Source of the DNA: Cloeon dipterum
Taxonomy: Eukaryota > Arthropoda > Insecta > Ephemeroptera > Baetidae
Length of the DNA stretch: 64,000 nt
Reading direction: 5' to 3'
NCBI RefSeq assembly: GCF_949628265.1
Contig: NC_088787.1
Coordinates: 1,416,501-1,480,500, forward strand
The notes beneath the pieces were generated by a model. That model saw nothing but the letters and a program-made list of their open reading frames with translations. It had not been told where the DNA came from and ran no database searches. This document shows, in pieces, positions 1 through 64,000 of the stretch. How positions within the stretch are numbered: position 1 is the stretch's first letter; each line of letters starts with the position of its first letter. The position numbers and the translations under genes are program-made.

Positions 1-560
1 CTTTCAGTTTCACAGTGGCCGCCAGAGGCAGCGTCGTCGCCGCAGCCTAATTGTGATAGTTCAGAAGCCGCCTCAGACGCGGCGCTGCTGGCACTCGGCG
101 TGACGTCAGTTGGGGAGGGGAGAAAATCGGCATGAAGAACAGGCACGCGACTTTGAATAGCATACAGCAGGAGGGGGCAAGAATGAAGCAAAAAAGAGGC
201 GGAGCTTGCAAATCCAAAGCTAAGAGAAGAGGTTCAGCAGGTGCCTCAGACGCGGCGCTGGTAGCGCCTTGTGTGACGTCATAGACGGAGGGGGAAGGCT
301 TGCCAATGAAGCGGACACGCGACTTTGAATGGCATAGCCAAGCGTACGGAGGGGGAAATGAATGAAATGAACCAAGTGCGCAAAAGGTGGCGCTGGAAAA
401 TAAAATTGAAGCAACGTAGCTACTGCCTTAAGTAAAATCCGATCAAGCGGATCAACGCGCATTTGCCCTGCGCAGGTCCATCCCCCTTCCCCCTTGTTAA
501 ATGAGTTTTCGCTGGCAGTCTGTGTCAAAACTACTGAAAATAAAAATTATTAAAATATAA
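1..560 (+). repeat. CRE repeat, copy 1
   Basis: First of 12 copies of a GC-rich repeat of roughly 500 bp. It begins near the window edge with a GCCGCCAGAGGCAGCGT-like segment. It contains two related half-units, each with a TGACGTCA palindrome (101-108 and 274-281), a GGAGGGGGAA-type purine run and a CGCGACTTTGAATGGCATA-type segment. It ends in an AT-rich tail. No long coding frame is conserved between copies. The class of repeat is unknown; it recurs at the start of each yellow-like gene module. Confidence 0.85.
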
Positions 561-1510
561 TTACTGATATAATTCGTATTTTTAGCCCTCTCTTTCCCTT
601 ATTTTTCAGTATATCCATCATTTTAACATCTTATTTAGCACTAACCAGTGGAATTAATTGAGAATTTAGTTAAAAACTGTCAGCCTATGGTCATAATGGC
701 ATTTAATGTTGGGAAAAAATATTTCAACCAGTCAGTCCTGCTGCTTGAATCGTTGCTGCAATTTTTCCTTGTACGTGTCTGTCTACGCGTGCACATGCAC
801 AAAGCGAGGTGCAGGCCTTTTTCTATGCGGTTAGGCCAACTTTGATCCTGTCTTTCCAACAGCTTTAGGAGACATTTGTGGCGTTTCAATAAGTGGGAAG
901 ACGAAAAGATGGAAATATGATTGGGCCCAAGCTCTTCTGCGGCCACTCGGTGTGCTCATATAAAATACCAGGCTTAAAAATATAACTATCCGAGAAAAAC
1001 TATGAAGCTTTTATTGGTAAATCTGCTTGTAGCTCGATTTGTGGTGAGAATTCTTCCTGGTTTGAGGTATTTGCATGTTTCTGCGGTTTGGCATTCTTCT
1101 GTTTGTGTTACTTCTTATCGACCTCTGACGCAAAACACGTATATGTCAATACATCCTGTTTGAAAATAAAACGAAAACTTAAAGCCTTCTTTGTTCATTT
1201 ACCTGCAATGCAGCGCAATTTTGGCAGGAGCTAGAAGCATAATTTCGTTCATAATTAAATATCGCCAATTTGGATTAAAAGTGCGTTTTTCCGAGCACTG
1301 AAATAGATTTTATATTGATTTTCAAGTGCCACCGTGAAAGCGTTGAAATAAAAGTTCATTTTAGAAATTTTGAAGCAAAAATTTTGATATTTCCAGTTTA
1401 TGTTGCTCTGATTTCCTTATTTGGTGCGAAGGAAGGAGCTTATTCAGAATCCTTTTTGGTCTGTCACCTTCTGCGAAATGCCTTTATCAAAATCGATGAC
1501 AGAGCTAGGT
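561..1510 (+). other. Module upstream blocks of Y1
   Basis: No gene is seen here. Two blocks recur upstream of most paralogues. One lies around 740-860 (TTTTTCCTTGTACGTGTCT, then CTACGCG and a GCAGGCCT stretch). The other lies around 1025-1175 (GCTCGATTTGTGGTG, CTTCTTATCGACCTCTGACGC). They were probably copied together with the genes. Whether they are regulatory cannot be told from sequence alone. Confidence 0.6.
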
Positions 1511-1514
1511 GAAA

Positions 1515-1626
1515 AAGTTCCGGGTAGGCTGCTATAAAAGGCGAGCTCGTTGCTTTTAAAAGCCACTCATCTTTCTGCGACATAGCTGCCTGTAGGTTCA
1601 CCTTCGTATTTACCTATAGCCAGCAG
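1515..1626 (+). promoter_or_regulatory. Y1 core promoter and noncoding exon 1
   Basis: The conserved element runs AAAAGTTCCGGGTAGGCTGC, then TATAAAAG (1533-1540), a GAGCTC hexamer, TTTTAAAA and a CCACTCA initiator-like site near 1562-1568. A short noncoding exon follows and ends at CAGCAG|GTTTGT (last base 1626). The same order occurs before Y2, Y3, Y4, Y6, Y7, Y8, Y9 and Y10, which supports a real promoter and a 5' UTR exon spliced to the coding exon. Confidence 0.7.
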
Positions 1627-2079
1627 GTTTGTGTTTCACACCTTCTTAATTTTAAACTAATTCGATTAACTCATCATTATGCATGCAACACTAAGCCTAT
1701 ACATTCGTTTTTAGCAGTTTATACAATTCTTTGGTGCTTCTCTTGAACCAATTGTGTTTGTTAAACATTTCAAAACATGATACTTTTGTCACATAGGCAT
1801 ATCGGCCCGTCTCCCTGATACCTGAATTTCATTACCTTGCCTTTTTCCAAATTCAATTGAATACTTATTTCTACTTCAATTCTACAACAGCAACACATGC
1901 AATGCACAAATCAATCAATGTTAAATAAGTCTAAGAAAACAATAATGACTACATATTTTCTTACATATAGGAAAATACATTCTTTTTACTCTTTGAATTA
2001 TTTTTTCTGTTTCTTCTGGAGCTTTCTCTTCAATAAAAATCATTTTCTTACTCTTTTATAGTACGGAAAAATTCAAGTC

Positions 2080-3289
2080 ATGAAACTCGGATTCTTTGTC
2101 ATCGTTTTGCTCCGCGTTTACTTGGCCACCGCCACCAACATCACTCAAGTCTTCGAGTGGAATGAATTTGACTACAAGTGGCCATCCGAGGAGAGCAGGA
2201 ATCAAGCCCTTCAAGAAGGAACTTTCAAACCAGAGAGCATTGAACCTCGTTTCATGGCTGTCTACGGAACAAGGCTCTTCCTCAGCTTTGAGAAACATAT
2301 CAATAATTCGGTGACTCTGGTGTCTTTGCCGACGAAGTCCACTGAGCCTCCGAAGCTCACTCCCTTCCCCTCGTTCGACATGCACGATGTAAGTTCCTCG
2401 GAAAGAAAGTACATAATATAACGATCAAATCAAATGCACTTTTCGTTAATAGTAAAAGTAGAAACTCGAAATTCTAGATAGAATTGGAAGTAAATGTATT
2501 ATTAAAAATTATTTCAGATCCCCAATGGAGTTGCGAATAATTTATTATTTAAAATTTTTATCTCAAGCTATACTCTCGACTATTTTTTAAATACATTCTT
2601 CCCAAAAATATTGTTAATTTCGCTATGATTAAATGACAGTATGAACATCGTTATGTTAGAAAAAATGACGATCTGCTGACATTTTTCAGTTACACAATCA
2701 ATTCCAATCACCACTACCATTACCCCAAAAGACCTTAACTATTATGTCTGTTACCATCACAGAACTACCCGATTCTGTTTGTGAGGAAACTTCCACAACC
2801 GAGGTACACCAATATCGGCTGTTTATCATCACTCTGATCGGCTCCAACGTGTTTAGCGTCGTCTTGCTGAGTTTGATCATTCTTTGGCTCGTCTTGAAAC
2901 TGAAGAGAAAAAATTCCCTTTCGCAAAACACCAACGAGGCCCAGCAAATGTCTGTTTTACCCGACGAGCCGGGCGAGTACAATGCCGTCGGCGCCGCGGA
3001 AGTGCCACTGTACGAGGAAGTCAAAGACGACCAAGTCGCCACACGGTCCCTTGCTGCTCCTAGTCTCTACGAGCGGCCAATTATTCTCAGCCCGCGATCG
3101 GCGAGAAGAGTGAAAGCGATGCCTGAGAGGCAGAAGACTTTCGAGAAATTCGGAGAGGCGCCTCGCGCTCCAGTCGAGTACGACGACGTCGGCCCTCCTG
3201 ATCCCGAACCTTTCTACGATCAAGTTGCACCGGAACCTTCCAGGTCACCCCATCGTGAGTCTGTGCAATACCTGAAAATCCTGCCCTGA
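2080..3289 (+). CDS. Y1: yellow-like N-terminus fused to transmembrane tail (propeller exons absent)
   Basis: Coding exons 2080-2388 and 2690-3289. The exon acceptor is at 2061 and the ATG is 18 nt inside, as in the paralogues. Exon 2 encodes a signal peptide (MKLGFFVIVLLRVYLATA), then the family signatures FEWNEFDYKWPSEES, PRFMAVYGTRLFLS and VTLVSLP...PPKLTPFPSF. The large propeller exon and the next short exon are missing; the intron is only 301 bp. The exons join in phase 0 at TTTTTCAG (2689), giving about 302 residues. The last exon has one transmembrane helix (LFIITLIGSNVFSVVLLSLI region), a KLKRK stop-transfer and a long tail with YNAV, YEEV, VEYDDV, YDQV and VQYLKI. The tail is class II, as in Y7. 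It could be a functional short receptor-like protein or a deletion pseudogene with an intact frame. AATAAA lies at 3411. Confidence 0.65.
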
Positions 3290-3416
3290 GTTCCATCTGA
3301 ACTTTGTTCTCAAGATGAATATAAATTATTTAAGCTTTTTGCGGTTCTTCGACGCATATATGTATCCTTTAACATGTATTGTAAGTGCCGTAAGTGCAAT
3401 TGATTTTTTTAATAAA

Positions 3417-3867
3417 TATAAAACAAACCTGGACAATTCTACGTATTTTATTTATTTAAACCATACAATTTACTTATTTAAAAAAATTAAAATGACTCCT
3501 TTTACTTCACTAAAAAAGGAGAATTTACTTAAAACATAAATGCTAAAATTATAAAATATATATAACGTTCAAAATAACAGCAAAGTAGTCAGAGTAAGGA
3601 TCTGAACGATTTCACATATTAATTTGCTCTCTAATTTTTATAAAATGGAAAAAGAAAGCAGTAATAGCGTGCTGTTTATAAAAAAACGAAAAGAGAGTCA
3701 TGCGGCGATAACAACTATAATTTTATGCGTAACGTTGAATTTCTCTTGCTTTTTCCTTCTTACGCCAATTTTATAAAGTAAAACATTTAAAAACACTTTG
3801 ATAAAGTTAAATTCGTGATAAGAGCAATAAACTACGTTTCAGAGCTGATACAAGAACTCATATTAAC
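3417..3867. other. Y1 to module 2 spacer
   Basis: AT-rich sequence after the Y1 polyadenylation signal. I see no gene, RNA gene or conserved block in it. Confidence 0.5.
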
Positions 3868-4400
3868 ATTGCGGCCGCCAGAGGCAGCATTGTCACCACA
3901 GCCTGATCGTGTTAGTTCAGAAGCTTCCTCAGGCACGGCGCTAATGGCACTTGGCGTGACGTCAGTTGAGGTGGGGAGAAAATCAGCCAGGCGAATGGCA
4001 TGCCACGTAGGAGGGGGAACGAATGAAGTAGAGGAGGCGGAGCTTGCAAGTAAAAGCCAAGAGATGGGGCCTGACGTTAGTTCAGCAGTTGCCTCTGATA
4101 CGGCGCTGGAAGCGCTTTCTGTGACGTCATAAACGGAGGGGGAAGCGGACATATGACTTTGAATAGCATAGCTGAGTGTGAGGAGGGGATATAAATGAAA
4201 ATGAAACAAGTGCACAAAAGGTGGCGCTGGGAAATAAAATCAAAGCAAGCGGCCGTTTCGAGAAGAGGTTGATCCGATCAAACGGACTGACGCGCATTTG
4301 CCCTGCGCAGAGCACGCCCATCCCTCCTTTTAAATGAGTTTTCGCTGGCGGCTTTGTGTAAAAATTACTGAAAATCAAAATTATTAATATATGTATTGCA
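3868..4400 (+). repeat. CRE repeat, copy 2
   Basis: Full copy with both half-units. The first TGACGTCA is at 3957-3964, and a second follows near 4122. The 3' part has the conserved GGTGGCGCTGGGAAATAAAAT segment, the CGGACTGACGCGCATTTGCC segment and the AT-rich tail. Apparent reading frames across it, including one of about 127 codons on the minus strand, are not conserved between copies. Confidence 0.85.
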
Positions 4401-5430
4401 TATTTCACATTTTTCGTCCTCTTTTGACCCTATTATGCAGTATGTCCATCATTTTAACATTTTATTTGGGCCTGGCCTATGGTGTATTTATCGAAAATTT
4501 AGTTACAAAAACTAGCCATAATGATATTTTGGCTAGAAAAATAATTAAACCAGCTTGGATTGTGGCTGCAATTTTTCCTTTTACGCGTGCAAAGCAACTC
4601 GAAGTGCAGAGGCCTGATTCTGTGGTTAGGCCGATTTCGATAGAAGTCACTCTTATCACCCGATCGACGCAAACAAATTTCCAGCTTGAAAATTGAGCGC
4701 AATCCAGAGCAGTGGCTTGGCGGCTTGATTTTAAATTTTAAACTATATTTCATACTAAGTCTTATGCTAATGAATTATGTCTAATTCAAGGAAACTATAG
4801 GCTACACGATTTTCTCGACGCGAATGTGTTTAAAATAATTAATTTAACTAACTGAAGAAGTGCTCATAGAAATCCAGGGATAAAAAAATAATTATTCTAG
4901 AAAAACTATAAAGCTTTGATCGGTCAAGCTGATTGTAGCTCGATTTGTGGTGATGATTCTTCCTGGTTTGAGTTATTTGCGACCGAGGTTCGCAGGCTTG
5001 TTTTTGACGCATGTTAGGCCGACTTCTATTTTAGTTACTTCTTATCGACCTCTGACTCAAAGCATATCTGTGCATGTTAACCTGTTTGAAAATAGAACAA
5101 AAAACTCAAAGCCTTGTTTATTGATTCTTTACCAGCGATTCAACTCGTTAGGAGAAACGTTAATTTCTTAAAATATATATCAAAAATTTGGATTAAAAGT
5201 GCGTTTTTCCGAGCATTGAAATAGCTTTTACATTGATTTGCAAGTGCCCCCGTGAAAGCGTTGAAATAAAGTTCATTTTATAGCATTTGAAGCAAAAAGT
5301 GTGGTATTTTCATCTTGTGTTGCTCAGATTTCCTTATTTGGTGAGCAGGAAGGAGCTTACTCAGACTCCCTTTTGGTCTGTCGCCTTCTGCGTAAAGCCT
5401 TTATCAAAATCGGTGACGCAGCTAGATGAA
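4401..5430 (+). other. Module upstream blocks of Y2
   Basis: Holds the same two upstream blocks as the other modules, near 4555-4700 and 4925-5110. No gene is seen. Confidence 0.55.
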
Positions 5431-5790
5431 AAAGTTCCGGGTAGGCTGCTATTAAAGACGAGATCAGTGCTTTTAAAAGCCACTCTTCTTTATGCGATCA
5501 ATTGCTGCAGCCCCTTCGTATTTACCTAACTAGCAGGTTCGTACTTTTTGAATTCGTTATGAAGCTCTTGCACGTTTTGTCATATCTCAAGCAGTTGATT
5601 GTGAGGAATTTTGATTAATTAAATAAGCAAATTGCGCTCAACTCATTAAGACAAAATTTGTGCTTATCTTTATTAAATATATCAAAGGGAAAGACCCCCC
5701 ATTCCCACAGCTAATAGCATCTAAAAGCCACTCAACTTACTGCAACAGAGCTGCATTTTCGCCTCCAATTTTACCCAGCAAGCCGGTTCG
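5431..5790 (+). promoter_or_regulatory. Y2 promoter with tandemly duplicated exon 1
   Basis: The first copy has AAAGTTCCGGGTAGGCTGCT, TTTTAAAAGCCACTC and a noncoding exon ending at TAGCAG|GTTCGT (last base 5536). A second, decayed copy follows near 5710-5790 (CTAAAAGCCACTCAAC, CGCCTCCAATTTTACCCAGC). Its donor is changed to AAGCCGGTTCG and it has lost the upstream TATA-like box. This is a local duplication of the exon 1 region. Confidence 0.55.
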
Positions 5791-6000
5791 TACTTCTTGG
5801 AATCGTTAAGCAACTTTTGCACGTTTTGTCATTTATCGAGCAGTTATTTGTGAAGAATTTTGATTAATTAGCGAATCGCTCTTCTAGTTTAGACAAAAAA
5901 TTTTCTTTAATAAATATTTGAGGGAAAAATGAATCAATCACAAAATATTATTTTCATCGGATCATTTAATATTTTTTCAGCTTGCAAAGGTTCGACTAAT

Positions 6001-7186
6001 GGATCATTTCTTCTTTGTCATCGTTTTGCTCCGCCTTTCCTTGGCCTCCGCAGCCAACTTCACTCAAGTCTACCAGTGGAATTTATTTGACTACGAATGG
6101 CCGTAAGAGGCGAGCAGGACACAGGCCTTGAAAGGTGGAACTTTCAAGCCATGGAATATTCAACCTCGATACATGGCAGTTTATGGACCAAGGATCTTCC
6201 TCAGCCTTGAGAAATTTTATGACATACCGGAGACTCTGGTTTCTTTGCCGACAAGCAGTGCGTCCTCTGAACCCCCGAAGCTCACTCCATTTCCATCGTG
6301 GACCATGCATTTAAGTGAATACATAAAAAAGAGTAACAATCAAATTATATGCGCTCAATATCAACAAAAACAGTCAATTTTTAGTTACACTTTGTGGATT
6401 ATTCTATAATTTACTTTGAATCATCGTGAAATATGCAGCTTTATTAACAAAAATATTTGACTTTCCTGGACATCACGAGGTCAGGTTAATCACACAATAA
6501 TATAATTTCCTTACAAAAAGATAATAATGGTGTGGCATTTGGAAATTAGCAACCTGCGATGAATAAAATATAAATTAACACAACACACCTCTTATATAGA
6601 GAAAAAACAATGAAATATTTGAATATTTGATTTTTATACTCCTCTTAAAATTAAATAGAAAATTCGATGTAGAGTTGTTTAAAAACGAAAGAGTATAATT
6701 TTAGCAGGATTATGAAAACTGCAATAAAATCCAGGCTGCAAGGGGGCTAGAAGTTGACACCACTGGTAGGCTGTGGGTGCTGGACAGCGGTAGCAAGAAA
6801 TGTAAGTTTTTTCAACCATCAAGGCATGAGAAATATTGTTTCTATATACGTTTAAATATTCAGTTCCAGATGTCTCCACTCTTCTCTCTTCCGCTGTTAC
6901 ACCCAACTGTATATGCGAAGAAGGGCAAACGGAAGAATCTACAAATACAAACTCTGCTCTGATCGGCTCGCTCACCTTCTTCTTGGTCTTGAGCTGCATT
7001 ATCAACCTGTGGCTCACCCTGAGGATGAGAAAATTCCAAAATTCCAACGAGCAGCGCGACGCAGGCGCCGTGGAAGCGGATATGCCCACTCTCCCGAATC
7101 CTGTCTCGCCGGAAATGGTGCACGAGGAAATCGAAAATGATTTATACGGCGTCGTCACGGCCCCGGCCCCTCATCCAAGGCAATGA
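6001..7186 (+). pseudogene. Y2: broken yellow-like transmembrane gene
   Basis: Exon 2 starts at ATG 6001 (MDHFFFVIVLLRLSLASAAN). TAA replaces the serine codon of the DYEWPSEAS motif near 6104. The family donor ATGTAAGT is changed to TTTAAGT near 6309. Of the propeller exon only its start survives near 6706 (DYENCNKIQAARGLEVD...WVLDSGSKK), then sequence jumps to the last exon; the rest of the propeller and all of exon 4 are deleted. The terminal exon (6870-7186) is open and almost identical to its paralogues: stalk with Cys pair, transmembrane helix and the VHEEIENDLYGV tail. Three separate lesions make this a pseudogene. The clean tail exon suggests gene conversion. Confidence 0.85.
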
Positions 7187-7366
7187 GAAAGCCAAAACTT
7201 CCACCTTTCGTTCCTGCCAAGTTTATGGCAGTGCTGTAATTATTGTATAGATAAGGCTTCTTATTTTATTATTAAGTTGAATTTATTCGTAAATAAAATA
7301 ATTCATGCTCTGAATCATGTTTTACGGTCTTATTTTGCTTCAAATTCCCTAATTAGTTTTAAAACT

Positions 7367-7404
7367 ATGCAACCTGCACAGTATTTTACACAAACCGGTT
7401 GCAT
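7367..7404. repeat. 3'-flank palindrome ATGCAACC...GGTTGCAT
   Basis: An 8-nt arm ATGCAACC, a spacer of about 22 nt and the inverted arm GGTTGCAT, lying about 180 bp after the Y2 stop. The same element, with small changes, follows Y3, Y4, Y6, Y8, Y9 and Y10. Its role is unknown. Confidence 0.6.
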
Positions 7405-7574
7405 AATCAAAAATATCATTCACAGTGAATAAGTCCAATAAGAAGAGCAGGCATTTTTTATAAATTTAAGAATCTCCTATGCAAAACAAGGAAAAATACA
7501 ATAAAGTGAATTGATTTTCAAATCGCATATACTCTTAAAATATTAATTGAGCGTCCGTGGTTTGTTCATATTGC

Positions 7575-8130
7575 CGTCAAAGCCTTGCCACCAGAGGCAG
7601 CGTAGTCGCCACAGCCTGTTTGTAGTTCAGGAGCGGCCTTACAATTAGACACAGCGCTGGCTGCGCTTGGTTTGACGTCATATGAGGGGGAAGTGGGTCA
7701 CACAAGCTGGCATGCGACTTTGAATGGCATACAGCAGGAGTAGGAATGAATCAAGAAGAGGAGGCGGAGCTTGCAAGGTCAAAACCAAGAGGCTGGCATT
7801 GTTGGTTCAGCAGTTTCCTCATACAAGGCGCTGGCATCGCTTTCTGTGACGTCGTATACGGAGGGGGAAGCCGGCCTGTCAAATGGACACGCGACTTTGA
7901 ATGGCATAGCTGCTCAAGGGAAATCAATGAAATGAATCAAGTGAACAAAAGGTGGCGCTGGGAACTGGGAAATAAAATTAAAAGCAAGCTGCCGCTTTGA
8001 GAAGTCTGATCCGATCAAACGGACGGACGCGCATTTGCTCTGCGCAGATGCACACCCTCTTCCCTTGTTAAATACGTTTTCGCTGAAGGCTCTGTGTTAA
8101 AACTACTGAAAAGCCAAATTAATTGTTAAT
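7575..8130 (+). repeat. CRE repeat, copy 3
   Basis: Full copy with both half-units. The first palindrome is TGACGTCA at 7673-7680; the second is altered to TGACGTCG near 7848. It is followed by a remnant of the AT-rich upstream block and then directly by copy 4, so no gene belongs to this module. Confidence 0.8.
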
Positions 8131-8544
8131 ATATTCAGCAGGTTAAACCGGAATTACGAGTTGCTGTTGCTTGCCGTTCAATTAAAAATTCTTCCTAACT
8201 AACGCCAACATGTGCGGGAACCACTACAATATAATCGCATGTTTCGCATTTTTCCAATCCTCTTTTCCCATTATTATTCAGTATTTCGTATTTCTATCAT
8301 TTTAATTTATTAATTGGCACTGGCCGAACGTATATATTAAGTAAAAAACACATCAGCCTGCTCTAGTTTAAGTAAAAAAAAGTAAGCCCTGCTATTTGAA
8401 TTATGGCCGCAATTTTTCCTGATATGTGTCAAGAATTTCTTAAGCCTAGTAAGGAAGGAAAAAATATGAAAAAGCAAACTGATTTTCTGTTTCTTCAGTT
8501 ATGACAGATTTTTAATTAAATATCTAATCCGGAGTGGTTGTCGT
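8131..8544. other. Gene-less module remnant
   Basis: AT-rich sequence with a truncated upstream block around 8395-8435 (ATTGTGGCCGCAATTTTTCC-like). There is no exon of the yellow-like genes and no other gene. The module that began with copy 3 appears to have lost its gene. Confidence 0.5.
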
Positions 8545-8983
8545 CTTGCTGTCAAAGCCTTTCACAGTGGCCGCCAGAGGCAGCGTTGTCGCCAGCGCCT
8601 AGCTGTGTTAGTTCAGAAGCCGCCTCACTCAGACACGGCGCTGCTGGCACTTGGCGTGACGTCAGTTGAGGACGGGAGAATATCAGCCAGAATCAGCAGG
8701 CACGCGACTTTGAATGGCATAGGAGGGGGAAAGAAAGAATTAGAAGAGGCGGAGCTTGACTCACTCTGTTTGTTCGGCAGTTGCCTTGGTCGTAGCGCTG
8801 GTAGCGCTTTGTTTGACGTCATGAAAGGAGGGGGAAGTCGGCCAATCAGCAGACACACGACAATGAAATGAATAGCATAGCTTAGCTAAGTGTGCGAAGG
8901 GGAAATGAATGAACAAATGAATCATTGTGCGCAAAAGGTAGCACTGGCTGTTAAAATAAATGCAGGCTACCGTTTTGAGAAGA
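8545..8983 (+). repeat. CRE repeat, copy 4, left part
   Basis: Starts with TTGCTGTCAAAGCCTTTCAC and has both TGACGTCA palindromes (8656-8663 and 8814-8821). It stops abruptly at CCGTTTTGAGAAGA (8983), where the transposon begins. The missing right part resumes at 14757. Confidence 0.85.
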
Positions 8984-9239
8984 CCCCAGGTGCCATTCTC
9001 CGTGGATCCACCGGGGGAATCCCGGGGGATGCGTCCACCGTTTTAGAAGTTGAATTTTCTAACGTAAAAGTCACGCGAAGTTAATTAATATTGCTTAGAG
9101 CTTCACTATTCGTAACATTGTTAGCGAAAATGACTATAAAAGCGAGTATAAAGAGTGAAAATGGAAGGGAGATCATTCTAGGAGGATCCACCTCGCGGTG
9201 GACCCAGCCACCACTTTCCACCACGAAAAAATCCAGATA

Positions 9240-10420
9240 TTTACATTAAATATGCCTCCAGACAACTCTTCATGTCATAATTAATTGATAAAATTAACTC
9301 TCTCACTGCCGAATGTGTTCGGCGGCCGAATAAACTTCATCATTATAAGCCGGCTAAACTTTCGCGCCAAGTTTCTGCCGGGCATGCGTGGCAACACCGC
9401 TCATCACCTGTTCGCGACGGAGCATAACAAATGGCGAGCTCGCCGGTCGGGTGTTTATAATATGTTTGTCGTGAATTCTGTTGATTTTCTGCTAATTTAT
9501 CTTGGAAAAGCGTATCGGCCTTCGTCCTTAAACCTTTATTAGGTGCCAAAGTATCGTTCGGACGACACACGCAGCTGTTCAACGTTCAACATCCACGCAA
9601 GGTGCGATTTTATCCATTTCATTTTGACGAGTACTTATGTATGTACATTATACATACGAATTGATTATGTAGTAACTTTACTATTTTCCAATTATCATTG
9701 CATTAAATTGATGGGATATTGGGATGACTCACGCTTTTCCGATCACTCACACTTCTCGCTCTGATGTTAAAATATGCCCAATACAATACATATCCTATCG
9801 AGTTAATGTGAGTTTGGCGAAAAGTGTGAGTCTCGAAAAATTCTGCCGTACCTGCGAAAAAATTCTGCTATAAATCATGAACAATAAATTAAAGCTTTTA
9901 ATTTTGTCACAGAACAGCTGGGCAGCTCATTGGAACATTAAAAGCGTACGTTTCACCCAAGAGCTTGATGATGGGATATGGATTGAAGAGGAACATATTA
10001 AATCACTGCAGTCCTTTGGATCACAGAGATCGAGGCCTTTCGTGCAAGCAGAGGTGAGTTTGAGGTAAACCAGCCTGAAGGGCGCAAGACAAGTACCATA
10101 CCCTCTGATATATTTTAATATTTTTTCTTTTTGGAATTCCATTTTTCGTATTTTGTTGTTTCCCCTTATTTAAATAAAGCCTTGTTATTGATAATGAAAT
10201 GACAACATTTGACAGTCAAAGAGCAGGTTGCAAAAATTGCTAGATTGAATTATTTTCTGCGAAATAACAAGAATAAAAATGATTTAAAATTTTAAAAGTT
10301 TTTAAAAGTTAAAAACTCAACAAGATCTGAGCATGATTAAACCAAAATATTGCGTTATGTACGTTAAAAATAGTTGAAATCTTAGAAAATTAATCCACCA
10401 TAAAGAAAAACTGTAATTGT
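9240..10420. other. Transposon interior, left
   Basis: No convincing gene. Frames of 60-85 codons here, for example 9285-9542, have no recognisable motif or conserved partner in the window. A TATAAAAG-like word lies near 9134, with no transcript unit that I can support. Confidence 0.4.
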
Positions 10421-10424
10421 GATT

Positions 10425-12185
10425 GAGAGCAGTTCTCCGGGAATTTGGAGGACGATTTCTCGCAACTTTTGTTTTGAAAGTTGAAATTGTTAGGTGACAA
10501 TTAATTATATTTGCTAAAAGTACTTCTTCATAAATGGATAAATTCCAAGTTTGAAGTTCGGGAATTCCCTAATTATTTCAGTATTTTAAAACTCCCCCAA
10601 AATCAAATTCTAAACTGTAACTCTTTACTGCGTTAAGGTATCACCTTGAAATTTGCACTGCCCAATCTAGTATTCGATTCAGAACAACTTTTCAATTTGC
10701 AAAAAAATCGTAGGTCGAAGGTCAAGGTCTCCTTTTGTGACCTTTTTTCGGAAATTCAAAATTAAGGATAGATTTCCCCCTTTAATTTTTTGCTGGGTTC
10801 AAGACTGAAATTTAGCCCCTGAAATTCTGCACATTTGCACAAGCACTACATTACAAATTTTATTGTTTTGGCAATTGTTTTGCTGCAATTCTAATTGGAT
10901 GTTAAAAAACCGGCTCAAGGCTGCTCGAGCTCGCATAATAATCGCCCTTGGGCAGCGAGTTCGCCTCTCTTTCGTAAAGTATACATTTTTTCGCATTTAG
11001 TTTGCTTAGAAACACCAAGGAGGCCTAAGGTGGACCTATGAAGGTCGAAATTGACCTTTAGGGCCTGTCCCTGACGTGACCCTGACATCAAAAAATTCGA
11101 AAATTCCCAATTTCATCGATCTTGGTGTCTTTTCGTTGGTTTTCCCCAATGCACAGCTCAAATATAATGCAGAAACTACCAAATGACATTCCTGAAACCG
11201 GTCCTTGATTGCAATAACAAATAGAGTATTTAAAAAATACCTAAAAAAATTAGGGAACAAAAAGTTTTAATTTGTAACAGTAGCCTAATTGGTATTGCAT
11301 TTTATATTCATTAATTTTTACATTGTAAAAGTAAGATCATCAAGTTTCAACACGAAATACGAACTTTATGTATACAAAACAAGTATTTATTCACAAATTA
11401 AAGATTTCAAAATTTTAATAATTATGTGTCATCACACCAGGATTAATAGCTACCACAATTATTTAAAAACCGGTTTAAGGAATGTCATTCGGTAGTTTCT
11501 GCTTTATATTTGAGCTGTGCAGTGAGGAAAACCTATAAAAAGACACCAAAATCGATGAAATTTGAAATTTTCGAATTTTTTATTGTCAGGATCACGTCAG
11601 GGACAGGCCCTGAAGGTCGATTTGGTGTTTCTAAGCAAATGAAATGCGAAATATATGAATATACTCTAAGAACAAGAGGCGAACTCGCTGCTGATAGGAC
11701 AGCCGCGGCCGAGCGGCGTTAAGCCGGTTTTTAATATTAAATTCGAATTGCAGAAAAACTGTAGCGATTGAATCTATGAAACTTGGTGTGCTTGTGCTAA
11801 ATTTTACGGGCTACATTTCAGCCTTGAACCCAAAAAAATCGAAGTGGCTATCATCCCTTAATTTGAATTTTCAAAAAGAGGTCACGAAAGGTGACCTTGA
11901 CCTTCGACCTGCGATTTTTTTGGAAATGCAAAAGATTTTCGGGATCGAAAACTAGGTTGGTCAGTGAAAATTTCAAGGTGATATCTCAACCCAGTCAAGA
12001 GTCAAGTCCACCTTTCATTAACTGAATTCAATTTCCGGGAATTTTTGACATGCCGAAAAAAATTGGGAACGCCTTCATTTTCGAGCTTTGAATTTGGAAT
12101 TTCACTATCTATTAACAAGCAATATAATTTTCACCTAAAATATCAATGAAAAAATAGCGACATCCAAATTTGCAGAGAACTGCTC
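10425..12185. repeat. Long imperfect inverted repeat (foldback)
   Basis: The left arm, about 10425-11210, and the right arm, about 11470-12185, are inverse complements with scattered mismatches. Examples: TATCACCTTGAAATTTGCAC (left) pairs with the inverse of TGAAAATTTCAAGGTGATATC (right); TTGCTTAGAAACACCAA pairs with TTGGTGTTTCTAAGCAA; GGGCCTGTCCCTGACGTGA pairs with TCACGTCAGGGACAGGCCC. The loop is about 260 bp. It could be a separate foldback element nested in the larger transposon, or the transposon's own internal hairpin. Confidence 0.8.
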
Positions 12186-12505
12186 ACAAGAAGCAGATGC
12201 AAAAGGCCTGGAAAATTAATTAAAGTTTTTTCAGATGTCGAACACAATTGCGCCTTCTAATCATTCTCAATAACTTAAATAATATTCTTAACTTTGTTTT
12301 TATGCTAAGTAAAAATATAACAATCTATTAAAATTAAATATTAAACAGCAGTTTGTTTTTAACCTCAGAATATAAGAATAAAGATCTGGCATTTATAGTT
12401 AGATTTAATTTTTCTTATTATGCTTCATTCACATGCAATTATTTCTTTTTAGTCATTTTTAGACCCTCATTTTGACGTGTTCTCTTCATTACTGGCTTGA
12501 TTTTA

Positions 12506-12756
12506 GGTACTTCAACTTGCTGGGCTACTTCTACTGAAAGATCTTTTTCTCGACGCTAAACATCGGGTTCAACCGCGTGAGCAAGAAAGACCCAGTGGCC
12601 CATGGCCTTGACATCTCTGTGCACTGGCTGGGCCTGGATGTGTGTCTTCTGGTCGCAGCCTTCGCACTGGTTGGATGCATTGTGGCCACCTTGATCCGCG
12701 GGCTGCTGTTGACGCTGACCGTTCTTCTACGCCTTCTCGAGCAGCAAGGTGTTCTC
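12506..12756 (+). pseudogene. GPHR: GPHR/GPR89 (Golgi pH regulator) gene fragment
   Basis: A GC-rich island preceded by an acceptor-like TGATTTTAG. In one frame it reads YFNLLGYFY, a stop, KIFFSTLNIGFNRVSKKDP, VAHGLDISVHWLGLDV, then CIVATLIRGLLLTLT, and after a frame change FFYAFSSSK. The order and spacing match the C-terminal membrane region of the GPHR/GPR89 family, an anion channel-like protein of the Golgi. The in-frame TGA, a deletion of several codons after GYF and the frame change make it non-functional. Its position inside a transposon suggests capture of a host gene fragment. Confidence 0.7.
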
Positions 12757-13343
12757 GATAGAGCTGCAGAGCCTGCCGGGCCAGCTGTATCAGGCCTTGA
12801 TCACCTACATCCCAAACGGCGCCGAGATCATCGCCCTGGACGCGTTCGATGCGCAGGCTGACGACCTGGTGGATGGCATCACGAGCGTCAAGCCAGCGTT
12901 GGCCGGCCAAGTTCCGCCTAGCAAGAGCTGTCTCTTTTCTGCTCCAATTGGGCGAGGCGGGCGAATCTCTGCTCAACAGCGTCGCCCAGAACTGCTTCTC
13001 GCTCGAGCTGTTGTTCGCACCGTACCAACTGTACCAAACACCGCTACCAGCCAGCCGCGAGATTGTGTGGCTGCTCTCTGGTGATGACGAGCAGAGGACA
13101 GGCTCTACCTCTGCCACCAGGAGGAACCGCTGCAGCCGACATTTCCAGAGCTGCACGAGCTTTCTTGCGGTGACATGCTCTGGATTGACGTCGTCTACTC
13201 GCTTGAGCAGCACAGACGCATCACAGAGCTCGCCTGCCATTACTGAGCTCCTCGCCCTCTCCCTTGAAGTGGTCCACATCATGCAGCACAGTGTGGACCA
13301 GACTGTGCAGTTACTTATTAGCAATAGTTTGACTGAATATTGA
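12757..13343. other. GC-rich gene-fragment island, origin unresolved
   Basis: Continues the GC-rich island. Coding-like stretches switch frame on the plus strand: VFSIELQSLPGQLYQALI, then LLNSVAQNCFSLELLFAPY, then LYLCHQEEPLQPTFPELHEL. A 251-codon frame on the minus strand is probably a by-product of high GC. The composition differs sharply from the AT-rich surroundings and ends near 13343. I do not recognise the source gene. The simplest reading is decayed captured exon sequence, of GPHR or of a second gene. Confidence 0.4.
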
Positions 13344-13790
13344 TAAAATAAAATATAAATGTGAAAATAGTGTCGACCAGATAATCAATACTCAGCTGTT
13401 TTTAAAATTTTCTGATAGTGCTTGAGTGTTTGGAAAAGGGTAAGGACTTTGTCTATTTTGAATTGCAGGAAAATTTAGTTTTAAACTTATTCTGGCATTT
13501 AGAATTTAACAAAAAAAAAACTGGATCATACAATATTATGTCTTCAGTGTTTAAACCATCTTACTACTGATTGTGAGGTACTGAGGAAGCGCAAAAGAAG
13601 CGTTGACGATTTTAAATGGTGTACTAGCGATTCAAATCTGTTAATAAGGTAGATCCCAACATCTTTTGTTTACCTTTATATTTCTTTTCATGCACGAAAT
13701 AAATTATTTCACAAATATATATAGCAATTTTATAAAAATTAATATGGCTGCTCCTTCTTTTTTAATCATGCTCCTCTGCATTTTCCTCTG

Positions 13791-14109
13791 TAGACCGAAT
13801 GCCAAGAAGACAAGAAATGGAAACAGTAATTCCTGCTTTTCCCTGGAAATCTTATAAATATGATAAATATTAACTGATATCCCTGTGGTAGCAATTATTG
13901 TTACTATATATTTATAAAGTACAAGGACCATATTGTAATTAATGGAATTTAAATAAAATTAAAAAAACCATAAAAATAAAATCAGAAAAAGCAGGAATAT
14001 AAGCTGACCGAGCAGACAGGCCAACATATTCGAACAGGAACAGGACAGGAAATTTGTTTCAGGAAAAAAGGACAGGAAAAAAACAGAAAAACCTTGAATA
14101 TGCGCTTTA
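13791..14109 (-). mobile_element. hAT-type MITE, internally deleted old copy
   Basis: Ends TAGACCGAATGCCAAGA... and ...CCTTGAATATGCGCTTTA match the ends of the two full copies at 25.0 and 51.05 kb in the opposite orientation, including the CAGGAACAGGACAGGAAA runs. The flanks are TTCCTCTG (13783-13790) and TTCCTCAG (14110-14117), an 8-bp target duplication with one mismatch. It is about 319 bp against about 800 bp, so the middle is deleted. It is nested in the 5.8-kb transposon. Confidence 0.75.
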
Positions 14110-14756
14110 TTCCTCAGCCACCACCTCGTCACTTTATTCCGCATCATCCTCGGTTTTGTTTTCACAAGACGAGAAATATCTTTTACCAATTATAACAAGA
14201 AAAAATAAAAAATAAAAAAATATCTGATCAGCTTCTATCATTGTTTATGGGATTGTGGGCGAGGTGATTGCGATCAGCCGTTCGGCGTGGAGGGGAGCGG
14301 TGTTGCCAATGAACCGGCTCGACCGGCTGAAGACGTTGCGCGGCAAATTGAAAACACCGCTCTAAATGGCTTAAATTAACTTCTCCTAATTAACTAATTA
14401 GTAAGTTTTATGACTGAAATGCGTGACAAGACCAATAAATATTAAGTTATCTTGCATTTGGCTTCATATCATGACATTTCTGAGTGATTTTTATGAGGTG
14501 GAATGAGATCGAAGGGGATCGTTCTCTGGGGATCCCCCTCGCTCATTCTAAGTCGATTTATTTCCCAAATTTGGATGAAAAAGTGGGGTGTGGGTTCTAA
14601 AATCATCATTTTATGAACAATTAGACCGACATGTGTGTGTTACATCGCATCAATGGGCAAATTTCACTTGTTTAAGGAGTTCGCCAATTCTCGGGGGAAT
14701 CCCCTCGCCCGTTCTAGGAGGATCCCCCGGGAATCCACGGAGAATGGCACCTGGGG

Positions 14757-14900
14757 GAGTTTAATCAAGCGGACCAACACACGCATTTTCACTGAACAAT
14801 TCACACCCCCAACCCTCTCCCCTTGTAAAATGAGTTTTCTCTGGCGGCTCTGTGTCAAAACTACTGAAAATCGAAATTATTTAAATATATATTGCATGTT
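14757..14900 (+). repeat. CRE repeat, copy 4, right part
   Basis: Resumes the interrupted repeat with TTTAATCAAGCGGACCAAC and ends in the standard GTGTCAAAACTACTGAAAAT tail. Together with 8545-8983 it makes one complete copy. Confidence 0.8.
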
Positions 14901-15654
14901 TCACATTTTTAGGCCTCTTTTATCCGCATTTTTCATCATATAAGTAATTTAAACATATTATTTAGTACTAGTCAAGTGTTTTGATCTAAAATTTTGTTAA
15001 AAAGAAACTGTCGGCCTAGTCTTTATAGCATTTTAATACGAATAAATATTTAAACAAGTCAGCCGTGCTGCTTGTATTGTGGCAGCAAATTTTCCTTGTA
15101 CGCGTCTACGTGCGTAAAGCAAGCTGCGTGCCTGTTTCTGCGGTTAGGCCGACGTCGATATCGCAGCAACTCTTATCAACCGATTGACGCAATCAGATAT
15201 CCTGCTTCGAAATCGAACGCAATACAAAACTGCGGCATGAGCTTGATCCGTGTTTATTTTTAATTGTATAAATTTTTTTTAGGCACTCAGGAAAGTTGAA
15301 CAGAGTGCCAATAGAGGTCGCGTGCCCGCCCAGCCTCCTCTTATCCCCTTTCCCACCGTTGCCGCTGACGTCACCCGCCGGCCCACTCTATGGCCACTGA
15401 TTCTGAATCCGTAAAATTCATGCAGGGTGTCAAGAACAGGTTCAGGGCCGACCCTATCTTTTCCAGAAAAACATCTGCGGGTGGTGCTCAGATTCATTCA
15501 AACGCGCCTGCCGTTGTGAATTTTTACCGAGTCGCTTGCACCGTTTTGCACTTTTTGCAGCAGGAAAAATTTCAACAATTAGTAAAAATGCCAAAATTAT
15601 TCCAATTTTAGATATTGTTCGTTTAAAAAGATAAAACCGTGGATTTCCCTCCAT
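14901..15654 (+). other. Module upstream block plus a shared 250-bp segment
   Basis: An upstream block is near 15070-15260 (TTTTCCTTGTACGCGTCTAC, CGATTGACGCAATC). From about 15285 to 15654 the sequence resembles 20770-21020 (AGGGCCGACC, AAAAACATCTGCG, GATATTGTTCG-like words). A CCACCGTTGCCGCTGACGTC stretch near 15355 recurs near 27380. No gene follows before the next CRE repeat. Confidence 0.45.
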
Positions 15655-16200
15655 AGTTTCACAGTGACCGCCAGAGGCAGAGTTGTCGCCAACGCCTAAC
15701 TATGTTAGTTCAGAATCCACCTCAGACGCTTGCTGGCTCTTGGCGTGACATCAGTTTAGGAGGGGGGAATATCAGCCAGACCGAATGGCATTCCGCGCAG
15801 GAGGGAGAATGAATGAATTAAAAGAGGCGGGAGCTTGCAAAGTAAAAGCCAAGAGAAGGGGCCTGACAATGGTTCTGCAGGTGCCTCAAACACGGCGCTG
15901 GTAGCGCTTAGTTTGACGTCATAGAAGTTTCAGCTAGTCAAGAAGACACGCGAAATTAAATGACATAGCTGAGTGTGCGGAGGGGAAATGAATGAAAATG
16001 AATCAAGTGCACAGAAGGTGGCGCTGGGAAATAAAATAAAAGCATGCTGCCGTTTTGAGAAGAGTGGAGTCAAGCTGAGCGACGCTCATTTTTGCCCTGC
16101 GCAGATCCACCCCCTTCCCCCTTGTTAAATGAGTTCTCGTTGGTGGCTGTGTCAAAACTACTGAAAATTCGAAATTATTAAATATTATTTTTTGCATGTT
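15655..16200 (+). repeat. CRE repeat, copy 5
   Basis: Full-length copy. The first palindrome is altered to TGACATCA near 15748; the second is TGACGTCA near 15914. It is followed by the upstream block at about 16370-16530 and then by the Y3 promoter. Confidence 0.8.
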
Positions 16201-16845
16201 TACACATTAATACGAACACTTGTTTACTCCTTATTTAACGCATTTCCCTAATTTTAATATACTACATAGCACTGGCGAAGTGTATTAATTAAATACTTGG
16301 ATAAAAAACCATCAGCCTGCTCTTGTTAAAAAAAAATATATATTTAAAGCAGTAAGCCCTGCTGCTTAGATTGTGGCCGCAATTTTTCCTTGTACGTGTC
16401 TACGTGCGTAAAGCCAAGCGAGGTGCAGGCCTTTTTTTCTGCGGTGAAGCCTGCTTTGATATCGCAGCCACTCTTATCACCCCGATTGACGCAAACAAAT
16501 TTCCTGCTTCAAAATCGACGTGAGCTTGATTTGTGCTTCTAAACTGAAGTTTACACTTTGCCATTTTTGTTGAAACAATATTAGAAAGAGAAGTTAGGTT
16601 TCACTGCTTCCTCGTTCTCCAGAATTACCTCATTTTAAGAAAAAAAAACCTTTCCTCTGTGTGCTACTTTCAGGTTGCGAGCGAGGTGCAAGCTATGTTT
16701 CTGCGGTTAGCCCGCAGCTTCTGTTCTTATGGAGTTAGACAATAGCTGCCATTGTAACTACTCCTTGACAACTGTCAACCTCTGACGTAAAGCAAATGTG
16801 GATACATCCTGTTTGAAAAAAAACGCACCAAACTCGAGCTGGAGG
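16201..16845 (+). other. Module upstream blocks of Y3
   Basis: Contains the CAATTTTTCCTTGTACGTG block and the GACGCAAACAAATTTCCTGC block (near 16485), then a shortened second block. No gene is seen. Confidence 0.5.
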
Positions 16846-16849
16846 TTAA

Positions 16850-16958
16850 ATAGTTCCTGGTAGGCTGCTTTTAAAGGCGTGCTAGTTGCTTTTAAAAGCC
16901 ACTCAATTTTATGCTACACACTTCTGTAGTTTCGCCTCCGATTTCACCCAGCGAGTAG
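16850..16958 (+). promoter_or_regulatory. Y3 core promoter and noncoding exon 1
   Basis: GTTCCTGGTAGGCTGCTTTTAAAGGCGTGCTAG is followed by TTTTAAAAGCCACTCAA and a short exon ending at GCGAGTAG|GTTCGT (16958). It has the same architecture as the other paralogue promoters. Confidence 0.65.
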
Positions 16959-17081
16959 GTTCGTATTTCGTGGAAGCAGATTTATGAACTTTTGAATTTC
17001 AAATTAAATCCTAACATAATTGAGGTTTTAAAACACACGAATGTTTTTAATTACTTTTTTCAGTTCGAAAACCTGAGAGGC

Positions 17082-19394
17082 ATGACTCTGTTCAACTGTT
17101 TCGTCGTTTTTCTCTACCTTGCCATTGCCAACGCTGTCAACTTAACTCCCGTCTACAATTGGCCCAATGGATTGGATTACGACAAGCCATCAGGCGCCAG
17201 GAAAGAAGGAACATTCAAACCAGAGGATATTGAACCTCGTTACATGGCTGTGTACAAAACAAGGATTTTCCTCAGCCTCCAGAAATATTACAATATTCCG
17301 GCGACTTTGGTGTCTTTGCCGACGAGCAGCGCGTCCCCTGAACCTCCGAAGCTCACGCCATTCCCCTCGTGGGACAAGCACATTGTAAGTCCTTCAATAG
17401 ATAATAGCTCCAAATTTCTTTTGAGTGTCCAATGCAGTAGCGCCTCATTCATTATTCCTTTTTCACATCAGTAGTATTGACGCATCGAATGCGTTTTTGT
17501 AGTAACCGTAGTGACCATATCATATTTGGTCCACAATCCATTATCATCATTAGAGAACGTCAAATCCGATTTTTACTTTAAAAATTTGAATTGTATATTA
17601 TAATTGAACCAGAATCAAATTTTAAGACTGCACACCAGTAAAAATACTATTTATATGTGTAAAAATGAGAACGAACGGAATTTTTTAAAAATGGTTTTGA
17701 CTGTTTGAAGTTAAATTTTTACGATGATTCGTTAAAAAAAAAGCAAAATTCGATGCTTTCTTGCAGAAATGGGGACGCGATTGCACGAAGATCCAGGCTG
17801 CAAGGGGGCTGCAAGGGGGCTGCAAGTTGACGCCACAGGAAGGCTTTGGGTGTTGGACAACGGTGGTTACAAGTGCAATGCAAAACTCTGGATTTACAAC
17901 TTGGAAAAAGATGATAAACTTGAACTGGAACATGAGTTTTCTTTTCGTGGTTTTACTAATGATCTAGTCCTAGACCAGACTCCTCATGGATATGTTGCAT
18001 TCATTGCAAGGTGGAATGAAGAACACTTAGTCATATTTAGTTTAAACACAAAGGAAACATGGTTTTTGGACACGCTAAGAAGGAAATGGGATGGTTCAAT
18101 TGCCCTTGCCCCAAAGAACAAACCGGGAGAACTCTTCATTAGCGAATACGGCTCCAATAAACTCTTTTCGATTTCCGTTAAGGACATGACTATAAAACTG
18201 ATTGGAAAATGGACTGCATCTCCAACTAGAATGCTGATCGACAGCAATGGGACCATGTATGCCGCATTTTGGTCAAAGAAATATATCGCAACGTGGGACA
18301 CTTCACAGACATTCCAGGAGAAGCACTTTCACCATCTTAAGGTATGTCATTAAAATAATAAAAAATTAATATTAGAAGTCAAAATTGCTGGTGACTTTTG
18401 GCATAGAAAATTACAGAAGCTCGTTGCACGTTTTAGGTTGGAAGCCGGGATTGGCCGTTTTCTTTTGCCTTGGATTCATCCGGAATATTGTGGATGACTG
18501 ATTGTGATCTTAATAAAACAGGGGGTAAACTAAGGTACAGGCTTCTAAAGGCTGAAGTCAGGGCAAGCTCGGACATCATTGATTATTCACCAACATCAGG
18601 TATTTTAATTCTCTATTCACCTTAAATACCAAAAATTAGCACGTGGTAGAAAAACAAATTTTATATTTTTAAAACAATGTAATGTTAATTTCACCCTTTA
18701 CTCAAACTTTAAAATCAGCATTTTGACAACTTACCCAAAAAATCCTTTTGTACTCAAATATTTGAAAGATTTAATATCACAGAGTGCTTCAAAAATCGGA
18801 TAAAACCGTTTTTATCCCACGAAAGCAAAGAAAAGTTTATTTTATTAATCTTTAGTTGCCACCGTCACCAATTCCACTTCCACGGCCAAATCCACCTATA
18901 AAACATTAAATAATGGCGGAAGTAACACAGAAAAATGGCAAACAGGCGATTTTACAAAGAAAGGTAATTTTCACTGACAAAAATTAGCTATTTTCGGAGA
19001 ATTTTTCAACGATCAAGATATGTACAAAATTGTTTCAATGTGGTTAATGATTTATTTTCCAGAGGTTACCACTGTTCCATCCACAACGGAGAAACCCAAC
19101 TGCCCACGCGGACTCTCACAAGAAGGGCAAACGGGTAAAACGGAAAAATCCACAAACTCTGCTTTGATAATCGGCTCGCTCGCCCTCTTCTTGGTCTTGA
19201 GCTGCATTGTCAACTTGTTGCTCACGCTGAGGATTAGAAAATTGCAGAATTCCAACGAGCAGCGCAACGCAGGCGCCGTGGAAATGGAAATTCCCACCCT
19301 CCCGAATCCTGCCTCGCCGGAAATGGTGCACGAGGAAATCGAAAATGATTTATACGGCGTCGTCACGGCCCCGCCCCCTCGTCCAAGGCTGTGA
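17082..19394 (+). pseudogene. Y3: yellow-like transmembrane gene with 11-nt frameshifting duplication
   Basis: Exons: 17082-17384, 17767-18341, 18437-18599, 18856-18963, 19063-19394. Exon 2 gives a signal peptide (MTLFNCFVVFLYLAIANAVN), VYNWPNGLDY, PRYMAVYKTRIFLS and LTPFPSWDKH. The propeller exon has VDATGRLWVLDNGGYKC, DLVLDQTPHGYVAF and RMLIDSNGTMYAAFW. The sequence GGGGGCTGCAA is present twice in tandem near 17803-17824. This makes the exon 575 nt instead of the 564 nt in sister Y6 and shifts frame; without it the gene would encode about 489 residues. All splice sites and the rest are intact. A 36-codon Thr/Ser/Asn-rich exon (18856-18963), shared only with Y6, extends the stalk. The tail is class I (VHEEIENDLYGV, PPPRPR). 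It may be a very recent pseudogene, an allele or an assembly error. Confidence 0.75.
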
Positions 19395-19585
19395 GAAAGC
19401 CAAACCTTCCGCATTTTCCGATCCTGCCGAGTACGGCGCTTCTGTATAATTATTGTGGTAGTAAAATAAAAATTGTGTTTAGAAATTAATAATAATTTAA
19501 CCATGAATAAAATAATGTATGCTCAAAAATGTGTATATTAAATTTCAATTATCTCAATACAAATTTAAAATATAAATTTTCAACT

Positions 19586-19623
19586 ATGCAACCTGCGCAG
19601 CATTTAAATCAGGCCGATTGCAT
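19586..19623. repeat. 3'-flank palindrome
   Basis: ATGCAACC with the right arm changed to GATTGCAT. Same position after the stop codon as in the other modules. Confidence 0.55.
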
Positions 19624-19784
19624 ACCAAGAAATATTTTTCAAAATCATTCAATGGCTCACTGAAACTAAAAACGGTGGAAACTAAAGAAATCCTTTTGCC
19701 TATATTGGAAGCAACAAAATGATAAAGAGTGAAGTGATTTTCTGTCGCTTCAGTTTTTCAAAGTCAGTTAATAGTGAGTGGTTG

Positions 19785-20340
19785 TCGTCTTGCTGTCAAA
19801 GCCTTTCACAGTTGCCGCCAGAGGCAGCGTTGTCGCCACAGCCTGATCGTGTTAGTTCAGAATTCGCCTCACTCAGAAACAGCGCTGCTGGCACTTGGTG
19901 GGACATTGCGTGGAGGTGGGGAGAAAATCAGTCAGGCGAATGTGGGCGAATGGCACGCGACTTTGAATGACATACCGCAGGAAGGGGAAAGAATGAATTA
20001 GAGGAGGCGGAGCTTGCAAATGCAAAGCGAAGAGAAGGGGCCTGACGTTGGCGCAGCAGTTGCTATCGCTTTATTTGTGTGACGTCATAGATGGAGGGGG
20101 AAGCCGCCTGTCCAGCGGACCAGTGACAATGAATGGCATAGTGTGCGGAGGGGGGAATGGAATGAAATTGAATCAAGAACACAGAAGGTGGCGCTGGGAA
20201 ATAAAATAAAAGCATGCTGCCGTTTTGAGAAGAGTACGATCAAACGGACGGACGCGCATTTACCCTGCGCAGGTCCAAGCCCCTCCCCCCTTCGTTTTCG
20301 CCGGCAGCTCTGCGTCAATACTTGTGAAATCTAGAATAAT
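19785..20340 (+). repeat. CRE repeat, copy 6
   Basis: Full-length copy starting TCTTGCTGTCAAAGCCTTTC. The first palindrome is degraded to GGGACATTGCG; the second TGACGTCA is at about 20081-20088. It opens the Y4 module. Confidence 0.8.
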
Positions 20341-22445
20341 AATAGATAATTTTGCATGACTTGCATTTTCAGAACACTTTGTTTCCCTTCATTTATGGTA
20401 AACATTTTAACAAATCATTTTAACAAATCATATAAATTCAGTTAAAATACTGTCAGCTGGCTCATAATGGCATTTTGATCAGAATCAGAAAAAATATTTA
20501 ATCCAGTTTTAGCACTGCTGCTTGGATTGTGGCGTGGCTGCAATTTTTCCTTATACGTGTCTACGTGCGCAAAGCAAATCGAGGTGCAGGCCTGTTTTTC
20601 TGCGGTTAAACCGACTTTGATAGCAGCCACTCTTATCACCCCCGATTGACGCAAATAAATTTCCTGCTTGAAAATCGAACGCAATAAAATACTGTGGCTT
20701 CGTAGCTTTGATCCGTGTTAAATTATAAGCAATTTATTTTAGAATTATTCAATATTTGATGAATTTATTTTAGGCCCTCAGGTAGGAGGAACGTTGAGCA
20801 GTGTTAGTCAAGGGCCGACCTTTTGATTTCCTAAAAAACATCTGCGCGGTGATCAGATTCTTTCAAATGTGCGTGGAGTGGCGATTTTTATCGAGCTAAC
20901 ACCGTATGCAGCACGAAAATATACAAGAACACCTCCAATAATTAATAAAATGCCTAAAATTTTCCAAAAGTAAATATTGTTCGCTTAAAAACACACAATC
21001 GTTGATTTGACTCAATGGCTCTGGGTAAAAGATACTGAAAAATAAAATCATTAAAATATAATTGCATGTTTTCGCACGTTGCAAATACTCTTTTCCTCTT
21101 ATTTTCAGCATTTCCATGATTTCAAAATATTAATAAGCACTGGCCAAGCGTATTAATCGAAAATTTAGGAAAAAACATGTCTTTATGGCACTTTGTTTGG
21201 GAAAAATAGTTAACCCAGTCAGCACTGCTGCCTCGATTGTGGCTGTTATTTTTCCTTGTACGCGTCTACGTGCGCAAAGCGAGCTGCAGGCCTGTTTCTG
21301 TGGTAAGGCTGGCTTTGATAGCAGCCGCTCTTATCACCCCGATTGACGCAAACAAATTTCCTGCTTGAAAATCGAACGCAATCCAGAGCAGCAGCTTGGT
21401 AGCTTAATTTACAAAAAATCACAACTATTAGTCGTTTTCTGAAATAATTTAAGGCCCACATATAATTGAAATTGTTTTCCTCTTACTCCATAGATTTGCC
21501 CCATTTTGAGAAAAATCCCTTTTCCTAAATGTAGTTCTCGGCTACTTTCGAGATGCGTGCCTGTTTCTGCGGTATGGCCGGCTTATATTTGTTAATTTCT
21601 GACGCAAACACAAATGCAACTGATTCACGAAGAGCAGAAATGTAAGTACTGCGTTTAAATGACTCCTCTTGCCTATTAAGGTCGACAGATATGCTGACCT
21701 AGATAGATTCTCCTTTTCTTATCAGCTTTTTTTAGTTTTCTCCGTAATTTCAAGGCATTGGGAGCTATTTTAGCACACCTTAGGATCTAATATTGATGTC
21801 AGAAGTGGCAAAAAGTGGTTTATTACATGTAACTTGATAAGTTGATATGCTGAAATAGCTGAATGGGCTAGTTTTCGAATCTTTCCAGTGGCAAAGGGGA
21901 TTAATAACTGTCTACAGACATGTCGTTTCAATGAAATGGCGAAAAGATGGTCATGAGATTGGACCAAAAGCTTTTCTCTGGGTCACTCATTGTGTTTATT
22001 GGAAATGCTGAGCAAAGTTTATTAAAATAATAATGAAAGTGGTTAGGCCAGCTTCATTATGTTCATGTCGAGCTCTGACTCAAAAAACAATGTGCGTATA
22101 CATCCTGTTTGAAATTGAAACGCAGAAACTAAAAAACTGGTTAATCTTATTTAATTTGTTTCTTGCTTCAGCGCTCTTTTCAATGGGAGTTAAAAATATA
22201 ATGTTCTGATAAAATAATAAAAATCGCAAATTTGTATCCATAGTTCGTTTATCCGTGCACTGATACAGCTCATGTTGATTGAAAAGCCACGGAAAAGTGT
22301 TGATATTATTTATTTTGATTGCCGACATTGTGGAATTCCCAAGTTTGTGCTGCTCAGTTTTCCTTGTTTGGTGCGCAGCTTATTGCAATTGCTTTTTGTT
22401 TATCGCGCCTTCTGCGTAGTGCTTTTATCGAAATCGATAGTGCAA
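20341..22445 (+). other. Long upstream region of Y4 with duplicated blocks
   Basis: No gene is seen. The upstream block occurs twice, near 20525-20705 and 21230-21400 (TTTTTCCTTGTACGCGTCTA, GATTGACGCAAACAAATTTC). Between them, 20770-21020 matches 15285-15654. This module's upstream region is therefore partly duplicated. Confidence 0.5.
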
Positions 22446-22449
22446 GGTG

Positions 22450-22560
22450 GAAAAGTTCCGGGTATGGGCTGCTTTTAAAGGCGAGCTCGTTGCTTCTAAA
22501 AGCCACTCAACTTTCTGCGACATAGCTGTAGTTTCGCCTCCAATTTTACCCAGCTAGCAG
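22450..22560 (+). promoter_or_regulatory. Y4 core promoter and noncoding exon 1
   Basis: AAAAGTTCCGGGTATGGGCTGC, TTTTAAAGGCGAGCTCGTTG, TCTAAAAGCCACTCAACTTTC, and an exon ending CAGCTAGCAG|GTTCGT (22560). Confidence 0.7.
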
Positions 22561-22779
22561 GTTCGTACTTTTTCTATTCATTAAGCAGCTTTTGCACGTT
22601 TTGCCATTTATAAAGTAGTTGATTGTGAAGAATTTTGATTGGTTAATAATAAGCAGATCGAGCGCTCTTCACGTTTAGGCTAGAATTGTACTTTTCTTTA
22701 TTAAATAATTTGAGGAACGACAACGAATCATTTTTATCAAATCAGGTATTACCTTTTTCAGTTTGGAAAGGTTCGTGTC

Positions 22780-24545
22780 ATGAATCCTTTCTTCTTGGTC
22801 ATCATTTCACTCCACCTTTCTTTCGCCATCGCCGCCTACTTCACTCAGGTATTGGAGTGGCCTGAGGAATTGGACTACGAGTGGCCCTCTGAGGCGAGCA
22901 GGACACAGGCCCTGAAAGATGGAACTTTCAAGACAGAGAATATTTATCCTCGATATATGGCTGTTCACGGTTCAAGGATCTTCCTCAGCCTTTATAAAGA
23001 TGACGGCGTTCCGGCGACTCTGGTGTCTTTGCCGACGAACAGCGCGTCATCTCCACCTCCGAAGCTCAATCCTTTCCCCTCGTGGGACATGAATGTAAGT
23101 GTATAATGAAATTCATAATCAAATCATATGCGCTCAGCGAAAACAGTCAATTTTTAAGCAAATTTTATGGATTTTTCTTTTTCATTATACCAGCTTGAAA
23201 TTTGCAGGCAATGTTTAAAAATGTAGTTAATTTTCTGGATTTCTTCAGGAAGTTGGAAACTGCGAAAAAATCCAGGCTGCAAGGGGGCTGGAAGTTGATG
23301 CCGTTGGAAGACTCTGGGTGCTGGACAGCGGTAGCGACATTTGCATGGCCAAAATATGGATTGCTGACTTGTACAATAATGATCACACCAAAATCATTTA
23401 CCGGTTTTCTTTTCACGGCTGGTTGCACGACTTGGTGCTGGACGAAACCCCAAATGAAACCTTGGCCTACATCTTGCGGTGGAATGTACAAAACATTGTC
23501 GTGTTTAGTTTGGAAAGAAACCAATATCGGATGGTGGAAATGCCAGGAATTGAGGTTAATTCCATTGCCCTGTCCCCTAAAAAGGATCCGAGACAGCTCT
23601 ATCTCGGCAAATGGCTCTCTAAAACACTATATTCAATTTCCGTTACCGCACTTCGTAACGGAGCCGAAACTGCAAGTCCAAAACTAATCGGAAACTGGAC
23701 TGCAATGGATTCGTATAGAATGCTGGTGGACAACCACGGGACCATGCATGCCGCCTCTTTGTTTAAAAACTACTTACATTCTTGGAACACTTCCCAGCCA
23801 TTTCAGGAGCAGCGTTTTCACTTGGTAGGCCAATAATTTAAATAAGAAATTAGTAATTCCATTAGACACTAATTTGATTACAGGTCAACATTTTGTACAT
23901 AGTAGAGATTTATTTACGGTTTCATTCCTTCAATTGTTCCCTTTGGTCCAGCTAAAATGATAACAGCTCGTTACACATTTTAGGTTGGAAATCTGACTAC
24001 TAGCTGGCCGTTTACTTTTGCCTTGGACTCGTCAAGAACCTTGTGGCTTACTGTATTTAATTATAAAGGCACCAAGCCAAGGTGCAAGCTACTAAAGGCT
24101 GCAGTAGGGGCGAAGCCATACTACATCAGTAAATCTCCAGCGTCAGGTAATTTTTTCTAAAAAATAGCGATTTTTAGAAGATTTTTCAACCTTATAAAGA
24201 TAAGTAAAAAAGTCTATTGTTCATATGATTCATTTTTTTCTAGATGTCTCCACTCTTCCCTCCACTAACTGTACATGTGAAAGAAAGCAAACGGGAAAAT
24301 CCACAAACTCTGCTTTGATAATCGGCTCCTTCGCCTTCTTCCTGGTCTTGAGCTGCATTATTAACCTGTGGCTCACCCTGAGGATGAGAAAATTGCGGAA
24401 TTCCAGCGAGCAGCGCAACGCAGGTGCCGAGGAAATGGAAATGCCCACTCTCCCGAATCCTATCTCGCCGGAAATGGTGCACGAGGAAATCGAAAATGAT
24501 CTATACGGCGTTTTCATGGCCCCACCCTCTCGACCAAGGTTGTGA
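22780..24545 (+). CDS. Y4: yellow/MRJP-like type I transmembrane protein
   Basis: Exons 22780-23094, 23249-23824, 23984-24146 and 24244-24545 join in frame (phases 0, 0, 1), about 451 residues. The order is: signal peptide (MNPFFLVIISLHLSFAIAA); VLEWPEELDYEWPSEAS, PRYMAVHGSRIFLS and LNPFPSWDMN; the propeller exon with GNCEKIQAARGLEVDAVGR, WVLDSGSDIC, LVLDETPNETLAY and RMLVDNHGTMHAAS; then WPFTFALDSS and the Cys of KPRCKLLKA. The last exon has a short stalk with NCTC, a transmembrane helix (IIGSFAFFLVLSCIINLWL) and the class I tail ending VHEEIENDLYGVF. Yellow-family proteins are normally secreted, so the membrane anchor is the odd part. The whole reading frame is intact. Confidence 0.85.
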
Positions 24546-24698
24546 GAAAACCAAATCATCTGCTCCTGCCGAGTATAGTGTTGAAGTAATTATGTTTGTA
24601 ATTCGTTTTAACTAATAAAATAATATGTTGTGCTAAAAAAATATATCTTAAGGTTTATTAATGTTACCGCTCCAAATTTCAAGATTAATTTAAATACA

Positions 24699-24736
24699 AT
24701 GCAACTTGCACAGCGTTGATTTTAGACCGGTTGCAT
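24699..24736. repeat. 3'-flank palindrome
   Basis: ATGCAACT...GGTTGCAT, about 150 bp after the Y4 stop, at the same place as in the other modules. Confidence 0.55.
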
Positions 24737-24934
24737 AATCAAAAATATCTTCCAAAGCTATTCAAGAAAAAACTAACAGAAATTTGCCATAAATTAAAGA
24801 ATCCTCCAGTCCAAAACAATTGAAATACTTATTATATAAGTGAACTGATTTTCAAACCACTTTATCACGTAACGTCGTCAGATGATTGAGCGTAGTTTTT
24901 TTCTCTTTGCCTAATTGTAAGCGGAAAAGCCTTG

Positions 24935-26145
24935 CTCCTCAGTTGCCGTCAGAGGCAGCGTAGTCGCCACTGCCTGTACGTAGTTCAAGAGTGGCCCCAA
25001 ACACGGCGCTGGCAGTAGAGCGTATTCAAGAAAGGTTTTTCTGTTCCTGTCCTGACCTGTTCCGGGAAAAAAATTTCCTGTCCTGTCCTGTTCCTGTTCC
25101 AAAATTGGATTTCCGGTCCTGTCCTGTTCCTGTTTTGTCCTGTTTTTATTTTCTTTAATTTAATTCAAATTTACAAAATGGTCTTCTAATTTTTCCATAT
25201 TAATATTTATACCTGTTTTTTGTTTGCTTTTAATTATTTGAAACTTCCATTTGGCAGATTTTCTAAGTGTTTAAATTTTGATAGAGCATATAATTTCTAA
25301 TTCATCTATTAATTATTCCCCTTTATGAACAAAACGGAAAAAATAATATGCACCCCGCACAGAATTTAGTATCCAACAAAAATTATCACAAAAAGTGCTT
25401 AAAATGAAAAAGAATTGCAGAAAAGCCCTAAAAAATGTTATTTTTGATACAGTTGATAGTTTCCGTAAAACGCTTGTTTTTCGAACACCGTTGACTGTAA
25501 TTAAAGAGTTGTGCATTTTAATTAAAGCTTTAAAGCAAAATTGAAAACGTCGTGGATAATTTTTAGGCTTTTTTGGAAAAATATTTATAGTTACATGAAA
25601 GAAAGTAAACATTGTAAGGCAGTATCAAAAATGTAAAGTAATGCTGTCTATAAATGAGGTATATTTGATATAAAATAGACCAAGAATGGAATTGTTTTGA
25701 AACAAAATGTCTTGTCTTGTCCTGTTCCTGAAAAATATTTTCCTGTCCTGCCGGAATTCCAGGAAAAAGCAGGAATTCTTGTTTCCTGTTTCAATTTCCT
25801 GTCTTGGAATACGCTCTAGCTGGCAGCGCTTGGCGTGAAGCCAGTTTTGCGGTGGGGGAAACATCTGCCAGACGAATGGCATAACGCGCAGGAGTGGGAA
25901 TGAACGATAAAGTGGGGGCGGAGCTTGCAAAGCCAAGAGAAGGGGCCTGTTGATAGTTCAGCAGTTGTTGCATCGAACACGTCGCTGGTAGCGCTTTTTG
26001 TGACGTCATAGAAGGAGGGGGAAGTCTGTCAGACAAGCAAATACGCGACTTTGATTGGCAGGGAAGATAGAATGAAATAATGCTGAACAGTAAAGTGAAA
26101 CAGGGAATAATTGAGGTTAAGAGAACGCCGTTTCGAGCACGACAT
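24935..26145 (+). repeat. CRE repeat, copy 7, split by a hAT MITE
   Basis: Left part 24935-25015 (GTTGCCGTCAGAGGCAGCG, ACACGGCGCTGGCAG). Right part 25819-26145 (GCTGGCAGCGCTTGGCG onward). The first palindrome is mutated (GTGAAGCCAG); the second TGACGTCA is near 26001. Confidence 0.8.
25016..25818 (+). mobile_element. hAT-type MITE, full-length copy A
   Basis: An 803-bp element with ends TAGAGCGTATTCAAGA... and ...TCTTGGAATACGCTCTA, flanked by a perfect 8-bp duplication GCTGGCAG (25008-25015 and 25819-25826). The 8-bp duplication and the TAGAG-type ends are typical of the hAT superfamily. The terminal parts hold repeated CCTGTCCTGTTCCTG units in the same sense at both ends. There is no transposase frame, so it is non-autonomous. 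It is nearly identical to the copy at 51050. Confidence 0.85.
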
Positions 26146-27060
26146 TAATTAAAGGAAGGACAGTAGACATAAGATATATTTTTTGTAAATATATAACAAG
26201 CTCGATTAAATAAAAGTTGTTGGCAATAATTTCAGGCATTTAATTTAAAAATACTAAAAATCAGGTAGGAAAAAGTTAAGTGTCACGCTCTATTTTCAAA
26301 TAGAGCATAGGGGCTTTATCAGCTCCGCAGGTACTTTTACCTCCAAAACAAAAATTCGACCCTCAATATTGCAGAAAAATCAGAATCAGAGATCGTTGCC
26401 AGTATCTGGAATACCTTTTTAATTACAATAAAAAAGAGGATACGAGAAACGAAATCTTGGGTCTGATACACCGCTCGCCCTGCTCCCTGCGACTTAACAT
26501 CCCCTCCCAAAAATTCACAAGTTCTAAATTCTACGAATAGGGGGTGTGGCAGTTATGGCATCAACAGAGACGCAACGGAATTTTTCCCTCTTGAAATATT
26601 AATTGAGCTTGTCACATTTTTAGGGAGGGTAAAACCACAGGTAACTTTTGTCTCTCTCGTCTCCTCTTTTCTATGAATTCTCAGCATTCTGAATTCTGCT
26701 GACAAAAGGGGCAGAAATAATTCGACGAGAATTTACATTTTATTTCTTTGCCATCCATCCCGAGTTTTGCCGCGCACTGAAAAGTATTTGTTTTGTTTAA
26801 TCAGACATTGCGCTGTAAGTTTTTCCCTTTGTGTGTTGCTACCGAGGTGAGTGAATATTTTAGTCGCATATGTTTCATGGCCGCGACCTTGATATCGGTT
26901 ATAGACTTCTTATCAAACTGCGTGACGCAAACACACATCCTGCGCTTGAAAATTAATCGCCTTTCTGAGCCGCGGCTTGGCAGCTTTAAAACTGTACTTC
27001 ACAGTGTTTTATTTAGCTGATTAATAATTTTAAGCACCAAAAATCATTTTGGCTGGCAAA
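26146..27060 (+). other. Upstream region of relic module 5
   Basis: An upstream block remnant lies near 26880-27000 (TCTTATCAAACTGCGTGACGC, CGCGGCTTGGCAGC). The rest is unassigned AT-rich sequence. I see no promoter element of the usual type here. Confidence 0.45.
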
Positions 27061-27066
27061 TTGAAT

Positions 27067-27280
27067 GCATTACGAGTGGCCGTCGGAGGCGATCCGAATA
27101 GCAAACCGGCTTTTAAACCAGGCAATATTTGGCCTCTTTACATGGCTGTCTTCGCAAAATAGCTTTTGAACAAAAGCGATAGGATTTCCGTGTCTCTAGT
27201 CTCTCTGCCGACCAGCAGGGCGTATTTTTGGCCTCTAAAACTCACCCCAACTCAATCGTGGGACTTGCATGTGAATGTCT
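27067..27280 (+). pseudogene. Y5 relic, exon 2 fragment
   Basis: Nucleotide similarity to exon 2 of the paralogues is clear: ACGAGTGGCCGTCGGAGGCGA (HYEWPSEA) at 27070, TACATGGCTGTCTTCG, GTCTCTCTGCCGACCAGCAG and ATCGTGGGACTTGCATGT at the donor. The signal peptide is gone, there are in-frame stops and frame changes, and no promoter precedes it. A matching exon 4 remnant lies near 30040. This is the wreck of one array member. Confidence 0.75.
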
Positions 27281-27554
27281 AAATTTTAACAATTAAAGAG
27301 GAGCATTAAAATACTTTCCTCCTTGCCAACTTTTCGCCGGCCGTGCCTTCAGTCGCCCCGTCCTCCCTTCCCCTCCCCACCGTTGCCGCTGACGTCACCA
27401 GCCAAGGCTAAAAATCCAGGAACAGCGAGTTGTGGCACAAAAAGGAGCCGAAAAGTCTCACCAAAGGGAAACACTACTTCCTGCATACAATTTCTCGTTA
27501 AAGGATGCAAGCTATCAAACCAAAACTGCGCCAAAATTTAAAAAATAACTTTTA
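27281..27554. other. Spacer after Y5 exon 2 relic
   Basis: Includes CCACCGTTGCCGCTGACGTC near 27380, shared with 15355. No gene. Confidence 0.4.
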
Positions 27555-28050
27555 CAGTAGCCACCAGAGGCAGTGTTGTCGCCAAAGCCTGATTGTAGTT
27601 CAGGAGTCGCCTCAGACACGGCGCTGCTGGCACTTGGTGTGACGTCAGTTGGGGAGAAAAGCAGCAGAGGAACAGGCGTGTGACTTTGAATGGCATACCG
27701 ATAGAGGGGAAAAGAATGAAGGAATGAATTAGAAGAAGTGAAGCTTGCACTTCTTAGCAGTGGCCTCAGTCGCGGCGCTGGTGGCGCTTTGTGTGACGTC
27801 ACAGATGGAGGGGGAAGTCGACCAGTCAGCAGACACGCGACAATGAATTGCTGGGGGAATGAATGATTATGAACCATGTGCACAAGGTGGCGCTGGGAAA
27901 TAAAATAAAGAGCAATCCGCCGTTTTGAGAGGAATTGGATCCGATCGAGCGGACCAACGCGCATTTTCCCTGCGCAGAACCACAACCCTCGCCATTTCAA
28001 ATAAGATTCCGCTGGTGGCTCTGTGTCAAAACCACTGGAAATCTAAATTA
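27555..28050 (+). repeat. CRE repeat, copy 8, left part
   Basis: Both TGACGTCA palindromes are present (about 27640 and 27797). The copy is interrupted in its AT-rich tail near AAATCTAAATTA by the retrotransposon; the tail resumes at about 29620 with TAATAAAATATAATTGCCTG. Confidence 0.8.
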
Positions 28051-29620
28051 ATCAATCAAGGTTTTATTAAACACATTTCATGTACAACAATCGTATCATT
28101 ATTATCACTTATTTTTAGAAATATAATTAGCAGTCTTAGCTACTTGTGTCAAACTAGATTGGTTCATATCACAGTTAAAAAGGTGGTACAGCTCCATACT
28201 TTTTCCACAAAGTTCACAAACACATGTTGGCTTCGCTACGCTGTGGTACTCTTTGGTTTGGCATAGTACAAAATGAAAACCGTGACAAGCGTGTCTCGTG
28301 ATTACATGTCTGTTAGCGTAGCATGCTGTCTTCCAGGTCTGGTTGACCATAGCGGGCGTGTCGTAAAATTCCGGCTCTATCTGAGAGAATTTAAACAATT
28401 GATTTTGAATAAATTTTACTAGAAGTTGGAGTCTCAGGCAGTGAAAATCTGGACATTAAGTCCTTGACAAAAAAGTCAGTGTCAGCCAGTTTGTAGGTCA
28501 ATCTGGATTTCATAAACTTAGAGAGGCCCAATGCTTTTTTCAGATATCTCGACTTAACGGATTCTAGTTTTATTAGATCGTGCAGCGTAAGATACGGCCA
28601 CATTACTTGAATGCCGTAGCTGGCGATAGGCGCCACGGCCAGGTCAAAGAGCTTAAGGGCCGTATTGACAGACGATTTTGAGAGGGAGGTCAGCTTAGCC
28701 GTGGCAAATATGGCGGCTCTAGCTTTCTTGGACATATGAGTAGAAAAGGAACGACCGGAGGACTGAAAGGTGACTCCCAAATAGGTAAACTCAGGGACAA
28801 ATTCAACTGCCTCATCATTTACCACGAAGGAATCAGTCTTCCTAAGCCTCCCGCGTCCCTTATTTCTGAATTTAACAATTTTGCACTTGTCAAAGTTTAA
28901 CTGTAGACTCCTCTCCTGTAAGTATTCGATTAGTATCAAAGTGAATTGCCTGAGATCCTCTAAATTATCAGAAAGTAAGGCCATATCGTCAGCAAAAAGT
29001 ATTAGTTTAACATTTGGCACCTTATCCAAAATAAAATTAATGTCAGCAATTGCGAAGATAAATAGGAAGGGCGAAATACTGCCACCCTGGCGCACACCAT
29101 TTGACTGAACAATTGACTCAGACTTAGAAACTCCATCTTGGACAACCAGATAATTTGAGTCTAACATTTCACCCAGAAGGCTAAGCTCACTGAGAGAAAA
29201 TTGACAGGTCCTCACTAACTTATCAAAGATGAAGCCTCTGTCGACAGAGTCGAAGGCTTTCTTGATGTCCAGAAAAAGGGTGTACAATGGCTTATTATTC
29301 GTATAAACTACAGAATTTATTTCGTCCATGAGGAGCTGTACGGCATGCAAAGTAGACCTCCCTCTCACAAAGCCAAACTGATTCGACGGGATGGACCCAA
29401 TGAGCCGAGAATAAAGCCGATTGTTCAAAATACGGTCCAGTAAATTGTACAACGAGCAGCAGACACTTATACCCCTATAGCTATTCACATCAGAAACGCT
29501 ACCCTTCCCCTTGTACAGCAATTTTAAATTGGACGTTTTCCAAGCATTAGGAAACGAGCCCAATTCAAAACAATTATTGAGGAAAGCAGTCATCTCGTCA
29601 GGAATAGCCAGCCACAAGTA
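28051..29620 (-). mobile_element. Non-LTR retrotransposon, 5'-truncated, with reverse transcriptase
   Basis: Minus-strand frame 29617-28391 encodes about 408 residues of reverse transcriptase: LYKGKGSVSDVNSYRGISV, the catalytic block TLFLDIKKAFDSVDRGF, NGVRQGGSISPFLFIFA and the active site LFADDMALL. After a frameshift near 28395 a second frame (28398-28105) gives the C-terminal zinc-binding motif CVCELCGKSMELYHLFNC. The 3' side has AATAAA on the minus strand near 28063. The endonuclease and ORF1 are missing: a typical dead-on-arrival LINE copy. It lies inside CRE repeat copy 8, with at most a short AT target duplication visible. Confidence 0.9.
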
Positions 29621-30025
29621 ATAAAATATAATTGCCTGTTCACTCTTTTCTCCTCATTTTTTAGGATTTCCATCATTGCAACATGTATTATTCGCAACTG
29701 GCTAACTAAGTGTGTTTCTATCGAAAGTTCGGCAGGTAAAAACTCAGCTGGCTCTTTATGGCCCCTGTTGCTTTAATTGTGGCCGCATTTTTTCCTCGTA
29801 CGTGTCTACGTGCTCAAAGCAAAGCGCGAGGTGCAGACCTGTTTGTGCGGTCAAGCCGACTTTGATAGCAGCCGCCCTTATCGCACCCGATTGACGTAAA
29901 TAAATTTCCTGCTTTAAAATTGAACGCAGTAAAAAAATCGTGTTTTGGCAGCTTGATACGTGTTAAATTTGAAACTGCATTTCACAGTGAGTCATTTGCT
30001 GAAGTAATTTTAGGCTCGCAGAAAG
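29621..30025 (+). other. CRE repeat 8 tail and upstream block
   Basis: Resumption of the copy 8 tail, then the upstream block (TTTTTCCTCGTACGTGTCTA near 29790, GATTGACGTAAATAAATTTC near 29890). No gene. Confidence 0.5.
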
Positions 30026-30029
30026 GGAG

Positions 30030-30180
30030 GTAAATTGGGTTTATCCGGATACTATAATAGTTGGCCGTTTACTTTCGTCGGGAAATTTTTGGCTGTCTGT
30101 ATTTAATTATAAAGGGAACGATGCAAAGGCAGGCTACTAAATATTCTCGCTCCTGCCGAGTATGGTGTCGCTGTAACCAT
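30030..30180 (+). pseudogene. Y5 relic, exon 4 fragment and 3' end
   Basis: ACTATAATAGTTGGCCGTTTACTTTCGTCGGG resembles the WPFTFALDSSG start of exon 4. It runs on to TGTATTTAATTATAAAGGGAACG and GCAGGCTACTAAA, then jumps to GCTCCTGCCGAGTATGGTGTC, which matches the 3' UTR of Y4. No reading frame survives. With 27067-27280 this forms a pseudogene of which only scraps of exons 2 and 4 remain. Confidence 0.6.
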
Positions 30181-30960
30181 TTTGTCAATTAAATATAATT
30201 CATTTTAAATGATATAATGTGCGCATTTATTTCCATATCCTGCGATTGTGCCAAGTTTTGGAGACATTATTTTTTCCTTGTGCGTGCGCAAAGCGAGGTG
30301 CAGGCCTGTTTCTGCGGTCAGACCACTCATGCACATATTTTTAATCAAACTCTGACGCAAACGAATATCCTGCTTGAAAATGAAACGCAATTTATTGTTC
30401 TGCTGATATTTGGAGCATTAAAAATACGCAGAGCAGGGCGAAATAAAAGACATCGAGACGTGTGAAACATTAAAATTAAAATTCTTCTTTTCTCTTATTA
30501 GAACATCAAATTGTAGCTCGTTTAGACGGATTTTAGTGGTTCAGAAACCTAGAAAAAAGCTCTAAAACAGTCGCGTTGCTTAATTTGTGGTGAGTGTGTG
30601 GCTCTTTTTTAGCCACTTCTTATCAATCTCTGACGCAAATCCTGCATGAAAATAAAACGCAATTAATAGAGTTCAGAACCTGCTCGGCCCTGGCGAATAA
30701 ATTTGTTAATACTTACTGCTGACGGAGGTTTCGTTTTACGCACGCGGAGATACAAATTTTGTTTCTTTTAATATTTTTATCGAATGCATTTCATTGGTTG
30801 TGGATTTCAAATGCTCTTCTGAAGTCAGGAATTATTAATTTTCAAAACCGTGGAAGACACCATGTTATTTAACAGTGTTCTGGGATTTCCAATTTTTTCT
30901 GCGCAGGAGTTTATTCTGACTGCTTTATTTTTATCACACCTTTATCAAAATCAAATTCTG
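30181..30960 (+). other. Module upstream blocks of Y6
   Basis: A further upstream block copy lies near 30265-30400 (TTTTTTCCTTGTGCGTGCGC) and a second type near 30590-30660. No gene. Confidence 0.5.
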
Positions 30961-30967
30961 AGTGAAA

Positions 30968-31069
30968 ATTTCCGGGTGTGCTACTGCTTCATGCGAGCTA
31001 GTTGCTTTCTAAAGTCACTCGTCATGCGGCGAACATGCCCTGCGACTCAACTCTGTTTCACTCAGTGAG
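30968..31069 (+). promoter_or_regulatory. Y6 promoter and noncoding exon 1 (diverged)
   Basis: ATTTCCGGGTGTGCTACTGC, GCGAGCTAGTTGCTTTCTAAAGTCACTC, then an exon ending TTTCACTCAGTGAG|GTTTGT (31069). The upstream TATA-like box is weaker than in the paralogues (CTACTGCTTCATG). Confidence 0.5.
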
Positions 31070-31282
31070 GTTTGTACCTTTTTTATAATTATCTTTTAAG
31101 CCTTTTTTCGCAACCTTGATCAATGGGTCTCTTTTTATATTTTTTACGATAACACATATTGTTTAATTAAGAAGATGCCGCTTAATTGAGCATTAATATA
31201 TATTGTTAATATCTTAATAAATACAGGCTACAAAACACACGAATGTTTTTAATCCCTTTTTCAGTTTAAAAACTTCAGAAGC

Positions 31283-33798
31283 ATGACTCCGTTCTACTGT
31301 TTCGTCGTTATTCTCTTCTTTTCCGTGGTTAACGCTGTCAACTTCACACCCATCTATAATTGGCCCGATGGATTGGATTACGAGTGGCCATCAGGCGCCA
31401 GGAAAGAAGGAACTTTCAAACTAGAGGATATTGAACCTCGTTTCATGGCTGTTTACGGAACAAGACTCTTCATCAGCCTTGAAAAAAACAAAATGAATAT
31501 TCCGGTGAGTCTGGTGTCTTTGCCGACGAGCAGCGCGTCTTCTGAACCTCCGAAGCTCACTGCATTCCCCTCGTGGGACACACATGACGTAAGTCCCTAA
31601 ATAAAATTTTTTTAACTTTGCGGAATCCACTGAAATTTCCAGCTTGAATTTAGAGTGGTGCTTGCCCCGAACTGTTTGCCCTCACTAACGCTTGGGGTGG
31701 GGGTGGAGGGGGGCTGCTACGGTCTCGTGGGCCCCCAAAATTAAGAATGCCCCGGTGATTTTTTTCGATAACAGTCCGGCCCTGTGCATGCAACGAATAC
31801 GTATTCATAGACACTATTTAGACTCTATATTTGGTCCACATTTCATGTTCATCACAGCACGTCAAATCAGATTGTTATTTAAAATTCGAATTAAATATTA
31901 TAATTGAGAGAGAGTCAAATTTTAAGACTGCACGCAAATCGCAAGACATTTTTTTATGTATGAAAATAAATGAAATGATTTTATAAGAGGGGTTTCGCTG
32001 TGTTTGATGTGAAATATCCAAGATGATTCGTTAAAAAATGGAAATTCGATGCTTTCTTGCAGAAATTGGGAAGCGATTGCAAGAAGATCCAGGCTGCAAG
32101 GGGGTTGGAAGTTGACGCCACGGGAAGGCTTTGGGTGTTGGACAACGGAAGTGGCAAATGCTATGCAAAACTCTTGATTTACAACCTGGAAAAAAACGAC
32201 GAACTGGAAATGGAACATGAGTTTTCTTTTAACGGTTCCATTAACGATTTAATCTTAGACCAGACTCCTCGTGGATATGTTGCATACTTCGCAAGGTGGA
32301 ATGAAGAATACTTGGTCGTGTTCAATTTGACAGCAAAGCGATCATGGTTTTTGGACACGCAAAGAAGGAAATGGGATGGTTCAATTGCCCTTGCCCCTAA
32401 GAGCAATCCGAGAAAGCTCTTCATTAGCAAATACAACTCCCCAGAACTGTTTTCAATTTCCGTTAAGAACGGATCTATAACACGGATTGGAAGTTGGACT
32501 GCATCGCCAACTAGAATGCTGATCGACACCAATGGGACCATGTATGCCGCATTTTGGTCAAAACACTTCATTGCAACGTGGGACACTTCACAGACATTCC
32601 AGGAGAATCATTTTCATGAGCTAGAGGTTTGTCATTAAAATAATTTAAAAATTTATATCGGCATTCCAAATTGTTGGTAACTTTTGGCATAGAAAATTAC
32701 AGCAGCTCGTTGCACATTTTAGGATGAAAGCCAGGATAATAATTGGCCGTTTTCATTTGCCTTGGATTCATCCGGAATATTATGGATGACTGAACTTTAT
32801 AAAACAGGGTTATCCAAGCCAAGGTATAGGCTTCTAAGGGCTGAAGTCGGCGCCAGCTCTGACATAATTGATTTTGCACCCACAGGTAATTAAATCCTAC
32901 AAAATAGCTATTCACCTTTTTAACGAGTAAGACCGGAACAAATCCGGAAATACAATTGGTAGAAAATACAAAATTAAAAATTAAATTTTAAAACTGGTTA
33001 ATTTTAATTTGACGCTAAACAATTTTTTTAAATAAAGATTTTGACATCTTATCCAAAATATCCTTTAAGAGCTCAAATCTTTGAATTATTTCAGATCATA
33101 TAGTGCTCCAAAAATCAGATAAAATGCTTTTTATCCCACGAAAGCAATTAAGAGTTTATTATATTAATTTTTAGCTGTCACCGTCACCACTTCCCCGTCC
33201 ACAGCCAAATCCACCTATACAACATTAAATAATGGCGGAAGTAACACAGAAAAATGGCAAACAGGCGATTCTACAAACAAAGGTAATTTTCCCTGACGAA
33301 ATAACTATTTCCGGAAAATCATTCAACGATCAAGATATGTAAAAAATTGTTTCAATGTGGTTAATTATTTATTTTCCAGAGGTTACCACTGTTCCATCCA
33401 CAACGGGAAAACCCGACAGTCCAACCGAACCAATTAAAAAAGAGCAAATGGGAAAAAATGTCTCCCCTTCCCCTTCCCCTTCCGCCACCAGTGTTACACC
33501 AAAATGTAATTGCAACGAAGCTGGACGTGTCAAAGAAGAATTGCAAACGGAAGAATCTACAAACTCTGCTTTGATCGGCTCGCTCGCCTTCTTCCTGGTC
33601 TTGAGCTGCATTTTCAACCTGTGGCTCATCCTGAGGATTAGAAAATTGCAGAATTCGAACGAGCACCGCAACGCAAGCGCCGTGGAAATGGAAATTCCCA
33701 CTGTTCCGAATCCTGTCTCGCCGGAAATGGTGCACGAGGAAATCGAAAATGATTTATACGGCGTCTTCACGGCCCCGGCCCCTCGTCCAAGGATGTGA
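31283..33798 (+). CDS. Y6: yellow/MRJP-like type I transmembrane protein with long stalk
   Basis: Exons 31283-31588, 32063-32626, 32723-32885, 33175-33282 and 33380-33798; all phases agree, about 519 residues. It has a signal peptide (MTPFYCFVVILFFSVVNAVN), NWPDGLDYEWPSGARKEG, PRFMAVYGTRLFIS and LTAFPSWDTHD. The propeller exon has SDCKKIQAARGLEVDATGR, WVLDNGSGKC, RSWFLDTQRRKWDGSIALA and RMLIDTNGTMYAAFW. Exon 4 has WPFSFALDSSGILWMTE and a Tyr in place of the usual Cys (KPRYRLL). The 36-codon Thr/Ser/Asn-rich exon is shared only with Y3. The last exon adds a Ser-Pro repeat (SPSPSPSA) before the transmembrane helix. The class I tail ends VHEEIENDLYGV. Y6 is the intact sister of Y3 and the longest member. 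Confidence 0.85.
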
Positions 33799-33974
33799 GA
33801 AAGTCAAACCTTCCGCTTTCCGATGATTGCTGAGTATAATTATTGCAGAAGTAAACTAAAAATAATATTAAGAAATGAATAATCATTTAATCATGAATAA
33901 AATAATGTATTATCTAAATTATCTAAAGGTCTATTAATCTCAACGCTCCAAATTTAAAATTTAATTTTTAAACC

Positions 33975-34012
33975 ACGCAACCTGCGGTGCATTTAAATCA
34001 GACCGGTTGCAT
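33975..34012. repeat. 3'-flank palindrome
   Basis: ACGCAACC...GGTTGCAT with CTGCGGTGC between, at the usual position after the Y6 stop. Confidence 0.55.
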
Positions 34013-34194
34013 AGCCAAAAATATGTTCCAAAGTTGTTCAATGATTAAAAAAATATAAATCAAAGAATTTCGCTAGTCTATAATGAAAGTAACAAATATG
34101 ATAAAAAAGTGAACTAGTTTTCTGTCGCTTCAGTTCTGACAGATTTTTAATGTCAGCTTTTCCTGGTTGTGAGTAGTTGTTGTCGTCTTGCTGA

Positions 34195-34770
34195 CAAAGC
34201 TATACACATTGGCCACTAGAGGCAGTGTTAGCGCCAAAGCTAGATCATGATGGTTCAGAATTCGCCTAACAATCAGACACGGCGCTGCTGGCACTTGGCG
34301 TGACGTCACTCTGGGCGGGGAGAAAAACAGCAAGAGGAACATGCACGCTACTTTGAATAGCATATCGCTGGAGGGGGAAAGAATGAAGTAGAGGAGGCGG
34401 AGCTTGCAATTCAAAGCCAAGAAAAGAGGTTTATTGGCTTTGTTGGTTCAGAAGTTGCCTCAACACGGCGCTGGTAGCGAGCTTTGTGTGACGTCACGGA
34501 CGGAGGGGGAAGCCGGCCTGGCAATCTGACACGCGACTTTGAATGGCATAGCTGAGAGTGCCGAGGGGAAATGAATGAAATTGAACCAAGTGCATGAAAG
34601 GTGGCGCTGGGAAATGAAACAAAGAGCAAGCTGCCGTTTTGAGTAGAGTCGGATCAAACGAACGGACGGACGCGCATTCGCCCTGCGCAGATCCACACCG
34701 CTTCCCTTGTAAAAAGAGTTTTCGCTGGCGGCGCCGCGTCAAAATTACTGAAAATCTAAATTATTAAAAT
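34195..34770 (+). repeat. CRE repeat, copy 9
   Basis: Full copy: TTGGCCACTAGAGGCAGTG start, TGACGTCA at about 34301 and 34490, and the full 3' part with TTCGCTGGCGGCGCCGCGTC. It opens the Y7 module and is very similar to copy 11. Confidence 0.85.
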
Positions 34771-36180
34771 ATAATTGCACATTTTGCATTTTAAGAACAC
34801 TCTTTTCCCTTATTTTTCTGCATTTCCATCAATTAAAAATATTATTTGGCCGTGGCCAAGTGTATGAATCGAAAATTTAGGTAAAACCTTCAGTAATTGT
34901 TAATGGCATTTTATTTGGAACATTTATTTAAACCAGTAAGCCGTGCTGCTCGAATTGTGGCTGCAAATTTTCCTTGTACGTGCCTACGTGCGTAAAGCCT
35001 GTTTCTGCGGTTAGGCCGACGTTGATAGTTGATAGCAGCCACTCTTATCACCCCCGATTGACGCAAACAAATTTCCTGTTCGAAAATTGAACGCAATTCA
35101 AGGCAGCGGCTTGGCAGCTTGATTCGTGTTAAATTTTAAACTGCATTTCACAACGAGTCATTTTTTGCTGAAGTAATGAAAGGCCCGACCAGAAAGAGAA
35201 ATTAGGGTTCACTGTATCCTCTTTTCTTCAGAAATTTTTAGATCAAAATCCATTTTCCTCGGTGTGGTTTGGCTTTCCAGGTTGCGACCGAAGAGCAGGC
35301 CAATTAAAACAATTAAACCGTGCCGAAAACACGTCTCCTGATTGTAAACGCAGCCGAGTAACTGATTGTGAGAGGGTAAAAAAAGAGCAGAAACTCGAAA
35401 TAATGAGTTTAAATGCCTCCTCTCGCAATGGTCTTCTCATAGAACACGATTAATTCTCATATTTCATTGCTTAGCCAGCCAGTTGGCTCCCGTTTTTTAC
35501 ATTTTTTCGGAGTGTCGATGCAATGGGAGTAATTTGAGAATAATCTGGCTGCCTGTTGTCAAAGGTAGGCAATAGTTAGTTAATAAGGTGACTTGAAGAG
35601 TTGGACCAGATCAACGGGATGGTTTTCGCGTCTTCCAAAGGGCTTTAGGGATAAATGTGTATGGTGTATTCAACATAAATTCTCTGTGTGGGTATTAGGT
35701 GGATCAATTAACCATACGAGTTTGAGTTACGACCGATGCTCAGGCCTGTTTCTGCGGTTAAGCCTGCTTCTTTTTTATAGTTACTTCCCTATCGACCTCT
35801 GACGCAAAACATGTGTGTGCATGTATCCTGTTTGAAAATAGAACGCAAAAACTGAAAAACTGGTTAATCAAATAATTTTTACGTGCTTTAGTATGCAATT
35901 ATTACAAGTGAAATGTTTTTATTTCTTAAAAAAACATCGCAACTTAGGTGAAATTTTGGACTGTGTTTTTCCGTGCACCGAAATAGCATGTATTGATTTT
36001 TAAAACCTCGGTAAAGTGTTGGATTAATTTAAGTTTTGATTGCCGATATATTTGAATTATCTGTTTGTGTTGCTCAAGTTTTTCCTTGTTCGGTATGCGC
36101 ATGCAGGAGTTCTTTGCAACTGTTTTTTGATTTATCACCTTCTGCGTAGTGTCTTTATCAAAAGCGAGCTATAAATAGGT
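34771..36180 (+). other. Module upstream blocks of Y7
   Basis: Blocks lie near 34955-35140 and 35720-35860, followed by the TTTATCACCTTCTGCGTAGTG segment near 36130 that precedes the promoters. No gene. Confidence 0.5.
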
Positions 36181-36186
36181 TAAATA

Positions 36187-36293
36187 TTTCCGGGTAGGCT
36201 GCTATTTAAGGCGAGCTAATTGCTTTTAAAAGCCACTCATCTTTCTGCGACATAGCTGCGTAGTTTTGCCTGTGTTTTTTACCCAGCGAGCAG
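36187..36293 (+). promoter_or_regulatory. Y7 core promoter and noncoding exon 1
   Basis: TTTCCGGGTAGGCTGCTATTTAAGGCGAGC, TTTTAAAAGCCACTCATC, TTCTGCGACATAGCTG, and an exon ending CCAGCGAGCAG|GTTCGT (36293). Confidence 0.7.
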
Positions 36294-36443
36294 GTTCGTT
36301 CTTTCTTAAATCATTTTGCGCAACATTTTGATGCGTCTAATAATTAAAAAATGGCTCAAGTGTAAATAATTATTTTCCTTTTTCTTCCACAGCTTCCTCT
36401 CAAGCATATTTCGTACTTTTTACAGTTTGAAATCGTTCGAGTC

Positions 36444-38506
36444 ATGAATCCTTTCATCTTTTTCATCATTTTGCTCCGCCTTTTCCTGGCCACCGCCGTC
36501 AACTTCACTCAGGTCTTCCAGTGGTCGAATGGATTGGACTACGAGTGGCCCTGCAAGGCAAGCAGGACACGGCCATTAAAAAGAACGCCGGTTGAACCTC
36601 GTTCCATGGCAGTGTACGAAACAAGGATTTTCCTCACCCTTTTTTTAAATATTAATAATCCGGTGAGTTTGGTGTCTTTGCCAACAAGCGGCGCGTCCTC
36701 TGCATCCCCGAAGCTCACTCCATTCCCATCGTTCGACGTGCATGTAAGTGTTTATTATAAAGAATAAGAATAAAATCATTTGCGCTCATCGTTCAATCAC
36801 ACGTGGCTTTCGGAAATTTGCAACCTGAAAATTTACCGTACAGAGTGGGGTCGCCACAAGACAATTTTTCACGAAAAATGGCGATAATATATTATACTGG
36901 TATTTGTTTTTTTCATTTTGAATTAATAATTAGCATAATTAGGCAAAACAAATGGTTAAATACGCAACAATATATCTTTTTTCAGGAATATGGGAACTGT
37001 GAAAAAATTGAAGAAGCTAGTGGGCTTCAAGTGGATGCTTTTGGCAGGCTGTGGGTGCTGGACAGCGGTAGCAACAAATGCAATGCAAAACTGTGGACCA
37101 TTGACTTGTTAAACAAGAATCACACTAAACTAATTCATCGGTTTCCCTTTCGAAAATGGGTCAACGAATTGGTACTCGACATAATGCCCCACGAAACTTT
37201 GGCCTACATCTCGTGGTGGGGTGAACAACACATCGCCGTGTTTAGTTTGGAAAAAGATAAATCTTGGACGGTGGACACGCCTGGAATACATGTATTTTCA
37301 ATTGCCCTGTCTCCTAAGGAGGGACAGAGACAGCTCTACCTTAGTAGATACAATTCCAACGAACTGTATTCGATTCCCGTTGCCACACTTCGCAATGGAA
37401 TTCAAACTGCAAATCCAAAACTAATCGGAAAGTGGACTGCAAATACAAAAGCATACAGGTTGATGATGGAAAACCTCGGGACAATGTATGCCGCCTTTTT
37501 TAAGAAGAACTACATTTCGTCTTGGAACTCTTCCCAGCCATTTGAAGAGCAGCGCTTCCATGAGGTAAATGTCACCAAAATAAATTATAAAATTGTGGTT
37601 CTAGTGGAAATCTTTTTTTTTTATTAGAAGTAGACATTTTATATAGGGAAGTTTTGTGTACGGTTTCATTTCTTCATTATCAACCTTTGGTTTTAAGCTA
37701 AATTAACAACAGCCCGTTACTATTTTTAGGTTTCAATGCTGAACACCAGTTGGCCGTTTACTTTTACCTTGGACTCGTCGGGAACCTTTTGGATGACCGA
37801 GCTTAATAATACAGCGAATAAGCCAGGGTGCAGGCTACTAAAGGCTGCAGTAGTTGCAAAATCCCTCAAGGCCTCACCAGGTAAGTTTGCTTTAAAACGT
37901 TTTACTGCCAATAAGAAAATGTTTATTATACGTGTTTTGCTAAAACCAGCTGGAATTAATAGGGTTTACTACAGCCAACCGCAGCATCTGGGCATAAATT
38001 ATTTTTTTATTTCTATATCAACAAAAATTTCAATTTTTTTTTTCAGTGTAATCAGCTTCCATATCAATTTATTCCCATTTTAGTTAATATCAATCACCAC
38101 TACGAATTCCCAAAAGACCAAACCATTTCCTGTTACCTTTACAGAACGATCCAGCTCGGTGCACGTATATCGGCTGTTTACCATCATTCTGGTCTGCTCC
38201 ATCGTGTTCTGCGTCGTCTTGTTTAGTCTGATCATGGTTTGGCTCATCCTGAGACGAAAGAGGAACAATTTCCTTCCGCAATACACCAACGAGACCCAGG
38301 AAATGTCCGTTTTCCGTGACAATCACGAAGTCCAAGATGAGGATTCGAGAAGTGCCGCCGCACATTCCTCTCCGGATGAGTACGACGACGTCGGCCCTCC
38401 TGAACCGGAACATCTGTGCGATGACGTTGCACCGGAACCTTCCAGGTCACAACATTGTGAAGATAATACTTCTGAGTCGGCACAATACCTGAAAATTCTG
38501 CCATGA
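36444..38506 (+). CDS. Y7: yellow/MRJP-like type I transmembrane protein, class II tail
   Basis: Exons 36444-36743, 36986-37564, 37730-37880 and 38145-38506 give about 463 residues. It has a signal peptide (MNPFIFFIILLRLFLATAVN), QWSNGLDYEWPCKAS (a Cys replaces Ser) and PRSMAVYETRIFLT. The propeller has YGNCEKIEEASGLQVDAFGR, WVLDSGSNKC, AYISWWGEQHIAVFSLEKD and RLMMENLGTMYAAFF. Exon 4 has WPFTFTLDSSGTFWMTE and KPGCRLLKA. The last exon has a transmembrane helix (FTIILVCSIVFCVVLFSLI), RRKRN, and a tail with EYDDVGPPEPEH, APEPSRSQ and AQYLKILP: the same class as Y1. An upstream AG (38083) would put the same exon in phase 0, as used by Y1; in the full transcript only the acceptor at 38144 keeps frame. 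Confidence 0.82.
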
Positions 38507-38959
38507 GCAACATTAGATCTCGTTTCGTTACAGATTTGTGGTTCATAGATAGACACGCATATTTATTCTTTTACATGTGCATATCGATATTAAATTTTGA
38601 AGTATAAATATAATACCCTTTGTTATTTTGATGTACTTTTTGTTCAATCATTCCATTGATTTCTGATGAATAAACTGTTTTTCACTGCAAAATAAATTTA
38701 CTAACCAAAAAAGGCCAAAATTAGATTTAAATTATGCTGGGCGTCGATTTCCGCATCGCCAACGGGACAGCCGTTCACCAGATAAAGACCTTTAATTTTA
38801 TTAAATCAACTAGAATGAAAACTTATTAACCGCGTTGCATTTCTTTGCGTGGAGGTCGTCTTTTTATCAGTGCGGGACACAGTAAATGATAAAGAAATAC
38901 AGCATAACAAACTACAACTTGAGTGAACCAAACCGTAGATTTCACTCTGCAAATAAGGT
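38507..38959. other. Spacer after Y7
   Basis: AT-rich, with ATAAAC/AATAAA-type words near 38670-38695 that may serve for polyadenylation. The usual ATGCAACC palindrome was not seen here, and Y1, the other class II gene, also lacks it. Confidence 0.45.
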
Positions 38960-39200
38960 TCTACAGTGGCCGCCAGAGGCAGCGTAGTCGCCAAAGCCTG
39001 ATAGTACATATTAGTTTAAAAGCCGTCTCAGACACGGCGCTGCTGGCACTTGGCGTGACGTCACTGGGGGCGGTGAGAAAAAATGTGACAGATATAGCTA
39101 AGAGTGTGGAGGGGAAATAAATAAAAATTAATCAAGTGAGCAAGGGGGCGCTCGCTGCTCGGACCTCCAAATAAAAATTAAAATGAGGAGGCCGCCGTTT
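38960..39200 (+). repeat. CRE repeat, copy 10 (internally deleted)
   Basis: The first half-unit is present with TGACGTCA at about 39057. The second half-unit is missing, and sequence jumps to the CAAGGGGGCGCTCGCTG segment. About 240 bp instead of about 520. Confidence 0.75.
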
Positions 39201-40010
39201 TGGCCGATTCTAGAGCATAAAATCTGAATGATTAAACTATAATAGCATCTTTTGAACCACGTAACAACTAAATTCGAGTTTTTCTATCATTTTATCGTAT
39301 TATTTCGCACTGGCCAAGTAGTGTATTAAGCCCTTAATTAATGGAATTTTATTTAGAAAAAATCTTTCAATTAAACAGCCTGCTGCTTGAATTGTGCGGC
39401 TGCTTTTTTCCTTGTACGTGCTACGTGCGCAAAGCGAGCTGCAGGCCTGTTTCTGCGGTTAGGCTGATTATTGTTATCAAACTCTGACGCAAACACGCAT
39501 CCTGCTTGAAAAGGCAACAAGAGGGTAAAACAAAGAGAGCAAACACTAGAAATTTTGAGTTTTTATATGCATTATCCCCCGATTATCCAGCAAGCCAGTT
39601 AGCTCACAGTTTAGCCACTTCTTGTGCCTCTGACACAAAATATGTGCATATTGTGTGAAAATAAAATAAAACGCAACAACTAAAAACCTTTTGCTTAATA
39701 CTATAATTCTTGGTTTCACCGCAATTTTATTAAAAAATATTGTTTCCTTAAAATATCCATCTCAAATTGGATGTAATATTTTCTGTTTTTCCGTGCAAAA
39801 AAGTAGCCTTGTTACAAAGATTATCAAATTCCTCGGAAGAGTTATAATAATTTTAAGTTGATTTTAAAATTTTACCGGCGATATTTTGGAATTTCCAGTT
39901 TGTGTTGCACGACTTTCCTTGTTTGTTGCGCAGGAGTTTATTCCGACTGCTATTAGGTTTATCGCCATCTGCGTAGTGCGTAGTACTCTTATCAAAATCG
40001 ATCGAGCAAG
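39201..40010 (+). other. Module upstream blocks of Y8
   Basis: Block near 39395-39510 (TTTTTTCCTTGTACGTGCTA) and a shortened second block. No gene. Confidence 0.5.
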
Positions 40011-40017
40011 GTGAAAC

Positions 40018-40126
40018 ATTTCCGGGTATAGGCTGCTCTTAAATGCGAGCTAGTCATTTTTATAGGCCACTCAACTTTCTTCGACACATAGGTAATGTTT
40101 TGCCTCCGTCTTCGCCGAGCGAGTAG
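40018..40126 (+). promoter_or_regulatory. Y8 core promoter and noncoding exon 1
   Basis: ATTTCCGGGTATAGGCTGCTCTTAAATGCGAGC, TTTTTATAGGCCACTCAAC, and an exon ending GCGAGTAG|GTTTGT (40126). Confidence 0.6.
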
Positions 40127-40257
40127 GTTTGTACAAACGTACAAACAGTTTTGGCATCTTTAAATTAATTCTTCTCATAAGAAATAAATGGTGAACTCTT
40201 TAGATTGATTTTATTTAACCTTTCCTTACTCTTTTTCAGTACAGAATCTTTTGAGAC

Positions 40258-42228
40258 ATGAATCCTTTCCCCTGTGTCACCATTTTGCTCCGCCTTTCTT
40301 TGATGGCCACCGCCATCAACTTCACCAGTCAAGTCTTCGAGTGGCCCAATTATTTAGACTACGAGTGGCCGTCGGAGGCGAACCGGACACAGCCACGGCA
40401 AGCTGGAACTCTCAAACCAGAGGATATTCAACCTCGTTACATGGCTGTCTACAAAACAAGGATCTTCCTCAGCATAAAATACGATAGCAACCTTCCGGTG
40501 AGTTTGGTGTCTTTGCCGACAAGCGGCGCATCTTCTCTGTCCCCGAAGCTAACCCCAGTCCCGTCGTTGGACATGCATGTAAGTACATAGTAAAGAGAAA
40601 CAGTCAAATCATACGTGCTCAGCAAAAACTAGTCACTTTTTAGTCGATTTTTTCTATTTGTCTAATTTTCATGAAAACTTGTTTGCATTTTCTGGATTTA
40701 AATTACGTAGTCAGAATCAATATACAATATTATTATATTTCCTTCCGAGAGGATATGATAGCTTAATCTCGTAGCTTTTGGGATTTGCAACCCGAATAAA
40801 ATGAAAAATCATTAGTGTGGCAAAACACAATAATTTATAAATGAGATAAAAACATTTAAAAAAATTTAATTTAATCTTTCTTTAAGAGATAAAATTAAGT
40901 CAGATGTGAAATTTGAGGAATATTTGCAGGGATATGGAAACTGCAACAAAATAGAAAAAGCAAAAGGGCTGCAAGTTGATTCCGTTGGAAGGCTGTGGGT
41001 ATTGGACAGCGGCAGCCTCAAATGCTATTCCAAAATATGGGCCATTGACTTGGCCGACAATGATCACACCAAACTCATTTATCAGTTCCCTTTTCACAAA
41101 TTGATGCACGATATAGTGATTGATGAAACACCCAATGGAACCTTTGCCTACATTGCATTGTGGGTTAAAGAACAAATTGTCGTGTTTAGTTTAGCGAAAA
41201 ATCAATCTTGGTTATTGGACACGCCAGGAGTCGAGGTTTTTTCCATCGCCCTATCTCCCAAGGAAGAATTGCCGACACAGCTCTACCTTGGTGAATACCG
41301 ATCCAATGAACTGTATTTAATTTCCGTTGCCGCACTTCGCAGTGGGACTGGAATTGCAAATCCGAAACTAATCGGAAACTGGACTGCAACTTATTCATAC
41401 AGAATGCTGATGGACAACCACGGGACCTTGCATGCCTCCTTTTTGGATAAGAATTACACTTCTTCTTGGAACACTTCCCAGCCATTTCAGGAGAAGCGTT
41501 TTCATGAGGTAGAACAACAATTTAAAAAATAATTTTTAATACTATCATATATCGACTGTGTCTTTTTTATTGGTCAACAATTTCGTTTCAAATTGGAGTG
41601 TTGCGTGTTTTGATTAATTTCTTCAATGTCAACTTTTGTTATTAATTAAATGAAAACAGCACGTTACACTTTTTAGGTCGAAAATCTGACTACTTTTTGG
41701 CCGTTTACTTTTGCTATGGACCTTTCGGGAAACTTTTGGATCACTGTATTTCATGATACAGGGAACAAGCCAAGGTGCAGGCTACTAAAGACTGCGGTCA
41801 GTCCGAAGCCATATATCAGTGATTCTACGACAAAAGGTATTTTTCTCCGACAAAATAACTATTTGCAGAAGATCTTTTAATCAACAAGATACGTAAAATA
41901 TTGTTTATATGTGGTTACATGTTCAGTTCCAGATGTTGCCACTGTTACATCCAACTGTACATGTGAAGAGGGGAAAACAGAAGAATCTACAAATTATGCT
42001 TTGATCGGCTCGCTCGACTTCTTCCTGGTCTTGAGCTGCATTTTCACCCTGTGGCTCGCCCTAAGGATTAGAAAATTGCAAAATTCCAACGAGCAACGCA
42101 ACGCAGGCGCCGTGGAAATGGAAATGCCAACTCTCCCGAATCCCGTCTCGCCGGAAATGGTGCACGAGGAAATCGAAAACGATTTATACGGCGTCGTCAC
42201 GGCCCCGGCCCCTCGTCCAAGGATGTGA
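40258..42228 (+). CDS. Y8: yellow/MRJP-like type I transmembrane protein
   Basis: Exons 40258-40578, 40930-41508, 41677-41836 and 41933-42228; phases agree, about 451 residues. It has a signal peptide (MNPFPCVTILLRLSLMATAI), FEWPNYLDYEWPSEANRTQ, PRYMAVYKTRIFLS, and the propeller with YGNCNKIEKAKGLQVDSVGR, WVLDSGSLKC, IVIDETPNGTFAYI, QSWLLDTPGVEVFSIALSP and RMLMDNHGTLHASF. Exon 4 has WPFTFAMDLSGNFWIT and KPRCRLLKT. The last exon has NCTC, a transmembrane helix containing an unusual Asp (IGSLDFFLVLSCIFTLWLA) and the class I tail ending VHEEIENDLYGVV. The acidic residue in the helix may matter for partner binding or may be neutral. Confidence 0.85.
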
Positions 42229-42404
42229 GAAACCCGATGCTTCCGCTTTCTGATGATTGCTGAGTATAATTATTGCAGAAGTAAAATATAAATAACGTTA
42301 AGAAATTAATAATCATTTAATCATGAATAAAATAATGTATAATCAAAATTATCTAAAGGTCTATTAATCTCAACGCTCCAAATTTCAAATTTAATTTTCT
42401 AAGC

Positions 42405-42442
42405 ACGCAACCTGCGCTGCATTTAAATCAGACCGGTTGCAT
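42405..42442. repeat. 3'-flank palindrome
   Basis: ACGCAACC...GGTTGCAT, with flanking sequence almost identical to that after Y6, as if the 3' ends of Y6 and Y8 were copied recently. Confidence 0.55.
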
Positions 42443-42639
42443 AGTAAGAAATCATTTTAAAACTTGTTCAATGATTAAAAAAATATAAATTAAAGAATTT
42501 CGCATGTGTATAAAGAAAGTAGCAAATATGATAAAAAAGTGAACTAGTTTTCTGTCGCTTCAGTTTTGTCGTATTTTTAATGTCAGCTATTCCTGGTTGT
42601 GAGTAGTTAGTTGTCGTCTTGCTGACAAAGCTATGCACA

Positions 42640-43200
42640 TTGGCCACTAGAGGCAGTGTTGGCGCCAAAGCTAGATCGTGATAGTTCAGAAGCAGCCTCA
42701 GACACGGCGCTGCTGGCACTTGGCGTGACGTCACTCTGGGCGGGGAAAAACAGCAAGATTAACATGCACGCGACTTTGAGTAGCATACCGCTGGAGGGGG
42801 AGCGAATGAAGTAGAGGAGGCGGAGCTTGCAATGCAAAGCCAAGAAAAAAGGCTTATATTGGCTTTGTTGGTTCAGCAGTTGCCTCAACACGGCGCTGCA
42901 AGCGTTTTGTGTGACGTCATAGAAGGAGGGGGAAGGCTTGCCAATCAAGCGAACACGTGACTTTGAATGGCATAGCTGAGTGTGAGGAGGGGAAATGAAT
43001 TAAATTGAATCAAGTTCACAAAAGGTGGCGCTGGGAAATAAAATAAAGAGCGAGCTGCCGTTTTGAGTAGAGTCCGATCCGTACAAACGGACTGACGCGC
43101 ATTTGCTCTGCGCAGATCCACACTGCTCCCCTTGTAAAATGAGTTTTCGCTGGCGGCGCCGTGTCAAAATTACTGAAAATCTGAATTATTAAAATATAAT
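42640..43200 (+). repeat. CRE repeat, copy 11
   Basis: Full copy close to copy 9, with TGACGTCA near 42725 and 42911 and the GGCGGCGCCGTGTC 3' part. It opens the Y9 module. Confidence 0.85.
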
Positions 43201-44340
43201 TGCACGTTTTGCATTTTAAGAACACTCTTTCCCCTTATTTTTCCGCAGTTCCATCACTTAAAAATATTATTTGGCAGTGGCCAAGTGTATGAATCGAAAA
43301 TTTAGGTAAAACCTGCTGTAATTGTAAATGGCATTTTAGTTATAAAATTTATTCAAACCAGTGAGCCGTGTTGCTTGAATTGTGGCTGCATTTTTTCCTT
43401 GTACGTGTCTACGTGCGCAAAGCCTGTTTTTCTGCGGTTAGGCCTGCACTCTTATCACCCGATTGACGCAAACAAATACCCTGCTTGAAATTGGAACGCA
43501 ATACAGAGCAGCCATAATATTTAAAATTGCATTTCACACTTAATTTGTAGAATTAATTTTATGCCTTGGATCTAATAATGCCTGAAGTCGGAGGAGACCA
43601 AAAAAATGGTTAATTAGGCAACTTTTGAAGCTCAATTCTCTCAACTCGATGGTTTTAGCGTCATTCCAACGTATTTAGGGACAAATGTGCAGCGTTTCAA
43701 TAAAAGTCCTCTGCGTGTGGAGACGAAAATTTGTACACGATTGAACCAACAGCTCCTCAAGGTAACTCGGTGTGCTTAATGCCCAATGGAAAGAACTGGG
43801 CAGAGGTCAGAATAAAAATTAAAATATTATTTGAGAAAACTATAAAAGCTTTGATCGGTCAAGCTGCTGCAATTGCTCGATTTGTGGTGAAAATTCTTCC
43901 TGGTTTGAGTTGCGACCGAGGTTCAGGCCTGTTTCTATTTTAGCCACTTCTTATCGCCCTCTGACGCAAATCCTGTGTGAACAAACAAATTGTTTGTTAT
44001 TAATTCTGAAACTTGTCAACTTTTGCTTTAGCGCAATATTATATGAGGAGAAATGTATTTTTCGTAAAATTCGCATCGCAAATTTGGTGTCATGTAATTA
44101 TTTTGCTGTTCCGTCCACTGAAATAACAAGCTAAAGATAATACTGATTGAAAAAACCCATGATGAAGTTTTGATATATTTGAAAGTGTTAATTTTTGACT
44201 GCCGATACTCATGAATGATTTATCCAATTACTGTTGCTCGGATTTCCTTATTTGGTGCGTAGGAATAAGCTTATTCTGACTTATTTTCGGGTTATCGCCA
44301 TCTGCGTAGTTATTTTATTAAAATTAATTGGGCTAAGTGA
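43201..44340 (+). other. Module upstream blocks of Y9
   Basis: Blocks near 43375-43500 and 43865-43980, then the TTATCGCCATCTGCGTAGTT segment near 44295. No gene. Confidence 0.5.
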
Positions 44341-44344
44341 AAGA

Positions 44345-44456
44345 GTTCCGGGTGAGCTGCTTTTAAAGCTGTGTTAATTATTTTTACAGGCCACTCATCT
44401 CCCAGCAACTTGGTTAGCTGCAGTTTATTCGCCTCCGTTCTTACCCAGCGAGCAGG
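44345..44456 (+). promoter_or_regulatory. Y9 core promoter and noncoding exon 1
   Basis: AGTTCCGGGTGAGCTGCTTTTAAAGCTG, TTTTTACAGGCCACTCATC, and an exon ending CCAGCGAGCAG|GTTCGT (44456). Confidence 0.65.
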
Positions 44457-44641
44457 TTCGTATTTCTCGGAAGCAGTTTTTGCAACTTTAGGATTTAATT
44501 TTAATTCGTCATACTTAACGAATGGCTCAAATCGTCTATAAGATAATATTGTGTTTCTCATTGATTATTTTTTTATATAAATAATAGCGTTTCATCAAAT
44601 CCTTTCTTACTTTTTTTAGTACACACGGGAACGTTATTGTC

Positions 44642-46627
44642 ATGAATTCTTGCTTCTTTGTCACCTTTTTGCTCCGCCTTTCCCTGACCACCGCCGTTAA
44701 CTTCACTCAAGTCTTTGAGTGGAATGAATGGGCATACGAGTGGCCGTCCAAGGCTATCAAGACACAGGTCCAGCGAGAGGAATCTTTTAATCAAGAGCAT
44801 ATTCAACCTCGATACATGGCTGTGTTCGGAACAAGGATCTTCCTCAGCCTTGAGAAATTTGATGACATACCGGTGACTCTGGTGTCCTTGCGGACCAGCA
44901 GCGCGTCCTCTTCGTCCCCGAAGCTCACTCCATTTCCTTCGTGGGCCATGAATGTAAGCGGATAGTAAAATATATCATTCCAGTAAATGTGTCACTTTTT
45001 AGTCATTTTAAGTTGCTATACTGACACTGACGTCACCCCTCTGATGTCACAGCTCTCTCTGCTGCCAAAGCACGAGGCATGGCTGTGACGTCAGAGGGGC
45101 GACACTTGCGCAGTTGCGACCAAATGATTCATGCGTTGCGTGCGCCAAAGCAACATATGTTTTGTTTTGTGCACGTCAAAAAACGTATATTTTTCGACCG
45201 AGCAACCTATTTCCTATATTCAACCCTCATGAATCGATTGGGATGTAAACAACTGTTGGGTGTTTAAGAATTAATAAATGACCTTGAATATGAATCGTTC
45301 AAGGATTTAATTTTATTCTCTTTTAAAGAAATGGAAAGATTGCAACAAGATCCAGGCTGCAAAGGGGCTGGATGTCGATTCTGTTGGAAGGCTGTGGGTG
45401 CTCGACAACGGCAGCGACAGTTGCAGTTCAAAACTATGGACCATTGACTTGGCTAACAATGATCAAACCAAACTAATTATACAGTTCCCATTTCAAAAAT
45501 TGAAGCACGACTTGGTGCTTGATGAAACCCCAAACGGAACCTTTGCATACATCTCGCTCTGGGGTGAACAACACATTGTCGTGTTTAATTTGGAAAGAAA
45601 TCAGTCTTGGACGTTGGACACGCCAGGAATCAAGGTTTTTTCCATTGCCCTGTCTCCTATAAAGGACCAGGAACCGAGAAAGCTCTACCTTGGTAAATGG
45701 AACTCCAAAGAACTATATTCAATTCCCGTCGCCACACTCCGCAATCGAACTCGAACTGCAAACCCGAAACTAATTGGAAACTGGACTGCAATTAATTCAT
45801 ACAGAATGCTGATGGACAACCACGGGACCTTGTACGCCGCCTCTTTGAAGAATAATTGTATACTTTCATGGAACACTTCCCACCCATTTAAAGAGCAGCG
45901 TTTTCAAAAGGTATAGGTTTCAAAAACTAAATAAAAGTTTCTTTTTTTTTATTGGTCAACAATTTGAATTTTGGAGTTTTGTTTATTGTTTCATTTACTT
46001 AATTTTATCCTTAGGCATTTTCTAAAATAACAAAAGTTCACTACTCTTTTTAGGTTGGAAAACCAAATATTGTTTGGCCGTTTACTTTTGCCTTGGACTC
46101 GTCAGGTAACTTTTGGATGACTGCATTTAATTATAAAGGGGATAAGCCAAAGTGTAAACTACTAAGGGCTGTAGTCGGTACGAAGCCATACTACATCAAA
46201 GATTCTACTACGAAAGGTATAATTCTCCCAAAAAATTTAATGTTGGAAGTTCCTTTCAACCATGAAGATCTTTAAATAATATTGTTTCAATGTGGTTAAA
46301 TATTATTTTCCAGGTGTCTCCACTACACCAACCAACTGCACATCATGCATTAAAGGCGGCAATTTCCCAGGGAAAAGGCAAGCGGACGAGTCTACAAACT
46401 ATGCTTTGATCGGCTCGGTCGCCCTCTTCTTGGTCTTGAGCTGCATTATCAGCCTCTGGATCACCCTGAGGATTAGAAAAACGCGAAATTCCAACGAGAA
46501 GCGCAACGCAGGCGCCGAGGAAATGGAAATTCCCACTCTCCCGAGTCCCGTCTCACCGGAATTGGTGGACGAGGAAATAGAAAACGATTTATACGGCGTC
46601 GTCACGGCCCCGCCCCCTCGTTCATGA
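44642..46627 (+). CDS. Y9: yellow/MRJP-like type I transmembrane protein
   Basis: Exons 44642-44953, 45329-45910, 46054-46216 and 46314-46627 give about 456 residues. It has a signal peptide (MNSCFFVTFLLRLSLTTAVN), FEWNEWAYEWPSKAI and PRYMAVFGTRIFLS. The propeller has KDCNKIQAAKGLDVDSVGR, WVLDNGSDSC, LVLDETPNGTFAYISLWGEQ, SWTLDTPGIKVFSIALSP and RMLMDNHGTLYAAS. Exon 4 has WPFTFALDSSGNFWMTAFN and KPKCKLLRA. The propeller-exon acceptor is the weak-looking TTTTAAAG. The stalk has NCTSC. The transmembrane helix is IGSVALFLVLSCIISLWI. The class I tail is variant (SPELVDEEIENDLYGVV) and ends PPPRS. Intron 2 holds a hairpin with TGACGTCA arms. Confidence 0.85.
45028..45105. repeat. Inverted repeat with TGACGTCA arms in Y9 intron 2
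   Basis: Arms ACCCCTCTGATGTCACAGC and GCTGTGACGTCAGAGGGGC are inverse complements with one or two mismatches around a loop of about 28 bp. The sequence after it (CCCTCATGAATCGATTGGG near 45225) recalls the end of the foldback MITE at 57671. This may be a degraded MITE. Confidence 0.55.
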
Positions 46628-47084
46628 CTGTGAGAAACAACACATTTATTCAAACTTTCATTTAAACTCTGCGCTTTAGTGTTTGCGATGACCTTTATGT
46701 AAAAATAAACTTTTAAAAGTATTTGATCTCAGCTGTAATTCAATTTTAGATGTCCAACCAATGCACAAAATAAAAAATTTATAAAAAATGGTTATTTAAT
46801 ATTTCCATTGCTGTAAGCGTTGGGAAAGCGAGTGTATTATCGATGCACATAGTGATCTCTGCAGCTCCAGATGGCGTCAAAGCACGATTATTTGGCAATC
46901 TTGCTAGCTCAGGTCGTCGTTGTCTCTGGATTTATTCTGTGAGAGAGTCTTCAGCATAATGAACCAAGTCAAAAATATGCGTATGCAACCTGCGCAATAT
47001 AAAAGACACGCAAGTTGCATATATTCGTTTAACATTTCAAAGTCATTCAAACGGAACAATCCAAGCTCTTCGTGAAAATAATTT
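46628..47084. other. Spacer after Y9 with palindrome at 46983-47020
   Basis: AT-rich 3' flank. AAAATAAAC near 46705 may be the polyadenylation signal. ATGCAACCTGCGCAA...AGTTGCAT at 46983-47020 is the module palindrome. No gene. Confidence 0.5.
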
Positions 47085-47515
47085 CACCTGCCAACAAGAG
47101 GCAGCGTTGTCGTCGGCGTTGCCACAGCCTGGCTGTGTTAGTTCAAAAGCCGTCTGACAACAAGAGACACGGCGCTGGTGGCACTTGGCGTGACGTCAGT
47201 GAGGGCGGGGAGAAAATCTGCCAGAAGAACAAGCACGCGACTTTGAATGGCATACCGCTGGAGGGGGAACGAATGAAATAAGAGGCGGAGCTTGCAAGCC
47301 AAGAGAAGAGGAAGAATGGCTTTGTTGGTTCAGCAGTTGCCTCAGATGCGGCGCTGGTAACGCTTAGTGTGACGTCATCGACAGGCGACTTTGAATGGCA
47401 GAGCTACGTGAGTGGAGGGAAATAAAATTAAAATTAAACAAAAGCACAAAGTGGCGCTGAGGAAATAAAATAATGAGAGACGAGTGTTACAAAGCAGAAA
47501 TTCTGCCATATTTTG
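47085..47515 (+). repeat. CRE repeat, copy 12
   Basis: Starts CACCTGCCAACAAGAGGCAGCG, with TGACGTCA at about 47191 and 47371. The 3' part is shortened. It is the last copy in the array and opens the Y10 module. Confidence 0.8.
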
Positions 47516-48515
47516 GGTAACGTCCATCCAGCGGACTGCACCTGTTCTCTATGGCATTTTATTTAGAAGAAATCTATCTGCTGCTTGAGTTGTGGCTGAA
47601 ATTTTTCCCTTGTACGTGTGTCCGTGTGGTTAGACCGGCTACAACTATTATCAAACTCTGACGCAAACACGCATCCTGTTTGAAAACGCCACTGATGTGA
47701 GTCACGGTGGGGGAAAACAAAGAGAGCAGACACTTGAAATGAGTTTAAATTTATCCGATTTCGCAATGGTCATCCAAAAACTTGATTAATTCTCATATTT
47801 TGTTCAGCCAGCCAGTTGGATCACGTTTTAAAATCCATTCCCCGGAGATTCATTGCAACAGCAGCTATCTTTAATCTAATACTAACTTCCTGATGTGAGA
47901 GGTGCAAAAAGGCGGTTAATTAAAAGCGACTCGAAAAGCTCAACGTGCCGGTTTCCACGTTTTTCCAACGGCGTTTCAATAAAAGTCATTTGTGCGGCGT
48001 GTTTTGCCTAAGAAAAAGCTCTCCTACGGCCGTTTCAGGGTGCTTCAGGCTTACGGGAAAACCTGAGAAGGAGTAAATAATAATCCAAGAAAACGATTTT
48101 GATCTTAGAAGCTTTTGATTTCTGGTGAAAGTCTTTCCTGGTTTGAAGTTGCGACCAAGGTTGAGGCCTGTTTTTGTCGCATGTTATGCGGTTGGGCCGG
48201 CTTCTGTTTTAGAAAATTTTAATCGACCTCTGACGCAAAACACATGTGCATACATCCTGTTTTTAAAAATAACACACTAAACTCAAAAACTGGTAACTTG
48301 CTTCAGCGTAATTTTATATTAGTAAGTGTTGTTTTCTGAAAATACAATAAATGGATTGCAAGTACACTTTCAAAATTTTAAAATGCCAATATTTTTAGAT
48401 TTACAATTTCTTGTTCTCCGTTTTCCTTGATTGGTGCGCAGTAGCTTATTTCCGACTGCTTTTTTGCTTATCGCCATCTGCGTAGTGCTTTTATAAAATT
48501 TAATTAGGCTAAGTG
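47516..48515 (+). other. Module upstream blocks of Y10
   Basis: Blocks near 47595-47690 and 48130-48270, then TTATCGCCATCTGCGTAGTGC near 48470. No gene. Confidence 0.5.
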
Positions 48516-48518
48516 AAA

Positions 48519-48612
48519 AAGTTCCGGGTTGGCCGCTATTAAAGGCGAGCTCGTTGCTTGTAAAAGCCACGCACAACTCTCTGGTTCGCCTCCGTTTTCA
48601 CTCAGCAAGCAG
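48519..48612 (+). promoter_or_regulatory. Y10 core promoter and noncoding exon 1
   Basis: AAGTTCCGGGTTGGCCGCTATTAAAGGCGAGCTCG, TTGTAAAAGCCACGCAC, and an exon ending CAGCAAGCAG|GTCTGT (48612). Confidence 0.65.
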
Positions 48613-48808
48613 GTCTGTATTTCTTGGAAGAATTTTTTTTCAACTTTTGAAGATTTAAAATACGTCTTTATTTTAACAAATGGCTAAACTCGTTTAGGGT
48701 GAAGCTTTATTTCTCTGAATTGTGATTTTTTATCTGTTACTTCCACAGCTTTCTTTCAAATAAAAGCATTTTAATCAAACTTTCTTTCAGGTGGGAAACG
48801 TTCGAGCC

Positions 48809-50619
48809 ATGAATCTTTTCTTCATTGCCATCGTTCTTCTCCGCCTTTCCTTTGCCATCGGCGCCAACTTCACTCAAGTCTTCCAGTGGAATGAATTTGA
48901 CTACGAGTGGCCATCTGAGGCGAAAAAATCACAGGCGTTGAGAGCTGGAACTTTCAATCCAGCGTATATCGAACCTCGTTACATGGCAGTGTACGGAACA
49001 AGAATTTTCCTTAGCATAGGAAAACACGATAAGGATCTTCCGGTTAGCCTGGTGTCTTTGCCGACGATGAGCATCGCGTCCTCGGCGTCCCCGCAGCTCA
49101 CTCCAGTCCCTTCGTGGGACGCGCATGTAAGTGTAAAGAAATGAGTAACAATCAGCACTCATTGTCAGCGAATAAAGCCAATTTTTGGTTAGATATTTAC
49201 TGCGTTTAGTTATGAATAAACGGAAAATTAATTAATTTAAAAAAATTATTATTGTAGTTTTTAAAAAGTTTAATGCTTTAATTGAAATTTCGATGAAGAT
49301 TTTTTGTCCAAAAACAAAAAAATTTTTTTTTTTCAGGGAAAGGGAGACTGCAACAAAATTGAAAAGGCAAAAGGATTGCAAGTCGATTCCGTTGGAAGGC
49401 TGTGGGTGCTGGACAGCGGTAGCTCCGAATGCAAAGCCAAAATATGGATCATTGATTTGATCAACAACGATCAAACCAAACTTATTCACCGGTTTTCATT
49501 TAACGGCTGGATGCACGACTTGACCATCGACGAAACGCCCAACGGAACCTTGGCCTACATCTCGCGGTGGGGTGAACAACACATTGTCGTGTTTAGCTTG
49601 GAAAAAAATCAGTCTTGGACAGTGTACACGCCAGGAATCGCAGTTTTGTCCATCGCCCTGTCTCCTAAGGTAGAACCGAGAGAGCTCTACCTTGGCAAAT
49701 ACAACTCCAATGAACTGTATTCAATATCCGTTGCCACTCTCCGCAACGGAACTCGAACAGTAAATCCGAAACTAATCGGAAAATGGACTGCACTTAGTTC
49801 ATATAGAATGCTGATGGACAACCGCGGGATCATGTATGCCGCCTTTAGTTGGAATAACTACATATCATCGTTTAACACTTCCCAGACATTATCTACGGAG
49901 CAGCGTTTTTATGAGGTAGGAAACCAATTTAAAAACCAAAAAAATTCTGATTTTATAAGAGATTGATTGTTATTATTGGTAAACTTTTAACTATTATAAA
50001 TTGTACAGTTTCAACTCTTCAATTTTATCCTGTGAACTTAACTAAATTGACAAAAGTCCCTTAAACATACTTTTTAGGTTGGAGAGCTGGATACTAGATG
50101 GCCGTTTACTTTTGCTTTGGACACGTCGGGAAACTTTTGGATAACTGTATTTAATGATAAAAGGAACAAGCTAAAGTGCAGGCTCTTAAGGGCTGCAGTC
50201 GGTGCGAAGCCATACATCAGTGATTCTCCGACAGCAGGTAATTTTCTCTGAAATAATTACTTTTTCCGGAAGTTATTTTAATATTAATTTCTATAGAAGT
50301 CACCAATTTTCCTTCCACCACTGTTACAACCAAATACACAAGTATTAATAGCGGAAAAATGGAAACAGAACAGTCAACAAACTCTGCTTTGATAATCGGC
50401 TCGCTCGCCTTCTTCCTGGTCTTGAGCTGCATTATCAGCCTGTGGCTCACCCTGAGGATGAGAAAATTGCAAAATTCCAACGAGCAGCGCAACGCAGGTG
50501 CCGAGGAAATGGAAATGTCCACTCTCCCGAATCCCGTCTCACCGGAAATTGTGCACGAGGAAATCGAAAATGATTTATACGGCGTCGTCACGGCCCCGCC
50601 CCCTCGACCAAGGTTCTGA
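48809..50619 (+). CDS. Y10: yellow/MRJP-like type I transmembrane protein
   Basis: Exons 48809-49126, 49337-49915, 50078-50237 and 50297-50619; phases agree, about 459 residues. The ATG at 48809 is 18 nt inside the exon, as in the paralogues. It has a signal peptide (MNLFFIAIVLLRLSFAIGAN), QWNEFDYEWPSEAKKSQ and PRYMAVYGTRIFLS. The propeller has GDCNKIEKAKGLQVDSVGR, WVLDSGSSEC, LTIDETPNGTLAYISRWGEQ and RMLMDNRGIMYAAF. Exon 4 has WPFTFALDTSGNFWIT and KLKCRLLRA. The stalk is Thr-rich and lacks the Cys pair seen in other copies. The transmembrane helix is IIGSLAFFLVLSCIISLWL. The class I tail ends VHEEIENDLYGVV, PPPRPR. It is the last member of the tandem array proper. Confidence 0.85.
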
Positions 50620-51049
50620 GAAATACACCTGATATATTTCATATAGTACATCACAAATTCTATGGTTTTGTGATGACCTAATTGCGAAAATTTAGTCAAT
50701 TTATGTCTATCAAATGTAGCCGCTGCTTGATTTTTGTTCATTTTAATTATTCTGTTCTATTTGCGTGAAGAAAAATAAATATACTATAACAATTCACCCT
50801 TAAATTGTCAGTTTCGTGTTTTAATTTAATTTTTTATGCTCCAAATAATATACCATATTTAAAAAAATAATTGGTTAAAGCGTCTTAAGTTAATTCCATT
50901 GGGCAGGGAGGTGGAACAGCGAGTAAAATCGATGCAGAAAGTCCCAGATTACAGTTTTGAGAGGCTGATCATGCAGCACGTGTTGGCGTCAAAGCATGAA
51001 ATTGACAATATAAATAAATCAATAAATATAATGGAGTTAGCCTGTAAGA
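50620..51049. other. Spacer after Y10
   Basis: AT-rich; AAAAATAAATA near 50770 may be the polyadenylation site. No CRE repeat follows, which marks the end of the modular array. CTGTAAGA at 51042-51049 is the left target duplication of the next element. Confidence 0.5.
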
Positions 51050-51844
51050 TAGAGCGTATTCAAGAAAGGTTTTTCTGTTCCTGTCCTGACCTGTTCCGGG
51101 AAAAAAATTTCCTGTCCTGTCCTGTTCCTGTTCAAAAATTGGATTTCCGGTCCTGTCCTGTTCCTGTTTTTTCCTGTTTTTATTTTCTCAAATTTAATTC
51201 CAATTTACAAAATGGTCTTCTAATTCTTCCATATTAATATGTATACCTGTTTTTTGTTTGCTTTTAATTATTTGAAACTTACATTTGACAGATTTTCTAA
51301 GTGTTTAAATTTTGATCGAGTATATAATTTCTAATTCATCTAATTCCCCTTTATGAACAAAACGGAAAAAATAATATGCACCCCGCACAGAATTTAGTAT
51401 CCAACAAAAATTATCACAAAAAGTGCTTAAAATGAAAAAGAATTGCAGAAAACCCCTAAAAAATTTTATTTTTGATACAGTTGATAGTTTCCCTAAAACG
51501 CTTGTTTTTCAAACACCGCTGACTGTAATTAAAGAGTTGTGCATTTTAATTAAAGCTTTAGAGCAAAATTGTAAACGTCGTGGATAATTTTTAGGTTTTT
51601 TTGGAAAAATATTTATAGTTACATGAAAGAAAGTAAACATTGTAAGGCAGTATCAAAATGAAAAGTAATGCTGTCTGTAAATGAGGTATATTTGATTTAA
51701 AATAGACCAAGAATGGAATTGTTTTGAAACAAAATTCTTGTCTTGTCCTGTTCCTGAAAAATATTTTCCTGTCCTGCCGGAATTCCAGGAAAAAGCAGGA
51801 ATTCTTGTTTCCTGTTTCAATTTCCTGTCTTGGAATACGCTCTA
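51050..51844 (+). mobile_element. hAT-type MITE, full-length copy B
   Basis: A 795-bp element with ends TAGAGCGTATTCAAGA and TCTTGGAATACGCTCTA and a perfect 8-bp duplication CTGTAAGA (51042-51049 and 51845-51852). It is almost identical to the copy at 25016-25818, which suggests recent movement. Confidence 0.87.
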
Positions 51845-51892
51845 CTGTAAGATGGCCGTCGGCGAAATGAAGGAACTCAAAGAGCACATGTT

Positions 51893-51929
51893 TGCAACCT
51901 GCACAGAAACAAAGTCACGCCGGTTGCAT
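51893..51929. repeat. 3'-flank palindrome, displaced from Y10 by the MITE
   Basis: TGCAACCTGCACAG...CCGGTTGCA. The hAT insertion separated it from Y10; removing the element restores the usual module layout. Confidence 0.55.
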
Positions 51930-51989
51930 AATTCATCTAACACTTTTCAAACGAAACAGTCCTAGCTCTTCATTCAAATATTTTCCGCT

Positions 51990-52222
51990 GCGTGTATGTG
52001 AGAAGTGCGCATGCGTCGTGACAAAGAATTCATTCGTACAGGCGGTCTCGTCTGCAAGTGCCCAAACCAGCTCTGACGCATGCGCACTTCTCGCATTCAT
52101 ATTGTTTTGGCGGGAAAAAAGTTCACGCGTCACACTGCACTTTTTGGCCGGAAAAAACATTCCCTTTACCTAATTTGACCCTCAGGAATCGATTGGTGGG
52201 CTCAGAAACGTCATCAAAGACG
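51990..52222 (+). mobile_element. Foldback MITE 2, partial copy
   Basis: Right-hand part of the element also found at 57671-58058: GAGAAGTGCGCATGCG, ACGCATGCGCACTTCTCGC, TTTTGGCGGGAAAAAAG, GGAATCGATTGGTGGGCTCA and CAAAGACGGTCT. The outer left arm is absent. Confidence 0.7.
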
Positions 52223-52412
52223 GTCTGGATCTGGAAAGGCATTTTAGAAATCATATATTATGAATTTTTGAAATTCCATGTTTATAGAGAGCAATACAAA
52301 ATTTCAACTGAAAATTCTAATTATTACAAAGGTTCTGGGAAAAGTTTTGAAATAAGATCAAAACTATACTACTGAATGTATAATTTTATTTGATTAAGGG
52401 TTGAACTATAAA

Positions 52413-54642
52413 CTACACCCGATTTCTGGCATTGATTGCGCGAATAAAGTGGACGATGGTGTTATCTCCGATCCACTCCTCAAATTTTTCTCCGATTCCA
52501 ATTAAATCTTCTTCGTCCTTAGAGTAAAATTCAAATTCTTCTCCGAAATATTCAAAGGAGAGCCAGAATTTGAAAGAAATTAAAGGTGGCACAGAAACGG
52601 CTGCAACTGCAACAAAGTCCCTCAGAGCACGCAGCTTATCGAAGAAGATTTTAACGTCATCGTAGACGATGAACATGAAATGCAAATCAAGACTGGTTAG
52701 GTTGCACAAAATCTTCCTTTCGGCGACCAACGCCGTAAGCATCCGAAGGTCATCAACGCCAAGCTCGCTCTCGTAATCTTCGAGGGAAAGTTCCTGCAGA
52801 TTTGGCGCCGCCAGGAGGTTCTTGAAATGCAGTTTGTGGTCCGTATCGTGTCTGTACCAACAGAGATTTTTCATTTTGTGATATTGGGCAGCCAGTTAAA
52901 TCCTCGAATTACTCAAATATCTCCCCAAAGAAATGCTATAACAATGCTGGTGTTAATTTTAAAATCGAAAATTAAAGAGCAGAATTAAAACAGATAAAAC
53001 AATTTTGATTTCGTTAATCAATCATATTTAAAACTATTTTTATATTAAATTATGTGGAAAACGTATAAACAAATTCCCTGATTAAACCAGCGAGCAATGT
53101 GTTGTGAAATCTTACCCCATTCTCAAGTAAAGTTCTCGCAAGTGCTCGAAAAATCCAACGGGCTCCTCGTCCGAATTGTGCAATTCGCGCATCTCCAGCT
53201 TCTGCAGCTTCGGGCAAGTTTCGATGATCTTTTTCAGTGAGAAGTGGATGGACTCGGAACACTCGGATGACTCGATTATCAGCGTGTGAAGGTTGGCTCC
53301 ATAAGCTTCTAAAAATGCGTTGAGGGGAGGATTGACGACCGGCTGAATATTCAGCGCCAGACTCTCGATGCGAGTGAATCTCAGAATCGAGTCGCGCGTG
53401 CCTTCTGGTTTAACCTCGGAACAATCTGTCTGCAACGTGACGGTTGATTTGCTTAAACTGTCGTGTTAAATAATCGATTAAATCCTTACGTTTAAATGGG
53501 TCACGTTGGGAAATGCTGCTGGCAGGTCAATTGTTGTTGGAGCTGAATGCAAATGACGCAGTGCAGACGTCTCTACTGGAATCACCATTTCTTTGAGACC
53601 ATGAAATAGTGCAGTATCAGCGAATTCAGGGACGACTTCTAAGTTTGGTAAGTGTCGGAAGCACAGTTTCAACAACTTCTCCCCAAATGAGAAAGGTGAG
53701 GCCACGAACACGAACACTTTCAAGCGAGAAAAGCTCATTTTGAAGGCTTCAACGTCTTCTTCTTCTTCATTTTCGTTGAAGTGAAGTAGGACTACTTTCA
53801 AATATTCCAATTTTGTTAGAGATCTGCACAGAATTTTAACGCATTTGTAGTCGACACATGATATTTGAAGAATCTTAATATTTTCCATTCTCGACAAAAA
53901 TTCTATGGCATTCTCCTGATGTGTGGCAATTTCGGTATGAATAGAATCATTAATAAAATCCAAGTGCTCTAAACCAGTAGCTTTGGCCGAAATTGTCTCC
54001 AGAACCTGCTAACAAAAATTAAATGAACCTGGGAATTAGGCCTGCGCAGAAGGTTTTGATTTGCATCACGCATGCGCAGTGATGCGTTTCAGCTTCCCTG
54101 TGAGATAAAGAAGCGATCTGAATGTACTGCGCATGCTCAAGATGCACACAAGTTTACTGCGCAGCTTAAGAAACAACTATAAAAAGTTAATTTACCTTGG
54201 TTGTGTTTTGGACGAGATTGTCCTCAGAGCAGAAAGAGATGAATCCTTTCAAATCCACTTTTTTAGTCGTAGGGCTTATCAAAAGAGAGTAGGCTTTAAT
54301 CATTCTCTCAATCTTTTCTTGCTCCTCGTCGAGATCATCTTTGCCCCTCCTTTTCTCTAGCCGACGCAGCACCAAGTCACGGAGCCCGATTGCTAGAAAT
54401 AATTCTTTGCCAGTTATTTTCAGTTCAAATTACAAGCCAACTTATGGCAACACAGCAATAAATTTAAATTTATTTAAATATTGGAACTTACACATGTTTT
54501 CTAGAGTCAACTCTCCTTCAATGTAGTCACCGATGTTTTCCGCGACAAACTGCGTCACAATCTCTTTCAAGCGCTTCACCTTGGTCCTCCTCCTCAAGAT
54601 TTCAACAAGCGAGTTCAGCACTTTCACTTGCAACGAATCCAT
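52413..54642 (-). CDS. Leucine-rich-repeat protein, five exons
   Basis: Minus-strand exons 54642-54492, 54392-54196, 54005-53490, 53429-53116 and 52851-52413. All splice phases agree, giving about 538 residues. The first roughly 115 residues are helical and charged (MDSLQVKVLNSLVEILRRRT start). The rest is a series of irregular leucine-rich repeats: LEHLDFIN, IKILQISCVD, LTKLEYLKVVLLHF, LPNLEVVPEF, IESLALNIQ, LHTLIIES, LQKLEMRELH, LRELYLRM, LQELSLEDY, LTSLDLHFMF. It has no signal peptide and no transmembrane helix, so it is probably intracellular. The layout recalls F-box/LRR substrate receptors, but I see no convincing F-box. The function is unknown. It is unrelated to the flanking yellow-like genes. 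A 123-bp repeat lies in its second intron. Confidence 0.75.
54042..54164. repeat. 123-bp CTGCGCAG-bounded repeat, copy 1
   Basis: Begins and ends with the self-complementary octamer CTGCGCAG and contains ACGCATGCGCAG and ACTGCGCATGCTCAAGA. A second copy of the same length is at 59410-59532. It is probably a small MITE and lies in intron 2 of the LRR gene. Confidence 0.7.
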
Positions 54643-55212
54643 AATTCTCTAAAATACTACACTTGAAAAATCTTACTAACACATCTTTTATAGCAAAATC
54701 TAACAAATTTATCAAAACTCATATCAATTTGGACAATACATTAACGTAAAATTATCGTATTCGATTTACCCTAATCTCTGCGGGTGGCCTTAAAATACTT
54801 TTGAGTGGCAGCGACCGAAAATAACATTAAAATATGCTTTTGTGCGGCGCGGGGAGTGCTTTTTGTCGGCCTTTTGTTGCTTTGGGTCGGTGCATTTTTG
54901 TATGCATTTAAGTCAGAAATTTTTTATTAAATGAATGTGTTACTGCTCAGAAAAAAATTGAATAAACTGGCCAGCACTAAACATTTTTCAAATAATCTAT
55001 AAAAATATTTAATCACCAGCAGATAATGAACTACCTAGAGTCTAAAGTGGCATTATTTTGATTAAAAACAAATTTAATTGATTATTTATTACAGTTTCCT
55101 ATCTAAAAATGACTAACATATGATTTTGACCGTCGCTGGCAGTTTTATAAAAATTTTAAGCTGTTTTTCTACTGTTAAAAGCTAAGGAAAATAGCCCTAC
55201 CGTCTTACGAGA
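54643..55212. other. Intergenic, upstream of the LRR gene
   Basis: AT-rich apart from GTGCGGCGCGGGGAGTGC near 54843. It should contain the minus-strand promoter of the LRR gene; I cannot point to a specific element. Confidence 0.4.
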
Positions 55213-56075
55213 ATGAGGAAGTCACTCAGGACAAATGCAGCGGATAAGTGTTTGCTGATGCTTGTCTTTATCGTGAGACTGACGTTATTGAGAGCGAGGG
55301 TGAGTATAAATGGCCTCAACTCACCACGCAGCCCCCTCCCCTCTCACTACATTCACCCCCAGCGAAAGAGGCTTAAAAGTCATAAATATACGCTGGCGCC
55401 ATCTATCAGCTGGTTCAAACACTTTTGGTTTGCATAAAATTAACGGGGAGAGTGGATTAATTTTTTTAAAGTACAAAGCAGTTAAGCAATTTGCAATTTT
55501 TGTATTTATGCAAAGCGCGAGACTAACAAGTCCGGCGAAATGCCTACATTCCGGTTTTGCAGGCGAATTTTCTTCTGCGAATTATTTAATGTGACAGAGA
55601 AAATAAATTCTTTCAGTGCAGAGCAGATGAATCGGCTGTTGCAGCGGGGCAGTAAAGCATCCTAAAATACGTAGAATTACACGGCGAGTCTGATAAAGTT
55701 TTATTTTCCAAACTACGACCCATAGCATAGCCGAGTTATTAATTTTTTTGGATCCAAAAAACACGAATTGTGACGTTTAAAACTTTTGTTTTCGCGGTCC
55801 AGGCGGGGCTCTGTGGGACGGATGGCGCTTATTTTGACACCAGTCAATGCCCCTCGCAGGGACACATCTATGCCCGTGAGTAGGTTTTCAAATTCGGACC
55901 ATTTTTCGAGTTACTATGAATTTTTTCAGCTAAATTTCAGAAAAATTCAAATTTCAAAATATTTTAACGCTATATAACGCAGATTTACTTTTACACAAAA
56001 TTTTTCAAATGTTTCCGCATCCTTATCTTGGGTGCAGGGAAACAAAAAAATGACTCCTGGACAACGCAGAATTAA
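55213..56075 (+). CDS. Candidate small secreted peptide (three exons)
   Basis: Exon 55213-55299 encodes a basic start and a hydrophobic run (CLLMLVFIVRLTLL), a plausible signal peptide, and ends AGCGAGG|GTGAGT. Exon 55803-55875, after GCGGTCCAG, encodes AGLCGTDGAYFDTSQC, PSQGHIYA. Exon 56038-56075, after GGGTGCAG, gives RKQKNDSWTTQN and a stop. The phases (0 and 1) agree, for a total of about 65 residues. I recognise no family. The support is only splice-site quality, phase agreement and the signal-like start, so this may be chance or part of a larger gene. Confidence 0.35.
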
Positions 56076-56739
56076 AATCGGATCGTTTTAAGACCAATTA
56101 CGAGCCAATCCCATCACAATTCCTAGGAAATGATAGACTTTGAACTTTGGAAACCGTGATTTTTGCACTTAATATCATGGAAATATGAAAATTATAAATG
56201 CATCGCCGGTCTGGAAACCGATTTTAAGATCTTTCCCGCCCACAAAAAATTTAAAATTAAGGTTTTTTTTATCCATTTTTGCTCTTTTAGCACAGCGCGT
56301 CGTCAAGTGCACGCGCGAAAATAGTTAAATTTTTGTTAAAATTCAGCCGATCGACCGATCGTTGACCACAACCGCCTAAAACCTGGGCCGATCCGAGTAA
56401 ACAATAGTTTCACTACACTTTTACAACTGGCAAATAATTGAAAATATTTTGACTCAAAGGACATTGAGGACTTTCGAGAGTGTAAATATATTTTGTTCAT
56501 CAATAAATTACTTTGTACAGAAAATAACATTATTAGAGTGTTTGGCAATTTTAATTGAAATTAGGAATCATTTATTGTTAAGCGAACAATGTTATTGAAA
56601 ATAAAGTGTTTTTAAATTTCCACTATTGTTAGTACTATAAGTATAAGGGATTCACAGTTGACAGACTGAGTCGGTCGCTTGGGTTGTGTTCGAGGCATCC
56701 AATTTTTTTTATTATTATTTTGCTCGGAAACTTCCAAAA
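56076..56739. other. Intergenic
   Basis: AT-rich. I see no gene. Frames on either strand here are short and without motifs. Confidence 0.4.
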
Positions 56740-58885
56740 ATGACAGGGTTTTGCACCTGTTACGATGGAGTAATTCCAAATCCTGTGAGAAACACGTTGG
56801 TGTGCCCGAATTGCATGTTATTGGTGTAAGCAAAGATAAAATTGTATTTTTAAAATTTGATTTGGAAATTGATTTTGTGGAAGGAATGCACGGCAAGGCC
56901 CTCCACCTCCACGCCAACCTGCTGAACAAGCTCAAGGTAAAATAAGAATTTTATTCATTTTTAAAGAAATATTAATGAGTTTTTTTCTCAGCCCGCCTGC
57001 CCAGTAATAATTCGGGTTTCCAGCAGACATTTATTCCTGGTATTTTTTTGTTCAATTGTGGTAAATTATTTCATACTCATACAATCCGGATTTTCTAGTT
57101 CCACCGGGATTCACAGCGCCCGGAATGTTCCGTGTTCCCCAAGTTCCTGCTGCTCCAAAGCCTTTTTGGCCAGGGGGTAGGTCGAAATTTTTTTTATCCC
57201 CACATTTCCAAGAACGTAATAATATTTATTTTTAAGCTGCTTCTCCGCCTTTGGCGGGATTACCTCCTAGAGAGCGAGTCCAACGTCCTGTTCCCTCGCG
57301 CACCTTTGGACAGATTAACCAGCCTGCTGCCGAACCTGTTGCAATCCAAAATCCACCTCCTGGATTTGGGCCACGGCTCCAAGCACCGCAAATGAGTGAA
57401 AATTACGGATTTGACGTATCGCGTTGCTCTTGGTGCAAATTGACATTTGGGGTTCTTCCATTCAAGAAACTCACCCTCGAAGACAAAACAGCCAACGTCT
57501 GTCAGTTGTGCCTCTGGAGAACAAAGTAAATTTATCAGAAAATTAATTTTATCTCTTTAACCTTGAATTATTTTACCAGGGTGACAGGGGAGAAGATTTT
57601 GCTCAACATCAGTTACAATTCAAGCGCTAGAAATTTCCAAAACATCTTGTCTTTCACAGGTTTGTGTACGATTCTCTATTTTGACGTAGTTTCTGAGCAC
57701 ACCAATCGATTCCTGAGGGTCGAATTAGGTAAAGTGGATATTTTTCCCAGCCAAAAAGTGCAGCACGTCGCGCGAACTTTTTTCCCGCCAAAACAATTTC
57801 GAAGTATTAGCGAGAAGTGCGCATGCGTTAGAGCTGGTTTGAGCACTTGCAGAGAGACCGCCTGTACGAATGACTGCTTTATCAGATCCAGCCAGCTGTG
57901 AGACGCATGCGCACTTCGATCTCGCATTCATATTGGTTTGGCGGGAAAAATCACACGTCGCGCTGGACGTTTTATTTAACGGAAAAATATCAATTATTCC
58001 TAAGTCGACCATCGGGAATCGATTGGTGTGCTCAGAAACTTCGTCAAAGACGGTCTTTAAGTGATTTTAAAATTTCAGAAAGAGGAAAAGTTGTTGGATA
58101 CCTGAACGACATGGTGAAATGCGAGAATTGCCGGAAAGAAATCCCGAGATTGGACGTGGAGAAACACTTAAGGAACGTCCACCAAGGAACAAACAAGACG
58201 AAGGCAACATTTTGATCTGCCAAGCCTGCGCTGAGTTTACCAAGTACGTATTTTCCCAACTATAATTAAAAATAAACCTGCAACTACTTTTCTACAGACT
58301 CACCAAACAGAACATAGCTATAAAGATAGGATGCTACGATTGGAAAGATTCTGCGCAATTAAGGAAATTTATTCAATACTTTGAGCTTATTTACGGTAGA
58401 TACATTTATTGTGAAAAGAATTCACGGTGAAATCAGCTGTTATTTCAGAGCTAGACAATATCACCCCGCCTGACGGAGTGTTAGGATATTTTTGCAAAAG
58501 ATTGAGGTGCAATAGATGCCAGAAGCTCGTGTCCCTCCACGAGACAATGGAGCAGCACGCTCTGGAGCACCACCACAAACGTGGGGACGTTTGGTATACT
58601 GAATGCCCTCATGGTTGCGAGAAGATCTTCCTAACCGACGAACTGCCTGTTCATAAATTGAGATGCTGGCTTTCAACAATTCCAAGAACACCGTCCATAA
58701 GCAAAGACGGCCCCTTCTCCGAAAATATGTTTGAACCAAGAGACTTAATAAGAATGGACATGCAATATTTGTTCAAATGTAAGGCTAGAGGCTGCTTGTC
58801 ACAATTTTTATTGGATATTGGTTTGCTGCTCAACCATTTGGAAGAATCCGACCACTTTTGGAAATTTGTATCTACATCCAACTAA
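56740..58885 (+). CDS. Multi-exon zinc-finger protein with Pro-rich region
   Basis: Exons 56740-56825, 56884-56936, 56992-57039, 57099-57176, 57237-57525, 57580-57659, 58079-58243, 58298-58395 and 58449-58885. The phases agree throughout except for one frameshift near 58185. Order: CTCYDGVIPN...CPNC; a Pro/Gln-rich segment (RQGPPPPRQPAEQ, VPPGFTAPGMFRVP); CSWCKLTF...CQLC; CENCRKEIPRLDVEKHLRNVH; CQAC; RCNRCQKLVSLHETMEQHAL; CPHGCEKIFLTDELPVHKLRC; CKARGCLSQF...LLNHLEESDH. The irregular C2H2/C2HC fingers recall TRAF-type or ubiquitin-pathway zinc fingers; the exact family is not clear. One nucleotide short (or two extra) near 58185 breaks the frame between the H-x3-H finger and CQAC. It may be a sequencing error, an unrecognised mini-intron or a real lesion. 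Confidence 0.6.
57671..58058. mobile_element. Foldback MITE 2, full copy, in a zinc-finger gene intron
   Basis: Terminal inverted repeats TTTCTGAGCACACCAATCGA (left) and its inverse complement ending GTGTGCTCAGAAA (right). The inner arms are also inverted: GAGAAGTGCGCATGCG with CGCATGCGCACTTC, and CCCGCCAAAAC with TTTGGCGGG. About 390 bp, with no coding capacity. It lies between exons 57580-57659 and 58079-58243 of the zinc-finger gene. Confidence 0.75.
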
Positions 58886-59409
58886 TCAACAATTTTTGCA
58901 TATTCTCTCAATCGTTTTTTACTTATTATCTCTAAACCCTGATTTACGGTTAATAGAAAATTCGAAATAAATACATAGTCAAGAGTAAGTGATTTGGGTT
59001 GAGTAGGGATTTAAATTTGGAAAATTCGAAACACAAATTACAAATCACCAGGGTCCTGATTCACGTGATGGTCAGATATGGCGTCTGGTAGAGTACGGCT
59101 GGAAAGTTTCGAACGTAAAATGAAATTTATCATGAAATTAGCTTCAGCACAATGAATATTTTTGTTTTTTCTTTGCTAAAAGCTGATTAGCCCGGTAATT
59201 GGTGAATCGACCGTTAGATGTCACTTCAACGTGAATGGAAATGTAACAAAATACGCGGGAATAAAATTATTATAGGTCGGCACGCCTCTTTTTCGACGCT
59301 TCTGACTGGCCGCTGGATTTTCTCCTGATTGGCCTCCATTATTTTTGACTTTCTGACCGGCGGGAAAAACCAACACAGATCACAATCCGGCCCCCGATGG
59401 AAATTACGA
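58886..59409. other. Intergenic
   Basis: AATAAATAC near 58966 may be the polyadenylation site of the zinc-finger gene. Otherwise nothing recognisable. Confidence 0.4.
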
Positions 59410-59532
59410 CTGCGCAGAAGGTTTTCATTTAGGTAACGCATGCGCAGGGATGAGTCACAGCCTCTCAGTGATATAGACTAGCGTTTTGATTATACTGCGC
59501 ATGCTCAAGACGAGCACAAGTTTACTGCGCAG
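59410..59532. repeat. 123-bp CTGCGCAG-bounded repeat, copy 2
   Basis: Same ends, length and internal words (AACGCATGCGCAG, ACTGCGCATGCTCAAGAC) as 54042-54164. Confidence 0.7.
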
Positions 59533-59559
59533 CTCCAAAATGGGCGAATTTTTAAAGCT

Positions 59560-60136
59560 GACGTGGTGCTTGTCTTTTGCTATCGAGAGTACTGATAAAA
59601 ACTAGCTGCTTGTTTAGCGAGCCAATTCATGGCCCGCCTCCCCGCACTCAACAAGTGCTCGGTTCTTAACAGAATATTTATTCAAGGCTCTTTTTTGTGT
59701 GGCTCATGAAAGAGCGAGCGATCACTGCTGTTTTTTTTTTTTTTTGTTAAATCAATAATTATTAACACTCATGGAACACAATTATTTTTTTAAATACAGG
59801 CTAGTATTTTTCAATTAAAAAATAAACAAAAAGATTTTAATCAGCTCCTTTTTTTAGAAATAATTTTTACACTAATTGGATGTAACAAAAAACATTCTGA
59901 TGAATTTCGGTTAACCGAGTTTCATCTTTAAGAATGGGGAAATTATTTATTGAACGTACACGTGCATGAAGCATGAGCTTTTTTACTGCTGAGGCTGACA
60001 AGAGGGCAGCCAGCCTCTGGCGGGGTCAAACACTGCGTCACTGCACGAATGCTGTACATCACGTATCTCGATTTATAATTCAGAGTCCAAAGCACAGTAC
60101 AACGAGAATAGGAGCCGCGCGAGAAGCACGCCCGTG
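59560..60136 (+). promoter_or_regulatory. Y11 upstream region and noncoding exon 1 (second promoter type)
   Basis: Two blocks are shared with the Y12 upstream region. The first, about 59565-59735, has TATCGAGAGTACTGATA, AATTCATGGCCCGCCTCC and AAAGAGCGAGCGATCAC. The second, about 60090-60148, has ACAACGAGAATAGGAGCCGC and CACGCCCGTG|GTGAGTTCGCTCTC, with a splice donor at 60136/60137. None of the TTTTAAAAGCCACTCA promoter of the main array is present. Confidence 0.6.
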
Positions 60137-60464
60137 GTGAGTTCGCTCTCTTGCGATATTTTTTCTTTATCATCGCACTGAGACTCTAAAAATTACTGTT
60201 AAATTCACTAAGAGGTTTAAAAAAATAATATTTTACTTCTATCCATTGCAAAGAGAGTTAAATTTTATTTATATATATATTTCAGCCATGTCGAGCATTT
60301 ATTTCAATTAAATTTAATTTGATTAATTGGGTAAAATACCGAAATTCAACAGTACAGAGAATGCAAGTAATATAAAAGATTCAGATTTGTTTCGAGCCTT
60401 TAGAGTTTTTCCAAAATAACGGTTGTATTTTTTGTTTTCCTGCCTTTTGTGAACAGTTAGAAGT

Positions 60465-62057
60465 ATGACTCCGTTTTCCATCGCCATTTTCCTCCTCGGC
60501 CTTTCATCCCTGGCCACCGCTGCCAACTTGAATCAAGTCTTCGAGTGGAATGAATTGGACTACGAGTGGCCGTCGGAGGAAAGCAGGGCACAGACCATGC
60601 CCGCTGGGATTGTCAAACCAACGAAAATCAAACCTTTTTACATGGCTGTCTACGGATCAAGGCTCTTCCTCAGCCTGTTAAGAGACGATAGCACACCGGT
60701 GACTCTGGTGTCTTTGCCGACGAGCAGCGCAAACTCTGAGTCTCCGAAGCTCACTCCTTTCCCCTCCTTGGAGAAGCACGTAAGTACATACAGCTCGATG
60801 TATATTTTATTTTGCCCTGAATTGGAATAGAGAAGCATTTGCTGAGCTCACAATAAGGATTATGATCGATACAAGGGATTTACTAAAAACCTATTACTTT
60901 TCTTGGGGAATTCGGTAATCGCATGGCACGGTTTTAAAGCCCTATAACTGGTTCATTTAATTTTCTTGAAATGCAAATTCTTCATTTAAACCAAAGTATT
61001 AAAAGTGCCACAATCATTTCCTCTTGTTGCAGGATTTTGGAAACTGCGAAAAAATTGAAGAAGCGTCAGGACTGCAAATTGACTCCACTGGAAGGTTGTG
61101 GGTGCTCGATGAGGGAAGCTACGACTGCGCTTCCAAATTATGGACGATCAACTTGGCCATCTACGATCACACCAAACTAATTCACCGGTTTCCCTTTCAA
61201 AATTTGATTCACGACTTTGTGCTCGACGAAACGCCCAACGGAACCTTCGCCTACATCTCGCAGTTGGCTGCCCAACACATTGTCGTGTTTAGTTTGGAGA
61301 GAAATGAATCTTGGAATCTGGACACGCCAGGAAAACAGCTTTTATCCATTGCCTTGTCCCCTAAGGAGAAATCGAGAAAGTTCTACGTCAGCAACTACCA
61401 CTCCAGTGAACTCTATTCACATTCCGTGGCCGCACTTCGGGAAGGAATTCGAACTGCAAATCCGGAACTAATCGGAAACTGGACCGCAGAGCCATATAGA
61501 ATGCTAATGGACAACCACGGGACCGTATATGCCACCTTTTGGGGGAAGAATTACTTATCTTCTTGGAACTCTTCCCAGCCGTTTGCTGAGCAGCGTTTTC
61601 ATGAGGTACGTCAACAGTTTAACAAAACATTTGAGAACGGAATATCGTTCAAATATCGGGTTTTAGAGACGAGTATTAGGATACTCATTAATTTTTTTGT
61701 CCACCGCAATATTTCGCAAAAAATATTCATCGAATGTTGGGAGGTAGCTATCGTCGAGGGTGGGCGCCTCTCCTTTTAGTTTGATTGGACAGGATTTTGC
61801 CACTTTTTTATTCGTACTGGCCGTCAGCAATTCTTATTAATTAGAGTCGGTAAATTGTTTGGTTTTAGGTCGCTGGACTGAAAACTGATTGGCCATTTAC
61901 TTTCGCCTTGGACCAAAGTGGAAACTTTTGGTTGATGATGTTTGACGACAAAAGAAAGCCAAGATACAGGCTATTGAAGGCTGTGGGCGAAGCAACATCC
62001 TTCAAGGCCACACCGTGTAAGTTTTCTCCGCTTGAAAACATTTTAATGCCAACGTAA
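60465..62057 (+). CDS. Y11: yellow/MRJP-like protein, membrane exon not found
   Basis: Exons 60465-60779, 61033-61605 and from 61869. It has a signal peptide (MTPFSIAIFLLGLSSLATAA), FEWNELDYEWPSEES and PFYMAVYGSRLFLS. The propeller has FGNCEKIEEASGLQIDSTGR, WVLDEGSYDC, FVLDETPNGTFAYI, SWNLDTPGKQLLSIALSP and RMLMDNHGTVYATFW. Exon 4 has WPFTFALDQSGNFWLMMF and KPRYRLLKA (Tyr for Cys). A donor at CACCGT|GTAAGT (62016) exists. Reading through instead reaches TAA at 62055-62057, giving about 358 residues and a secreted protein like canonical yellow/MRJP. Splicing to AG at 62264 gives TAA at once. Just beyond, ATG 62270 opens a frame ending in a hydrophobic run (VVFVFLLAIAIL). The C-terminus is therefore uncertain. 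Confidence 0.7.
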
Positions 62058-62889
62058 ATTGATAGAAAAATCATTTTCAATTATTAAAATAGTTACCATT
62101 TATCTGAGATACGTTTACTGTGTGCTGCTACTTATTAAACTCTACACTATATTTTTATAATAACTAAATGACTATCTCTTTTTGTTTAAAAATTTCTAAA
62201 GATGACGTGAAGATAAATGCAAGCAAGCATTAATTAATTTAACTAACTAACATGCCAATTTCAGAATAGATGGAGCAAGCGGTGGAGAGGAAAATGTTGC
62301 GGAAAACGCCTCCCAAAGTGCGAAGAATACTGATCAGCTCGAGCGTAGTCTTCGTTTTCCTCTTGGCCATAGCCATTTTGTAGTCTCACTAGCAAGCTTG
62401 AATTTTTTTCAGTTCAAATAAAGGGAATTTTGTTATTTGTAGATAAATGGGCAGTCTCTTGACCCTGCATTACTCTTGAACTAACAGTAAAAAGGTCATG
62501 TCAGTTGGAAGCATCTCTCCGATTCTGTTCGATAAAGATTCTTTGTAACAGTTAAAAAATTTTCATCATGCTTTTAGGTTTCCTGGCTTTTATTTTTCAA
62601 ACCTACAAATTCTTCCAAACCAAAGGAAAGAGTGCATTTCGCCAATCATTTTTACCTTGCCCATCAAAAGGCTGTGAATAATATTTTAAATTGATTTTTT
62701 TTTAGCAAAATTAACTATTTTAGAGTGAAAATAAAGTAGGGAATTGTCTGAAAATAGTCTAAGATGATGAACTAGCTCACGCTTATCAGAAATTATCTTT
62801 CTGTTTCTGATTTTAGACCACGAATTGCCCGAAACCAACTCAGTCGCTTTTATTTTCAGTTGTTACACGGAGCGAGAGACAATAAGAGA
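62058..62889. other. 3' region of Y11
   Basis: Contains the possible terminal exon after TTTCAG (62264), with a short hydrophobic frame at 62270-62383, and AATAAA at 62417. No class I or class II tail exon is present. Nothing else is recognised. Confidence 0.4.
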
Positions 62890-63509
62890 GAGGATCGCGG
62901 TGCTTGTATTTTGCTCTCGAGAGTACTGATATAAGACGTCAAATTAGCTGCTAAATTCATGGCCCGCCTCCCAACTCACAACAAGTGTCCATCTCTTTAA
63001 TTTATAATACTGATTCGGCGCAGCAGATCTTTTCAAGGTCCTTTTTTGAGTGGCTCATCAAAGAGCGAGCGATCACAGCTGTTCTCTCCTCTTCACCAGC
63101 GTGCAATCGGATGCAGATAGAGATTTTTAACACAGGCCACTCTTCAGCATTTTAAAATTTAAAAAAATAACTTATTGCTGATTGAGCATCAAAATTTATT
63201 TTTAGATAATTTCTAGAGGTTCGGTTGCTAATTAGGTACAATTTCAAGCATTTTGTTGGTTTTCTGATAGTCGAATTTCACCTTTAATTGGAAAATAAAT
63301 TAATATGGCTTTAATAATGTCAACTAAAATTCAACGGAATTTAATGTTGAGTTTTACATGAGAGCGAAAAGCAGACCCTTGCGGGGCCAAAATACGTCAT
63401 CTTTTTTGGCCCGTCACGTGACTCGATTCGCGAGGCAAAGGCCATCACACTGCTCAGCACAGCAACAGCGCACAACGAGAAGAGGAGCCGCGTGAGAGGC
63501 ACGCCTGTG
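62890..63509 (+). promoter_or_regulatory. Y12 upstream region and noncoding exon 1
   Basis: Shares both blocks with Y11: CTCGAGAGTACTGATATAAGA, TTCATGGCCCGCCTCCC and AAAGAGCGAGCGATCACAG near 62920-63080; ACAACGAGAAGAGGAGCCGC and CACGCCTGTG|GTGAGTTCGCTCTC near 63474-63523 (donor after 63509). A duplication of Y11 and its upstream region is the simplest source. Confidence 0.6.
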
Positions 63510-63823
63510 GTGAGTTCGCTCTCGCTTACATTAATTTGTATTTATCGGCGAACTAAAAGTCTTAAAAGTAGAGTAAAATTTACATAGCTTTCCAAGGAAC
63601 GGTTCTAAGAGCATTTTATTTTTACTCGCAACTAAAGCAAAGAAAAATTATTGTATTAATTAAATCAAACGTATTTATATAGCCTTCGTTATTTTTCAAT
63701 TAAATTTAAACTCCTTGATGTGGTAAAAAGCCTCCTTTGTCACTCCGTTCCGTTATGTTCTCAAAATGACGATTGCATTTTATGTTTTCCTAGCATTTCT
63801 AAAAATTAAAAAAGGCTGGAAGC

Positions 63824-64000
63824 ATGATTCCGTTTTTCGTCGCAATTTTCTTGCTCGGCCTTTCATCCCTGGCAACCGCTGCCAACTTCAATCAAGTCTT
63901 CGCGTTAACTGAATTGGACTACGAGTGGCCGTCGGAGGCGAGCAGGGCACAGGCCTTGCGAGATGGAACTTTCAAACCTGAGAACGTTTATCCGCGTTAC
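63824..64000 (+). CDS. Y12: yellow/MRJP-like gene, first coding exon, cut by the window end
   Basis: ATG 63824 begins a signal peptide (MIPFFVAIFLLGLSSLATAA) nearly identical to Y11, then NFNQVFALTELDYEWPSEAS and GTFKPENVYPRY at the window edge. It is the next member of the cluster and sister to Y11. The usual W of the FEW motif is changed (VFAL). Nothing can be said of the rest. Confidence 0.75.
   Translation, partial: MIPFFVAIFLLGLSSLATAANFNQVFALTELDYEWPSEASRAQALRDGTFKPENVYPRY

Follow-up and report, generated by a model that had tools for sequence, protein, structure and literature searches.

Can the propeller of the yellow/MRJP proteins, a family among the best-known secreted proteins of insects and one whose molecular role is still debated, be carried on a cell membrane, and if so, to what end? 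The question is raised by the window analysed here, a 64-kb stretch of the genome of the mayfly Cloeon dipterum, in which tandem yellow/MRJP genes run on into exons encoding a transmembrane (TM) segment. The typical family member is without a membrane anchor, as described in parts of PMC6678240. On the evidence set out below, it is reasonably probable that C. dipterum carries a giant tandem family of proteins for surface recognition, which use the yellow/MRJP six-bladed propeller as their scaffold and several of which are equipped with signalling tails.

Membrane architecture and splice frame

Six genes in the window, Y4 to Y9 (Table 1), each encode, behind a hydrophobic N-terminus (six of six, by inspection), a complete MRJP-type ectodomain on a stalk, followed by one TM segment with its basic stop-transfer and by a tail on the cytoplasmic side. 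The initial annotation had proposed that ectodomain and TM exon are joined in frame over conserved splice sites, and this is borne out: the coding parts of all six stay in frame over GT-AG introns of phases 0, 0 and 1, with the TM exon entered at a phase-1 acceptor every time. The C-terminal hydrophobic segment has a basic flank in Y4-Y9 and forms a helix in the structure model of the NCBI protein P0003; signal peptides and TM segments were called from hydrophobicity and the structure model only. The TM-tail frame is under constraint, with a codon-model omega of 0.49 for short tails (13 of 14) and 0.47 for long tails (six of nine), in tests with fewer sequences and codons than those of the ectodomain and including the broken copies Y2, Y3 and g14, an orphan tail and the twin of Y1. 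Across the genome, 39 short and 105 long TM-exon match rows were found, all on the same chromosome, with split exons counted more than once. Given the constant phase-1 acceptor, the constrained frame and these genome-wide matches, the architecture is more than chance, and TM-anchored yellow/MRJP paralogues are a supported prediction from sequence and splice frame.

Table 1. Gene copies and TM modules in the 64-kb window (position 1 is its first nucleotide)
Feature	Positions	Strand	Structure	Product
Y1	2080..3289	+	exon 1 ~2080-2388; long-tail TM exon ~2771-3289	
Y2	5999..7186	+	degenerate copy; exon 1 with stop; short-tail TM exon retained	
Y3 (g17)	17082..19394	+	four exons, the last a short-tail TM exon	
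Y4 (g18)	22780..24545	+	exons 22780-23094, 23249-23824, 23984-24146, 24244-24545; intact	451 aa, short-tail TM
Y5 (g19)	31283..33798	+	exons 31283-31588, 32063-32626, 32723-32885, 33380-33798; intact	483 aa, short-tail TM; ectodomain of divergent subfamily B
Y6 (g20)	36444..38506	+	exons 36444-36743, 36986-37564, 37730-37880, 38145-38506; intact	463 aa, long-tail TM type (EYDDV ... SAQYLKILP)
Y7 (g21)	40258..42228	+	exons 40258-40578, 40930-41508, 41677-41836, 41927-42228; intact	453 aa, short-tail TM
Y8 (g22)	44642..46627	+	exons 44642-44953, 45329-45910, 46054-46216, 46314-46627; intact	456 aa, short-tail TM
Y9 (g23)	48809..50619	+	exons 48809-49126, 49337-49915, 50078-50237, 50300-50619; intact	458 aa, short-tail TM
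Y10 (g24)	60465..62382	+	ectodomain exons 60465-60779, 61033-61605, ~61869-62016; GPI-anchor-type last exon ~62271-62382	
Short-tail TM module, type example (Y7 exon 4)	41927..42228	+	stalk, TM segment, RIRK stop-transfer, tail end NDLYGVVTAPAPRPRM	
Long-tail TM module, window example (Y6 exon 4)	38145..38506	+	phase-1 acceptor TTACCTTTACAG; HLCDDV replaces one usual tyrosine of the module	

The list of six intact membrane paralogues given by the initial annotation (Y4 and Y6-Y10) needs amending at two places: Y4 and Y6-Y9 are complete as stated, while Y10 is of GPI type and Y5, which had been omitted, is intact. Y10 was rejected as a TM protein on account of its last exon, where the hydrophobic end lies in another frame than the remainder, and the protein P0014 stops before that end. 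Y5 proved unbroken when its splice sites were read directly. The same holds for g16, outside the window, which the aligner had flagged as broken in frame although the sequence of its exon 2 shows an open frame. Exons 2 and 3 of Y1 were not found, leaving it without a propeller; the copy sits within a 7.2-kb duplication that is 97.6% identical. In Y2, exon 2 is reduced to ~31 residues and no exon 3 was found, and the frame of Y3 is broken by a 10-bp tandem duplication within exon 2. TMEM154 (PF15102) was rejected as a tail family: P0110, P0107 and P0108 score 27.8, 21.1 and 20.1 bits, below the cut-off of 30.3, and the likeness was treated as generic TM similarity.

Annotated proteins and the forms of the family

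P0003 (458 aa) has the complete architecture, with the TM exon joined to the ectodomain. It maps ~71 kb to the left of the window (gene g4; four exons, phases 0, 0 and 1), a placement made with P0003 itself as query and hence no independent prediction. The same join is present in P0002, P0004 and P0020, from other C. dipterum contigs that apparently belong to another assembly. P0001 and P0081, the NCBI models for Y7 and Y8, include the TM exon; each passes over the latter half of exon 2 and all of exon 3, so that part of the propeller is absent, and P0081 also begins without the first 58 residues.

That the TM exon comes from separate transcripts, or that the full-length frames are annotation artefacts, could draw on those two truncated models, on the absence of the TM exon from many others, and on an in-frame methionine before the TM core in 12 of 27 last exons, some of them upstream of the acceptor. 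The explanation is nevertheless extremely improbable, since it must contend with the join in the four proteins above, with a phase-1 junction that is constant in six intact genes and leads into a constrained frame, and with the 15 last exons that have no such methionine.

Membrane anchoring is not general, as 64 of the 118 proteins retrieved are without a C-terminal hydrophobic segment. EGF repeats occur on other paralogues that have no TM segment (P0086), and GPI-type, EGF-bearing and apparently anchor-less paralogues share the cluster with the TM forms. The membrane form is part, not all, of the mayfly yellow family.

Domain, fold and family size

The Pfam MRJP domain (PF03022), which has a curated cut-off of 19.8 bits, was matched by Y7 at 68.7 and by P0003 at 60.8 bits. 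MRJP was the only family returned for the two proteins, and an ectodomain of the Draper type, which consists of EMI/EGF-like repeats, was not found. The structure prediction proposed by the initial annotation gave a yellow-type six-bladed propeller for the ectodomain, a fold that is thus a predicted one; the closest structural neighbour, among 969 Foldseek-ranked chains re-aligned with VIA-align, is dopachrome conversion enzyme. The anchor-less state of typical members is descriptive rather than defining: Y4-Y9 depart from it, yet their yellow/MRJP membership stands by domain and predicted fold.

Among the matches listed, ~210 exon-2 places were found in the genome, a merge of rows listed from 150 scored candidates, out of 375, with those rows that were listed of 199 PF03022 matches; 60 of the 210 are supported by PF03022 alone, and ordinary yellows may account for a few (e.g. 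C4:33.7 Mb). Rows of high score and canonical-like type on C1 (1.19, 16.84 and 18.95-18.99 Mb), C3 (14.5 and 18.4 Mb) and C4 (26.8 Mb) were excluded. The exon-2 search recovered 23 of the 36 genes in the region read, and if the 210 places share this recall the family would comprise ~330 genes. The commonest last exon in that region is the short-tail TM type (11 of 36); last exons were looked for within 2.2 kb downstream of the ectodomain, so the six genes without a known last exon are an upper bound, and the long tail at C2:1347763 may belong to g5.

In one listing of 110 related proteins, 109 named C. dipterum, besides P0027; two other searches gave 107 proteins, including two from other insects (ant and louse), and four, all from C. 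dipterum. The reach of these searches is limited by word sharing, so we do not claim that the family is confined to one species. No description of TM yellow/MRJP proteins or of a mayfly MRJP expansion was found among the open-licence PMC papers listed. The main text of the C. dipterum genome paper nowhere contains the terms yellow, MRJP or royal jelly, nor does PMC1553450 contain transmembrane, membrane or GPI.

Diversification of ectodomains and sharing of tails

Codon models point to positive selection on ectodomain exon 2 (18 of 36 copies, those near Y7 and unbroken), and exon 3 has an omega of 0.75 in a single-omega fit; these fits come from a home-made program in which relative branch lengths were kept constant, and recombination can inflate tests of this kind. 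The variable loops lie mostly on one face, as judged from strand order (strand alternation), an asymmetry that could partly be generic to the propeller fold; ordinary secreted yellows may have similar loop variability. The description of the cluster in the initial annotation as diversifying agrees with both the codon models and the loop pattern.

The tails behave differently. The same tail exon is common to genes whose ectodomains separated far earlier (nine of 11 short-tail and four of six long-tail genes compared), a pattern that shows homogenisation of the tails, and their low divergence could partly be due to constraint. Three of eight pairs retain further, weaker similarity downstream. 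On the ectodomain tree (34 of 36 genes, g16 and g17 dropped) tail types require 16 changes, against a minimum of five and a shuffled mean of 21.3; taken by itself, the tree speaks only weakly for tail swaps, as well-supported branches force just two changes for each of the two main tail types.

Cytoplasmic tails and their possible use

Tyrosine motifs were counted in eight distinct tails of the nine long ones, all 14 short tails and four of the TMx type. In the long tails, 35 of 51 tyrosines lie in YxxV/I/L motifs, against 8.1 in shuffles, with acidic YDDV/YEEV-type motifs in up to four repeats and a conserved QYLK/Q end; the short tail has a single tyrosine motif, and TMx tails have none. The strict ITAM (YxxL/I, 6-12 residues, YxxL/I) is not matched, the +3 residue of the spaced pair being V in the eight long tails (by inspection); six of the eight match its spacing once V is allowed. 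The ITIM pattern [S/I/V/L]xYxx[I/L/V] occurs in five of the eight and in none of the 14 short tails. A receptor or adhesion role of the membrane paralogues, as first suggested from architecture, is strengthened by these motif-rich tails and by the sharing of the tail exon across anciently diverged ectodomains. Surface display, phosphorylation, signalling, ligand binding, cell type and immune use are what we infer beyond the genes themselves.

The motifs might instead serve trafficking or endocytosis, on extracellular enzymes or structural proteins of dopachrome conversion, cuticle or eggshell that are tethered by a TM or GPI anchor. YxxV can also act as a sorting signal, here for AP-2, and the best structural neighbour is a dopachrome conversion enzyme. 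Yellow proteins have indeed been described, in parts of PMC13147567 and PMC8716798, for pigmentation, cuticle, moulting and eggshell. We consider tethered enzymes rather unlikely: positively selected, highly variable loops would be odd in a conserved enzyme, and repeated acidic motifs with a QYLK/Q end suit SH2 binding better than what AP-2 prefers. Highly improbable, for its part, is a set of small-molecule receptors or scavengers, in which the propeller would bind amines or water-borne chemicals, perhaps for chemosensing in the nymph. Its precedent, the amine-binding yellow-type salivary protein of Lutzomyia longipalpis (3q6k), is secreted and TM-less, unlike Y4-Y9; the variation is located in loops and the tail motifs look like SH2 sites.

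Under the favoured reading of surface recognition with signalling tails, a typical gene consists of three ectodomain exons and a phase-1 intron, followed by one of several last exons that sets the fate of the protein: a TM segment with a short, a long tyrosine-bearing or a tyrosine-free tail, a GPI-type end, EGF repeats, or none. A disordered stalk would hold the propeller away from the membrane, and variable loops, mostly on the one inferred face, would bind changing ligands. Clustering would then allow Src-family kinases to phosphorylate the YxxV/I/L motifs, and these would recruit SH2 proteins, leading to engulfment, adhesion or restraint. The short-tail, GPI and soluble forms may be partners, decoys or weaker signallers.

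A more specific version is possible, and we offer it tentatively: a germ-line repertoire of ~330 genes for paired-receptor-like innate immune receptors, in which long-tail forms that activate or inhibit share one variable face with short-tail, tail-less, GPI and soluble ones, and a tail module that is kept uniform moves between genes by gene conversion or unequal crossing-over. The same molecular mechanism might serve reproduction or tissue allorecognition (gamete, maternal-embryo or self/non-self), where families likewise arise by tandem birth-and-death and show positive selection and tail sharing; C. dipterum is, moreover, ovoviviparous. Such a use seems distinctly unlikely, as the gene number and the mixture of TM, GPI, EGF and anchor-less forms would be more typical of pathogen recognition.

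Significance and comparison with known systems

If true, a yellow propeller displayed on membranes with tyrosine signalling tails, diversified in its loops and encoded by hundreds of genes, would amount to a new animal receptor scaffold. The ligands of yellow proteins could then be sought directly, by fusing the ectodomain to a reporter tail that is already known. The idea is testable in C. dipterum itself, as parts of the published record describe a line inbred for seven generations for the genome (PMC7250882) and gill-regeneration and injection experiments (PMC11597413).

Three known systems invite comparison. Firstly, the insect yellow proteins, dopachrome conversion enzyme and MRJP1 are the kin of the mayfly genes, which carry in addition a C-terminal stalk and a TM segment with a tyrosine tail, or one of the other last exons, and have variable loops. 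The ~210 exon-2 places among the matches listed in C. dipterum compare with 20-26 MRJP/yellow genes in leaf-cutting ants and 17 in one social parasite, in the parts of PMC8131649 that give such counts. Secondly, Draper/CED-1, the engulfment receptor of Drosophila, is likewise an insect membrane receptor with tyrosine motifs (an ITAM in Draper-I, an ITIM in Draper-II), whereas the mayfly ectodomain is a yellow propeller, the family is multigene and the +3 residue is mostly V. According to parts of PMC4503800, a Src42A-Shark-Corkscrew pathway acts on Draper, and by analogy it could also read the long tails. Thirdly, the paired receptors of vertebrates (KIR, LILR) similarly have tandem genes whose ectodomains vary, with more than one type of cytoplasmic or anchor region and with signs of exchange between genes; if the mayfly reading is true, it would supply a comparable invertebrate case of variable-head, constant-tail evolution, on an unrelated scaffold and in an insect host, the likeness being by analogy only.

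Membrane-anchored yellow/MRJP genes

Ten yellow/MRJP copies (Y1-Y10) lie in the window, of which Y4 to Y9 are intact and end in a transmembrane (TM) exon, each with four exons, GT-AG splicing, phases 0, 0, 1 and a single open frame of 451-483 residues. The initial annotation had claimed an in-frame join of ectodomain to TM exon over conserved splice sites in at least six intact copies: the join is borne out and the count was correct, but Y10, whose ectodomain is open and whose GPI-type last exon is out of frame, had been wrongly included and Y5 omitted. The remaining three, Y1-Y3, either lack parts or are broken. That these genes unite a yellow/MRJP ectodomain with a membrane anchor is almost certain.

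With Y7 as query, 109 of 110 matched proteins are named Cloeon dipterum, the best being the NCBI model of Y7 (P0001), identical to it across the aligned part. The full architecture is present in NCBI protein P0003, which, aligned to the genome as its own query, is copy g4, a four-exon gene (phases 0, 0, 1) some 71 kb to the left of the window; the junction of exon 3 with the TM exon is therefore predicted by a second pipeline too, though not for all copies. In the NCBI models of Y7 and Y8 (P0081) the TM exon is joined directly from inside exon 2, left at the same internal point (in Y7 after ...LYL), a junction that would remove half of the propeller and is a candidate isoform or prediction artefact. 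Other contigs, which seem to belong to a different assembly, carry the relatives P0002, P0004 and P0020, each with a TM segment.

Structure prediction of the ectodomain, proposed earlier as a check, returned a yellow-type propeller: the AlphaFold model of P0003 (86-sequence alignment; pLDDT >=90 at 314/458 residues) comprises a propeller at 21-335, a disordered stalk, a helix at 376-418 and a mostly disordered tail. Its neighbours (Foldseek, VIA-align) are Aedes dopachrome conversion enzyme, MRJP1 and a Lutzomyia salivary protein, and by domain and predicted fold P0003 is a yellow/MRJP family member.

Features and their coordinates (C1, C2: contigs)
Feature	Coordinates	Observation
Reverse transcriptase frame	window 28394-29653 (-)	420 aa, PF00078, 1.9e-33; mobile element between Y4 and Y5
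Y7 exon 2	window 40930-41508	left internally in P0001
Y8 exon 2	window 45329-45910	left internally in P0081
Three minus-strand frames	window 52416-54008 (-)	between Y9 and Y10; one with weak leucine-rich-repeat match below cut-off (PF23598); perhaps an unrelated gene within the cluster
Orphan short-tail TM exons	C2:1308860 and 1317663 (-)	own ectodomain exon not found (tblastn, 1e-3)
g7, g9, g10	C2:1358617-1370729	yellow-type genes ending in Delta/Jagged-like EGF repeats, without anchor; four EGF-like matches downstream of g7
7.2-kb duplication, copy one	C2:1388906-1396076
7.2-kb duplication, copy two	C2:1415000-1422192 (window 1-5692)	contains Y1
g29, g30, g32, g35	C2:1496671-1517607	third TM last exon (TMx); retrieved tail without tyrosine
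Canonical yellow cluster	C1:18969146-18990218	several equal-score matches repeat exactly 10,367 bases apart, suggesting recent tandem duplication or assembly repeat

Family size and alternative last exons

In the genome searched (190 Mb, 10 contigs), where the window spans C2:1416501-1480500, Y7 exon 2 had 375 candidate matches; 150 were scored, every listed one covering at least 172 of 193 residues. PF03022 had 199 matches. Merged, the listed matches mark at least 210 separate places, canonical-like ones excluded, with 196 on C2 and 60 supported by PF03022 alone. Since this list recovers 23 of the 36 exon-2 copies that tblastn finds in the 264-kb region read (Y2 remnant excluded), a fair estimate of the total is ~330 copies. 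For comparison, PMC8131649 gives 20-26 MRJP/yellow genes in leaf-cutting ants and 17 in one parasite.

Last exons of the 36 copies are short-tail TM in 11, long-tail TM in six, tyrosine-free TM in four, EGF-repeat in three and GPI-type in six (in frame in g26, g27, g31 and g33, not in Y10 or g25); for six, none was found within 2.2 kb. A simple hydropathy rule divided 118 retrieved proteins (redundant between assemblies; two other-insect proteins excluded) into 33 TM, 11 with a hydrophobic, GPI-like C-terminal end, two EGF, eight unclear and 64 with no C-terminal hydrophobic segment. One ectodomain type thus comes as a putative membrane receptor, with a GPI-type end, with EGF repeats or, apparently, in soluble form.

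A probable variable face and probable tail exchange

The paralogues had been described as diversifying, and codon models agree: for exon 2 of 18 genes, 2dlnL in favour of M8 is 77 over M7 and 50 over M8a, and 16% of codons have an omega of 2.07. Halves of exon 2, each on its own tree, give 36.8 and 33.5 against M7 (22.9 and 24.1 against M8a), and exon 1 gives 43.6. The TM-tail exons, with fewer sequences and codons, give 0.02 and 2.1; a set of eight short-tail genes still yields 13.1 in exon 2. Because mean omega is alike in all parts (0.56 in exon 2, 0.53 in exon 1, 0.75 in exon 3, 0.49 and 0.47 in the tails), what distinguishes the ectodomain is not its mean but a class of sites with omega above 1. 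Thirteen of the 17 exon-2 sites with P >0.9 fall in loops, three in strands and one ahead of the first strand. Alternate loops hold 10 selected sites in 29 residues against three in 47 in the remaining loops (Fisher p 0.003), and their entropy in the 86-protein alignment is 2.36 bits, against 1.15 in other loops and 1.13 in strands. As propeller strands alternate in direction, these loops would share one face.

Y5 (g19), g11 and g12 form a divergent ectodomain subfamily (bootstrap/SH-aLRT 100/100) but carry the usual tails. Between subfamilies, exon 2 has a mean dS of 0.97 against 0.19 in the tail (short tail, eight pairs) and 1.13 against 0.30 (long tail, four pairs); within subfamilies it is 0.54 against 0.23 (28 pairs) and 0.24 against 0.25 (two pairs), so that tail divergence does not track ectodomain divergence. 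Blastn comparison of eight cross-subfamily pairs places the main stretch of similarity on the TM-tail exon, with its end <=100 bases from the stop codon in seven; between g19 and g21 (Y7) it extends 1.2 kb past the stop at 90% identity, and g19-g18, g19-g22 and g11-g2 share additional downstream pieces (76-84%). In both copies of the 7.2-kb duplication (97.6% identity) the start falls within the long-tail TM exon of a gene (g12, g16), a mark expected of unequal crossing-over in the tail; the end lies shortly before exon 1 of the copy that follows. The similarity may come from gene conversion, from crossing-over or from constraint acting on the tail.

Tails and likely role

Long tails carry acidic tyrosine motifs (e.g. 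EYDDV, YEEV, EYDYV, LYDEV) in up to four repeats and mostly end in QYLKI or QYLQL. Their tyrosines lie in YxxV/I/L in 35 of 51 cases (shuffle mean 8.1, maximum 17), an excess that, the tails being mutually related, represents a conserved motif set and not independent events. The tail of P0110 contains YEEI, the textbook Src SH2 site. Short tails carry a single NDLYGVV, NDLYGVF or NDLYGVL in 13 of 14, the remaining one being cut off before the motif, and mostly end in proline-arginine.

A variable, positively selected propeller face with constant, exchangeable membrane or signalling ends is the look of a recognition-receptor family. Judged from sequence, receptor signalling is a somewhat favoured reading, and immune use would be a less likely one; rival readings are a tethered enzyme or structural protein, recognition in reproduction and the sensing of small molecules. 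Neither the yellow/MRJP domain family nor the concept of a multigene receptor family is new; searches of the open-licence PMC literature found no report of membrane-anchored yellow/MRJP proteins or of a mayfly expansion. Strict ITAMs are absent from the long tails, where the +3 residue of spaced pairs is V; PMC4503800 describes Src42A, Shark and Corkscrew as the readers of Draper's ITAM and ITIM tails in Drosophila.
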